From positions 62,001-126,000 of the forward strand of contig JAJEKV010000072.1 in the NCBI GenBank assembly GCA_021234155.1: a DNA stretch of 64,000 nucleotides, written 5' to 3'. Below, piece by piece: positions 1 through 64,000 of this stretch. Both the position numbers and the translations under genes were made by a program. The stretch comes from Isoetes taiwanensis (Eukaryota; Streptophyta; Lycopodiopsida; Isoetales; Isoetaceae). Numbering within the stretch: the stretch's first letter is position 1; each line of letters starts with the position of its first letter. A model generated the notes under the pieces. The model ran no database searches, was not told the origin of the DNA, and worked only from the letters and a program-made list of their open reading frames with translations.

Positions 1-236
1 GTCTCGACCGATATCTTTCCAATACCTCAATCCTGCCCTTCTACTAGTTTTTTTTTTTTTTTTTTGCTAGTAATCATATATATATATTAAGAGTTTGGCG
101 GCCCCGGCCGGCTTTTGTGCATCCAAAGAACACCATAAATAGTTGGATACCTAGTGCAATGTTGTATTGTGGTTTGTGGTGTATGCAGGGTTAATAGTGT
201 ATTAGAATGTTGTAGATAGGGATAATTTGCGTTTTT

Positions 237-440
237 TTATACTTCCTTTTTGTATTTGTAGTTGAGTTTTAATGAACCCCTGGGAGTCGAACCCAGGTGC
301 GACCCTCGGTGCGGGTGCATGGTGTAGAGGGAGCATCGATCTCCGAGGGGATCGGTGCTCCATCTACATCCTGGGCATGAGATGGAAGGAGTGTTTCTTT
401 TTTCTTTTTTCTTTTTTCCTTTTTTTTTTTGGGTACGCAC
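237..440 (-). mobile_element. possible tRNA-derived SINE fragment
   Basis: On the reverse strand, bases 294-282 read gggttcgactccc, a good match to a pol III B box (tRNA T arm), and the flanking bases pair as a T-stem-like hairpin. Just upstream on that strand, 363-331 form a 12-bp stem (ggagcaccgatc) with one mismatch. I cannot place a convincing A box or a target duplication, so this could also be a decayed tRNA pseudogene or chance. Confidence 0.3.
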
Positions 441-445
441 CTTGT

Positions 446-679
446 TTATGGAAGTAGTTCTTTGTAGACGATGTTTGTTGTGGTCTTGTCTGTGTTTGAC
501 TTGTCAAGGAGGATTAGGACGTCTTTTTTCTTTCGTACGCGTGTGAGCGCCGTGTATAATTGTCCGTGTGTGAAGATCTCAGTTCGTAGGTCGAGGACTA
601 TTTTGTCGAGGGTTAGTCCCAGGCAATTGTGGAACGTCATTGAATATGTGAGTCGCAGTCGAATAATGGTTTCATTCAA
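446..679 (-). pseudogene. Helitron PIF1-like helicase, C-terminal fragment
   Basis: A 77-residue reverse-strand reading frame matches the last conserved motifs of PIF1/RecD-type helicases from Helitron Rep/Hel proteins: TFHNCLGLTLDKIVLDL (motif V region) followed by FTHGQLYTALTRVR (motif VI with its arginine finger). A full Helitron protein exceeds 1,300 residues, so this is only the carboxyl end; nothing recognisable as helicase or Rep HUH nuclease follows at higher coordinates. A Helitron 3' end would be expected at lower coordinates, but I could not fix a CTRR terminus. The upstream reading frame (672-881) covers a hairpin and is not helicase. Some cellular PIF1 helicases share these motifs, but the GLTLDK/HGQLY version is typical of Helitrons. 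Confidence 0.75.
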
Positions 680-743
680 TCACGTTTCGTGTGTCGACTT
701 TGTCCACAATCTGAAACATAAGATTGTTGTAAGGGGTAGATAA

Positions 744-878
744 CGTCCTCCCCCGAGGAGTTATGGGCCAGGAAAATGGGCCACGAATGGCCATGTGGCC
801 GCGAAGCATTTTGGGAATTTCGGTAGGCCACATGGCCACGCAGGCCATTTTCCGCCCATAACTCCGGTGGAGAGGACG
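744..878. repeat. long imperfect inverted repeat (hairpin)
   Basis: Bases 744-800 and 826-878 are inverted copies with a 25-base loop. The best-matched blocks are ggagttatgggc, gaaaatgg and ggccatgtggcc against their complements on the far side. The structure lies just upstream, in helicase orientation, of the Helitron fragment. It could be a foldback element or a precursor of small RNAs; no target duplication is visible. Confidence 0.8.
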
Positions 879-879
879 C

Positions 880-2217
880 ATCGCCTTAACGCCCCGCGGG
901 TCGAAGTCCTTTAGTCGAAAAAACGTGGCGGCTATGGCGATGTCCGCCCTCGCCCATTACCAAACAAGTGAGCAGATCTCTCCCATTGCGGTTGTTCTTG
1001 CTGGAACATCGATTTTTGTTGATGTATGATGCATTTTTGTGCTTTCTTTCGGGGATACTCCATCTTTTGAACTTGGATTATCACAAATAGTCGCAGATCT
1101 TAATATAGTGACAAGGCCACCAAAGATCATCCTCTGAAAGCCTCGAGAATGCCGTTCTTGAAGCTCATGTGCGCGAGTTTTCCTCTTTCAAACATATCAA
1201 ATGCTTCAAGCTCCTTGAACGTGGAAACCCGTATACCTTTTTTGTTGCATTGGCTTCCGCTCAACTTGTTTTTCTTTCCGGCTGTGAAAGCAACCGTGTT
1301 CCTACCGTGTTTCTTCTTTTGCATATTTTGTGTTTCTTTTTGAACGTGGAAAGCGTATACAGTACACATGTTTCTTGCATTGGCTTTCGACCAGAATAGC
1401 ATGTTTTTTTGCTGGAATCCGACTAAAATAGTGTATAAAGAAAAGGCCACAAAGCCGTGCATGCATACCGTCTGGTACCAGAACCAAGGATTTAGTCATC
1501 TGGAGACGTTTGTATTACTTCATATCTCTGCTTAAAATACACTCCTCGTTCCTGCACTCCTGGATCTCGACATGTGGATCCGTAATATTATTCTCCAGCG
1601 CCTCCGTTCTGAGCAAATCCGAAGCCCTTTGGCCTCCCGGAATCTCTGTCCACTACTACCTGCGCAAATAAACGCCTTCCCTGTCAGAAATCATCACCTT
1701 CTCCTGTTTTTTCTTTTCTTTTCTGTAACATAACTCTGCAGCTTGTAGTATCTCTGCTGAGTTGTGCATCTTTCTGCAGAATTATTTACAACAATGTTCG
1801 ATCTCCTTTTTTACCTCATTGTTTTACCGCAGGGTAAAAAAAACTCACGTTGAATAGCAGATCCCAGTGTGCCTGGAAATACAGAGGGGGTCATGAGCTG
1901 CTGAGAAAGCAGTTCATTGTTTGTCATTCCAAAGCAATACTGCATAACTTTTGGGCAGGCTTTTGTGTTGGTGCTAAATCCCATAGTATTGCAAAGGGAT
2001 TCTATCACGTCCTTTGTCACAGGAACTGACGAATTAGAGCTGCTGTTTCTCTCCAGCATATCTCTGTTTCTCTCCAGCATATCTCTGCTATCAACAATTT
2101 ACTGAATTTTTTTTCCTCTACAACATTATGACAGTAACTTAGCTTTATATGTAAAGTTTTTTACAATCTTAGGCTCTCTATCATTATGTCTAATTTTGTT
2201 TTCTTTTTTAATGGCAG
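880..2217. other. non-coding stretch with small internal duplications
   Basis: No convincing gene. Two degenerate direct repeats occur at about 1212-1262 and 1336-1390 (shared blocks gaacgtggaaa and ttgcattggctt). A perfect tandem duplication of ttctctccagcatatctctg lies at about 2046-2085. A reverse-strand 89-residue open frame at 1811-2080 is unrecognised. Sequence just before 2218 (polypyrimidine then AG) is the acceptor side of an intron, so upstream exon(s) of the recombinase gene may lie here unseen. Confidence 0.5.
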
Positions 2218-4221
2218 GAAGAAGGGCAAGTATAAGCAGCTTGATAAGGAGAATATGACAGTTGCTGTTGTTGAAAAAAAGTCTACAGCCCGGAAAAACA
2301 GGGAGTATTCAACTAGATATTATGAGTGGAGGGCAGAATTTGGGCCAGCGCTTGGTATCACATGCAATAAGAGGATTGAAGACTTCAACATGCAGGAAAT
2401 TGTTGATTTTAGCCGCCATCTTGTATTTTTTATGCAGCAGGTAAGTTCTTTCTGCTTTCTTTGTTGCTATAGTGTTATGTGCATAACATGCTGCAAATAT
2501 TCTAATTTCTTGTTGCAGATCCAGAAATCAAATGGAGAGCCATATGCACCTAATACAATGAAGGATTATTTGCATACTTTTGGTCGAATATTAAAAAAAG
2601 GCAGAGATGAGCGAACTCGTACAACAGGTAACTTCTTTTTGTTGATGATCACATGTAAATTGCCTAAATCTGTTTTTGTATGTGTAGGACAATATGAGCC
2701 AGAGATAAAAGTAACTACTGATGCGCTTTTTAAAGCAGCTCGTGATGCATGTGACAAGGTCGTTTGCTTTATTCTCTCTTTCTCTTCTTCTATAATTTTT
2801 ATTTCTATATATAACGATATATCATTGTCTTGTAGGTTATTAATGATAATGCTCGTGTTAGTGGTGTGTCCTATGAAGACGAGTTTCTTCTTCAGGACAG
2901 CATGATTAAAAACATTCTTGAATCTGAATTTTTGTCGACTTCGCATCCAAATGGCCTTTTATGTCGTGTGGAATTTTATTGTATTACGTGCTTCTTTATC
3001 CGGCCAGGAAATGAGCTGTGGGAAACTCTGTGCGTGGACTTTAGTTTCAAAAAAGATGTTCATGGCACGTTTATCCGGTGAGTTCATTTGTCTGTTGTTA
3101 TACGTACACGTTTTGTTGTTTATATCCTCTTTGTTATGTATTTAGGTTCTGCCAGCAGCCATCAAAGAACAGGCCATTAAACATGCAGAATTGTAAGCCG
3201 AGTGATAGGAGACGGCCTGTTGAGGTTTATTCGCACATCAATCCCGATCTTTATGAGACATTCAGACTTTACTTCTCTCACATGCCACCTCCGGAGGACG
3301 ATGAGGATTTTATGGAGAGGCATTTGCTGTTATCAGCGATCACAAAGCCAAGAACTTCAGTTTGGTTTCAAATTCAGAATCTTGGTCGTCATAAAATTAG
3401 TGACTTGGCGAAGACAGTATCTTCAATTCTTGGTAATTTTTGTTTTTTGTTTATTCCTTTCTTTCAGAAATTTGAATTATTTAAGTTGAGTTTGCGAATG
3501 ATGCATTCTGCCAATTGATTACTCCTTTTGTATTTAATTTTTCTAATGATTCAAGCTGGTTAATAGGTGTCAAAGTAACAAACATGACTTTTCGTCATTT
3601 TGCTGTTACTCGCGAGAGAGAGCAAGGTTGCCCAGATGATACACTGGTTAATCTTACAGGCCATAAGAGATCAGCTACTTTGAAAAACTATGACCACAGT
3701 GGCAAATTAGAAATGATGGCCATGCAAGCTAGCTTAATGCCTGGAGAAACTCGTTCTTACAACGAGATCTTAGATGAAACGAAAAAGAGTTAATTGTCAA
3801 TATTCTATTTTTATTTCTGTTCTGTTTCTCTCTTATTTGACACTGTTTTTGGTTTATTGTAGAGGCTCGAAACACATTGAGGGTAAGTTCATCTACTGAA
3901 GCAAAAGTTGTAGGAGGGAGTTCAACACAAGTTGTTGGATCTACGACAAGCATACCTGGGCCTTCAAATATTCAGGTACCTGAGCCTTCAAATATAAATT
4001 CGGCATCAAACATTATACCAGTGGGGCCGAGTAGTCCAGCAATGAACTTTGCACCAGGGGCTGCTTCGATATCTGCATCAACTAAGAATTCTACAGTGAT
4101 GAATTTTTATAATTGTAACTTTCCAACAGGTACGTAGTTTTTAGATTATTTTAGTTTTGTAGATCTGTTTTTGTTGCGGTTCTAATATTCTGTTTGTGTT
4201 CTTCGTAGCATCATTTAGATG
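2218..4221 (+). CDS. Crypton-like tyrosine recombinase (multi-exon)
   Basis: Eight exons can be read through with GT-AG introns and preserved phase: 2218-2440, 2519-2627, 2688-2758, 2836-3077, 3146-3432, 3567-3788, 3863-4129 and 4209-4221 (stop TGA). The product resembles the DUF3504/Crypton (KIAA1958, ZMYM-type) tyrosine recombinases: an N-terminal helical domain (NTMKDYLHTFGRILKK), the HPNGLL..V block that precedes the first catalytic Arg (FIRPGNE), a WFQIQNLG block, then TNMTFRHF and LTGHKRSATLKNYDHS, which carry the second Arg, the Gly-His and the nucleophilic Tyr. The usual H-x-x-R box reads MTFR, so its His is replaced. A Ser/Pro-rich tail ends in a MNFYNCNF motif, as seen in animal relatives. 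The true start is uncertain because 2218 follows a splice acceptor; the first ATG in this exon is at about 2255. It could be a transposon recombinase or a domesticated gene. Confidence 0.8.
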
Positions 4222-4276
4222 AAGAAATTCTGAATGATTTTAAAAGAAGATAGCAATGACACTTCTGCAACAACAA

Positions 4277-4377
4277 ATTTCTGCTGTAATAATTTCTGCT
4301 GTAATAATCTGCTGTAATAATTTCTGCTGTAATAATTTCTGCAATCAGATTTCTGCTGTAATAATTTCTGCTGCAAC
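4277..4377. repeat. short tandem repeat, unit ttctgctgtaataa
   Basis: Six to seven degenerate copies of a 14-16 base unit (ttctgctgtaataa), some variants carrying gcaatcaga or gcaacca, lie just after the recombinase stop codon, probably in its 3' untranslated region. Confidence 0.85.
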
Positions 4378-4385
4378 CAGATTTT

Positions 4386-5998
4386 GTAGAAATTCGATGT
4401 ACATCCTGTAACAGATTTCTAAGACTATTTTGTTCTATAAATTTTGGAGGATCTACTATGTTGTAACAGATGTAATTTTGGAGGATCTACTATGTTGTAA
4501 CATATGTAATTTTGCATAGTGAAACCCACGTTTTGATTTTGGTTATGGGTTAGAGGATAATGTTATGACCATAACATGCTTGTTATGGCCATAACAAATA
4601 ATGTTACTGGAGATAACATTTTCAAATGGATGGCTGAGATTGAAACCTGGGCCTAAAGGACGAGGCCCAGGACGTTAAGGAACTCTAGCTTATACAGCAA
4701 TTTACTTGCACATTTTGCCATTTTAATTTACCTATATCTTTGTTATACATACAATGGTTTGTAGCTATGCAATTCTAGTTCTGATTCTGTTATTAAAGGT
4801 CCACAACAAATATGTTAACCTCTAAATTGAAAGAAAGGTGCTTTTCTAGATGTGTATTAACTTAGGTTGAAAATCTATCGAAATTGAGAAGCATGGCTCT
4901 AGTGCACTTTCGAAGTTGAATCCAAGTCTGTGCTATTTTATAAAATTGAAGCCAAGTTTGTCTAATTGAGAACTATGACTGCTTGCTGATTGCAGGGTCA
5001 GATCATTTAATTTTGAATCCTTTCCTTAAAGTGATGGCCCATATCCTCCAAACAGCTCGCCTTGCACCTGTAGCCTTACGGAGCTATATCTGTGAGCTGC
5101 ACAGTTTATATTTGCAAAAACTTGAATTGGAGGGCACTTTGTACAATTAACGTTATCATGTCGGCATTACAGGTGAAACAAAAAAGAAGAGAAACAGAGC
5201 AAAACCCACCCAGGTACATTTTATAGAGCACGTAAAAAAAAAGGAGCAATATCCATCCGTGTACATTTTAGAGCACGAAAATGTACATGCACAAGTCAAT
5301 CTTTCTGAGGTAAACAATCCACCCTTTGTTTGGCGGAACATCCAAATTTACGGTTTTTGTAGAAGTCACAGCAGGCTCAAGGTTAGCATAAGTAGTTGCA
5401 GTATTGAACGCCCCAAGATTTTTTAAAGAAATCGAAGCAGGAAATCCCATTCCACTTGCCGTATTTTGATAGCTGCATTTGTAAAAATCTGTGTTTCGAA
5501 TCCAAAAAGCTAGAATGGCTCAAAATTTGGACGATTTGCGGGTTGTATGCCAGCAATACAATAGCGCCAGATTTTGTTTCTTTAGCTATAGCCCTTTAGG
5601 TTGCGTTCGTCAAAAAGATTCGGGGTGAGCAATTTTTGATGGTATTACACAATATCCTTAGCTTGATTGATCAAAGCTCTTAAAAATCTGAAACTTTTAT
5701 GTTGACTTTGCAAGTAAGCAGTGTATTCCAATTGTTATAGCTGAGCTCAGCTGCACCACTTCTGCCGAGTTCACCCGTTCGATAGGATGCTCTAGTTCTG
5801 CCGAGTGCACCTAGTGATATTACCCATTGTTTCTTCACCATTAAACCATATTGATACCGCCGGCCAATTTCTCTAAATCTGTGGCAGCCTGTATGGAAAA
5901 GAATTGGCCGAAATTTGGAATTTGATAGAAAGAGTTGCTAAAAACAACAGAGTCAAAAGTCAATATCTGGTAAATTACCAGTCGCATAGGCTCTAATC
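4386..5998. other. non-coding stretch with palindromic and tandem motifs
   Basis: Two tandem copies of a roughly 34-base unit (core ggaggatctactatgttg) lie at 4440-4510. At about 4562-4600 a 16-base palindrome, tgttatggccataaca, occurs twice (once with one mismatch). A reverse-strand 60-residue frame at 5268-5450 (GFPASISLKNLGAFNTATTY) looks protein-like but I do not recognise it; it may be a gene scrap. The stretch ends at the CACTA target site. Confidence 0.45.
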
Positions 5999-6024
5999 CA
6001 CTACGAAAAAAGTGCTCAAATCCC

Positions 6025-6370
6025 CTCAAAAATCCCCCGTTGAGGAACCGGGGGACTTGAAAGCAATGGGTTGTTTTCTTGGCAATGGGGAATTTTAGAA
6101 CAAAAGGGTATATCCTACTAGGGAAGATTAGTAGAAACATGGGATTCATGAACAAAGAGGGCATATCCTAACTGGGGGAAATTAGAAGCTTAGGGGGAAG
6201 ATGAGTAGAAACAGGGGATACTTGAATAAAAAGGGTATATCATAATGGGGGAAATTAGTAGAAATAGGGGATTGCAAATGCATATTGGGGTATTTTCAAG
6301 AAAAGGGGATTAGGTCAAAAGAGAATTTGCAAATTGGGGTATTTTTGAGAAAGGAGCATTGGTTCAAAAA
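6025..6370. repeat. left subterminal repeats of the CACTA element
   Basis: Degenerate repeats around gggggaaattagtag, aaaagggtatatc and ggggattgcaaa occur many times within about 350 bases of the left terminus. Clusters of short repeats here are where CACTA transposase accessory protein binds in known elements. Confidence 0.75.
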
Positions 6371-6695
6371 GTGAATTACCACATAATAGAGGAATTATAG
6401 TTCAATCCAAGGACATAATTAACTTAATTAACTCCGAACATAAATAAATTACATGTAATTAATTTGGAATAAATAAAACGTAATCAAATGTAATTGTTTT
6501 TTTATTGTATTGTCTTTATGTCTTCATTTTTTCTCTCCTCGACGATGGCGGGCGGCCCCTGTATTGGCGGGCCTCGACGATGGCGGCCTGTTTTTCTTCG
6601 GCGCTCAGGTAAATCTCTATGGCGCCAGCATCTTTTTTTAGTTTTACTTACAGTTTTCAAGATTTGGACGGTTTTTGTAGATTCTTTTGATTTTC

Positions 6696-7118
6696 TTACA
6701 GATTCTGTACCGAAGATTTGGGGGATGCCAAGCTTGTATCTCCCTCACAGCCAAAAGACTTATCGCAGGGCAGTTTGTTTATAGAGACTACATAATACAG
6801 ATCTAAATCCACATTTTTTGGAACACTGGCAGGGTAAACAAGCGAGTTCAGACTCTTAACCTGCATCTGAGGGTTTTCAAACCATGTTCTGTCATGCTTA
6901 TCAGGCACATGGCTTGGAAAAATAGGAGAAGATGAGGATCCATTGTATCTCAGAATGGCCAATGCAGGTATTTCTTGCACGCCTTTCTTGGATCTTTGGA
7001 ATGGTGAAACAACTATGTAGTATTGGCCCTCTTTTGATTTTTGCGTGATGAGGAAATTATATGTCCGGCCCGGATGGATCGAAAATGAAGAATTGGAAAT
7101 CATTGGTGTAAGATGCAT
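6696..7118 (-). pseudogene. laccase-like multicopper oxidase fragment captured by the CACTA element
   Basis: A 140-residue reverse-strand frame matches the second cupredoxin domain of plant laccases: PMISNSSFSIHPGRTYNFLI, then GQYYIVVSPFQ, IPALAILRYNGSS, FPSHVPDKHD and a VKSLNSLVYPASVPKNVDL block that precedes the third domain. None of the copper-binding His clusters (domains 1 and 3) lie inside this piece. A complete laccase is about 560 residues, so this is one exon-sized piece. It lies wholly inside the transposon and opposite in orientation to the ALDH6 exons, so it was captured separately. Ascorbate oxidase or another multicopper oxidase is a less likely source. Confidence 0.7.
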
Positions 7119-7474
7119 CAGTTCCTACAACCGTAAGACCGTGACACGCTATTGTGAAAAGAGATCCGCTTTGCGGGCATTGTTGATAACTCTAAGGAGG
7201 TAATTGTTTTTATTCTCGCTCCCACATCTACAATGTGTGTTGATGTTTGCAAGGGTAAAGGAACAATTCATAGCACAGCACAAAAATCGTAAGTAACAAT
7301 TCTCAAGTTATGTAGTTACCATCGGAACAAGTGTTGCGGGGACCGTGTGGCCATTGATTAGATATGCATCGGACTCTCGAGGGCCTTTTCCAGTCTTGAG
7401 CATAGCGGCAAAGCTTGATCAATGTTTTGTAGTCATGAGATTATAACTCCATTTTCTTCTTTGTTTTGTGTTAG

Positions 7475-7890
7475 GACATTGTTAATAGCATATGTGATCA
7501 TCCAGATATCAAGGCTGTCTCATTTGTTGGGTCGGATAAGGTGAAGATCCTTTATCTCAGTGATGAGATTGCACTCACTTCCTGAGTTTAAATTCCCTTG
7601 TTATTTCTGCTTCCCAGGCTGGCAGGCACATATATTCCCGTGCTGCAGCTGCAGGAAAAAGAGTGCAGGTATTATGTTATGCAAAAGAAGCAAATGGCAT
7701 GGAGTATTTCTGTGATATGATTTCATATGATGTCCCTTCATGTGTAGTGCAACATGGGTGCCAAAAACCATGCTGTTGTAATGCCTGATGCAGACCCAGT
7801 TTCAACTATGAATGCATTAGTGGGTGCTGCCTTTGGTTGCAGCCGGTCAGCGTTGCATGGTTGTGTTAATTTGTGAAATGAAATACTTCT
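7475..7890 (+). pseudogene. methylmalonate-semialdehyde dehydrogenase (ALDH6) exons captured by the CACTA element
   Basis: Three adjacent exons read DIVNSICDHPDIKAVSFVG (7475-7540), AGRHIYSRAAAAGKRVQ (7618-7668) and CNMGAKNHAVVMPDAD onward (7748 to about 7846), joined by two introns with GT-AG borders, and followed directly by AAGQRCM after one extra base that shifts the frame. This is the NAD-binding and active-site-approach region of ALDH6 (methylmalonate-semialdehyde dehydrogenase, a mitochondrial enzyme of valine and pyrimidine breakdown, about 500 residues in full). The catalytic Cys of the GQRCM motif is present, but about 80% of the enzyme is absent. Retained introns mean the piece was taken as genomic DNA, not through an mRNA copy. 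It cannot encode an active enzyme. Confidence 0.85.
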
Positions 7891-8079
7891 GGACTAGAAA
7901 TGTAATTCTTTTGCAATGAAAACTTAACTTTTTATTTGCAAATGAAATTTGATGTGAAATTGTGAATCTGGAATTTGAATTCAAAAGCTGGATAAGTTGC
8001 TTAGAATATAGGTAACCAAATTCACCGAAAAATATAATTACCAGGAATGTTTTACAACCAAATAGCATAACGGGGTATA

Positions 8080-8345
8080 ATGGGGTATTTGTATAACAGG
8101 GTATTATTTTTACAAATGAGGAAATGGGGGATTATGGCCAAACTGGGATTATGGTTAAAGTAGGAAAGGGGGTATGGTAAAATGTAATAGGGTATTGTTT
8201 TACAAACAAAGGAAGGGGGAATTATGGCAAAATGTAACAGGGTATTATCGTACAAATAAGGAAAGGGGGGATTATGGCCAAATACCCCGATTCTAAAAAT
8301 TCATTTTATACCCCATTGTTCTACAGAAAAGGGGGATTCTATAGG
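8080..8345. repeat. right subterminal repeats of the CACTA element
   Basis: Repeated words such as cagggtatta, gggggattatgg and caaaatgtaa occur about six times just inside the right terminus. They are similar in G-rich character to the left set but not an exact mirror of it. Confidence 0.75.
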
Positions 8346-8394
8346 CATTTTTGGGGGGTATTTTCCCGGGTATTGGAGCACCTTTTTCGTTGTG

Positions 8395-9950
8395 ATCTGG
8401 CTCTATGATTGAATTTCTTTTGTAAATTATTGTACAGTAGATAATACCAGATTATTTTTCAGGCTTCAAATTGTCAGTGTTGATGTTGCTTCCATACAGT
8501 CCTTTTTCGAATTGGAAGCCCAAGTTCAGCACCCTGCATTCAAACCGATCATTTGTACTGCAAAATGCTTTGTTCTTCCCTAGATACATTCTGCTTCCCA
8601 CAGTTGAATCTACCTTGCATCCTTAAGAATTCAACTCTCGATTTTCATCTGATTAATTTGGAAAGCAGTGGCCTTCAAAGGCGTCAATCTGCAATTTGCC
8701 CAGTGAGTTCGACTTGAGAAAAATATCTTGGGATTCACCATTTATGCCAGATATCCGCACAGAAGCCCCAAACAAATAACAATTTTGATTGTAGTATATC
8801 AAAATGAGGCCCTAAGCTGCCTTCAAGCAAAATTGCTCGAAACCCATGTGATTGGTCCATGAAGTAGATGAGCAATCAAGTTGCCCAGAAGATAGAAATT
8901 GAACCACATTGAAGCAGAGAAACAGAGTAATCAAGCGTGACTTGAGATATTTAGATATGTGGTGATTTTAGAAATTGAGAGATTCCTATCTCCGGCATCA
9001 AGGAATTCCTGCGGAATGAATGCATTAGAAGGGCTCTCCTGCCACATAGAAGGACGAAATCTGGATCACGGATTTAGCAATATAAACTTCTGGGAACTTA
9101 CAGATCATTTTACACGGCCTTCTGGAGCTTTTCGCCAGTGCAAACAATCTAGAATCATAACCATCTGTTGTCCGAAAGGATTTGAGAGTTAAGCCCTGAG
9201 TTTCTTTCAATGGAATCAAATGCCAGATCTAAGATCAAATTTTATGCTGATGAAATCAAACTTTGAATCGAGGCTTCAAAATCGAAGATAACAAAGTAAT
9301 TACCTGATTTATGCAGGGGTTCACAAAATGCCAAAAGGTTCCAGGGCCAGAGGCTTCAATAACTTTCTTCGGTCCCTTTGAATCTGCCTCCAAAAACAGT
9401 TAATTACAAAGCTTGGACATGTAAGAACGAAGGCACTCTGTACTCTAATGCAATTTGGCCCTAAATTGCAAGAAATTTCAAGCGGAAATTACCTCTTTAT
9501 GCAACGATTCACAGATGGTGGATGGGTTTAGGGCCGGACGCTCTAAAATACTGGATCACTGTATTTTCTGCATTTTTTTGCCAAGGTCATCAATTCAAGA
9601 TCCGGGGCCTCCCATAGCAGTCTACAAAGCTAAAAATTCGACGCTGGATTCATCAGAAGTTTAATTCTACAAACTTGCCTGTCAATGGGTTTTTTTTTTC
9701 TTTTAAAACATAGCCTGTGCAGTGCCGTACTTTAATGTTGGCCGTCCCCTCTTCACAATTACTGCTCCCAGGCTGTAGATGCAGGGGATTGCTGCGAGGC
9801 GGGCGGGTTTTGCTGCAGGAGGGCGCCGCCCTTGAGTTGTACAGACATAGAAGGTAAGAGGCGTTGGGAGAATGATAGATATATCTAATTGGTTTTCTAG
9901 TAATCATATATAGGTTGTACTATGAGGGGCTGTACAAATTCGACTAGAAG
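8395..9950. other. no recognisable gene
   Basis: Moderately AT-rich sequence without a convincing coding frame. Two related blocks near 9310-9365 and 9490-9550 share cacaaaatg/cacagatgg and agggcc motifs and may be an old duplication. A poly-T run lies near 9690. A cctaattggttttctagtaatcatatata motif near 9885-9913 resembles the bases at 66-80 of the window, perhaps a shared repeat edge. Confidence 0.4.
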
Positions 9951-9954
9951 CAAA

Positions 9955-11480
9955 ATGCAGTGCCATCCAACAAAGATTCTATTAAGATTCTTCTAGATTC
10001 TCTAGACTCTAGAAAGATTTCCCTAGATTCTATGAGATTCCATCAATGTTCGCTTATATTCCCCAAGATCCATTGATGATTCTTGGAGGGATTGTACAAA
10101 TTCAACTAGAAGTCAAACTTAAAGTCATGCCATGAAGATTCTATAGAGATTCTCCAAAATCCCATCAAGATTCTCTAGATACTCAAAGATTTTACGAAGA
10201 TTCCCTAAGATTCCTTTAGATTCTTAAAGATTCTTTTGACATTCCCCTAGATTTCCAAAGATTATCCTAAGATTCCTCTAGATTCCCCAAGATTTCATGG
10301 AGGTTCTTCTGGATTCCCTTAGATTCTCTGCAGATTCCCCTGTAAAACACACCTAGAGTCAAAGTTTTCCCTGGATCCCCTTGGACTCCCCCTAGATTCT
10401 TAGATTCCATAAATTCTAAGGTTTTTACACAGACTACCCTTTTTTTCAAGGATTATCTGAAAATTCCTTTAGATTCTCCAAGATTCTACGTAGATTCTTC
10501 TAGATTCCTTTAGATTCTATGAAGATTCCACTAGATTCTCTAAGATTCCATCAAGATTCTGCTAGATTCTCAAACATTTTTTGAAGATTCTCATTCCCTT
10601 ATATTCTCTTGATATTCCTAGAGATTCCTTAAGATTCTCTTTATATTTCCTTGATTTCCAAAGGTTATCCCAATATTCCTTTAGATTCCCTTGGATTCCT
10701 TTAGATTCCCTTGGATTCCTTTAGATTCCTAAAGATTCTCTTGAGATTTCCCTAGATTCCTCTAGACTCCCTAAGATTCCATGTAGATTCTTCTAGATTC
10801 TCTTAGATTCTATGAAGATTCCCCTATAGATAGATAGATAGATAGATAGTAGTTTTAACGTCACGCCACTAGGCAGCATCCAACTAGACATGTGACCACA
10901 CACCACACTACATTGCTTGGTTGGGCTCTGCCCCCAACCACCTTACATTGCGTCTGTTGGGATTTGACCCCCAACAGTACCGAGTGCGATTCTGAGCGGT
11001 CTCGAACTCGAGACCACATTGCTAAGGAACTAGTGTGTTACCACTAGAACACACTTATTGTCAAAGATTCCCCTAAAATCCTAGGATTCTCCATCGATTC
11101 CCTAAGATTCCACTAAGATCCCCCTAGATTCTTAAGGTTCCATATAAAAATTCCCCTAGATTTTCAAATATTATTTGAAGATCCGTTTAGATTCCCCAAG
11201 ATTCTATGTAGATTCTCCTAGATTCCTTTAAATTCTATGAAGATTCCCCTAGATTCTCAAAGATTCCATCAGGATTTCCTTAGATTCTTAAGCATTTTTT
11301 GAAGATTCTCTTAGATTCCCCTAGATTCTTTTGAGATTCCCATAGATTCTTTAAGATTCTCTTAAGATTCCCTTGATTCCCAAATATTATCCCAAGATCC
11401 TCTAAGTTCCCCAAGTTTCTACATAGGTTCTCTTAGACTCCCTTAGGTTCTATGAAGATTCCCCTAAATTATCCAAGGTT
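9955..11480. repeat. degenerate AGATTC minisatellite-like array
   Basis: About 1.5 kb consists of dozens of short words built on agattc, typically agattcccctagattc and agattctctaagattcc, with a period of roughly 11-13 bases and much drift. No coding potential. A SINE interrupts it at 10826-11063. Confidence 0.9.
10826..11063 (-). mobile_element. tRNA-derived SINE inserted in the AGATTC array
   Basis: On the reverse strand the element starts near 11060 with tgttctagtggtaacac (A-box-like) and then ggtctcgagttcgagacc (B box), the layout of a tRNA-type pol III promoter. It ends at 10826 in a (CTAT)n simple-sequence tail. Both sides carry aagattcccct (10815-10825 and 11064-11074), a plausible 11-base target duplication, although the host array repeats similar words. 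The 3' part near the tail resembles 16380-16441, which supports a family. Confidence 0.75.
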
Positions 11481-14228
11481 GCACGGAACGATGCCAAACC
11501 ACTACTCATTAAAAAGTTTTCAATGAGAGGAATCCAATGGCATGGGTCCCACATTGATCCGAGATCTCCATCGCAAAATAAAGTCGTTTGAAGGCAGCAC
11601 AAAAGAAGGAAGCTTCCTGGAAAGCTTCATAATTAATGGGGTACCACCTCATTACCTTTTCATTAAATAAGGGTGCCACCTCACCTCCTTTAATATAAAA
11701 AATGTTTTTTAATAAAAAAATGAATGGCTAGGATTTCTCCTCCTCCTTTTGATCTAACGGTTAATATTGATTACACCAAATTCACTTTTTAAGAAGCTTC
11801 CTTGCACCTTGCTTGTAAAAATCAAGGGCCATGATTTTGCCTCCCCTTTTTGATCCAATGGTCCAGGGATGTGTTGCATGCCCTCATGCATGGCCATGCA
11901 TGCCCCATGCATGACCTATCCATAATCCAATGGCCCAGGTTTCGCCACACAACTTGTGCCCCCAATCCGACGGCAAAGAAACATGTCACATATTTTTAGC
12001 ACATTATATAAACCATGGGTGCATCGCTTCCCTGGGACACATAGAATAATTTTATAAATATATCTTAACATATATAATTATTGGAGGGCAGAATCTTGTG
12101 CGCAACACTCCTTCATAAAATTTTTTGACACGTTTCAGATAGCAATTTTTTTGACACGTTGCATTCGGCATGGAAAACTTTTGTTGGCTACGGCGTCCTT
12201 CGACATTGCGACGTCTGTGGTTCTGCTCTCTTTCATAACCTAGAAGAGAAGGTTCCAGAAATGTTTTGGGTTTCTTCATTTTTATTTCATGCATCAATGT
12301 CTTCGGCATAGCGGCGCTGGGATCTACAAACTTAGTGAGGTAAATTTTTTGTTTGCCGCAGGGGATGCTTTGGTTTTTGTCTTGATTCTAGAAGTCTGGC
12401 AATCGTTTTCGCCAAGCAAGCATTTGCCTTAGAACTCTTTTCATTTCCTTTGGATGCAACGATTTGGAACAACTCACTCCTGTACACAACATAATTTATA
12501 AACCGTAAAGAGTCAAGTGCGGATGGTCCCCGGATGGTCGCAGAGGAGGAATCGAAAAATCATTTTCCTAAGGAGAGCGTAGAAGGATTCTAGAGTAAGT
12601 CGAAGCCCACCACAGAGCAAGAAATATTGATGCGGTTCAAATTGAGTGCCTTCTGAGATGGCGCTGGCATATTACCTTCAGATTAGCAAGCGGTTGGGGT
12701 TTTTGGGTTAAAAAAGGAAAACAAAAGTTCTAGGTTATAATTTTCAGCATTCTTCTATGCATTTTTTGTGGCTATGGCAGCCACAGCGCAGCTCCTAGAA
12801 TGGCCAGGGCTCCATTCGACTCTTGCTCAAGCAGTACATTCTTTGTGCCAATTTCCATCTGGGCCAAATAAGGGACCCATGTAAATCGAGCTCTGAGGCT
12901 CCGCAAGACACAAGAAGCACAAGGGGAGCAAAAGAATCTGGTTTCTACCAACATTTATGTTTCACACGGCTGCATCAGCCAACAAGCCAAGCTTATACAG
13001 TTCTAAAGTGAATGCCAAGAAAATCAGTCTACAGTGGCAGATAGCTTGCAAACTCAGCTGTAAAAGGCAGACTTTTTTTGGTGCACAGGGTTTCTTGCAC
13101 AAATACACTGCTCCTGCTACTTCTTTAGGCTAGATTAAGATTTACAGCCATTTGTAGGGCTCAATATTAAAAATGAAAAGGCCCAACAAAAACCTCAAGA
13201 TGGCGCAGCTTATGGATTTGGTAAAATGGTCTGCCACTAGAGATTTACCAACACATCCTACTAAGCATTTATTGATAGAAATAGTGTGTAGATACAATTT
13301 GGTAAGCTCCAACCACTAAGAAAGATGTTGGGATTGAGAAGTTTATCTTCTGCGCAGAATGTAGTTTGAAGTATTGATCAGTTTTGGCACCAATAAGGTC
13401 GATGGTATGGATTTTGAAGCACATCGTCAACTATCACAACTAGATGTGGAGGGTATACTTGGGATCATAAACCTCCGGGATGCTGCTTTTAACATAAAAA
13501 CTATATTTCATAGTTCAATTGAAACACTTTCTGCAAAGTAGATTCCTCTGTTTTTCTAACTTTTACATGTTATTTTAGTGCTATTTCAACTCAACAATCC
13601 GGACATCCAAGAAACTTCTTATATTCTTGGATGTGCACATCCTTATTGTTTTGCACATTCGCTTCATATGCTCCAATTTTATAGTTGTATGTTATTTCCA
13701 AAAGAACTATAATTCTCCTACATCATTCAAACTCCAGGTCAGGCTTTGGATGCTTTGGATTTATTGTCACGCTTTGTATTATGGCATGCCATTAGAAACT
13801 TAGTTCGCATGTTGGTAGAGCACAATGCAATATTTGTAGAAGACATGCCTATAGAATGTACATATCATAGAGCATGCATGTTGTGACGTATGTTAGGTAA
13901 CAAGAAGCTAGACATGGTTTAGAGGCTAGTTTTATGATGCCCGCAATTAATCCATGTACATGGCATGGCTTTGGTTGACATAGTGGTTGTTAAGACATTT
14001 GGTGGAATGAACAAGAAGAAATATTAGCCGAAAGTGTATTGCAGGAAAGAGAAATGTTCGCGGGGGCGCCGCGATAAATTTCTTGTAAATATAATGATAG
14101 GAAGGATTATACATTCCATACGAAACAGTGTGATGTGTAATGTGACTACTTGATTTTCTCTTTTAATTGTTTAAAATGATACAATAAGAGAAGTCAATCT
14201 ATGGACGAAGAAATATCGGAACAATTTC
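11481..14228. other. intergenic region downstream of the lectin kinase
   Basis: I see no supported gene. Two related blocks near 11725-11770 and 11830-11880 share a cctcct/cctcccc..ttttgatc..a..gg motif, as in internal repeats of an old transposon. Palindromic catgcatg words cluster at 11880-11915. A forward stretch at 12770-13140 looks somewhat protein-like but is broken by stops and unrecognised. Confidence 0.4.
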
Positions 14229-16312
14229 TTAGTAACTAGTGTGGTGAAGAAGGGGGAGACTGCCTCTCTCCAAATTAATACTGTTGGATATGCCACTGCC
14301 CTGTCTTGTAGATCCCGACTTGTTACTCTTAGATATTCCATTGCTCTGTCCTGCAGAACTTGTAGATTGAGAAAACACTGCAGAACTTAATCGGCTATGA
14401 TCACCAAAAAAGACAGTTGGTTTCGAATTGGGCAGATCTGGAAGTGCAGCCTCACAGTTGAGGATTTGGCAGCATCTTCTCATGCCAGGTCTCAGGTCTG
14501 CATCAGCATGACTACAGAGCAATCCCAAACATAAAACTGTTCGCATTTCATCTTCGTTGTAGTGGGCACAAAGCCTGGGATCAGCAACTGCAAGCAACTC
14601 ATCGCTGAAATGAGCCTCCCAAACCCAGTCCAACAGAAATTCGTACTCACGGGATCCATAAGCAAAATTAAGGACAGATTTTCCGCAAGCTATCTCTAGA
14701 AGGAGGATGCCGAAACTATAGATGTCTGATTTCTCGTTTGCCCTGCCCAGGTATGCTAATTCTGGTGCAATGTAACCCCTGGTGCCAGCTTGGGTCATGG
14801 TCTGCTGTATTTTATTGTCCTCCATGAGTTTTGAGAGCCCAAAATCACCCAATCGAGCAGCAAATTTGCCATCTAGCAGCACATTTGCAGCTTTGATATC
14901 TCTGTGCACTATCCTCTGTTCCCATCCAGCGTGTAAGAACAACAGTCCCTCTGCTATGCCCTTTACTATCTCGAATCTCTGACTCCATGTTAGCATCTTA
15001 TCCTTTGAAAATAGATGTTGATCCAGGCTCCCATTGGGCATGTAATCATACACCAGAATCAATTTCTCTTGATGGTGACACCATCCTTTCAAGCGCACTA
15101 AATTCTTGTGCTTTAGATGCCCTATTACAGAGAGTTCTGCGAGGAATTGGTGCAGCCCTTTTGCAGACATGACTTTAATAGCTGCGGAGGATCCGTCGCC
15201 TGGCAATACTCCTTTGTAAACTTTTCCATATCCGCCCTCTCCAAGGATCATCTCCTCGCTAAAACGTTTGGTGGCGGCAGTCAGATCTGCATAGCTATAC
15301 TGTGCAAGAGACATTTGCAATTCAGCAATTTGTGGCAAATTCTGGCGTTTTTCTTTCCTGGTCTGGGCCCTCCGTATGATGATACAGATTAAACAAGCAA
15401 AAAGGAAGGCACAGACGACAGGAACGGTAACAGCGACGATGAGAGTAACTGATCGAGTTTTTTTTTTGGATGAAGATGGTGGATCAAGGGCAGAAGCAGG
15501 ATCAGGAGCAGGAGCAGGATCAGACAAAGGCTCTTCAAGTTGGGTGATGTTGAAACTCCAAGAGTAGATTGTATTGGTTTCTCCTGCGCCACTGGTAGCA
15601 GCAGAAATTCCAACATGCAAGTAATCCGTGTTCAGAAATTTGAGCAGATTTAGCTGAGCAGAGACAAATGGGGTATAGAAGGACGCGTACTGCTTTCGTT
15701 AGTTATTCTGACTTCCAGAATTTGAGAATGCGCGTCATAATCGATCCAGGCCTGCTGCCTGCTGCCTACGAGCTTGGCATAGCAAGTATGGTTCACAGAA
15801 GACATGCTATTCAAATCTATCCCAACGTGAGCAGAATTGGACGCATCCTGGATGTAACACGAAGAAGATTTGCCTCCACAGTCGCTGCTATCAACCGTAT
15901 CAATGTTAGTGTCAAACTCCACTGCAAGAAATGGGTTCGTGGAATTTCCTTTCAGACCCATTGCTGTTTGATCTCCCGATGCCATCGGTGTGGGATCAGC
16001 TTGCACGAAGAATGCCATTCCGTCCCCAACACACCACCCACTCCATGTAGAGATCTGGAACGTGAAGAACGTAGAGAAGGATGCTGCAGTAGTTGCATTC
16101 TTAAATCTAAATCGCTCTTTCGAATACACTTTGCCTTGACTGTTTCCGATTACGTTTGGGATAAGATCGACGGAATTTGTGTTTGCAGTTACGTTCCCAA
16201 AGAGTGTGCAGCCGGAATTGAAAGATTCTGTGTTGAAGGGATCGAAGTTAAAATTGGCAGAGGCTACGCACAGAAATAGAAGCAGGAGAAGGATGATCGA
16301 GCAGGAAGCCAT
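14229..16312 (-). CDS. L-type lectin receptor-like kinase, single exon, with one frame change
   Basis: The reverse-strand frame 16312-15650 encodes a signal peptide (MASCSIILLLLLFLCVASA) and a legume-lectin domain with the conserved NPFLAVEFDTNID and HVGIDLNSM motifs. Frame 15620-14229 continues with the end of the lectin fold (HVGISAATSG), a proline-rich stalk, one membrane helix (VTLIVAVTVPVVCAFLFACL) and a full Ser/Thr kinase: GEGGYG loop, AIKV lysine, HRDIKAANVLL, DFG and APE. The kinase therefore looks catalytically competent. The lectin frame shifts at a four-C run near 15670, where one base appears to be missing. Restored length would be about 690 residues, normal for plasma-membrane LecRKs, which sense extracellular signals in defence and development. 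It is either a recent pseudogene, a sequencing error, or an allele making a truncated soluble lectin. The lack of introns fits this family. Confidence 0.93.
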
Positions 16313-16341
16313 TAGACCTAATTTTGTATCTTTACCCAGGA

Positions 16342-16350
16342 CATATATAA
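16342..16350 (-). promoter_or_regulatory. possible TATA box of the lectin kinase gene
   Basis: The reverse strand reads ttatatatg about 30 bases upstream of the ATG at 16312. The spacing would leave almost no 5' untranslated region, so either the start of transcription is very close to the ATG or the true promoter is further upstream. Confidence 0.3.
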
Positions 16351-16379
16351 TTCATGGCCTACGATTTTAGTTAGTATAG

Positions 16380-16441
16380 ACTATATAGAGATACCGCCGC
16401 TCTAGTGGCGCGACTTTAAAATACTATGTATCTACCTATCT
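16380..16441 (+). mobile_element. SINE 3'-end remnant
   Basis: The complement of this stretch (tagataggtagatacatag then ttttaaagtcgcgccactag) aligns with the tail region of the SINE at 10826-11063. It therefore appears to be a truncated member of the same family in the opposite orientation, ending in a (TATC)n-like tail. Confidence 0.55.
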
Positions 16442-16890
16442 AAATATTAAATGGTACCCATCTTCGCCACTCAATTCTCTTTCACTATTCAACTCATTTG
16501 ACTAATGTAGCTTCTATAGTTGCTTCTTCTTCTTCTTCTCTCTTATTTTATTGTAGATTCTTGGTAAGGTCTTGACGGCTAAAATATGTTATATTAATCA
16601 AGTTGGCTTGCACATGCTAAACAACCCTCTAGTGACCCAAAAGTGTGTTTGCATTTAGTGATGCCTATTGTGAGCAACCCTTGTTTTTATGGATATCTAA
16701 CATCAAGTTCTTGTCATACACCCTTTCTTGTATTGGTCAATTAAACTACAAGTGTGCTTCCTGGATTATAAGTCTTGCCCATTGTGCAAACATGTTCCAT
16801 TTTGTGATTTCAGAACACCATTGGGATCATAACTACTGAATATGGCCCATTTGGACTTGAAAAATATAGCCTAAGAATGGTCCCTTATTT

Positions 16891-16965
16891 GTAGAACGAA
16901 TGAATGAATATATTTTTGTCGTCCACGGAGACGAATTTGCCCATGGGACCGAAACAAAGAGCGTA
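16891..16965 (-). mobile_element. 3'-end fragment of a LINE/SINE family
   Basis: The reverse strand reads ggtcccatgggcaaattc, gtctccgtggacgacaaaaa and an (attc)n tail. The same words in the same order close the GC-rich LINE at 49388-49445. This is a 5'-truncated copy, or a SINE that shares the LINE tail. Confidence 0.65.
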
Positions 16966-18194
16966 TTTGGTTTAAGTAGCTAAATGCCACTTCCAAAATT
17001 ACTTACAACATAATCTCCTCCTCATGGTACCTCTCTCACTGGCTGATGCACTTCTCAGACATGTTATTTATAAGCTTGAAATATGCATGGATGCCATAAT
17101 ATTTGAAATACCCTGGGTTGTTTAACATATTTCCAATAGAGATATACTTACAATTCAAAAGCTACAATCATTTCTCACAATGATCAAACACAATGTTTGT
17201 CATTTTGTAGGAATTTGGTTCAAAATCAAGGCAAATTTTGGTATGTAACCTACCTCCTCCATCTAGTTGGTTAAAATGTTTAGCATGGCATAGATCTCTT
17301 TGGATTGCAGATATTTGAAAGAGTCAGTATATGCGAGTGATTGAGTTATATGAACTGCAAAATGCCATTCTCTGATTGCTCAAAAAATAAGATTCTTTAG
17401 ATTTGAAGTTAAATAGAGATAGACAAACAATCAGATAACGGACCATGCAACCAGATTATGCAGGATAATATTATGTAGTAATCAGAAGTTAGCATCTGCA
17501 TGTATTAGCAGATTGCAATTATTTGCAACATCTAGCAACTGCAACCATGGAACTATCCACTCCGACATGACTTAGAACTACTCACTATAATGCAAAACAA
17601 TGACCAAACAATGAGCTATCTCCAACCATTTTTGCAACCAAGATTTTAATCTCTATCGCGATAAATATTCATCAATTATCAAGATAATCTTATACTCAGA
17701 TTTGCTCTTCATCTTAACTCCTCCAAATGATCTTCTTGACAGACCATGATTTAAAGGTAAAACTACTGTCGTAGGAGTAGAGGTCCTAAGAATATTCTCA
17801 CAGATTATTTTGAAATAAACTGCAACCAGCTTTGAAGGGTACCAATTCTTCGGCCGATTAGCTCCCATAGTTTCTGCGAATCAATTGCTCCTCTTACCTC
17901 TCAAACCCTTATCCTTTATCTTGTATTGAACTTTTGTAGATGCCTTTAGTGCTGAACTCAAGGGGGTTTCGCCGTTTTTTTACGTATAACCATGTGCATG
18001 CATGGTAAGGGGGTTTTTTCGACCCCTTTTCGTACATATATGGTCGGCAGGGGATCTTTTTTCTAGTATTTTTTGCACTATCCTAGGTAATTTTTATTCG
18101 GAAGGGGTCAAATTTTGCTTTTTAAAAACTGTATGCAGGGGGGTTTTTCGCCACCCCATGCATACAGATGGCATACCCCACCTTATATATGAGT
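16966..18194. other. no recognisable gene; hairpin near the right side
   Basis: AT-rich with scattered repeats. Around 17965-18170, G-runs followed by ttttttcg recur (gggggtttcgcc, gggggttttttcg, ggggggtttttcgcc). At 18131-18166 a stem forms between gtatgcagggg and ccccatgcatac. No coding frame is supported. Confidence 0.4.
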
Positions 18195-18761
18195 GAATTC
18201 CCCTTGGCTGAACTGGTTGATCAAGGGGTTTCTTCAGTTCTTTTGGTGGAATATCATACATCTTGCCTCAAACTATTCCTAATCTTTTATCCCTTCTTAA
18301 ATTGGTGAAACTGCTGGAGAAGAATCTCCAGAGTCAAGTTGGATTTTCCTAAACCTTAGGGAAATTTAACTTGACACTATTTTGGTTCCACAATCACCTA
18401 CAGACTTCGACAAGTGGTGGTTAAAGCGCATCGCTATGTGGATAAATTCGTGGTCTCTCAGAAAAATATGGAACCCTGGAACGGCGGCAGCTTTATGGAG
18501 GATGTGCCTTCACTTGACAAAGTCAACACTGATGGTGCTATGGGTCCAATACACAAGATTTCTATACGGCCGAGAGTTATCAAGTACTTTATTACAAGCT
18601 TGGTCGAGGAAGATCAGATTGTGTGCGAGTTGTACATGAATGGCCTGTCCTCCCAAGGGGAAGATCAATATATGTGGTTGGGAACAAGGACCTGGTTGAG
18701 ACCATTAAGTCGTATCTAGATCCACTTCATTACCATTTTCAAAATAGAAAGACAGAAGGAA
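18195..18761 (+). repeat. dispersed repeat copy 1 (coding-like, unrecognised)
   Basis: This stretch is about 95% identical by eye to the reverse complement of 30431-31018. Shared words include gagtgaattccccttggct, ctggagaagaatctccagag and aacttgacactattttggtt. It encodes pieces such as EDVPSLDKVNTDG and PIHKISIRPRVIKY, but this copy has an indel that changes frame near its end relative to the other copy. I do not recognise the protein. It is probably a gene fragment carried by a transposon. Confidence 0.8.
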
Positions 18762-20049
18762 ACAACAAGGACGAAGATGATGGAGATGGAAGGCAGCGAA
18801 GGTGAACCCTCACATATCGAAGGCTTGAACGAACTGACAGCAGCATAAATAATGGAGAATCTTTGGCTAAGGTCAGTACTTTTTCCAATCTCGAATGTCT
18901 CAAGTTTCAGTGGTCTTTGACTTTCGGGGGACTTCCTCCCCAAGTCTGAAAGCATTTCACTTTCTCACATGGGGGCTTTCTAGTCGAGGAAGTCCAACCC
19001 CCCCATCTCCTCCCCCCCTCCCCCCTCCCGTCCCGATATTACTAACTAAATGCCTTTATGATTTCAGGGACATTGAAATTAAATCAATCGATTAATCAGT
19101 CCACGAATCTAAGTGCAGTTCGTGTGCACAAGAGGACACTGGTCATAAAAAAACAATCCACAAGAAGATACTGCCACAGAAACAGCTACAAGCCAGAGGA
19201 CAAAGGACCCAAAAGAATCAAGATCCCGACTCTAGATCCCAATCAGAAACCTGGCCAGAGATAAACTCGACCTGGGATCTGGAGGGGCCCACAAAACTTA
19301 TAATTTTTAATGTCAATGGAGTCCTGGCTGCAGTGTACCAAGATGTTCATGTCTCTAAGCTCAACACGTCATAGAAGCCATCAAAAACACAAATAAGATC
19401 GTCTATCCTCGGCCTCAAGCAAAAGAAATTATTGATTGGTGCCTGGAATGGGGATTTGAAGTGGCTATATGGTCTTGTATGATGAAGTGAAATGTTGTCA
19501 ATGTCCTTGGCATGCTCGGCCTACCCGTTTTTAAGTTCAAGTTTGTTTGGAGCAATGAAAAGTTCGAGCACGTGAACGACCTCGATCCGACCATCACGAC
19601 TCTCGAGTCGAGAAAGGAACTGATTGTCCAAATGTGCGTGTGATTGGATGCACCTAAATGGAATGAATGATTTCCAAACTATTTCATTGCAATTTTTTCT
19701 TCATTATACATAGCTAATAGCACCGTAATTGTGAGTTATCGACTTTCTCTCTTCTAGATGGCAAGGAACCCGGAACAAATCCTGTTTAAGTTACACTTTT
19801 ACCAGGGCTTTGGATAAGCTTGCACGTGAAAACGCAGGTTTTACAGAACCTCAAATCTCGGCTCCAGAACGTTTCTGAGGCGCCAAAACCGTATAGAGCA
19901 GGAAAAAAATCTCGAGGCAAAAGTTCGTAGGGGGAGCTAGGAAGCATCAAAACTCTTGGCGGTGGCAGCATTCAAGCACCTTGGCCAATTCAAAAACTCG
20001 CCATCAATGCTGCCAGCCCGCGTCTCTCGTAAGGGGGAACGCAAACTGG
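18762..20049. other. no recognisable gene
   Basis: Contains a C-rich run near 18990-19035 and short unrecognised frames. Nothing here supports a gene, an RNA or a clear mobile element boundary. Confidence 0.4.
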
Positions 20050-20089
20050 AAGGGAACGCCGCATGCGGCGTAAGATGCGGCGTTCCCTT
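20050..20089. repeat. perfect 15-bp inverted repeat
   Basis: aagggaacgccgcat (20050-20064) is followed after a 10-base loop by its exact complement (20075-20089). The stem is GC-rich and lies about 40 bases outside the truncated end of the LTR element at 20128. Confidence 0.9.
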
Positions 20090-20127
20090 CGCACGGAACC
20101 CAACATGCTCTCAAAATAAAAAAGAAG

Positions 20128-21881
20128 ATAGCTTTCTTTCTCCTACTCTTGCTCCCGACAACCACTCCCCCGAGCGCCACCATATCAATTCCTCCCCTTC
20201 TTGGGATTGATCGTCCTCGATCAAGAATTATATGGCAAATTAACACAACCAAGTCCATGGTTGCAACCTGCACAATCAGAAATGGTCAAGTTCAGCCCTT
20301 TAGGCTAAAAACTTTCAAGTCCAGCCCTTTAGGCTAAAAATTTTCAAGTCCAGCCCTTTAGGCCAAAAAAAATCCAAGTCCAGCCCTTTAGGCTAAAAAT
20401 TTTCCAAGTCCAACTATTATGCTGCAAACATATTAGTTGTCTCAGGACTTATTATACATTACACAAAGAAAAGAACACCTTACTTCCACCTTGGATTTCC
20501 CTAAGGCGAATGTAACTCAAATATCTATTTACCTTATAGCTACAAACGCCTAAAACTTAGGTTGCTCATGTGCCAATAAGAAGGTAAGAATATCTCTCAA
20601 AATAATTCCCTGCATGACAATTTCTATGTCCTGCGAAAAACTCAATCATGATATTAGAAACTGCAAACCCAACCAAATGGTATGGTTCTTTGGGTTATAC
20701 CAATAATTGCATGTATCACGTACATAGGTTCATGTCTTACATATTAATAACCTAGAATATTCAATCAAATGATACGTTTCTTTACTAACATATCCTCAAA
20801 TGATTTTTCTTTCAACATATCCACAGAACTATTATAGAAAGTTCTAAGGCTTGAAATGGTTTATCAATGGCTTCAAATGAAATGCGGACACTTATGAAGA
20901 TCTAATCAATCACAACCTAGGGAGAGACCATGGCACGACCCATTTCCATATTCAGTAAACTTCTATACCAAGTGATGCTCTGCAATTATTTCATATTAAC
21001 CAATCACTTCATGGTCCAAGCGACCTATAATTTTCTCAGTTCTTCATAAGCTGGCTCATAACTAGCATTGTTTCCTAGCACGTCTTTCCATCTTTGATTT
21101 TGGCCGAGATTCAATCAGTACCTTAAATCTTTTTGGAGCAGAACCCCTGAGGGAAATCATGCAAAAAAAAAACAAGTTAATGCTCTTATGCCTCCAGAAT
21201 TCTAGTTACATTCCTCGGGACCTAGTCTTACTTCTTCAGGCTTTTAATTTCGCTCGCTCAAACAAATACCAAAATATTTCTAATAGAGCAATTAGACTAG
21301 TTCTTACTCGTTCACTCAAAATGAACAAAATGAAAACACACAGGCTCCAAGAGAGATCGGAACCGTGCTCTGATACCAATTTGATACGATTAGCTAGTCT
21401 CCAAAAATGTACTGCAAAAAACAATCGTCAAGAAACAAGTCAAGTAAGCACAAATCCACCCTTCCGGGTAAGCTCTCCACCCAACCGGGTTGTCCTTGAG
21501 CAAGAGACTTCCAAAGAAAGGCAATAACGCAAGTTAGCCACTACAAATCCTTTGTAGCAAAAACATAAATTTGAGGAATACGCTAGGCTTAGGATTTGGC
21601 TTAGATCTTCAATTGGGATAGAAACAAGCTTCCCCCTCCCCCATACGCTTACATAGTTGCCTCTTTATATAACATTCACTTCCTTTATAAAAAGGTAAAG
21701 GTATCCCTTAATAAGCCTTACTTGAATGATATCCACCAATGGTCTAGCTAAAGATAATTGCTAACTTAACTTATTGTATATTCACTAAGATACTAGGGTC
21801 CAAGGGATAACATAAACATTTATAGCTTTCTTTCTCCTACTCTTGCTCCCGACAACCACTCCCCCGAGCGCCACCATATCA
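20128..21881 (-). mobile_element. small non-autonomous LTR retroelement (copia-type priming), fossil
   Basis: On the reverse strand a 500-base terminal repeat (21881-21382) begins TGATA and ends TATCA. Next to it is tggtatcagagc, the usual primer site for initiator-Met tRNA in plant copia elements. The interior is only about 1.2 kb and has no pol frame. A purine-rich tract directly precedes the second terminal repeat, of which only about 60 bases remain (20187-20128). The layout resembles TRIM/LARD-type elements. It adjoins, and may be nested in, a copia integrase scrap. Broken; too little second repeat is left to date it. Confidence 0.8.
20286..20412. repeat. 31-base tandem repeat, four copies
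   Basis: Four copies of a unit containing caagtccagccctttaggct followed by an A/T-rich spacer lie in the interior of the small LTR element. The last copy is decayed. Confidence 0.9.
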
Positions 21882-22210
21882 GATATGATCATCAGTCAAA
21901 GGGTTATAATCTCTATGATCCCCAGAGGAGAAAAATCATAACCAGTAGAGATGTAAAATTTGTAGAAACCAGGCTTTACAAGGACAGGGATTGTAAAGGC
22001 AATAAAGGTTTAAAGCATGACTTAAGCAGTAAAAAGGATCAGACAGTTATAAAGGTATTGATGATGACATTGATGAAATCCAAAAAAAAATCAGATACAA
22101 GAAACATAATTCAACAAGATATGTTTGTAGATGAAGCTATAGAGAATGATGCCTTGAAGGAACCAGACAATTATGCAATTGAGAATATTTCAAAAAAGAA
22201 GAACTAGAAA
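21882..22210 (+). mobile_element. Ty1/copia integrase-region fragment, fossil
   Basis: The forward strand encodes the conserved plant copia motif near the integrase C-terminus (KGYNLYDPQRRK and SRDVKFVETRLY), followed by a charged linker. No reverse transcriptase follows. It is a short broken scrap next to the small LTR element. Confidence 0.7.
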
Positions 22211-23268
22211 AACTGAAATAGTGAGCATTACTAGCTTACTGAAAAGAGCCATGGCAGCTGGCAGCTGGCAGAGGAGAAATGACTCGAATTTTTCAAATTG
22301 GTGGATTCGTCGGGAAATGGGAGAATAGGAGGAATTGGGAATGTAGAAGTTTAAAAAAAAAATCTTAATGTTACCTAATTCATTATTCTATTAGAGGCAG
22401 GTAAAGTACATTAAGTCGATATGCCTATGCCTATAAAATAACCCTAATACAAAAATGAAAGGCAAATTTATATTTGCGACCTTTCAAATGACATACACAT
22501 TTTTTTTTTGCCTTTCTATATGACAGGCAAATTGATATTTGTTACCCTTCATATGCAGGGCAATTTTTTTGTTGCCTGTTTTGACGAGCAAAAAAGCCAA
22601 AAACAGGCATGAAAGTCGTCAAACTTGAACCCTGATGGGCAATCCAAAGACCCTAAGCCTAACTTGATCTTCACTCTTAACGAAGCTAATACTTATGTAT
22701 GCCTTTTGAACTACTTTGGAAACGGACATGGAGTTACACTTTTCACTGGTGAAGCTATGTAGATTTTGGAAGATATGCTACATGATGTACATTGTTCAAT
22801 TTGAGTAGAAAATTGATCTTTCAATAATATGCTAGATTTTCAACATTAAATTCAATCTCCACAATAAATGAGGCAAATATGCAATAGTTTAATTAATAAT
22901 TCAATACCATTGATTTTTCAGGATTCACTATTCACACAGTGCACTGTTCATTCAGTGCACTGTAGTTGCAATAATAGAAGTCTAATTTGTTGTCCAGAGC
23001 CCAAGTTTTTGACAATTCAACCTACATATACTTACTTCCACTCGTACATGTGCAATCTGGCCTCTCTTCTTTGAATAGGAAATTGCATCTTTCCTTCTGA
23101 TCTTATCTAGTGAAAAGCATTATCTACCCATAGAGCACAATATGATTACTTGCTTCAACAATCTTGCTATCTGCCATGACCTTGTAATTCCAACAGACAA
23201 GCAGGGGTGTTTTTATACCAGGTCATTTGGAACTGTATGTTTTCAAACCATGTCATGCTATAACTATA
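22211..23268. other. no recognisable gene
   Basis: AT-rich sequence. Repeated ggcaaat and aggcaa words, in both orientations, occur at 22390-22620 and may be remains of a small foldback element. Nothing else is supported. Confidence 0.4.
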
Positions 23269-23890
23269 TCTTTTTTTTTTTTTTGAAGAACTGTGTCATC
23301 AATATATTAAAAGAAGGGTAATGTTACAAATCAAGTGAGGAGGAAGGAGAACTGCCCCAAAGAGACAACGATACCTCGACACTCCACAACAAACTCACAG
23401 AAAAACTACAACTCTACTGCTGTACAAACCGACCATCACCATCTACAACACCCAAGAAGTCCCGCCAAATAGTGAACTTCCGCTCTATTAATCCCGGGAA
23501 CATAAAAGGCTTTGAAATAGCTTGTACCTGAGTCGAGGAATCAGAGAGGCTGCAGGCTGTTGAATCCCCTGAAAGATCCACAACCGCCGTCGCTTCCAAA
23601 TCAGCCACACCAACCAAGCCACACACAGATGCAAGGCTTGCTGCCGCAAGAGCGGCCAAGCACCAGGATAACATGAAGCAGCAACTGCTGGCTAGTCAAT
23701 ATCACCTGAAATAGAGCCCTGACCCAATCCCAGGCAGCCTGCAAGTGAGGGCATAAAACCAGACAATGCTCCACAGTCTCATGATGAAGGCCACAACAAG
23801 GGCAGAGAGGGCTCACACCCGGCCTAAACTGACTCACAAGAGCATTCATCCTGATACAGCGGTGCACCACCTGCCACAGAAGCACCCTAA
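23269..23890 (-). mobile_element. 5'-truncated L1-type LINE, 3' end only
   Basis: The reverse-strand frame 23885-23601 encodes the zinc-binding domain that closes the ORF2 protein of plant L1 LINEs (zf-RVT): LLWQVVHRCIRMNALVSQF, then CPCCGLHHETVEHCLVLCP. It runs into an untranslated stretch ending in a run of T on the forward strand (about 23270-23284), which is the poly-A tail. The missing 5' part is typical of LINE insertion. No target duplication was identified. Confidence 0.8.
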
Positions 23891-24265
23891 CCTTCAGTGG
23901 GGGAAGTGAGCTTTGAGAGTAATATACAAGGAGTATTCAAGAACTGAGGATAATAAGAGCAGCAAGGACAACAACAAAACAACAAGGCTCAAGAAATTGA
24001 TCACGAGCGAACCCAGCATAACGTCATTACTGTTAATTGTGAGTTCTTGGCATACACCCTGCAGCAGCAGTCTATGACTGCCGGATGCTACAAAGCTGCC
24101 ATGCTCATGATCACAAAACAAGAACAAGAAAGACAAATATGTACAAAGAGTGAAGGGAACGTGGCCAAATGAGGCTCTCCAAATTTGAGATAAAACCTGA
24201 GTACATCTGAAGAGGCTCCAGTCTAATATAGTGCAGAACGCAATTTTGAACCTTACATCTAGCTA
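23891..24265. other. sequence between two LINE insertions
   Basis: No gene is recognised. It carries the left target copy of the following L1 element at its right edge. Confidence 0.4.
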
Positions 24266-24403
24266 AATCTAAGCCATAAAAGAGAGATTATCTGGACAAC
24301 AGCGGAGGATGGACACGTCACCAACCAGCGCCAATTTTCTTGAATCTTTTGTCCTATATGATTCAAACTCTTTCTTGATCTCATCCACCCGAGAATTTTC
24401 CTT

Positions 24404-24778
24404 TTGATCCGAATTTGCTCTCTTCATCTTGCTGGCCCTGTAGAGGCCCAGCAATTATCCTCTTCATCATCTGATTGCCTTTGTATGGATACTAAATTTT
24501 TTACAATCTTGAAGCAGGAAGACAGAATTTCGTGTGGTTTTCTATCTAAAGCTCACTCTACACTTTGGGAATCGCTAGTTCTTCATCAATACTTTCCTGA
24601 CTCCCTATTTGCTCCAGAATACACTACTACAACACACACAGAAGAACTAGAGTCTGAGATCATTGAATCTTGGGTACTGGAATTCACAGGCAAAAGAAAT
24701 ATCTCAGCAACAGCAATCTTTCAAGTTTACTGTGAATGGACAGACAAAAAAATTCAAGTGAAGATTTTCTCAGATTGA
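24404..24778 (+). CDS. short upstream frame of the LINE, unrecognised
   Basis: A 124-residue open frame in the 5' part of the LINE, in a different frame from ORF1, with no recognised domain. It starts from an alternative codon in this reading. It may be part of ORF1 through a frame change, an upstream ORF in the 5' UTR, or chance. Codon content looks more coding-like than the surrounding sequence. Confidence 0.35.
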   Translation: MIRICSLHLAGPVEAQQLSSSSSDCLCMDTKFFTILKQEDRISCGFLSKAHSTLWESLVLHQYFPDSLFAPEYTTTTHTEELESEIIESWVLEFTGKRNISATAIFQVYCEWTDKKIQVKIFSD

Positions 24779-24806
24779 TGCAATTAATGGATGCTCTCAA
24801 GGTATT

Positions 24807-27716
24807 TTGGCAGATCTATGGTTCTCCTTTCCTTCTTTGTTCTTAGATAGATTATTCTCTTGCTTTGTTCCTCTGATCTTCCCTGATCTTTTCTCGCATC
24901 CCCTCCTAGCTTTAGCCACTCACATTTTGAATTTCATTTTCTGTGCATTAATGTCGGTATTTCCCCAAAAAAATATATCCTTCAATGACTCGTCAGCCCT
25001 AAGCCCATCTTCCCTCTCTTTTATTCATAACTTTATGCTCCTCCCTTCTGTTGCCAGAGACGATCTTCTTGCTCAGTTAAGTATTCTCCACCGTGATCCT
25101 TCAAAATTCATCAAATTTGGAGATTTCTCTAACCCTGCTCCTAAGGTAACAGATATGCATCACTACAGTCATTTTGCTCCAAATTGGGATACTTTATCTC
25201 TGGACCCAAGAGGATCCCAAACTTTGCCACATTTGGATGCCAATGGTGTGCCAATTCCCCTGTTCCCGAGGCCGAGATCCCCAGTTATCTCTGATGAACA
25301 ACTGGCTTCTGACTTCGAGTACCAACAATCCCGGGCACCTACCAATATCCAGCTCTTCAGAGGTATTCAGCTTAACTCACCTGTGGTTGCCTCTAAGATT
25401 GAATCATTGTCTAAAATTGCTGTTATAGTCAAAGTAGACTCGACTGGCTTAAAAATTGAAAAACTTTGGGATCATCTTCTTAGACTCCACAAAGGCATCG
25501 TAATTAACTCGATCTACTGGCTAAATTATCCCTACATTCTGGTTGAATGTGGTTGTACAAGAACCTCAAATTTCTTGCTCAAACTTGGCTTCTCCACTAT
25601 TGAAACATTTCAACTATCTTTTCTCAAATGGAATGCCAAATTACCTCTCAATGAATTCAACAAATTTCATGTTGCCTCTGTTACTATGAGTGAGCTCAGC
25701 CCTATTTACTGGAATGAAGACTGTTTCTCCACAATCTTCAACTCAATTGGTACCTACCTGACTACTGAGTACTACCCTTACAAACCTCCCAAGTGCTTTG
25801 TCCAGCTTGACACCACCAAGAACATCCCTTCTGAACTTCCTTTCCTGGATTACTTTGGGAATAAATCTATCTTGCAACTTAGATGGGCAGGCTTACCAAA
25901 CTTTTGCCAAAATTGCAACCTGAGACATCTCAATGGCAGTGAATGTTCTTATCAGGAAGGTAACAGGGATTTAAATGCACCAAAAAAATCAGATGCAGTG
26001 ACCTCCATGCCTACCAATCATGGAATTGCAGTCATATCATACAGGGATAATTCAAATAGCTACCATAAGGATCTGGTAGAAACTATGGCTTCTTATGATA
26101 ATTCCAAAGCTCAAAATGAATGGAAAAGAATCAATGGCAGTACAAGAAGAATTCAAAAGTAGAGGGAAGCAAGAAAACAAGTGCCACAAAATTCTGCAAG
26201 CTCCTCCAGGTCTCAACTCACCAACAACACATCTCTCCCTATCAAACAAGCTGGAATTAAGGTTTTGAACAAAGGTATCTTCATCAAAGAAAACCCTCCA
26301 TCAGTTGGATTGAACAAGGAGAGTATGCCAAATGATCGAGTTCATAAAAAAGTTACTGAGCCTTCTCAATTTCCTGTAATCAGTAAGGCAAATATTGCTC
26401 ACAATATAAACTTGCTAAACAGGAAAGGCAAAGCTCCTGAATTGCCAGAAAAGATTGATTTGCACAAAACTTTATCAAGTATTCTACAGGATTCCAGGAA
26501 ACTTACAAGTGTCCAGCCTTTCCCATCCAAAGGCTCATAGGATTTGCATGCTCAAATGACATTTGCCTCAAGAAAAGAAAGACCTGAGTCAGATTGTTTG
26601 AATGTGGTTTCATTAATTAATGAAAAAGGTAGTATCAAACACAAGGATTTGCAAGTCCAAACTCCTCCAGACCTCAACATAGGTTCCTTGACTGATCACT
26701 CAACAGTAAATGGATCTCAAAGCACTGCTAATGTTGAGGAAAGTAAACCTGAAGATTCTGCACGTGATATTGACACAGAAACCTTGAAATGCTCAAACAC
26801 TTATGCAGTTTTATCACAAATCTCTGAAGATGATACTGCTGATCAGGAAACTGATCCTAACTCACCCGCAAACATTTCTTCAAAATCTTTGCCTCAAACC
26901 ACCACTCACCCCACTCTCCCTTCTGAATCTATCATGCCTATTATATTTCCATCTCCATCACCACTTCCTCCTCCAAATGAAATTCACCTGCTTCATGTTG
27001 ACCTGCTTGACCTCACTCAAACTGTTTCCTCTCACCCAAAAAATGCCACCATCTCCCCTGAGATAGCTCTGCAACTTCAGCAATTGGTTGAAATGCCTGT
27101 AAGTGTGTCAGATGCCTTTGCACAGGTAACAGAGGTAGGTAGTGTCAGGGATATATCGACCTCCTGGGAAAAGAGTCTGCTACATGATGAGGCTACAACA
27201 GTTGGTTTAGTTCAGCAAGCTCCACAGGACTCAACTACAACAGAAGTTCAACAACTGACTGGATCTGCAGATTCTACACAGCATGACCACTTCATTTCCA
27301 GGCAAGATCTTTCCTTAACAAACCTTGCATTTGATTCTAGTAATAAAAATAACAAGTTAAACATCCTGATAGATACTACCACAAACTTCAGCCCCATTGC
27401 TTCAAACTCTGCTAATGCAGATTGCTGTAAGTCAAAGTTCTGGAGTTGCCCTCACCATGCAGAGAATACTGATCCTATAAACCCTGCTGACATGGATCCT
27501 GCTGATACTGAATCAGACAAGGAGAATGCTTTAAATAATATCAACACCAATGGAAATGCTTGGGATGATGATGCCTACCTCACATCCAATCAAAAATGTA
27601 CTAGCATAGCCAAGTCTAGTAGCAAAAAGGCCAAGAAAAAGAAAATTCAAAGAGCACCTACTTCCTCCAATACTCCTGCAGCTAACACAAGGCTAAGATC
27701 CAGAAAGGATACTTAA
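24807..27716 (+). CDS. LINE ORF1 protein, interrupted by two in-frame TAG codons
   Basis: Three consecutive open segments (24807-26162, 26181-26540, 26544-27716) are in the same reading frame, separated only by TAG codons at 26160-26162 and 26538-26540. The first segment has a hydrophobic start, then a DUF4283-like RRM fold (about residues 200-370, motif LKLGFSTIETFQLSFLKW) and a Cys/His cluster CQNCNLRHLNGSEC (C-x2-C-x3-H-x5-C, a variant knuckle). The rest is a long Ser/Thr/Pro-rich, low-complexity region ending in a basic stretch (KKAKKKKIQR). ORF1 proteins of plant L1 elements bind the RNA and are usually shorter (about 400-600 residues) than the 970 codons here. The two stops may be decay or, less likely, tolerated by read-through. 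Confidence 0.75.
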
Positions 27717-27756
27717 GCACCCTCCTCTTCTGCTTCCTTCCATAAATTTACTCTCC

Positions 27757-29469
27757 ATGAAGATTCTTAGTTGGAATCTCAGGGGAATAAAAGGCCCTCT
27801 TAAAAGGAGGAGGGTAATATCTCAGATAAGAAACTATGACAGTGACATTATCCTGCTGCAGGAACTGAGACTGCCTAACTTTGAGTGCTCAAACCTTGCA
27901 GATTGGATAGGCCCTGGGTTTTCCTCAATTTGGATTGAAGCCACGGGCACATCTAGTGGGCTGTGCATTATTTGGAAGCATCTAAATCAAAGTTTGATTT
28001 ACAATAGCCCCTGCAAGACCTGGCAGTCAGTAATTCTCAGAAATAATGATATTTCTTTTGGAGTCATTAACATTTATGCTTCAACTGACTCTAGACTCAG
28101 GGCTACAATTTGGCCTTCTATTAGCAACTGGCTTTCAACTCAGAGTTGTGAAACATGGATTATGGCAGGTGATTTCAATAACACTCCAACATGGGACATG
28201 AAAATTGGCAGGGATTTAAACATGTGTACTGATGAGAGAACTCAATGGGATTTATTGCTTGATATGCACTTCTTACAACATATTCCATGGTCAAACAAAC
28301 AAGAAGGGAATAACAGGGTTTATTGTGCACTCGACAGATTCTATATTAATAACATTCATCATGACTTTTGGGATAACTGCTTTGTTCACAGTGATGAGTG
28401 TACCTCCATCTCTGACCATCAGCCTCAGTTTCAGGGAAACACCCCCTTCAAGCTAAACTGCTCCCTCCTGGACTCTGATGCATTCTGTGAGGAATTTATA
28501 GCCTTTTATAATTCTCTCCCCAGAGTTAGATCTACAAACTCAATGAGGGCTTTTTATTCCAATCTCAAAGAATCCAAATCCTGGATTAAGAACTGGTCTA
28601 AACACCTTCATGACAGTAAGCTTGCTGAGAAGAGAGCTTATCTTCATGATATGAAAGAAGTTAGAATGAAACTTCAGGATGATCCCCTAAATATTGAGCT
28701 TCACTGGCAAGAGGGGAATCTAGAAATGGCCATCAAGACCATTGAAGAACTAGAAGCCAAAGGTTCTTCAATCAGATGTAAGCTTAAATATTTTTCCAAA
28801 ATGGATCATGGGAACTCCAAATTTTTTTACAGGGTGGCTAAATCCAGGCTTCTAAAAAGCCTACTTTCTTCCATTAAAGATGATAATGATGTTACTTTGG
28901 ATGATCAGAAAGAGATATCTAACTACTTTTGCTCCAAGTATGCTACAATCTTTTCCCAACCTATTGATACCCCTACTCAAACTGTTGAAGCCAAATCATT
29001 TTCAGATATGATTATCAATAATGGTCTTCACAGTGACACTGTAATGTCCAATGCTCTGGAAGCTACACCCTCCATTGAGGAAACTTTTGCTACTCTCAAA
29101 AGTCTTGTCAAAGGGAAAAGTCCTGGCCCAGATGGCCTACCACCCGAATTTTATCTTAAATTCTGGGACATACTCAAAGATGACTTCATGTTTATGATTA
29201 AAGGTTTCTGGAATTCAAATCACCTGCACCCTGCTCTCTCTGCTGGACTCATCACTTTGATACCAAAAGTTGACAATCCCCAATCCTTCTCTGATTGGAG
29301 GCCAATATCTTTGACAAATTCTACTTATAAAGTTTGTGCAAAAATTATTGCAAACAGGTGGTATAGTATTGGTAATTTCATAGGCTTCTATCATTTGTTT
29401 AAATTAAATTGCAATGCTACTCTTACTGACAATGATTGTCTTTCTGCTAGATTACCTGATGAGCCTTAG
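27757..29469 (+). CDS. LINE ORF2: APE endonuclease and truncated reverse transcriptase
   Basis: The frame starts at an ATG 40 bases after ORF1 ends. Residues 1-230 are an APE-type endonuclease: ILSWNLRGI (Asn), LLQELR (Glu), NIYASTD, MAGDFNNTP (Asp, Asn) and SDHQP (the catalytic Asp-His). A helical linker follows. The reverse transcriptase begins around residue 450 with KGKSPGPDGLPPEFY and SDWRPISLTNSTYKV, then stops resembling the family after ANRW (about 29375), before the catalytic Asp block. Normal plant L1 ORF2 is about 1,200-1,400 residues, against 570 here. The endonuclease looks complete but polymerase activity is impossible from this copy. Confidence 0.88.
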   Translation: MKILSWNLRGIKGPLKRRRVISQIRNYDSDIILLQELRLPNFECSNLADWIGPGFSSIWIEATGTSSGLCIIWKHLNQSLIYNSPCKTWQSVILRNNDISFGVINIYASTDSRLRATIWPSISNWLSTQSCETWIMAGDFNNTPTWDMKIGRDLNMCTDERTQWDLLLDMHFLQHIPWSNKQEGNNRVYCALDRFYINNIHHDFWDNCFVHSDECTSISDHQPQFQGNTPFKLNCSLLDSDAFCEEFIAFYNSLPRVRSTNSMRAFYSNLKESKSWIKNWSKHLHDSKLAEKRAYLHDMKEVRMKLQDDPLNIELHWQEGNLEMAIKTIEELEAKGSSIRCKLKYFSKMDHGNSKFFYRVAKSRLLKSLLSSIKDDNDVTLDDQKEISNYFCSKYATIFSQPIDTPTQTVEAKSFSDMIINNGLHSDTVMSNALEATPSIEETFATLKSLVKGKSPGPDGLPPEFYLKFWDILKDDFMFMIKGFWNSNHLHPALSAGLITLIPKVDNPQSFSDWRPISLTNSTYKVCAKIIANRWYSIGNFIGFYHLFKLNCNATLTDNDCLSARLPDEP

Positions 29470-29941
29470 CAGAGATTTTAATACATCAATTGAGCCAGCT
29501 GAGCATACACTTTTCCCAGGGCAGAGATTGGTTCATGACATTCAGTACACAGATGATGGATTATGGACAGGCCTAGTCAGAGGCATCACAGACATTGACA
29601 TTCCTGATATCCCAAACCAGGAAATTGATTGGGCAATAGAGTTTTGCAGAGGCACTTACTTAATGGTACAACTATGGTGGTTCCTAGAAAGCAATAGCAG
29701 AAGGATGACAGACCAACAATTTGAGTACTACAGACAGCGATATTACCATCATAGATGTTTGGCAGATGCTTATGGTACACTCATCATCCTGATGTCCACA
29801 ACCAATGCTGACAGACTAATTCAAGAGCTAAACTGGGGGAATGGTAACACTCTCATTCTGCAACCAGATTTCCAGCCAAACTTTGACTATCTTCATTCAT
29901 ATCGTTTCCAATCCAATATCCTACCACATCCCAACTCCTGA
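29414..29941 (+). CDS. unrecognised frame in the LINE 3' part
   Basis: A 175-residue open frame overlaps the end of ORF2 and continues to just before the LINE 3' UTR. It is rich in acidic and aromatic residues (IPDIPNQEIDWAIEF, WWFLESNSRRMTDQQFEYY) and does not look like reverse transcriptase, RNase H or a zinc domain. It may be a shifted continuation, a captured host segment, or a family-specific ORF. It is inside the target duplications, so it moved with the LINE. Confidence 0.45.
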   Translation: MLLLLTMIVFLLDYLMSLSRDFNTSIEPAEHTLFPGQRLVHDIQYTDDGLWTGLVRGITDIDIPDIPNQEIDWAIEFCRGTYLMVQLWWFLESNSRRMTDQQFEYYRQRYYHHRCLADAYGTLIILMSTTNADRLIQELNWGNGNTLILQPDFQPNFDYLHSYRFQSNILPHPNS

Positions 29942-30304
29942 ACTAAAATCCTAACATCCCATTCTCATGATCCTATCTGCACCTTTTCATCCTCCCATTC
30001 TGAATCCCAAAAGAGCATTACCAGGATCTACAGGTTTTTGTCTATATGTTGCTGCCTACAGTTACTTCAATTTTGTTCAATTCTCATTTCTCCACTGGTT
30101 TGATTCAGTAGCAGCACTGCAGGTTTCATACCTTCCACAAGGCAGTCAAGGACTCCATAATTACAAATACTTTTGCTATCTATATAGCATAGCATTAACT
30201 TATGTCTATTTTGTTTACATGCTTAATGTTGAGTAGTCAATTATATGGCTCACTCACATCATTGTACCTTTTTCTATAATTAATGAAAAAAACCCCATTC
30301 TCTC

Positions 30305-30335
<31 letters not shown>

Positions 30336-30430
30336 AAGCCATACACTTATGTTAACCTAATCATGCCAAGTGTCGTCTGCCACCACTGACACCTAGCATG
30401 TGCACATTGTTAACCACTAGGTGGTTAACA

Positions 30431-31018
30431 GTTATTTCCTTCAGTCTTTCTATTTTGAAAATGGTAATGAAGTGGATCTAAGTATGACTTAATGGTCTCA
30501 ACTAGGTCCTTGTTTCCAACCACATATATTGACTTCATTCCATATAGCATAGCCCCTTGGGAGGACAGGCCATTCATGTACAACTCGCACACAATCTGAT
30601 CTCCTTCGACCAAGCTTGTAATAATGTACTTGATAACTCTCGGCCGTATGGAAATCTTGTGTATTGGACCCGTAACACCATCAGTGTTGACTTTGTCAAG
30701 TGAAGGCACATCCTCCATAAACCTGCTGCCCTTCCAGGGTTCTATATTTTTCTGTGAGACCATGGACTTATCCACATAATGATGCTCACTTGACCACCAC
30801 TTGTTAAAGTCTGGAGGTGATCGTGGAACCAAAATAGTGTCAAGTTAAATTTCCCTAAGGTTTAGGGAAATCCAACTTGACTCTGGAGATTCTTCTCCAG
30901 CAGTTTCACCAATTTAAGAAGGGATAACAGATTAGGAATAGTTTGAGGCAAGTATGATATTCCATCAAAAGAACTGAAGAAACCCCTTGATCAACGAATT
31001 TAGCCAAGGGGAATTCAC
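30431..31018 (-). repeat. dispersed repeat copy 2, with a 135-residue open frame
   Basis: This is the inverted counterpart of 18195-18761. The reverse-strand frame 30832-30425 is open for 135 residues (EDVPSLDKVNTDGVTGPIH, GDQIVCELYMNGLSSQG, IYVVGNKDLVETIKSYLDP), and is uninterrupted where copy 1 is broken. No domain is recognised. The two copies lie about 12 kb apart in opposite orientation, with different flanking sequence, so each was placed separately or an ancestor was split by inversion. Confidence 0.75.
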
Positions 31019-31025
31019 TCATATA

Positions 31026-32841
31026 TTGGGAAATTCAAGACAAAGTTATAGTCCGAAGAGAATTTTTATTCGTAAATGAGATGGTTACAATGTATATTAT
31101 TGTGGACGAAGAGACCATGGCAGTCGTGGTGTCACTATGGTTACATCCATTTTGTATGGTGTTCCACCTTAGAGAAACAACTCGTGGGGCATCTTGTTTC
31201 CTTCTATAAGCTCTGGAACTGAACAACATGGAAAGCCTCACGAGGAAGTACCTCGTGAGCCACCCATTGGCTTGACCAACCGATTTTCCCACCCTCCTCC
31301 TGCATCCTTTCTTCAATCGCGGGGTCGAAAATGCCTCTTCCCAACCTCCATGTCTCATGCAATGCTTGTAGGATCCTTTGTAGTTTGTGGAGCTCTGAAA
31401 TCTTCTTCCTCTCTTGCTCAGAGTTAAATCCACAATTGAGAGAGTGCATCGATCCACATCAAGGTTTGTTCATGCACAAACAGAGATCAATGTTTGAAAT
31501 TTTGCATTCGGCCAGGTTCATGGCATCAAGAAAGATGTTTAGAGCGTTTAGAATGGATCGCTAGATTTACACCCTGTTTCTGAGTTTTCTGGCATTACTT
31601 ATTTTGCTTAGTGTTCTTCACAGGTAGTTCACAGATAGTTTGCATTTGGCTATTTGGAGGGAGTTTGGAGTTGAAACAATCGCTGGGCTTATCTTTACAT
31701 CCATTGGCTGGCAAAGGAGCTAGCATCCATTCTGGTAAAATGCTTTCTTAAACGGTTTGCTATTCTGGATTACTTGCTCCGGCCTCTTCTTGCTTGGTAT
31801 TTTGTCACGGATTTGATCTCTGATTCCCACAATGGAAAGATCATATTGCATTTGGGTAACACAATCATTTAATTCCTCTAGGTATTTGGAGTACAAAGAT
31901 GTCATCAAAAAGGCCATCATGATGCACTTTGGTTATACATGAGCATTAAGATTTATGAAGCATTGGCAGTTTCTAACAAGCAATTGTTGTTTCATCTCTG
32001 TAGAAACGCCAGGCAAGCAACTGTTGCAGTTGAAGACATATCATAGCAAAGCCAGCAAGGGTTGCAAGCAACACCATGCCATCTCTGTTGTTTCTAGATT
32101 TTAGATTTCACATAGCAGTGTGTGGACGTCAAATTGATTCGCAACATCAGGTAATTGCTGACCCTAAACTTTGATGCATATTTTATTGCTTCTTTAATTG
32201 GTGATGATTCTACTTATATGTCGTGCAAATATAAAGAGGTGATAAAGTAAAATTCCATATGAGATATGGTGATTATGCCAGACGGGAAGAATTGCTTTGA
32301 GTGCCAGACGGGAAGAATTTTGTCATGCATGCGTTTAAGTTTTATAGGAGCTTCGTTTTTCTGCTGCAACCTCAATAGCGGGTACTGTGCTTTTCTTTTG
32401 TGGTGGAACGATGGTTTAGCCACAACCTCATGGCCTATACATTGAATTAATTACTACTATGGCCGCTTTAGAATAGGAAGACAAGTTCTGCAAAAAAATA
32501 ATATTTTCTTCAAGACCACTCTGTAGTATTTTGTCATTGGTAGCATATATGTGCCTCAAATGTTTCATTTTTGCAATCTTTATTTAACAAGTTGAGCTAT
32601 TGTTCTTTGTGATGCAGACTTTCATAAAAGCTACTAATGGTAATTTCATCCTCAGGCATTGCACAACAAGGAATTGAGCAGTTTATGGAGTCTTGATCAT
32701 AATTAGTCCAGGTTTGTGTTATTAGATTTTGCAAGCTAAATTTTAAGCAAATAGAACTGAAGTTACAACTATTTTCTGGCATGTTTCTTTCGTTTTCTTC
32801 CTACTAGAGCCTAGATGAAGTTTGAATGAAGTTAAGTCCTA
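31026..32841. other. no recognised gene
   Basis: A reverse-strand frame at 31449-31204 (SEQERKKISELHKLQRILQ, EERMQEEGGKIG) is charged and protein-like but matches nothing I recognise. The remainder is AT-rich, with one local duplication near 32270-32320 (gccagacgggaagaatt twice). This could be 3' flank of the transposase-like gene that ends at 32842. Confidence 0.4.
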
Positions 32842-35396
32842 CTAGAGTTCATGGTTTCCATTTTGTTGGCCAAGGTCCTTAACTGTTGCCTTTGGTTTAA
32901 GCAACTTGGGTGTTCCTACAGGCATCATGGGCTTCCCGTCTTCCCCTTCCTTCCACATTTTTATACCGCCTGTAGGCAGCCAATCCAAGAAGCACGGACG
33001 GGTTTTGTAATACATGACAGGCCACTCTCCATTCATTGCAAATTTGAATGTCAGGGGGGTGGTGTGGCCAGTCAATCTATCATCGCCGTCGGGTATGTAC
33101 CCTTCTATAAACCCCTTCCAATCTGGCACTTTATCAACAATGTATGGTACAGGTCCATTTAGATTGCATTTGTGGAACTCATATAACAATTCGGGCATGG
33201 TCATGGTCTCCTCGGCCTTCTTTAGAGTGGAGGAGAAGTTGCCAAACATAGCATCAATGTCTTCATGTGTATGTCCAGGCATCATGAAACCCAACTCTAT
33301 CTCCTCGAACACACCAAGATATACTAGGTATGAAAGATACGAGAAAACATACCTGTTTTTTGTTTTGACCCAAGCATTGTTCGGGCCGCAAAGAACAATG
33401 TTCTGGGAGGGGCTTGAAAGAAGGTCCTTCTCGCAAGGTGCAAGCTTGCGTGGATGTTGCTATTAGTGAGTGCCAATTTCGATTTGAGTGCCGCATTATT
33501 ACGCAAGGAAGTCACCCAAGTTGGAGCTGAAGTTTCCGGCATTGAAAGATGGCCTCCAGGATACTCATGAACCATCTCAAGCCTTCTCAAGATACTATTC
33601 AAAGAACCGACATGGAAGTTCGAGTCATCTGGCCATAGATCCAAAGCAAAGTTTCCATAGCTTCCCCTCCCATGACCATGAGTGAGAGCACCCGTCAATG
33701 ATGTTTTAAGTTTATCCAGTCTCCACCGATTGCTGCAATTTAGGAATCATTGTCTTTGCCTGGTCCATCTTATCATGAATTATACAAACATAGTCTTTGG
33801 GATGCCTATGGGACAACAATCTCCACGACCAGTACTGGGTACGACAGGAGGCTTGCTCCAATCTATGTGCTCTTCTCTGATCATGCAATATCCGCCTTTC
33901 TGCCTCATCCTTTGTCTTCAACAACTTTGTACGAATGACCTCGCATGTATCACATTTGGAGAACGGAATTTTTTTTGCAATACTGACATCCATGAAGCTC
34001 CTTTTCCAAGTTCTATGAAAGCCCGCTGGCGATACTTTCTTTGCCCATCGCTGCCATGACTTCTACATTCACCTCTTCTAGGATGCTTGTTTTCGTAAAC
34101 ATTGCGTAACTTCCCTCGATGTTTTCCGGATGCCTTCTTCATTCCTCCGACTATGGTGAGGCAAGGATTCGCAAATTCTCCCTTACTTAACATTGAGAAA
34201 ACAGCCTCCTGAGGCTAAGGTAGATGCACGACGCTTGAAAGTACCCGCGGTTCCGGTGCTTTCGCTGCCAAGCACCCTCGATGTATTGTGCTTTCCATTT
34301 CAGATACCCTGACTTTGAGATTCCCAGCCCAAGGTACCAGGCCTTCTCACAGACTAGCCTCCCATGCAAGACCAGACGTTCCACTCGACGGCCTTTCATG
34401 TTGTTCCCAAGCATGTCATACACAAATGTCACCATGTCGCTACACTTCATTGCATAGAACTCCTTGCGCATCTCGATGACCTGATTATGTGAGAACTTTG
34501 CACAACACCTGTGTTTGCAACACAAGGTCGCTCGATATTTTAAAATAGCCTCCTTAGAGCTAAGGCGCTCAATCTTAGGTTGTCTCAAGAACCGCCCTCT
34601 GACGGGAGAGTGGAAAGTGTACTTGCGCCTCTCGAAATTAGGATGCTTCTCAACAATAGAGCTGCCTTGACTTGAGGGAGTATTTGATTGCTCGCTTGGC
34701 TTTGCGTAAAGAAGATTTCGACACCTTTACACCATCCACTGTAACATATTTGTTACTCCACCTCACAAGCATACCTGCTTTTGGTACCTGTAAACAAGCC
34801 TGACAGCGGAAATTCACTTCAGGAGGAGTCGGGTAACCCTCAACAATTGTCACTCCAATGCATTTCAACCCTAAGAACTGATCGCATACTGCATCATCTG
34901 GGCCTGTAAAGGATATGAACCCCTTTCCAGCGGGAATGGAGACGCAAGAGTGCCATATTTCACAGTCCTTCTCCAGTAAAGTGTATCTAGTCTGGGGGAT
35001 AAGTCCCATAGTTGATTCCACTCTCTGTTTTTTAGAGGTGGACCCGACATCCTCTACATTGGATTCACGGACGTCTTCCTCTCTCCAAAGAATGAAGGAT
35101 CCTTTGGCTTCTCCTATAGTTTCTGCATCCGGAGTGGGCCATGGTAGGGCGTGACACTCCTCGAAAACCTCTTCAACACCAACACTAACAGCTCCATGGG
35201 GGATGCTTCTGAAATGGCATTGGTTAGAGTCTCCAGCGAACCCTTTGGCAATAGGACGACCATCCTTGAAGATGTACACTTCCTGCAGAACAGATGGGTC
35301 AGAACATGGGGCCAGGTTATTGAGAGCAGAACATACTGCAACGGGCATCGATACGGGTCTGAAATCGGGCGGACGCCCAAATTGATTTTGAAACAT
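32842..35396 (-). CDS. DUF7869-type transposase-like gene with DUF8039-like N-terminus
   Basis: Read on the reverse strand, successive frames give one protein. The N-terminal part (35396-34650) holds a DUF8039-like block (KDGRPIAKGFAGDSNQCHFR, GSFILWREEDV), a domain found in plant transposon proteins. Next come CCKHRCCAKFS and REEL-rich segments (34588-34187), a Cys pair FSKCDTCEVIRTKLL (33993-33712), TGALTHGHGRGSYGN (33698 onward), and WVKTKNRYVFSYLSYLV with ELGFMMPGHTHEDIDAMFGN (33400-33240). The last is the hallmark of DUF7869, a transposase-like (probably RNase H fold) family. The stop is at 32842. Several frame changes separate the parts; some may be introns, others decay or assembly indels. 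A palindrome of the 22-bp family lies over its first codons, so the stated start is doubtful. It is divergent from the ParB/methylase-like gene and may belong to the same mobile unit. Confidence 0.65.
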
Positions 35397-36271
35397 CGCT
35401 TATGAGCTTACTGGGAAAACTAAATTAGGCGGCCGCCCAATTTACTTGGTCCAAATGTAAATAGGCAAAAGCACACTGGCCAAAGCAGACTGGGCAAAGC
35501 ACACAACCCAATGTAAATTGGGCGCTCGCCCAATTTCTTCTATGTCCTGCAGGTGGGAAGACATGAGCGCCTACAGTCATGGTTTGGCCATAAGACATGG
35601 ATGACATGCACGTGGAAATGGCCAAAGTAAACTGGGCCGCCCGAAATGGATCCTGTGCACTTGGCAGTGGCCAAAGCAAACTGGGCGGGCGCCCAAAATG
35701 GATGTTGTACACGTGGCAGTGTTCATAGTAAAGTGGGCGCCCGCCCACGTTTATCCCAGGTGTTTTTGGAGGGCTACACAATATTGGCTGGTTTTGAAGA
35801 GTGTCAGAACTTAACTCCCCCACAGTGGACATCCATATGTATCAGAACTTGCACTGACTTATGAAAATTCAATCTTACAAGCATTGAATTGATGGGCCAT
35901 AGAGAGAGAACGTATACACAGCAAACTCCTCTGTGTACTAGCCTGCCAATGTGGCATGAAGTCTAAAAACCTGACAAGTAGATTTCTTGTAGAATTTGAA
36001 TAAGGTGGAAGGATGCACTGCAGCTAGCAAAGCCAGGGGGACAGAAATTGAATCCCAGGTGCTGACATCACTAAAAAACATCTTGCAAAAAATGTTGCAC
36101 TAGTCGAGCAAACATGATTCATAACTGAAGAAACAGTCCCAAGATCACAAATCTAGCTTAGTTAAGAAAAATTACCTTTGGAGTCAGTGGCGCCATGTAA
36201 GATCTTCGACAAAGTATATTAAAGTAGGCGCTCAAGAATGAAGGCTTCCAAAAACAGAGGGCAATAGAAAT

Positions 36272-36348
36272 AAATGGGGGGGAATTTAAGATGCGTATTT
36301 GAGTCACTCAACAAATTCAAATTCAGAATTCAAATTCTCCCCCCATTT
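36272..36348. repeat. inverted repeat in the divergent intergenic region
   Basis: aaatgggggggaattt (36272-36287) pairs with aaattctccccccattt (36332-36348) across a 44-base loop. It lies between the divergent transposase-like and methylase-like genes. Confidence 0.75.
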
Positions 36349-36660
36349 GTATGCATTTATTAGGGGGCAAACTTTATTAACGTTATTGGGGACACGTATG
36401 GTGGTGTCATTAAATGTAGCTCACGTATGCATTATTCAATATTTTTGAATTTCATATTTGAATTGTGTACCCTTTAATACTTTCACATACGGCATGCCAT
36501 GTGGCGCCTACATATTGGTGGAGGAGGGATTTCGAGGTGGCGTCCAGGCCACCCTTCATTATTTTTGGAGCCTGCAAATTAATTATGGACTGCAACGGTC
36601 CATTATAACCGGAATCGGACACTTGTCCGCAGCGGGTGCAATGTGAGTGCATGCCTCACT

Positions 36661-36668
36661 TATAAATA
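36661..36668 (+). promoter_or_regulatory. TATA box of the ParB/methylase-like gene
   Basis: cacttataaatattcc contains a textbook TATAAATA box, 127 bases upstream of the inferred ATG at 36788. A start of transcription near 36690-36695 would leave a 5' UTR of about 95 bases. Confidence 0.6.
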
Positions 36669-36787
36669 TTCCTTTCTCTGGATAACCGCATTTTCAACAG
36701 TCTTCAGTTCGCCTGCGAAACAGCCGCTTCCTTATCACGATATCATCAGACGACAACTAAGGACAAGGCGCCAGCTCTATATTGGTT

Positions 36788-39700
36788 ATGGAAAGTCGCC
36801 CAACGAAAGGTAATGCTTGCATCACTGCCGGGTTGATGTCAATGTTTATTTATTTTTTAATAATGCTTCCCAAGACGACATGGCATCCATTCTGTCTTCC
36901 ATCTGTTCCCCTTCGTGCTTGAAAAGAAGCTTGCTCCTATTCATTCAAGGTCTGACCTGAAGTTACTGCAATAATGATCTTTTTTTCCTTCTAATCCCTC
37001 TCTATTCTATCCTTCTAATCAACTATCTTATGTGATGGATATTCGAGCCACCTAGACTTGCTTCCCTCACCTTCTTTTCTCAAGCTATTTTTCTGACAAT
37101 GACAGATTTCAGCATGAAAAAGGTCTGATAGTCGATCCACCTAACCTTGTTTCCTTCAGTACATTGGGCGCCCGCCCAATTTTTTTTTGATGACTCCTTT
37201 CAGCAGAACTGTGTTGGAAACTTGAAGTAGGTCGCCGTGATTCCCGCTTCAGAAACCCAAGGCGGCCGCCTTTTCTTTGCTAATAACTTCTTTCAGCAGG
37301 AACTGTGTTGGAAAGTCGAACAATGTCACCTTCATTCCCGCTCTCTAAATCGGGCGCGCGCCCTATTTCGCTCTGAGCAGATCACTTGCATGGAAGTCGA
37401 AGCACCTCTACTTCCTTCCCCTTCATTGAATTCGGCCAGGTTTCAAGCCTAACCGCGGACAAAATTGGGCCTCCACAAGGAAGCTTGTCGGCCTGGTGCC
37501 CGAACGACTCGCCTAGCAAATTAAGGCGGACGCCAATTTCGAAAGGGCATGCCTCTCCCCTAGCGCCACCTTGAACCATTCCTACTAACTTTCAAGTCAC
37601 TAAATTGGGCGGGCGCCCTATTTATCTTAAATGTATGCCCACGGTACTTTCCGTAAGCTGTACTCACTTCAAGTTTGATGCAATGCAGGAGTAATGGCAA
37701 GGACAAAATCGACTGCCCGCATGCCCGGCTATGGGCCTGGCTTGCCGCAGGCTGTTGCTGCGGCTAAAGAGACAGAGGAGGATGTGACATTTGAAGGAAT
37801 TGAAGTAGTTCCAGAAGATATCACTTCTGTTGCTGACAAGTACACATGGTGCATTGAAATTGGTAACGTGAAATTGAAGTCCAAAGACAAACCATCTGAA
37901 GGATTTATGTTTATATTTTGCCGTGCCTGGGACAAAGAAGACAAGCAATATCGGGATAGCAATTGATATGGGGATAAACGCAGAAGTACCCGGGGAGATA
38001 GAAGTTTTTGTGGAAGACGTATTGGACAAGTGCTTCCGTGCTTACAGGCTACCCCTCGCCACGTATGACCCTCAGCTAATGTCGGCAAGCATAACCGAAA
38101 ATCAAAACTCGTGCGCCGCAAAGGGTTGGCAGCTGGACTCATATGAGAGCTTGGAAAAATCTGGAATTAGAAAGCGTGGAGATGTTATTGACGGTTTCTA
38201 CACAGTCAGGCAGTGGATTCTTGAACACAAGCAGACCAGGTCGAAAGGCCTGTATACAGAATATCATGGGAAGGCCCAGCCAAAAGTGTATGACACGGCC
38301 TGGTTGAAGTCTCGATACGGAGTTACCAAAAAGGGAGACGTAGAGAAGTCTAAGGTAGGTGACAAAAGCACTGCTACAAAGAAGAAGAGATCGTCTTTGA
38401 CAACAAACCCCAGCATTGAGATGCCTGTTGTCATGCTTGGAGGTATGCAAAAGAGACCAAGATCCTCTGAACGGAGCAACACTTCCGGAGAATCTAATGA
38501 ACATTCTCCTGATCTTCGGTTGAAGAAGAAAAAAAGAGCAGAGGATCAAGCAGGCACCTCCCATAAGACACGAAGATGTCCCACTCCGCCTCAGAGTCCA
38601 TCCGCCACAAGCGAGGACAGTGAAACGGCTAGCGATAGTGCAGAGGGGGGATCACTGCCAATTGTACAGTATACAGCCTCCACTGGGGAGTTAACACAGG
38701 AAAGTAAGCGTGAATTATCTCAGAGCGCGATGTTAAACATCAAGCAAAGGGAGAGGATTTACCCACTTGGTGTAGGATTCGAAATTGAGGTCGACATATT
38801 CAAGATGCATCAAGCCCCTGCAAACATGACTTGCAGGATCATCAGTGCTGAACACGTGGATACCCTTTATGAATCTTTCATAACTATGCAAATGCATCCT
38901 CCTTGTGTAGATGTCGTTCCGTTTGACCCTTCAACAGGTCGTGCTATTAAATGGAAAAGAGCAAGTGATTTGGATAATGCAGAGTTCTGGATCGTTAATG
39001 GAAATCACACTACAGCCGTTACTCAGATCCTTGTGAACCAGGCATTGAAATGGCCTCCTGAAAGGAGCCATTTGAAAGATTTGATATTTTTCTTTTATGC
39101 GAAGAGAAAGTGTCGTGTACTGGCTGGAAACCTAACTCCAACGGAATATGTTAAGGTCAGCCAGGAAACAAATGATATCATAGTGAAGACAATTCACGCA
39201 GATGTCTTCTTTGAGGAGGTCCAGCAACTTCGCAATCAGTGGGAACTCTATGGCAAGCCCAAGAAAGGAAAGCGTGGTCAATCAACGGAAGGCGCTTACT
39301 CTGTAAGTTATGTCCCCATTAACCAAATCGGGCGCCCGCCCAATTTCAACCATCCAATTGCTCTTCTAATCTCTTCTAATGTATGCACCCTCAATCGGCT
39401 TCACTCCAAATAGGGCGCCCGCCGAATTTCATAGCCTTCATGCCTGTCCATATTGTAGTTTCGTCTAATTCTATAGTCGTCTCAAGTTGTCTTACACTAT
39501 CTTTTGTTCGCAGGAATGGCTAGCTATAGCAAAGCAGACCCTGAAGAATAAGAGCATACGGGACTATGATTATTTCGTCTATCTTGACGAAGAAACTTGG
39601 AATATGTGCACTCGAGTCGCTCAACTATTTTACGAGGACGAGCTGAAGGATGAGAATGGCGAAAGAATTGAAGTCAAGGATCGCCTACTTGATGTTCACA

Positions 39701-41530
39701 AACAATTTTGTCGGCCGATGAAGTCTATGCACCCCATGGATTTGCAGAGGTTAATGAGGGAGATCATGGCGTAAAGACGCTCATCAAGGCCACGAAGGCT
39801 TATAAAGGAAGGCGGTCATGAAGACTAGAGCGCAAGAATTAAGGAAGATTGGCATTGTTGAGCCGCATTACTGAAATATCTAAGAGAGGTGAAGAAGTTG
39901 AAAGTTGAAAATATGGATGAAGTCAAACAGTTTCATCCCATATTCACAGAGAACCTCATGCTAATGTTTGCAAACAGTGTCAGTGATTGGACGGAGAGTC
40001 GGAAAGAAGCTGAGAAGGAAAATCTACCAGAGACTCTTATTACAAAAGTGAACGAATACCTCCGTGGACCAGTTGAAGAGGGTCCAAAGGCTTTCAAATG
40101 CCTCACTGTCAGTCCACTAGGGATTTGTGTTAATGTCGTCAACACGTCAGCACGTCTTATTGGATGTGACTTTAGGAACCATATTAAATGGTCCGTGGAG
40201 GAGTATCAGAAATTCATGGATCAGATTAGTATCCTAACGGACCAGCAGTTGTATTGGATTACCATATTTATAAACCCAGAGCATTTGAACGAGTGCTTGG
40301 CTGCAATGAAAACTATAGACGGCGGTAGTCGGGTGTGGATTGGAGCATACCAGGATCCGAAAGCAAAGTCAGGGTCAACCTCCAGAGTTCGTGAGCTTCA
40401 GAGTCTTGTGTTGGTCATGTACGTGGCCCGAGACCAAGCGGCATCTCCTGCACTGGATGAATTGAATCTATGCTTTATTCAAAGTGACCATCCACAGCAG
40501 CATTCAAAATTTCCACAGCACCTTAAGGAGGCAGAGGACATCGCGAAGAAATTACCCGACGAGGAGTGCTCGGCAGGTAATATTCTTTGAAATATGGCGG
40601 TCGCCCAATTTATGTTGCTTTTGCTGAAATATTTTCTCTTTCAGCATATTGGTTGTATCGTCCGTGGGGTGATAAGACTGCAGCTGGTGGGTCTGGACCT
40701 CTCGTTCCGAATCAACTACAAGCCAAGACATGCACATATTTGGTGCGGAAACTCATGATGGAGGGTTGCAGTGTCCTTGATTTTTTTTCTGGAGGCTCAT
40801 TCAGTCGTGCAGCACTATGTGAAGGATACAAAGCAACTTCATTCGAGATGCAGGAGACCCTACAGCTCAAGCTAGTGCAGATCTTCGATCAATTGGAAAT
40901 AATGTTGGACGAAAATAAATCATTGGCCCGCCGGAGATGTAAGATTGCGAGAGGGCAAGAAGAAGAAATCAGGTTCCAAGCCTCCACAGTCCACAAATGA
41001 TTGCCCCACACCAAATCCATTCCCCGCCGGATCGCTCAGAACTGCAAATCCACGCCACCGAGTAAGGATTCCCTTTGCAGATCAAATAAAGAAGGTCAGG
41101 GATTAGGAAGTAAGGATCTATCCATCTTCCGAATTAAAAAGATAGAATTAATATGTCGGGCAGAACCCAAATGGTGAACACTCGATGTCATTGACGCCAG
41201 CTCGAAATTCAATGATATAGTGGACAATGATCGTGAGGAATCCATCGTGAAGGACACACCTCAAAGTCAGCAGGAAAAAGAACCAGAGAAAGCTCAAGAT
41301 GATGACGAGGAAGAAAATCGTGTACACAACGCTGATGTAATAATGGATGACGAAGGAGATGGGTGACATAGAGATAGGGCGTGGAGGGCCGATGAAAAGG
41401 TGGCTCCCCGAGCAATGAAGAGTTCATAAACAAGATGGAAGCTATAAAGGAAGCTGCCATGCAACAACAAGATCAACTTCATGACGCCGACAACACCGAG
41501 GAGAACCCCCGGATCCGCGAAAAACCTTAA
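36788..41530 (+). CDS. ParB-like / beta-class DNA methyltransferase-like multi-exon gene, copy 1
   Basis: Exon 1 (36788-36809, ATG GAA AGT) joins exon 2 (from 37689) in frame across an 880-base intron. Further introns are 39303-39513 and 40577-40644, all GT-AG. The product starts basic, then has IYPLGVGFEIEVD and a ParB/sulfiredoxin-like motif, FWIVNGNHTTAV. Exons after 39514 carry LYWITIFINPEHL and, from 40645, NQLQAKTCTYLVRKLM with VLDFFSGGSFSRAAL, which matches motif X and the SAM-binding FxGxG motif of beta-class N4/N6 DNA methyltransferases. The catalytic DPPY position reads SPLG, so activity is doubtful. An acidic tail (EKAQDDDEEENRV) leads to a stop near 41528. At least three frame changes occur between 37900 and 41000, so this copy is decayed or mis-assembled. 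It is paralogous to the gene at 59753-63573. Where the protein acts is not known; it has basic, NLS-like runs. Confidence 0.7.
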
Positions 41531-41960
41531 TGATTCATTGAGTTGTTGAAATTGGGCCTACCAATTTCACGATCCCACATATGTCGAATCTATGGTACAT
41601 CATGTATTTTTCTATCTAAAGTAAAACATATAATCTTTTATCTGTAACATTTTGAGATCTTGAAATACAAAATTTTCATGTGAAGTTGTTCATTCTATTG
41701 GATCTAATTGCTTGTATTCTAATAGAAGTCTGACATAATTGGGCGGGCGCCCAATTTCCCTGCACTAGAAGAGTTCCCTCATAGAAATTGGGCGGGCGCC
41801 CAATTTGAACCTTAAGGCTATCAATGCGAGCAGTTGAACATGAAGTCAAGTGGAACTGCCTTATAAATTACAAAAGCAAGAGTATTACTACAATCCGATT
41901 ACAACAACATGACTATCACATTACAACAATCTGATCTAGGGGACTCTTCCGAAATCATTT
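41531..41960. other. 3' flank of copy 1 with two palindromes
   Basis: AT-rich, non-coding sequence holding two of the best-preserved 22-bp palindromes (41737-41758 and 41785-41806), 26 bases apart in the same orientation. Confidence 0.6.
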
Positions 41961-42221
41961 TCAGCAGCCCACCCCGGAGATCTTTTCTATCATGTACATT
42001 TGATGCTCTCTATTCCATATCATGGATGGATGATAACATCGAAGGGATCGGGATAATGGCGAGGGATTGAGACTCACAATGGTCATCCAATCTTCCATGG
42101 CTATTTCTCGCCAAGACCTTTGCTTGAAGTTTTCGTGATTCATCTTGCACGTAATGGAATCACGCTCAGGACCAACAGGAGACCACATGGTTAGACTAAG
42201 GCCAAATTTGTTGGCCAACAT
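41961..42221 (-). CDS. small unrecognised protein, 86 residues
   Basis: A reverse-strand ATG-initiated frame (MLANKFGLSLTMWSPVG) whose C-terminal half, EDWMTIVSLNPSP ... MIWNREHQMYMIEKISG, weakly resembles the forward-strand frame at 42393-42659 (DTWLHGIATGRPK ... IVWVPERDAYEIDKITN). The two convergent-to-divergent small frames lie between palindromes. The similarity suggests an ancient pair of related small genes. No domain is recognised. Confidence 0.35.
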   Translation of the reverse strand: MLANKFGLSLTMWSPVGPERDSITCKMNHENFKQRSWREIAMEDWMTIVSLNPSPLSRSLRCYHPSMIWNREHQMYMIEKISGVGC

Positions 42222-42392
42222 TGGTTTGATATATATTTATACCAACCAAAATTATTGTTGGTATTGTACACAATAATTATTGGATATACTTACCAGTCGT
42301 ATGTACGCCCAATAATGTTACTACAGTGCTTCATCAATAATTACTTGGCTATAAGTATAGCCGCATTCGAGTGCATAGCACAGCCCTTTCCT

Positions 42393-42659
42393 ATGTCTCG
42401 CCGCCCTGCTAGAGTTCTTCAGAGGTCCCAATTGCCTCCACCTCCAGAGCATTTGGACACCCTCACTTGCCTCATGACTTTCGACGACCTTCATGCATGC
42501 ATTATCAAAGGGATCACCCTTGATACCTGGCTGCATGGTATAGCTACTGGTCGACCGAAAGACTCCCCCGGCGAGTACCATGTTACTATCCATATTGTTT
42601 GGGTTCCGGAGCGCGATGCTTATGAGATTGACAAAATCACCAATAATTACAATCTATGA
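42393..42659 (+). CDS. small unrecognised protein, 88 residues
   Basis: ATG at 42393 gives MSRRPARVLQRSQLPPPPEH, a basic and proline-rich start, then TCLMTFDDLHACIIKG and a W-x-x-E-x-x-x-Y-x-I-x-K-I end similar to the reverse-strand frame at 41961-42221. No known family. It lies just downstream of the methylase-like gene and between palindromes of the same family, so it may be part of the same unit. Confidence 0.35.
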   Translation: MSRRPARVLQRSQLPPPPEHLDTLTCLMTFDDLHACIIKGITLDTWLHGIATGRPKDSPGEYHVTIHIVWVPERDAYEIDKITNNYNL

Positions 42660-42984
42660 GATGTATTTCATAAGTTCATAAGAATTTATATCTGATATGA
42701 CTGTATTAGGTAGCATCCACACTTGGTCTTATAGTTTTCAAGTACTTTTAATTGCGTTCGATTAATTATATTTGTGACAGTCTGTATTTCTATTTTCTCA
42801 AGTCTAATTGAAATTGGGCGTCGCCCTATTTCCTTTGGATGCTTCTATTAAACTTTGTTCAGACGACTATCAGGGCAAATTGGGCGGGCGCCCAATTTGC
42901 ACAAAACAAATTGATGTCTACGGATTGTGGCCTATGCTCCATCATAAAAATAGATAGAACCGGTTCCATTCATTAAGAAATGCA

Positions 42985-43356
42985 TTACATAGATTTGATA
43001 CACATATTATTAAACCAAATAAAACAACATGCCTCGACGTAGGCGCCTCGACAAAAAACGTAATACAAAGTAGAAAATATCGGGTGCCAAGTTTCACCAA
43101 TGGCTAGTTCTACTTGAATAAGATCACCCCGATCGAACTCATCAATGTAATTTCTGCTATACAGGCCCAGCCATTCATCCAATTCAAGGATCGAGTGAGG
43201 AGTGTTGACAATGAGCTTGGTTACCAAATCTTCACGCTGCCTTTTCTTCTTTTTATAAAGCTTCTTAAATAATGGTCTGAATGAGTTGTGCAGCCAAACA
43301 TCCTCTAATTTGAGTAGCCTCTTCTGTGGCCTCTCCTCAGAGACAAGTCGTTTCAA
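42985..43356 (-). CDS. unrecognised basic-start protein, about 120 residues
   Basis: A reverse-strand frame with a Lys/Arg-rich segment (FKKLYKKKKRQREDLVTKL) followed by a segment with LDEWLGLYSRNYIDEFD and GETWHPIFSTLYYVF. The start is uncertain (the listed one is a non-ATG codon). It sits just beyond the last 22-bp palindrome. I do not recognise it. Confidence 0.35.
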   Translation of the reverse strand: MKRLVSEERPQKRLLKLEDVWLHNSFRPLFKKLYKKKKRQREDLVTKLIVNTPHSILELDEWLGLYSRNYIDEFDRGDLIQVELAIGETWHPIFSTLYYVFCRGAYVEACCFIWFNNMCIKSM

Positions 43357-44147
43357 TGATGTCGGGAAGCTTCCAACTCCACCCTAGTGAGTTGATAATT
43401 GTTTTCCTTTAACAACCCATCCCCACGGAGGAGCTTCATGACCTGCCCACCGATTTCGTTTCTTCCATTCCCGATTTATCTCATTCTCGCACCTCAACCG
43501 CAATTGATTCGCGGGCTAAGATCTCACTCATCGATATGGGACTGCATTTCAGTCATTGTGAATCCATACCGGCGCCTCGTTTCAACCATTCTCACTGCTT
43601 CGTTATGAATCTATGCTGCACAGATTTGCAAAACAAAGCCTCACTAGCAACACCTCACACACAGGACGCACTTTTCCTTGACCGCGAGTTGGGCGGGCTT
43701 GTCCTTGGCTTAATAGAAAAAGCTTCTGCCATATCACCTACCAGCACGTTTCCCGAAAAATTCCGTCATTCTATTTAAAAAACCATCATATTTTAGAAAT
43801 TTGACTCAATTTCGGAGACGTATGGACTCAGGGAAAGTCCATAAATAATGAAACAGTGCTTCCAAAAATTTAATTTCATTTTCCATCAACACTTTACAGT
43901 AGTATTTCTCAAAGTGCACCTGATATCCAAGATCTACTAATTCTAGAATGGGGCTCGCATGAAAACCACAAAAACCTCCCGATAGATAGGCTTCTCATTC
44001 ATCTCAACAGATTTTCTACAATGGTGGATAGTGGGAGCCGCACACATGCGAACTACCCACGAAAAAATAAAGGGAATGTCCAATTATATAATTTGGACCC
44101 CATAAAATACAATGCTAATAGATGTTTGGCTTGTGTACCTGCCGAAA
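43357..44147. other. no recognised gene
   Basis: No supported coding frame. A block at 43946-43980 (gaatggggctcgcatgaaaa) recurs at 44650-44690, so this area takes part in the local duplications described below. Confidence 0.4.
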
Positions 44148-44218
44148 GCTTATCACTGGGATTAAAAAACCCCGCCCTTTTGGGTTTTCGAGGAAAAACC
44201 CTAGTGATAAGCCTTCGG
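44135..44218 (-). repeat. conserved stem-loop, copy related to the LINE 3' region
   Basis: tgccgaaagcttatcact and agtgataagccttcggca form a long stem. On the reverse strand the loop side reads agggtttttcctcgaaaac then gggcggggttttttaatcc. A very similar loop with a different but still pairing stem lies at 49298-49365. Confidence 0.8.
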
Positions 44219-44469
44219 CAAGGGGCTTGGACAAACGTAAGGCTGAGAATTCGCTCCCAAAACCCACAAATAGAAAAGTCGAAGCTGCGGCCGCTCGCCA
44301 ACCTGTACCTGCACATCACCAATGCTAGAAAAAATGTGACAAAACAAACTTCCCAAAATGGAGGGGCTGATCACGCGTGCCACGCGACAATAAAACAAAA
44401 ACCTCTTCAAATAGAGGGGCTGGTCACGCGTGCCAGGCGACAAATACATTAAACAAAGAAGGGGGGAAG

Positions 44470-45012
44470 GGTGGGTTCAAAGAAAAGAGAATAAGGTACT
44501 GCTGAGAGAGAAGAGGAAGCACCGATGAGACGTTGATGAAGAACCTCGCCTAAAATAGCGATCTCCCAACCAGAGAAGGCATGCGCCACATGCATGCATG
44601 CTCGGCCCCATTCTAGAATTTCGATCCGATGGCTCGGATCGATAGGATTCTAGAATGGGGCTCGCATGAAAACCACAAAAACCTCCCGAATAGAAGAGAA
44701 CTTCCTTATCAAACGGGATCGAGGACAAAGGTCAAAGGATTATGGCTAAAGAAGAGGCAAGGCCGAGAAAGGACATGCCACAGCATGAAAGAAACGCCAA
44801 ATTGGTCAATCCAAGCAGGGAGAAGCCCCTCCCCTGCATTGGTTCAAAGAAAAGAGAATAAGGTACTGATGAGAGAGGAGAGGAAGCGCCGATGAGACAT
44901 TGATGAAGAACCTCGCCTAAAATAGCGATCTTCCAACCAGAGAAGGCATGCGCCGCATGCATGCATGCAAGACATGCATGCTCGCCCCATTCTAGAATTT
45001 CGATCCGATGGG
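44470..45012. repeat. direct duplication of a roughly 170-bp unit
   Basis: The segment at about 44473-44640 recurs at about 44839-45012 with over 90% identity by eye (shared blocks ggttcaaagaaaagagaata, gatgaagaacctcgcctaaa and ccattctagaatttcgatcc). The spacing is about 366 bases. The right copy ends at the copia fossil boundary. No coding function is seen. Confidence 0.85.
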
Positions 45013-48000
45013 ATTGAGTAACAGAAAGTTTGGAACACAAAGTACATTTTCAAGAATTACTGGTTTTCCTTCTAAATCAAATAATTCTAATAGTCCAGCA
45101 TGCTCAACTTTCTGCAAGTTTCCATCTCCCATTTGAACAAAACTATAGTTCTTGCAGATTTTTCCTTTTAGCTTAGCGAGTGATTTGATCACGCTTCTCT
45201 CAGCTTCACTATCTAACACATAGAGATCATCATTTCTTAGTTTGGAATCATAACTAACAGATAATGCTTTAGGATATTTTACCTCAGCATCTTCCTACAG
45301 GGCGTCAACCTGCAACACCTGCTGCGGACACATCAGATCACGTCGGGCCACCACCACCCAGGCGCCGGCCACAGCCTATGTCTCAGCCTCACCCACCTCA
45401 ACCAACACCTGGTGCGGCCCCTGCCGAACTCCAGGAACAGAGACGCAGGAGCCGCAATGTGGTAGTGCGAGGCCTGACAGAGGAGTCGGGAGAACATCTC
45501 ACTTCCCGACTCCGCATTACGGATCTTGGACGGATGATGTTCCCAAAGACTGCGACCATTGGAAAGGCGAAGTCGTCATGGAATTCCACTGACGCCCCGG
45601 TGGTCATCTTCACGCTTGAGAGCGTGCGAGGCGGGTGGCCATCCCCGTCCGTGGCCCGGAAGTTGAAGGGCACGGCTCAGACGTTGGACCCGACTTGACC
45701 CGAGCACAGAAGAGACCCGGCGTGAGCTGACCAAAGTCGGGGACCGCCGCAACATGGAGGGGCGGTGGGGCTGGTCCGGGAAGGATGCGGGAATTCAAGC
45801 AGCCAAACAGGGGATGCGGGCACTCCCCCCTCGAGTCCCCTCGAGGGGCCCCCAGCCGCATGGCATCCACATCTTCCACTCCCCACGGGACCACCACTAC
45901 CACCGGACTGAAGTGGCGATGCATGCCACTAAATAGGGATCGTGCCTCGGCACCGGTATCCCGGAATTGCCGTGGCTTTCCATGGCGTAAGGGGACGATC
46001 TCAATTCCGCCGCCATGGACATGGACCTTATCTTCCCTCATGGAAACATGGGAACATGCCGGTCACGAGGCTACGATTTGCCCGGGATACCGGCCAGCTA
46101 CTCCGTCTTCAATGAGTGCACCGGAAACGAGGACACCGGAGGAATTGCGTGTTACTACCGGGCGGCCTTTGGCCCAATCGGTCTCCACTACCCAAAGCCC
46201 GACAGGCAATAACAGATACACGTGGTACGAGTGTGCAGAACGGCGATGGTAGCCCTCTCTTTGTGGCGGCTTGCTACTTCCCACATCTTTGAGAGCAACT
46301 TTTACCGCACGCGCTTGGATGTGGGCGGGCGGGGAGCCCTATGTCGATCTATATGATGACATACGCCAGCATGCATAATTGGGCAAGGTCATGTTGCTTG
46401 GAGATTTCAATGCGCCGCATTGGGGAGCAGATCCCAAAATTAGCACCTCTAGCCGAGGATGTGTTGCAAATGGACCCCGCAGAGATGGTTTGGCTAAGGT
46501 CGCCGATGATGACCGGGGTGACACGCGGTATGGCCGGGCTACCGCTGTCGGGCAAGATCTTTGACCTGGTCATTTGCAATGGGTCGGCACAAAGGGCCGG
46601 GCCCTCCAGCCGCTTCACTTGTAGACGTGGAGAACCAGTGGGGCGCACCAGGTGGGTGGATTACGTGCTAGCAGACGAGCAATGCCTACACTTGATCACT
46701 GGCCTTGTAATGTTTCCGCAATTGGTCGGGACGAGGAAGTAGACTCCACCATCAGCCCCTTTCTTGCAGATAGATTGGCGAAGCCAACCGAGCACCCATT
46801 GCCCCAACACCCCATGTACCACGCGGTTGGCGTCACGGACTATGATCATGCGGCGGTCTATGCGAGGATGCTTGAGCATGAGCTGCCGGGAGTGCTTCAG
46901 CTCCCCACACTTCAACAGCGACGGCCCAGGTGAACCAGCTCCTCCGAGGGTAGGGGGCGATGCTTTGGGAGAGGCCGCTCTCGGCGATCCACGGGGGCTG
47001 CAACCACCTTCCCCGCAATCACCGGGTTCGATGGCGAATGTCGGAGTTGAAACGAGGGCTCCGCCAAGTCTTTGGACCCCACCATTAGCCCGCAGCCGTC
47101 CGTCAATACCGCTCCTTCCTCAAGACCAAGAAAGCCGGTACCTTGCGGAACTTTCAAGAAGATGTTTGGTCTACTAGACCGCCACCCTAGGACCTTACGG
47201 AGAAAGGTCTTGAGTAAGCTTTCCATGACCCACGGGAAATATTACCCCTAACAATGGGTGAGATACTTGCAGCAATGTGTATGACCCAATGGGAAGCGAG
47301 GCACCGGTACCTCCATGAGGGCGGGCCTAGCACCGGGTCATTCTTGAAGGGATGTCATAATGGGCCTGCAACGCCTCGCTAAAGGGAAGGCGGCCAGATT
47401 TGGATGGTATGCGCGGTGAGCTTCTCAAGTGGGCGGGCCCCAATGGTGCCGGGTTCTCAAAGACTCTTCAACAGGGCATTGCAAGAAGGCTTCCCCCCAC
47501 ACCGGACTACCAAAGAGTTGTGCCCATATACAAAGCGGGGGACCCCACAGCCCACCAACTATCGTACTATTATGATCGGTTACTGCCTTTGCCAAGTTGC
47601 TTGCCGGATTCTTGAGCGGACCGACACTTTGGGCGAGGATGGAGAAGTCGCGGGCTCTCGCAGGTGCAAGGCTTCCCCCAGGCATTCTACTATTGACCAT
47701 ATCTTCACTCTGCGAACACTCATAGAGGATAGCCTAATCAACGCAAGAATCAGACTTGTTGCTTTGTGGATTTCGCAAAGGCTTTGACACGGTGCCTGGG
47801 ATAAGTTGTGGGACGATTGAGGCGACTAGGGACCCCCATCGACTTGCGTAATGCTATATACGCACTATCACGAGGCTTGCTCCTGGCCGTCTCATACCGT
47901 CGGGGGAGCCCGTTGTTAGTAGCATTGGGGTGCGCCAGGGCTGCCCTCTATCCCCGACGCTCTTCGGCTTGTACATTGACCAGCTAGAAGAATGGCTAGC

Positions 48001-49297
48001 TGAGCACGGGGGGGGAGCGCGCTCAGTTGATGCACCACATAATACGGCAACTCATATATGCTGATGATGTTGACCTGCTCGCATATACCCCAGAGGACAT
48101 GCAACGCCACCGGATGTTTGGACACTTTCTCGCCAATTCACCGACATGAGAGTTAACTTGGCCAAGACAAGGGTGTTCTTTGCTGGTCCCATCATCCCAA
48201 GCACCACGCCTTCCCTTATTCACTTACCGGGACGTGTAGTGGAGGTGGCTCGATCTTATAAGTATTTGGGCATTGAGTTTTCTACTACCACACAATGGGA
48301 TGCATCCATCGTTTCGGTCACCGCAGTCGGAAAGCCCTCAGATGCAATGCAAAACAACAACTGGTAGGTAGAGTCAGTATGCATGGGGTCACCAGCACAC
48401 TTGTTCGGGCCTTGGTTGAACCGGTCCTCCTCTATGGGGTAGAAGTGTGGGGGCCGCTGATATCCCTCACCACTTGGAACGATCTAGAGCAGTACGAAGG
48501 CCTTCTTGGCCCTAAACCGGGGAGTGAAGTCCACGGTCCCATATCGATCTTGCTCCAGAGAGAGGGCTTCCTTCCATTACTGAGAGGGTCGTTGGAACGT
48601 CACATTATTTACTTCCGCAAGGTGGTGGCTATGGATGAAGCCCGGCTGCCCAACCTTGCTTTGGCGGGGCGATGGGCCCGCAAACGACTCAAAGCCTCTG
48701 GGAAAGACAAGCAAGCCCGGTGGTTCGCTATGGAATGTGCAGGCACACAGATGTGGACCAGTGCACACCGGCGGAACGTCTTTGCCTTGAAGCAAGATTT
48801 GATGCTTGCTTCATGGCCAAGCTTTGGGATGCAGAGGCCCCGTCACATGTCAAGGTGGCAAATTATCGACAGCGGGTTAATCCCATGCTCACGAGGGGCC
48901 CACACCACTACCACTACACCCATCTACCCATGAAAAAGCGCAGAGTGATTGCTTCCCATTCGCATTGTGCACACCACCTCCGATTGAGACAGGGGAGATG
49001 GATTCGAGCCGCGTGAGGACAGAGTCCGCCGCTCTTGCCAACAGGGGCACCATTGAGGATGAAAGTCACGCCCTCGGTGCTGTCCGGCGTACCCAAGATA
49101 TCCGGGCTCGGTATGCACGGTTAGTTGTGCCCCATCGGGCCTTGCATGAGCTATCGAGCACGGCCTCGTAGGGCTTGTTGGGATCGTGCCTCCTCAGAGG
49201 TAATGGATACGCGGACTCAATTATGCCCCCGTCCGGCATTAACCTCACTTTGTACTTGTGATTATGTATATAACTGTGCAGTATGTCAGCTTCCTTA

Positions 49298-49365
49298 TTG
49301 CTACTAAGGTTTTTCCCCCGAAAACCCTTCGGGGCGGGGGTTTTTTAATCCTGGTAGTAATACGC
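49298..49365 (+). repeat. stem-loop near the 3' end of the GC-rich LINE
   Basis: attgctactaagg pairs imperfectly with cctggtagtaat around a loop containing tttttcccccgaaaaccctt and ggggcgggggttttttaat. The loop is shared with the reverse strand of 44135-44218, whereas the stem bases differ but still pair. In LINEs such 3' structures can be recognised by the reverse transcriptase. Confidence 0.75.
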
Positions 49366-49387
49366 CTGCTGCTCTCTCTTTGTACTT

Positions 49388-49505
49388 GGGTCCCATAGGC
49401 CAGTTGGTCTCCGTGGACGATAAAATCATATTCTATTCTATTCTTATTTTATAACCCGATTGGGTTTCCGTGGACCTTAAAAATCTTCTTATCTTATCTT
49501 ATTTT
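49388..49505 (+). repeat. LINE 3' tail, duplicated terminal unit
   Basis: ggtctccgtggacgataaaa followed by (attct)n is repeated, diverged, as gggtttccgtggaccttaaa followed by (cttat)n. The same words appear at 16891-16965 on the reverse strand. Confidence 0.7.
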
Positions 49506-51245
49506 GAATTTCCTCTTCTTCCTCTATTTTTTCAGCAGCCAAGTTTACTGTTGCAGATTTCCCTCTACCCTTTGTGTTATAACTTCTGCCACCTCGAGCT
49601 CCTCCCTTGCCATTAGAAGTCTTCCCCCTACCAGCATTAGTTTTGAAACTACCTTTATTGTCCCTGGGACTGGGACAATTGTTTGCCATATGGCCAAAAC
49701 CTTGGCAATTGAAGCACTTGTTCCTCTTGTTTGATTTTGAACAATTAGCTTTAAGGTGCCCATAGACATCACAATTAAAGCATGGACCAATTTTATCTTT
49801 ACCATTTGAGGTAAACAAAATTTCACTTTGTTCTTCATCATCATTTAATACTTCATGCTGTTCTAGTTCTGTTTTTATCATTTTCTCAGCCTCCTCTCTG
49901 CTCTTAGCTACATTTCTAACTAAAGTGGCAAGCTGTTTATGCTTTGAGAATATCTTTGCAATGGAATTTATTTGAAACGCCTTTGATATGGGAACTCCAA
50001 CTGCTTCCATGTCTGCAATAATGTTGTCAATCTTTTCAAAAACATCTTTTACATCATCTTTATCATTAAACCTCAATTCTCTGAGCTCCTTGTCCAAGAC
50101 ATCCAGCTAAGAAGAGGACTTGACTTGATAAGTCTGTACCATGTAGGTCCACATCTCCTTAGGAGACATGCCTCTCATTTTTAGCAAGATAGCAGTTGCA
50201 TAAGTTCGTCCTCTGTTAGATACTTCCACAGTTGAGACTTGTTCTTCAACAAAATCCCATAATCCTTCAACTCTCAATACTTCTTCAATCTTTTCTTTCT
50301 ATACTTGAAAGCCAGCACCTCCTTTATAAACTTCAATTGCATTTAACAATGAAGCTCCCAGTCTACTTGTCGTTATTGCCTGCTCTGATACCAGATGAAA
50401 GCAATTTATGTTCAACTATTAGTCATATACATCAAGTTTGAATTCAAACCTTCAATTCCATAACTCCAAAGTCATGACTTAGCCATGTATATTTTTGCTC
50501 GCTCATATTACTTTCACAATGTAACAATGCCATGATAATTGTCTAGGCTAATTATTATTAAACAAATAAGACTATTGAGCAAATACACTGTTCAAATCGT
50601 ATTGACTCAGTTACTATTTATTTGTTGACCAAAGACAAAATAGACTTATAGAACAAATACTCTTTGGATTATCTTCGATCCAGCACACCAGAGTGCCAGA
50701 TCTATAATATTCATTTGATATATACACAATGATCCGTCGGTTGAGCCAAACCGAATGGATTTACCGTCGTTTCTATCATGATTTTGTTATGCCAGCTTTT
50801 CCTTCATTAGGTTAAAGTCAACATTCTATTTTCATAGTTTAAATGATGTATTTCGGTGCCTCAAGACCTTTCACCATTGCATCAAATAAACTAGGTCAAA
50901 TTCAAAGAATTTAACCTAGTGTATTTAACCTAGTAATGATAGCACCCTCATATAGAATTTGGCATGAACATTTCCAACATTTCATTAGTGTCGCCTGTAA
51001 CCTTAGGATCCAACCTCAACATACTCTTTTCCTAATCACCAATTCGACTCATATTGAGCATTTATCCCACTTAAATTGAATGCAATAGTTGCAAAAGCAT
51101 GACAAAGGTCTGTATGCTACCTTCAAAGAGTTCTTCTTGTCACATGGCCTTATGCAGTGGAGCTTTATTGTTCCTTTTAAAGTATGGCATTCAATTTTTT
51201 CTGATCTACCAATCTTTTAAGACTCTACCTCCCAGGAATACCTGT

Positions 51246-51710
51246 TGTGACGACCATACGGATATTCGTATCATACGATCATTATACAAAAGATGGTCGT
51301 CACACAGATGCGAAAGGGTAGTTGCACAAGACAGGGTTTGAACTCGCAACCTTCCAGTTGCGAGTCATACACTCTTGCCAAGTGCACTACCAATATTTGT
51401 TGAAGACATTCCTTCACGTCTTCCTCATATGTGGGACTACCTCCAGAAGGTTCTAGAATGTTCTAGAACCTAAATGCATGCGCGACACTTAGCGCGATCT
51501 CATCCATTGGAGTGGCGCGATCCTGACCGTTGGTTTAGATATATAAGGAGGCATCTCTTTCTTGTCAAACCATTCCAGTTCAAACTGTCATGAACCTACT
51601 CGAAAAACAAGGAAAATACGTGGAAAATATGCAAGAAATACGGAAGAAATACGCCAAGATCGGCAAAGAATCTGATATATGAACAGGAATCAATAATACA
51701 ATAGCCCGAT
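51246..51710 (+). repeat. 5' long terminal repeat of the chromovirus
   Basis: It matches the 3' repeat closely for about 335 bases from its start. Beyond that the two repeats are not arranged alike: part of the inner end is in the opposite orientation compared with the other copy. The inner boundary is approximate. Confidence 0.8.
51317..51391 (-). repeat. tRNA-like module in the 5' LTR
   Basis: 75 bases on the reverse strand begin ggtagtg and end ctacc (acceptor-like pairing), with an A-box-like ttggcaagagtg and a B-box-like ggttgcgagttcaaaccc. A strong ctcgcaac/gttgcgag stem lies between them. The T stem does not pair properly, so it is not a functional tRNA. It resembles the head of a tRNA-derived SINE. 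Confidence 0.6.
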
Positions 51711-51980
51711 TGAACCGGAATCTTTTACCGGTTCTTGCCTGCTCTGATCCTAAGCATCGTTTGCTCGTATTTGGTGATTTTATATCTATGGAGGAGGTTC
51801 CGACTTTATTACAGCAGGTCCAGCAGCTTGTTCAAGTATGCCAGCAGTTGCAGTTGGACAACAAAGAGCTTAAGGAACGTATTGCTTCACATGAATCTGC
51901 TTCTAGCTTGGGATTGAGGCTATCAGAGCCTAAGATCAGCCTGTCAGAGAAGTTTGACGGCACTCGGTCCAAGCTCCGTG

Positions 51981-53281
51981 CGGTGCTTCGATCGGCTCCC
52001 GAAATTAAGTCCAGGAGCCAGCCGGGTTCGCCCAAGCGAACCCCGAAAATTCGCCCAGACGAACCCGTGGGATTCGCCCAAGCGAACCCGCCATCTTGAT
52101 GTGGCGTCTGCGTGGCACTACCTACCGGGTTCGCCCAAGCGAACCCGAACCGGGGTTAGCCACCGCGGCGATGTCGGTCGCGATGGCGGTCGTTTATTAC
52201 CTGCCGCCGTTCGCCGGCCCAACCCCATGCTCGATCCGCACAAAAAAAAAAAAACAAGTACAGAGTTGACGCCCTTACTTTGTGGGGCTCTATGCAAAAC
52301 CAGTTCGCGTGGGTGTCTTTGCTCTCGTTTTTCCCGGCCGGTTCGCTATGGTGGATAGAATATATCTTGGCATCCGTGCGCTCACGGCGCCGTTGTCGGC
52401 CTATCTATGGATCCATACCTCAATGCCCCACTCCCCGCAAAAGGCGCATGATTTACACCTTCCCTTATTTTCCCCCCTTCTTCCCTCTGCGGATTTGAAG
52501 CTTGAATCCCTCACGGATTAAGAACAAATTCAGAATAAATGACCAAGAATAGAGACGTGACCCAACTACTCGTGGCAAAGATCAAGCGGTTTTTTTCTTG
52601 ATCAAGCCGGCATTATACTACATAATAGAGTTCTCAGATCAGACCAAAGCACCTTTTAATATGATGCTTAGAACCCAAAAGAGTCGAGGGATACAGAGAT
52701 GCAGTGCGACCTAGCGGGGTCTAATTTTGTCAATTCGCGAGCAATCCTTATCGATATGCAAAGGCAAGGGCTCCGCCTTCCATCTCCATCTCCCACCCAC
52801 TAACCCACTATGGCATCAAAAGAAAGGAAAAAAATTGGGGCCTAAATATTTTTTTCTCGATTTGCGCCAGAGGGCACGCTGCCTAATCAGCTCTTGAGCG
52901 CCATTGCCAATTCGGCGCAGCTTGGTAAGAAGCCATTGTCCTTTGCTTCAAAGGCGCCGATTTGCTCTTACTCATACCCGCACGGATGGGTCCTTTTTCG
53001 GTGATACAAATTGACGGGGCGTGGGTTCGCTGCGAACCCGGTAGGGTCGCTGGTCCCACCCGCTTGACTCCCTGCCACCTGACACTTAACCGCGGTTTGG
53101 GTTCACCCAAGCGAACCCGGCAGCAATGCCACGCAGGCGATTGCGCCCACGAACCGTCATGCCACGTCCCCTGCGGGTTCGCCTCAAGCGATCCGGCGGA
53201 GTTCGCCTGGCGAATTCACGGGTTCGCTGGGCGAACCCGCTTGGCATGTTGACTCAATTTCGGGAGCCAATAAAGTGGGCG
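51981..53281. mobile_element. Mutator-like non-autonomous element inside the chromovirus
   Basis: A 1,301-base insertion in the gag region is flanked by a perfect 9-base duplication, agctccgtg (51972-51980 and 53282-53290), the length typical of MULEs. Its ends are inverted copies: the left has ggctcccgaaattaagtc and the complement of the right has ggctcccgaaattgagtc at the same distance (13 bases) from the edge. No transposase is encoded. Inside both ends are repeated short palindromes, gggttcgcccaagcgaaccc and variants. Confidence 0.85.
52018..53245. repeat. second palindrome family (gggttcgcccaagcgaaccc)
   Basis: About eight to ten copies of an 8-base inverted pair (gggttcgc and gcgaaccc) with 1-4 base centres (ccaa, t, tgg). 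They cluster in the two ends of the Mutator-like element (about 52018-52150 and 53020-53245). The middle (52150-53000) has no recognised gene. Confidence 0.85.
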
Positions 53282-56200
53282 AGCTCCGTGGTTTTTTGAA
53301 TCAGATTAGGCTTGTGATTCAGCTCCATCCTCATAGATATCCCACAGCTCAAGAACAAGTGGGGCTGATTGGTTCTCTTCTCACAGGGCCAGCTCTAAGT
53401 TGGTTTGCTCCTTTATTGGAGAAAGGAGCCCCAGAGTTGCAAGATTTTGCTGCTTTCACTGCAGAACTCGAAGCATGCTTTGGAGACACCGATCGTCAGC
53501 GCACAGCAGTCACAAAACTTTGCAACTTAAGGCAAGGTTCTCGCCAAATCCGATATGCATCGAATTTCACAAATTGCGGTAATCGCCTGATGATATTGCA
53601 CTTCGAGATTGTTTCCGAAGGGGGTTACGAGAGGATGTCAAAGATATGTTGTTGTCTATGGAGGATCCCCAGAGTTTGGAAGAAGCCATCAGATTTGCAG
53701 TTCGATGTGATAATCGGCTCTTCGAACGTAGGCAAGAAAGACGTAGTCAGGTCTTTCCAATTACACAAGCGCCTGTAGCTACGCCTTCCCCAGTCTCATA
53801 TGTAGAATCTAGCAGATCTGGACCTGAGCCTATGCAGATTGATCGGGCAGTTCGAGGACCCTTATCTGCCGCCGAGAAGCAGCGTCGGAGAGAGGCTAAT
53901 CTTTGCCTCTACTGTGGAGAAGCTGGTCATATCGCTCGTGGATGCCCTGTGAAGCGCCTAAATCAGTCGGACGGTCCGAGTAGTAGGAGTCTCTTGTCGG
54001 CTGGCCACCTTTTCTCAGACTCCTTCCACATTTCCTGACATGTTTATTCCATCGGATAAGGTCAGTAAGGCATTCTTCATCCCTATATCATTGAAATCAG
54101 AAGTTGGAGAATTACAAGTGTTGGCGCAAGTTGATTGTGGTGCAAATGCTTGCTTTATGGATAGTGCGTTCGCCAGTAAGCACGCCATCCCTAGAAGCAA
54201 GGTTGAGCATCCTGCCTCTGTTGAAGTGATTGATGGACGGGAGATCTCCTCGGGTGCAGTCCACGTAATGTCATCGCCTCTTCGTGTTTTGTTCGAGGGA
54301 GTTTCTTGTAGTATTTCCTTCAATCTCATTGCTAGCCCTCATGCGCCAATAGTCTTGGAGTCTGCCTATCTCGAGCTACATAACCAAGAGATTGATTGGC
54401 ATACTAGATCATTTTGATTTGTTGGTTCTAGCTCTAGTTCCAGTTCCTCTGCAGATCAGGTCTCTACACCAACATCGACTTCGATCCGTGTAGTATCGTG
54501 GGCCCTGACGCCGTCCTTCTTTTTCCATGTTCTCGATTAGCCTCTTGCCTCTGCTCCGTTCATGCCCTAGATTCTCGATCATATTCTTGATGATGTCCCA
54601 GCTCCCAGCTCGGTTTACGCTGTTCCTGCTCCCAGTTCTTGCTCGATTCTTGCTTGCTCCATTCTGCTCCCAGCTCTTGCTCCAGTCTGTTCTTGCTCCA
54701 GCTCTTGATCCGGTCCACATTTTACGCTCGGTTCTTGATCCAGTTCATGTTCCGCTCCGCGTTCACGCTCATGCTCCCCTCCCTCTTTTGTAGAGGCTTC
54801 TTCATGCCCTGATTTTACAGATCTCGAAGAATTCTCTTCAGCGAGTTCGATAAATCTAGAAGGCAAGATCCAAGTTCAAGTATTTGCAATCCAGTTCACC
54901 CGTCGCTAGCTCGACACCATCGGCTCGCTCCAATGCTCCCGGATAAATATGGCGATTTCTCCGATGTGTTTGACAAAGTCAAGGCCAAAAACTCCCGTGA
55001 GCATCGTCCATATGATTGTCCTATTGATTTGCAGCCGGGACGACGCCATATATGGTCCGGATATATGGTCTATCTCCCCGCCGAGTTGAAGGTTTTATGG
55101 GATTATATTGAGGAGAATCTAGCCACATCGGCCTTATTCGACATTCTCGGTCCCTATTTGGAGCGCCTATCTTCTTTGTCAAAAAGAAGGATGATTCGCT
55201 ACGGCTGGTCGCCGATTATCGCGGCCTCAACAAAATCACGCGATCGAATCCAGATCCGCTTCCTCCGATCTCGTGAGTTGTTGGAGCGACTTCAAGGTGC
55301 GCGTATTTTACGAAGATTGATCTTCGGGTGCCTACAATCTTATTCGGATCCGGGAAGGTGATGAGTGGAAAACAGCTTTTCGTACTCGGTATGGCCATTT
55401 CGAGTACACAGTTATGCCATTTGGACTTACCAATGCCCCGGATATTCCAAAGATATGGCCAATGATGTTTTTCGAGAGTTCTTAGACACTTTTGTTATCA
55501 TCTATCCGGATGATATTCTTGTTTATTCTAAGACTCTCGACGAACATGAGAGGCATGTTCGACAGGTCCTTCAGAAGCTTCGTGAGCATGGGTTATATGC
55601 CAAACTTGAGAAGTGTCAGTTCGAGCAGGATAATGTGGAGTTCCTTGGCTATCGCATCACTCCACATGGAGTCTCTATGGACCAAAAAGGTTAGCACTGT
55701 TTCGAGTGGCAAACACCTTCATCCGCTCGCGATGTTCAAGTGTTTCCTCGGGTTTGCCAATTTCTATCGGCGTTTCATCCGGATTATTCTGAGATTGCTC
55801 TTCCTTTGACACGCCTCACGGTCAAGGATGTGCCATTTGAATGGACCGTGGAAGCGGAATCGCTTTTGTTACCCTCAAGCATGCTTTCACCACCACGGCG
55901 CCAGCTTCTTGCTCATGCGCATCCTTTGCGCCCATATGTTGTCAAAGCGGATGCTTCCGATTTTATGCGCTTGGTGGGATCCCCGCCTCGGGGGGGGATG
56001 ACCATGAATTGCATCCAATCGCCTATCACTCACGAAAGTTTCAGTCTCGCTGAAATCAACTATCCCATTTATGACAAGGAGTTGTTGGCGATAGTGGATT
56101 CTTTTGAGGAGTGGAGACGCTTTTACGGAGGGATCTCCTTATAAAGTCACGCCTACACGATCACCGAAATCTCGAATATTTTCACCGCTTCGAAAGTGCT

Positions 56201-57936
56201 CAACCGTCCGCCAGGCCCGGTGGCATACTCAAGTATTATCCCTGATTGATTTCGCGGATCAAGTACCGCCCCGAGCCCTCCAAGGAAAGCCTGATGCCTT
56301 GTCTCGACGCCTCTATCTTGAGCCCAAACTAGGTGATCCCGCATATGATCAAGAATCACGAAAGTTATTTTAGGGCCTGATCGGTTCCAGCTTATGGCTC
56401 TCACTTTGTTCGAGAGGCCTCATGATACGGCCTTGTTGGAGTCTGTTCGAGCCTCTCTGCCCTCCGATCCATTGGCTCAAGATGTATTCTCACACATTGG
56501 CGCCGCATCATCTTCTCAGCAGATGGGATCAGACTATGATCGTTTTGAGGTGCGCGATGGACTTCTGCTCCATGATGGGCTTCTATATGTGCCAGATGGT
56601 GCTCCTAGGCTTCAGGTTCTTCAGGCTTGCCATGATTCACCTATGGCCGGACACTTTGGAGTAGCCAAGACTCTTGAACTTATTAGTGGAGAGTATTGGT
56701 GGCCAGGTCTTCGTCGCTCTGTCGAAGCTTTTATTCGATCCTGTGACATCTGCTGTCGAGCCAAGGTTCCAAGGCATCTTCCTCATGGCCTGCTTCAGCC
56801 TTTACCGTTCCAAATTCCCTTGGAAGAGTATTTCAGTGGATTTTATTGTCGAAGCTTCCATCCTCACAGGGCCATGATGCCATCCTTTGTTGTTGTTGAC
56901 CGTTTTTCCAAGATGGCACATTTCATTCCTTTGCAAAGACTTCTATCTCTAGTGAAGCCACAAATGTTCTCTTGCTTCGAGAGGTGGTTCACTCCATGGC
57001 TTACCGTGATAACATTATCGCGACCGCGGCCCTCAATTTGTTGCCGCTTTTGGAAGCGTCTCTATTGCAACTCTTGCATGTGGAACGTTCGCTTCTCTTC
57101 CCGACATCACCCGAGACCAATGGACAGTGGAGTGCACGAATCAAACCCTTGAGCAAGATTTTTGCGATGCTTCATCAATTATCGCCAGGATGACCGGGTT
57201 GATTGGCTACCGCTGGCGTAATTTGCTTATAATAATTCGCCCATGCCTCCACAGCCGGACTCCGCTTCTTTATTAATTTCGCATGCATCCCGGTGGTCCT
57301 TGATTGCTCCCGGATATGATTCATCCAATCCCGTGCCGGGGACGGGCTCGAAGCTCCGCATGCTCCGTGATGATCTTCAAACCATCTTCTCCGTGCCCAA
57401 GCACGTTATCGTTATCATGCGGTCGGCAGCATCGCCGACGCTCCCTCATTTTGCAGTTGGTGATCTTGTTTGGCTCTTGCGTCGGGATTTGCCGACAGCT
57501 CGCCCTTGTAACAAGCTCGACTACCGACGCTTGGGTCCCTATCGGATCATTGACCGAGTTGGTGATGCTGCTTTTTGTCTGGAACTTCCGCCATCAGTTC
57601 GGCTTCACCCAGTGTTCCATGTGTCTTTGTTAGAACCCTATATGGCGAATCCATTTCCGGATCGAGTACCTCCACCTCCACCACCGGTCGAGATTGATGA
57701 TCATGAGGAGTTCGAGGTTCGAGAGATTCTGGACTCCAAGTTTCTCCGTCGACGATTGTATTACTTTGTTGATTGGGAAGGTTACTCGCCAAGTGATAGA
57801 ACCTGGGAGCCTGCCGAGAATCTGACTAATGCGCCTGACAAAATTGCGGAGTTTCATCACCGTTACCCGAACAAGCCAAGTTTGAGTACTTCGGCCCCAG
57901 CTTCGAGGACTCGTCGCCATCGTAGGAGGGGGATGG

Positions 57937-58456
57937 TGTGACGACCATACGGATATTCGTATCATACGATCATTATACTCGTATGTACAAAAGATGGTCG
58001 TCACACAGATGCAAAAGAGTAGTTGCACAAGACAGGGTTTGAACTCGCAACCTTCCAGTTGCCAGTCATACACTCTTGCCAAGTGCACTACCAATATTTG
58101 TTGAAGACATTCCTTCACGTCTTCCTCATATGTGGGACTATCTCCAGAAGGTTCTAGAATGTTCTAGAACCTAAATCCATGCGCGACACTTAGCGCGATC
58201 TCATCCATTGGATTGGCGCGATCCTGACCGTTGGTTTAGATATATAAGGAGGCATCTCTTTCTTGTCAAACCATTCCGGTTCAACGCCAGTCTTGAGCCT
58301 TCTAGGCATCTGTCTTGTATTCCTGCTTGCCTTCGGGCTATTGTATTATTGATTCCTGTTCATATATCAGATTCTTTGCCGATCTTGGCGTATTTCTTCC
58401 GTATTTCTTGCGTATTTTCCACGTATTTTCCTTGTTTTTCGAGTAGGTTCATGACA
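57937..58456 (+). repeat. 3' long terminal repeat of the chromovirus
   Basis: 520 bases, starting TGTGACG and ending TGACA. A purine-rich tract (aggagggggatgg) lies directly before it. A TATA-like word (tagatatataagg) lies near 58240. Confidence 0.9.
58018..58092 (-). repeat. tRNA-like module in the 3' LTR
   Basis: The same module as at 51317-51391, with one or two base differences. Presence in both repeats means it was part of the LTR before this copy inserted. Confidence 0.6.
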
Positions 58457-58517
58457 CCTGTAATAATATGAAATTTAAGTGCTTTAAGTGATGAACATTG
58501 CAAACAACTGAAAGGAG

Positions 58518-58766
58518 TTATCTTTTGATGTCATTACCAGATGGATGATTTTCAAAGTACCATTGGAGAAAAGCAACCACCTCCTTTGCACACTGCAGTT
58601 TCCATCCATTATACTTCATTTTCTCTTGAGTTAGTATCCTCTCTATAACTGCTCCAGCACCATCATGCTCACCTTTGCCATGTGAGCTAGCAAAAAAATT
58701 CCATAGAAGATCCTTGCCCATTCTTCCATAAAATCTACCAAGAAAATGGAATGAACCATCATTCAT
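58518..58766 (-). CDS. transposon-like protein exon with HGKG...DGAG motif
   Basis: A reverse-strand frame of 82 residues reads LLWNFFASSHGKGEHDGAGA then ERILTQEKMKYNG and KLQCAKEVVAFLQWYF. A W-x-F-F-A-x-x-H-G-K-G-x-x-D-G-x-G arrangement is found in a widespread group of uncharacterised eukaryotic, probably transposon-derived proteins. The rest of the gene is not found; the chromovirus inserted 60 bases downstream may have separated it from further exons. I cannot name the function. Confidence 0.5.
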   Translation of the reverse strand: MNDGSFHFLGRFYGRMGKDLLWNFFASSHGKGEHDGAGAVIERILTQEKMKYNGWKLQCAKEVVAFLQWYFENHPSGNDIKR

Positions 58767-59007
58767 TTAAATTGGATTTATGTCTGTTCCAAAAGCACGC
58801 CACTTTTGCATACCCTTTTTTCAATATAGTGTTGTGGTGTGTGATATGCTGTTTTGCATTGTTGCAAATTTTTGCATTATAGTAGTGGGTGGTTTAACAT
58901 TTTCTTGTTTTAGTGAGAAGAATGTGGGTTTGATTAGCATTTGTAGATAACAAATCAATATACACAGAACACTTTTTACATTGTATTCACTTGATATGAA
59001 GATTACA

Positions 59008-59648
59008 TCATGGAGGGACTAGTCCTTTCTTTGTCAAATAACTCTCAAGATAGGGATCCATCTCCTTAGTCCGATCTAGTTCTGAATGCGTTTTGACAAC
59101 ATTTGATAGTGTTTTACCAGCAGCCAAGCCACTCATGATGGACATGAATAGTACTAGAAACTCATATGTTGAGTAATCTAGTGGAGTATAAGTTGGTGGA
59201 CTTAGAGCCTGACCTTGATTATAAAAGCACTTAAGAGCATCATCATCTACTATTATGATGTCCTCTTTCTTTTGAATGCCAAGCTGATCCATCATAGTAC
59301 CAAGATGTTTCACGAAGACCGGTTTGCCATCCGGATCTCTTAGATGTGCAAACTTTATACACTTACTTTGGTCGCAAATCGTCACAAAGTCTCGATTCAT
59401 GCCTGGTAACAGCCTAAGTACTTCATCAACATTTCTGCATTCCATTGAGGACCAGATGGCAACTCGAAACAATCTGAACGCCTCATTCATCATATCTTCT
59501 AAGTGTGGACGAGGATAGATCCACTTAGTATTTGATTCTAGAGGGACTTGCTCGAAGTCATCCCTGTTAATAAGCTTCTTAGGAAATGTTTTACACAGGA
59601 CACTATTCAGATCGAAGACAATGATTTTGTCACAAGCAGGTGGAGCCC
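59008..59648 (-). CDS. FCP1/NIF-type HAD phosphatase domain protein
   Basis: The exon starts after an acceptor near 59649 and reads CDKIIVFDLNSVLCKTF, PRPHLEDMMNEAFRLFRVAI, WSSMECRNVDEVL, then LGIQKKEDIIIVDDDALKC, ending at 59008. These are HAD motifs I (D-x-N in place of the usual D-x-D), II (WSS) and III (VDD) of the NLI-interacting/CTD-phosphatase family, which dephosphorylates proteins such as the RNA polymerase II tail. The second motif-I Asp, the general acid/base, is Asn here, so activity is doubtful. A first exon with an ATG is not found. It lies 105 bases downstream of the ParB/methylase-like copy 2 on the same strand, with third-family palindromes in the gap. Confidence 0.7.
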
Positions 59649-59689
59649 TGAACCATGAAAAACAAAGAGTTAGCCATACAAAAGTGGTC

Positions 59690-59760
59690 TGTAATACACG
59701 CCAAGCGCATTTTGTCCGTCATAAGTAAGCTACATATCGCGCCTGGCGTGAATTATCTTT
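59690..59760. repeat. third-family palindromes between copy 2 and the HAD gene
   Basis: tacacgccaagcgcatttt and tatcgcgcctggcgtgaatt are diverged copies of the cgcctggcg core seen in the 62.1-62.3 kb hairpins. A related word, acacgcttagcgcgatttc, occurs at about 63593-63612 near the 5' end of the gene. Confidence 0.7.
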
Positions 59761-62700
59761 CATCATCATCGTCATCCCCAGCAGTCGTAGCATCTACTTC
59801 ACTCCCCGGATGCTTACTGCCAGAAGCATCAACTCCACGGTTTAGTTCGGACATGTTCTCTTCTATGAAAGCTGCCACAGGGTTTTGATTCCTAACCTCA
59901 GTGGTTGAATCTGAGCTTGCATGATCATCCTGGCTGGTATCAGGAACTACTGTAGTCGTACCCCCAAGCTGGACATTACCAGTTGGAATATTACCAAGCA
60001 TGGACTCCATATTTTGCTCCATGATCTCACGTTCCCGCACTAGCATTGCGGCCTTCTCCTCGGGGGTTGCATTACTTTTTGAACATTCTGGAGTTGCACT
60101 TGGAGGCTTTTGTGAACTAGTAGTCTACTTCTGCCTTTTGTAAGGTACCAAAGCCAAGGGATTTTTATCTTTGAGAGGACCCCAATCAGCCGTGGCTAGT
60201 AGCTTTTCGAAAAACACTTCAAGGAAATCCCTGGACTGGTCATCGTTGACGAAACTTAAACATCTTCTTGATGTCTTCAGGGCTTCTCTACCAATATACC
60301 CTCCAACATGTAATTCACAGCAAGTGGTATCAAGTGGTGCAAATGCCTCAAGAAGATAGCTTGCGAGATTGATTGCAAACCCATGTTTATTCAAGGGCCC
60401 CTTTTCTTTTGTCAGGGTAAAAGCATGTTAGGGTGTACCACTTTTGGAACCTGCAAAAGTACATACACTAGGTACTTCAGAACTGGGTACTTTCTCATTT
60501 TTATTTTCATTAAAACTAGTACAAAAGTCCAAAATAAAAGTCAAGGATGCATTAATATTCAAAGTTAAAATAAAGATAATGCTACCGGAGACCAAAATAT
60601 ATATAAAAGTTCTAGAATGTACCTTTTATTGAATATTAAAACCCAAGACCCACCGGGTACATGGTCACTAAATAATACTTTTATCATGCTTTTACCCGAT
60701 GATGTCCCCTTTGAAATTCCTCTTAGCTTCATCCTCATCATCTGCTTTGTAGAAGATATTTTTCAAGTTGGGTTCATCCAAAAGAAAACACTGCCATGCA
60801 CCTTTATCTGATGCCCCTTTGCTCTTAGCTACCTCATAGTCGTCATCTGGCACAAGGGATATTATCATGAAGATTATACAAGTGCTTTTAAACTGCATCC
60901 TCAAATCAGTATCCTTTGTCTTAAAGAGAAGAGAACCTTCCCTAACGACCTTTAGACATTCCAAGTCATATGAAGCCACCAAAGCATGCATATGAGGCTC
61001 TCTTGTGGGGGAGGGGCATATGATGACAATAGTAAAGAGCTTCTCAGTTGTTAAGTTTATGCAGCTAGTAAAAAAATTGTTGTACTCTTTTTGAGTCATC
61101 CCCTTCTCTCCTTTTGCAGTCCTGCTATCCAATACAAACAGAGAAATATTACGAGGGCCTATTGTTATATCGGGTATGAGACCTTTATAGCCAGTAGAGA
61201 CCAGGTATTGGAGTGCAGGTAAGTCACCACCAACATCTTTCAGGATGGCAACCTTTCTTCTCAGCTCAGCCATCACCTTATCTGATAGTTTTGTGGTGTG
61301 CTGTTGGTTCTTTGATTTCCTGTTTTGCAGAAATTCCTTGGACCAGAAGACGTATTTCTTGATGTCATCAGCAGACATGCCATACTTGTCTAGCAGGCCG
61401 AGTTCAGATAATGTTACATCACCAGATAGCTTCTGAAGTTCTTGACCAACTGCTACCTTCATAACTCGCATATCCTTTATATGAGTGCAACAATCAACGA
61501 AGGACATTTTGTCCTTGACTGAAGAAGCCTTCTTGTACAGAACTTCTTTGTTTATACATTGATTTAACAGCCAAATGACTTCATCATCCTGAAGGCCCTG
61601 TACTTTCCTCATCTCAGTGGTCAAATCAAATACTGAAGTATCTTGAGGAGGCACTCTTCCCATTGCATCTGGGAGCTGTTTCTGAGTATAAGCATCCCAG
61701 AACTCGTTCCACTTCGCTCAGACTTCGTCCCTAGCGAAGATGATCCTGTAGGCATCTGTAGGCCCTCTGGAAGATGCTTCAGACATCTCGCCTGCTTCCT
61801 CCCCAGTTTTTTTTCCTGTCTTTTTGGGCCTTGGTTTCTTATCCTGAATGATAGTCTGGGCCAAGGTCTTTTCCAATGCCTTATACTCCTCAGACTTCGT
61901 TCCTCCCTGTTTTGTTTCCACCAGTCTTCTATATTCTATCCATTGCTGGCGGGCATGACGGAGTTGTTCCACGTAAGGGCTGCACGAATAAGGAAATTAT
62001 ATCAGCCAATAGGAGCATGACATACAAAAATGAACCGCTTTTTAGATCAAGCCAACAGGATAATCAGGAAAGGACATAGTCAGGCGTGCCAATTCGCGTC
62101 GGGCATGTATTCATGCTGACAATTCGCAGGATGAATACACGCCTGGCGCGAACTACCTATAAACTGCCTGACCAAAACGCTTCTGGCGTGTATTCAGCTG
62201 GCAATACATGCCTGGCGCGAATTGCCAGTTGAATACACGCCAGAAGCGTTTTGGTCAGGCAGTATATTGCCAATTCGCGCTAGGCGTGTATTCATGCTGC
62301 GAATTGTCAGCATGAATACACGCCTGGCGCGAATTGGCACAGGTCGGACACTGTCTACTACTGTTATTCCTACTTAATATATCTAACAGAAGCGTACCTA
62401 ATGTACTAACCTTTTATAAAGAAAGACTTCGCCCACTTCGTTCAATGTTGCACTAATCTTTGCGAGGTCCTCTGCAGGGGTATGGGGGCTTAGAAACCGA
62501 CACCTCCTGTGGTTGTAATATAGCAGATACATGGTTTGTCCTGTTTGCTTAGCCTGGTTGGATAGGGATCGTTGTGCTTCAATAGAATGATGTCCGTCAA
62601 TAATAAGGAAGCGTACATTAGGGTTCCACTGTAAGCTCCTCTAGTGTTGTCCATTGGAGTGGAGCATCCTTTTTCCTATCCTAAGGAAGCACGTCTGCTG

Positions 62701-63573
62701 GCATAGGAACTTGGCCTGGATTCCTCACCATCGCCCTCAAGATTTCTCTAGCATACTCAGAGCCATACCTCCTGCTAACAAATGTTGACTTATGTGATCT
62801 CACCAGACAGTCAACATGGATGGGATGTGTAAAAGATTGGCCAAGTGGGTAGTTGTCTGCATACTTGACTGGCCTACTCATTGCCTCCAGCTGCGATTTT
62901 TTTCGGAGTCATTTTCTGCCAATATGCCATCAACTGTTGCAGCTGGGATGTCCTTTCCTAAGTCCAGCAATCTTCGTACATCCCTGATATCATTTTGATG
63001 CTTCAACTCTTCCAGGTAGTAACTTGGAGAAGGTCCTCGCAAAGCTCTCCTCACTGCAGACACCCCTTCACTTATAGACACTGGAGTGAGAGCAGTAGTT
63101 TGAGGCCATCCATACTTGAAACATGACTCAGCACTCACATCCTTCTTCATCAGACCATCTTTGAAAGCAGTTGCCCTGGCATGTGTAAATCTGACGAGAT
63201 CTTTCTTGTGGTTCTTCACAACCTCCACTAGGAATTGACAACATATGTCATCCTGCTCCTCACAAGTGATAAGAATACCTTGTTTTTTCATAAGATCGGT
63301 CTCTTTCTTCATGGAGTGTAACACAAGATCCACCTTACCATTTGTTTTGTCAACGTCAACATACCACTCCAAACTGTCATCTATCTTCTCCTCGGGCATC
63401 GAGGAATTGTGTTTGCTCTGATAATGGATCTGCTATCATCCATCGACAATGCATAGGATTGCGTCCTCGTTATCCCTTCTTCTGTGAGCTTGAGATAGCT
63501 GGAGTATCTTCCGCGCCTCTTGCTTTCTTAGAAGGAGGTGTCGCAATTACCAATCGGTTTTGTCTCTTCTTCC
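59753..63573 (-). CDS. ParB-like / methyltransferase-like multi-exon gene, copy 2
   Basis: Reverse strand. It begins with a basic, NLS-like exon (GKKRQNRLVIATPPSKKAR, about 63573-63466), then EKIDDSLEWYVDVDKTNGKV (63399-62878), YPLGQSFTHPIHVDCLV and a ParB/sulfiredoxin-like FLIIDGHHSIEA (about 62600-62560). An intron (62411-61981) separates LYKR from YVEQLRHARQQWIEYRRL. The large exon 61663-60692 has MTQKEYNNFFTSC and LFTIVIICPSP, matching LYWITIFINP of copy 1. 60394-60125 has NKHGFAINLASYLLEAF and ELHVGGYIGREAL, aligned to the SAM-motif region of copy 1 but without a clean FxGxG. An acidic tail (AGDDDDDER) ends at 59753. There is one in-frame TGA near 61719 and at least two frame changes. 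The order of parts matches copy 1 throughout, so they are true paralogues with low identity. If expressed, it is more likely to bind DNA than to methylate it. Confidence 0.7.
62088..62338. repeat. three back-to-back near-perfect hairpins in an intron of copy 2
   Basis: Hairpin 1: arms 62088-62118 and 62127-62153. Hairpin 2: arms 62163-62205 and 62221-62263, 42 of 43 positions paired, with a 15-base loop that itself holds cctggcgcga. Hairpin 3: arms 62269-62299 and 62308-62338, 30 of 31 paired. All contain the word tacacgcctggcgcgaatt or its complement. They fill about 60% of the intron 61981-62411. Confidence 0.95.
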
Positions 63574-63612
63574 CTGCAAAGGAGGGTGCAATACACGCTT
63601 AGCGCGATTTCG

Positions 63613-64000
63613 AGTGGTCAATCATTCCGGCCAAGCTAACTATACAGAATGGCATACAGTCGCCAATTACAGACACACTCAAAAGGCGTGATAATTACCG
63701 AAAGGCAGAACAGTCACTCGAAGGCAGGCCAATTAAACACGGTCATACTAATTTACTCACAGGTGGACAAATTATAGACACGGGCAGGACAATTTAACAC
63801 AAGAAGGACATTAATTATGCAAATAAAAAATTTAAGTCACTGCTATAGAAATGATAGACAGGAGTATGAGCAGCCGGGCAGAAGATTTATTGCCAGTAAA
63901 TACAGAGCAAACACTGCACAATAATCAGAGCAATGAACAGAAGCCTAAACACTTGAACAATACTGACCTTGAACAGCTTCTCTCGTGGCTCGGCCTGAAT
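63613..64000. other. upstream region of copy 2, no gene seen
   Basis: AT-rich sequence with repeated words related to ggacaatt(t)a and gacaggcaggacaa (63740-63815). It may be first-intron or promoter sequence of the reverse-strand gene; no first exon with ATG is identified. Confidence 0.4.

Follow-up and report, generated by a model that had tools for sequence, protein, structure and literature searches.

Closest described systems

In Arabidopsis, the VANDAL-associated protein VANC21 localises to introns, intergenic regions and terminal non-coding regions of its own element, and the motifs differ between related elements (PMC5735166). We analysed a stretch of 64,000 nucleotides from Isoetes taiwanensis, hereafter the window, in which two ParB-like and methyltransferase-like genes (copies 1 and 2) are accompanied by palindromes, and copy 1 also by a DUF7869 gene. 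The two cases share an arrangement (PMC5735166, PMC10398659 for VANDAL): a transposon carries an extra DNA-binding protein (a putative one in Isoetes), and short motifs, which differ between related elements, are found in the transposon's introns and between its genes, for the most part away from coding sequence. The components themselves are dissimilar. VANDAL elements encode VANA, VANB and VANC, the last with DUF1985 and DUF287 domains, and carry a 9-base motif densely repeated in a single orientation (PMC5735166, PMC10398659), whereas the Isoetes element combines DUF7869 with a ParB-methyltransferase and carries palindromes of about 22 bp. Pfam matches to DUF1985 or DUF287 were absent from the Isoetes proteins scanned.

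The protein architecture recalls phage ParB-methylase fusions, such as those of Streptococcus phage Javan213 and Latilactobacillus phage TMW 1.2272 P1, in which a beta-class methyltransferase, its motif IV preceding motifs X/I, likewise comes after a ParB-like block. The Isoetes genes differ in their plant-type genome, introns and longer inter-domain spacer, in carrying G-N-H-S or a similar motif where the phage proteins have G-H-x-R, and in the palindromes of the element. Dinoflagellate and charophyte retrotransposons with captured DNMT genes (PMC5890265) are also eukaryotic mobile elements encoding a DNA methyltransferase, but those are C5-cytosine enzymes in retrotransposons, while the Isoetes genes are of the amino-methyltransferase type and stand beside a DUF7869 gene. 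Our literature search, which lay mostly outside subscription journals, found no matching system of ParB/methyltransferase genes in plant or eukaryotic transposons; it found no papers on DUF7869, and three 14-letter strings from one of the palindromes (set 1) had no text match in the papers searched.

Genes and palindromes in the window

The first-pass annotation had proposed two homologous, intron-bearing genes, and this was borne out. Composite translations of copies 1 and 2 align by BLASTP in the ParB-like block at E 3e-12, with 23% identity in 242 columns; their methyltransferase parts give only a weak match (E 0.005). A search of the raw window with the copy-2 protein recovers copy 1 at E 3e-10. 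Introns of both genes have GT donors and AG acceptors, and the last intron is at an equivalent position in both; frameshifts and stops interrupt both alike, so that both are decayed. At the place of motif IV, the alignment has SPLG in copy 1 and GPRN in copy 2, neither of which fits (D/N/S)-x-P-(Y/F/W). Since the two copies thus lack motif IV, DNA methylation by them appears unlikely. The window contains no Rfam families or tRNAs.

A decayed DUF7869 gene lies divergent from copy 1 (Pfam E 2.7e-27 at 32845-33459, and 8e-5 at 33327-33746 in another frame). The first-pass annotation overlooked this partner, and set 1 of the palindromes starts at 35362, before the 36788 at which that annotation began. 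A genome search with DUF7869 gave 150 scored hits among 9902 first-look candidates, all 150 above the cut-off, which strengthens the earlier suggestion of a mobile system. We judge the DUF7869 protein to be a probable transposase because its acidic motifs are invariant and its gene occurs in many copies. No convincing terminal inverted repeats were found around the decayed copy-1 element, nor were its ends.

Table 1. Positions of genes, gene parts and palindromes in the window
Feature	Position	Strand	Basis or remark
Third paralogue, second copy	18185..18766	+	DNA 90% identical; HMM E 9e-4
Phosphatase-like remnant after third paralogue	19280..19586	+	tblastn of copy-2 phosphatase to 19380-19586, E 5e-4, 32%; start (~19280) judged by eye
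Fragment of motif X/I exon within 599-bp repeat, third paralogue	30428..31026	-	HMM of copies 1 and 2, E 4e-5 among 829 ORFs
DUF7869 gene (decayed), partner resembling a transposase and divergent to copy 1	32842..35399	-	Pfam
Set-1 palindromes, 5 sites, 5' side of DUF7869 gene	35362..35751	.	mismatch search, weight matrix
Copy 1, decayed ParB-like and methyltransferase-like gene	36788..41530	+	homologous to copy 2
Copy 1 modelled exons	36788-36809, 37690-39302, 39514-40576, 40645-41529	+	gene model
Set-1 palindromes, 3 sites, copy 1 intron 1	37161..37623	.	mismatch search, weight matrix
Copy 1 ParB-like block	38730..39302	+	BLASTP to copy 2, E 3e-12
Set-1 palindromes, 2 sites, copy 1 intron 2	39325..39429	.	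mismatch search, weight matrix
Copy 1 methyltransferase-like first half	39865..40575	+	alignment with copy 2; L036 homologue E 1e-23
Set-1 palindrome, 1 site, copy 1 intron 3	40590..40611	.	mismatch search, weight matrix
Copy 1 motif X/I exon, VLDFFSGGS	40645..40926	+	PHROG DNA methyltransferase E 0.0018; hhalign to phage fusions E 0.0004
Set-1 palindromes, 3 sites, 3' flank of copy 1	41736..42898	.	mismatch search, weight matrix
Exon resembling a NIF/CTD phosphatase, immediately 3' of copy 2	59008..59649	-	Pfam NIF E 2.2e-13
Set-2, two places in the gap from copy 2 to the phosphatase-like frame	59691..59756	.	degenerate
Copy 2, decayed ParB-like and methyltransferase-like gene with acidic tail	59753..64000	-	homologous to copy 1
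Set-2 sites in intronic foldback of copy 2	62086..62340	.	127-nt arms, 89% complementary
Copy 2 intron 1	about 63968-63574	-	first exon may extend past window edge
Set-2 site, copy 2 intron 1	63590..63610	.	mismatch search

Set 1 comprises 14 sites with at most three mismatches, against 0 in 100 shuffles. These sites score 27.6-38.7 by a weight matrix derived from the same 14; elsewhere in the window the highest score is 13.0. They span 35362-42898, which takes in the 5' flank of the DUF7869 gene. Set 2 comprises six sites by the same mismatch limit (again 0 in 100 shuffles), five of them in the foldback. No modelled exon is overlapped by a site of either set, where site 35362, which falls within the open frame 34650-35399, is non-coding on the assumption that the exon ends at 35353. 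The CpGs of the sites are retained at 28 of 28 core places, and the element itself is CpG-poor (o/e 0.64). The idea that each gene has its own palindrome family was confirmed. That each set is absent from the other gene is also true within the window but not beyond it: just to its right, at locus L023, set-1-type sites precede an exon that shares 56% identity with copy 2. A similar order, ParB-methyltransferase-type sequence followed by a phosphatase-like one, recurs at 18.2-19.6 kb and in L023.

In a collection of 5.8 billion proteins, none of the scored candidates was related to copy 1 alone or to copies 1 and 2 together; the collection covers some plants, since 38 relatives of the DUF7869 protein were found there (best E 3e-101), one named as liverwort. 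Searches of viral contigs and of a genome-contig collection gave nothing related to copy 1 or to the two copies together, nor any DUF7869 match; the exact set-1 palindrome was absent from the viral contigs, and the ParB block had no relatives in phage records.

Relatives in the flanks of other DUF7869 genes

Relatives were sampled from the same 1.66-Gb genome, in 16 5' flanks and seven 3' flanks (each 5.5-10 kb) of other DUF7869 genes; the choice was non-random and favoured top-scoring hits and long frames. A ParB-methyltransferase-type gene is present in 14 of the 16 5' flanks and none of the seven 3' flanks (Fisher 1.5e-4), and at least three copies of one palindrome family in 15 versus none (Fisher 3e-5), where the site consensuses come from the loci in which sites were counted and both Fisher values are too small because members of the same family do not count as independent observations. 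When near-perfect palindromes were clustered without a given consensus, the contrast was 12 of 16 versus 0 of 7 (p 0.001). None of 196 sites falls within coding sequence recognised by homology, as against 63.7 expected. The five site families searched, whose names include GTATA, GTGTATTC and GGCGCA, are absent from the seven 3' flanks and from loci L024 and L025. Among individual loci, L028 has neither sites nor a ParB-methyltransferase gene, L030 has four sites and no detected ParB-methyltransferase gene, L036 has 22 sites although its motif IV is lost, and L024 has a 48-aa L036-like fragment (E 2e-9) without palindromes.

Elements at the loci read carry two divergent genes, DUF7869 and a ParB-like/beta-class amino-methyltransferase, with several to many palindromes of about 22 bp, the family's own, between both genes and among the ParB-methyltransferase exons. 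The palindromes differ from one element family to another, which agrees with the earlier expectation that they diversified with the gene lineage, although L023 breaks a strict gene-lineage rule. The fragmentary third paralogue has no palindrome cluster, and neither has the L024 fragment.

In the relatives, motif IV precedes motifs X and I, an order that places them, on predicted sequence features, in the beta class of amino-methyltransferases. D[IL]PY is found at motif IV in all 11 loci with a hit (the query being one of them), and HYQKP and DAFSGSGTT in five of nine relatives searched. In profile comparisons the relatives match seven phage ParB-methylase fusions over motifs X/I (probability 98, E 8e-13; reversed 0.15) and over motif IV (probability 91, E 1e-6; reversed 0.21). 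Over motif X/I, a profile of copies 1 and 2, L036 and the third paralogue matches the relatives (E 2e-7; reversed 0.66). Neither copy 2 alone (E 0.36) nor the third paralogue alone (E 0.22) matches the phage fusions. The proposed fusion of a ParB-like block and a beta-class methyltransferase is upheld for the relatives; copies 1 and 2 belong with them but, like L036, have lost motif IV.

By outside profiles, the ParB assignment is weak. The block of copies 1, 2 and L036 aligns with that of L032, L033 and L035 at E 1e-4 (reversed 0.22). Pfam ParB matches none of the copies or relatives scanned, and ParB-like PHROGs match only one of four proteins, L035 (E 0.013 and 0.039), and not L032, L033 or L037. 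With hhalign, L032, L033 and L035 match 14 phage ParB blocks weakly (E 0.0016; reversed 0.4), all six sequences do so at E 0.01, and copies 1, 2 and L036 alone at E 0.026. The six aligned sequences have GNHT, GHHS, GNHS or GTHS, without the arginine of the phage G-H-x-R. Sequence searches of solved structures gave nothing significant (best E 0.55), and the AlphaFold model of the block had a pLDDT of 35, making the structure unusable. A match of the block of copies 1 and 2 alone to the phage ParB profile was discarded as evidence, being in the wrong register.

Possible roles of the palindromes

We favour, at a probability of roughly 0.55, a DNA-transposon superfamily with a divergent transposase/ParB-methyltransferase pair, family-specific palindromes as putative recognition sites, and VANC-like anti-silencing. 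Copies 1 and 2 would be decayed members. A ParB-methyltransferase dimer would bind the palindromes of its own family, and this binding would allow the protein to locate its own element; families with intact motifs may also methylate adenine or N4-cytosine at the palindromes. Once occupied by the protein, the non-coding DNA of the element would stay open despite host silencing, in the manner of VANC on VANDAL elements in Arabidopsis, and families with dead catalysis, such as copies 1 and 2, might retain the binding role alone. Only tentatively do we extend this to a phage-type ParB-methyltransferase turned into a self-recognition system, in which the protein of each lineage would read, and where intact mark (6mA/4mC), its own palindromes throughout the non-coding DNA of the element, hiding the element from silencing, with protein and palindrome changing together between families.

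CACTA elements carry subterminal repeats as transposase binding sites, and the palindromes could similarly be bound by the DUF7869 transposase, the ParB-methyltransferase being a passenger or acting elsewhere. The position of sites on the DUF7869 5' side in 15 of 16 flanks, and their presence at L030, where the second gene was not detected, speak for this possibility, but sites also occupy introns of the second gene, and the seven 3' flanks hold none where subterminal repeats would be expected at both ends (true ends were not located), which leaves it rather improbable. It is less probable still, and in our view doubtful, that the palindromes are methylation targets marking the element as self, in the manner of phage modification, with binding itself of little weight: motifs IV and I are intact in several families and phage fusions of the same make-up are annotated as DNA modification methylases, but copies 1, 2 and L036, which lost motif IV, have 14, 6-7 and 22 sites, and 22 bp is a long recognition site for a methylase. 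Small mobile repeats inserted into non-coding parts of the element, with no tie to the proteins, would explain why every counted site is non-coding (by insertion and selection) and why paralogue fragments without sites exist, but are very improbable given the absence of all five site families from the seven 3' flanks, L024 and L025 and the restriction of sets 1 and 2 to the two gene regions of the window.

If the superfamily reading is true, plant transposons would have evolved sequence-specific self-recognition a second time and independently, here from phage-type parts. One genome would then hold naturally replicated protein-site pairs, so that the co-evolution of transposons and silencing becomes directly testable, and the elements would offer new eukaryotic proteins that bind or mark DNA at specific sites.

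Two decayed paralogues and their neighbours

The first-pass annotation had described two paralogous genes with plant-type introns, and this description holds: the ParB-like blocks of copies 1 and 2 match each other by BLASTP at E 3e-12 (23% of 242 columns), their methyltransferase parts at E 0.005, and introns of both have GT-AG borders. Both copies are decayed, with frameshifts and stops. The proposed ParB-like plus methyltransferase-like make-up stands as regards the domain outline, kept in both copies, but not as regards motif IV, whose place is taken by SPLG in copy 1 and GPRN in copy 2; none was seen in the related gene of L036, a locus elsewhere in the genome. Motif I reads DFFSGG in copy 1 and L036, and ELHVGG in copy 2. 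Judged by sequence, all three retain the predicted protein outline without motif IV.

Divergent to copy 1 lies a decayed gene for a DUF7869 protein, the transposase-like partner, with five set-1 palindromes on its 5′ side. Its read-through matched 38 proteins (best E 3e-101), one of which is named and belongs to Riccia sorocarpa, a liverwort. An alignment of 13 of the 38 shows no variation in HDKMDQ, Q-x-D-N and GHTHEDID, which we take to hold the putative acidic residues of a transposase with an RNase-H-like fold; PF26133, presumably DUF8039, is present in several of these relatives. Next after copy 2 comes a frame resembling a NIF/CTD phosphatase (E 2.2e-13); the arrangement recurs behind the third paralogue at 18 kb (E 5e-4) and, just right of the window, behind a copy-2-like exon of L023 (62%, E 3e-17), so that the order of paralogue then phosphatase-like frame is seen three times; no convincing frame of this kind was found 3′ of copy 1 in the window.

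Features of the window (set 1 and set 2, ~22-bp palindrome families around copies 1 and 2)
Feature	Position	Strand	Evidence or remark
Broken frames, reminiscent of Crypton-type tyrosine recombinases	2138-3518	+	no meaningful Pfam match
L-type lectin receptor kinase gene	14229-16351	-	ordinary land-plant type
Third paralogue, second fragment	18185-18766	+	HMM of copies 1+2, E 9e-4 among 829 ORFs
About five tandem repeats, 29-bp unit (CCCTTTAGGCTAAAAATTTTC...)	20267-20433		0.7 kb past phosphatase remnant of third paralogue
LINE-like retrotransposon remains	24762-29941	+	endonuclease domain, weak reverse transcriptase start
Third paralogue, fragment	30428-31026	-	HMM of copies 1+2, E 4e-5 among 829 ORFs
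Decayed DUF7869 gene, divergent to copy 1	32842-35399	-	E 2.7e-27
Set 1, 14 palindromes	35362-42898		0 in 100 shuffles
Copy 1, ParB-like + methyltransferase-like gene	36788-41530	+	homology to copy 2 by BLASTP
Ty3/gypsy element	51243-58284		LTRs ~341-351 bp, 95% identical; chromodomain + integrase parts
GGGTTCGC...GCGAACCC palindromes	~52.0-53.2 kb		inside Ty3/gypsy element
Set 2	59691-63610		mostly inside an intronic foldback
Copy 2, ParB-like + methyltransferase-like gene, likely first exon at window end	59753-63573	-	homology to copy 1 by BLASTP

Related genes beside other DUF7869 genes

The searched 1.658-Gb assembly, which holds the window at C1081:62001-126000, gave 9902 first-look DUF7869 candidates, and all 150 that were scored exceed the cut-off. 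We read the 5′ sides of 16 of the 150 genes (L026-L037, 10 kb each; L043-L046, 7 kb each) and seven 3′ sides (L038-L042, 10 kb; L047 and L048, 5.5 kb), picked non-randomly from top matches and matches with long open frames. Among five families of palindromes (set 1, set 2, GCGGTATAAATTTATACCGC, AAGTGTATTCCGGAATACACTT and AAATGGCGCAGCTGCGCCATTT; up to four mismatches), one is represented at least three times in 15/16 5′ flanks versus 0/7 3′ flanks; near-perfect palindrome clusters, with no consensus given, occur in 12/16 versus 0/7, and a ParB-methyltransferase-type second gene in 14/16 (including the query sources L033 and L035) versus 0/7, contrasts for which Fisher values are too small because the copies are related. 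The second batch (four new 5′ and two new 3′ flanks) gave 4/4 versus 0/2 for sites and second gene alike. Neither was detected in the 5′ flank L028, and L030 has four sites with no second gene detected. The second gene of L031 was matched solely upstream of the ParB block. Searches that started from copies 1 and 2 reached L036 alone among the 12 first flanks (copy 1, E 1e-23). Long open frames of 611 and 966 aa, 37% alike, lie near DUF7869 genes at L028:1564-3396 and L039:5452-8349.

Motif IV is DIPY or DLPY at all 11 loci with a methyltransferase match, some frames being broken and one being the query itself, and HYQKP...DAFSGSGTT lies downstream in 5 of 9 loci searched. Profile comparison, as proposed at first pass, linked the methyltransferase part of these relatives to seven phage ParB-methylase fusions, both in motifs X/I (probability 98, E 8e-13; reversed 0.15) and in the motif IV region (probability 91, E 1e-6; reversed 0.21); all hhalign E-values given here, among them that of the ParB block against phage ParB (0.0016; reversed 0.4), come from single comparisons, not database searches. 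L035 matched the Pfam methyltransferase UPF0020 at E 0.0025, below its cut-off, and its ParB block matched PHROG ParB-like profiles (E 0.013 and 0.039), which L032, L033 and L037 did not; Pfam gave no ParB match for the block.

Pairwise searches left copies 1 and 2 unconnected to the second genes of L032, L033 and L035. A profile test strengthened the link: aligned over the ParB block, the two copies and L036 matched L032, L033 and L035 at E 1e-4 across 102 columns (reversed 0.22), and for motif X/I a profile that also took in the third paralogue matched four relatives at E 2e-7 (reversed 0.66; singly 0.0017 for copy 1, 0.0057 for copy 2, 0.00014 for L036 and 0.066 for the third paralogue). 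Given these matches, a shared domain order and a common position next to DUF7869, we take copies 1 and 2 and the second genes of their relatives as one probable superfamily.

Palindromes, gene lineages and a possible anti-silencing role

Within the window, each gene has its own palindrome set, as had been claimed. Set-1 sites are set off by a clear score gap, in a weight matrix built from the same sites. They retain CpG in 28/28 core places against an element CpG o/e of 0.64, a contrast weakened by the choice of the sites for their similarity. None of the 14 set-1 and 10 set-2 places (six of the latter from the palindrome search and four more degenerate ones from repeats) overlaps a modelled exon, site 35362, inside open frame 34650-35399, being counted as non-exonic with an assumed exon end at 35353. 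At 15 loci, 0 of 196 sites of three families fall inside tblastn-recognised coding sequence, where the coding fraction of these spans would predict 63.7; exons missed by tblastn could still contain some. At the loci read, these elements carry the gene pair, with DUF7869 in the copy number given, and non-coding palindromes.

That sites diversified with gene lineage is borne out in part. Different loci carry different families (none in 8, one in 10 and two in 2 of the 20 loci L023-L042), and L036 has 22 AAATGGCGCAGCTGCGCCATTT sites near its copy-1-like gene, together with three GTATA sites near a DUF7869 gene resembling that of L035. However, in L023, where set-1-type and set-2-type sites form separate clusters, the set-1-type cluster (7 sites, 1708-2267) lies directly 5′ of an exon that shares 56% identity with copy 2, which disfavours a strict match between site type and methyltransferase lineage; this mismatch could reflect recombination between elements or specificity from another domain. 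Nor do palindromes accompany every paralogue, common as they are in DUF7869 5′ flanks: no cluster was found at the third paralogue, and L024, ~19 kb right of the window, has 0 sites of the five families and a 48-aa L036-like methyltransferase fragment (L024:9007-9150, -; 46%, E 2e-9).

In bacteria, ParB-methylase fusions occur, with nonspecific nicking reported for one (PMC5512222). VANC21, the anti-silencing protein of Arabidopsis VANDAL transposons, localises to non-coding parts of the element that encodes it (introns, intergenic DNA and termini), and its motifs lie mainly outside coding parts and differ between related elements (PMC5735166; PMC10398659). By likeness to VANC21, the ParB-methyltransferase protein would bind its own palindromes and, in intact families, may methylate them, and the purpose of such binding or methylation would be escape from silencing.
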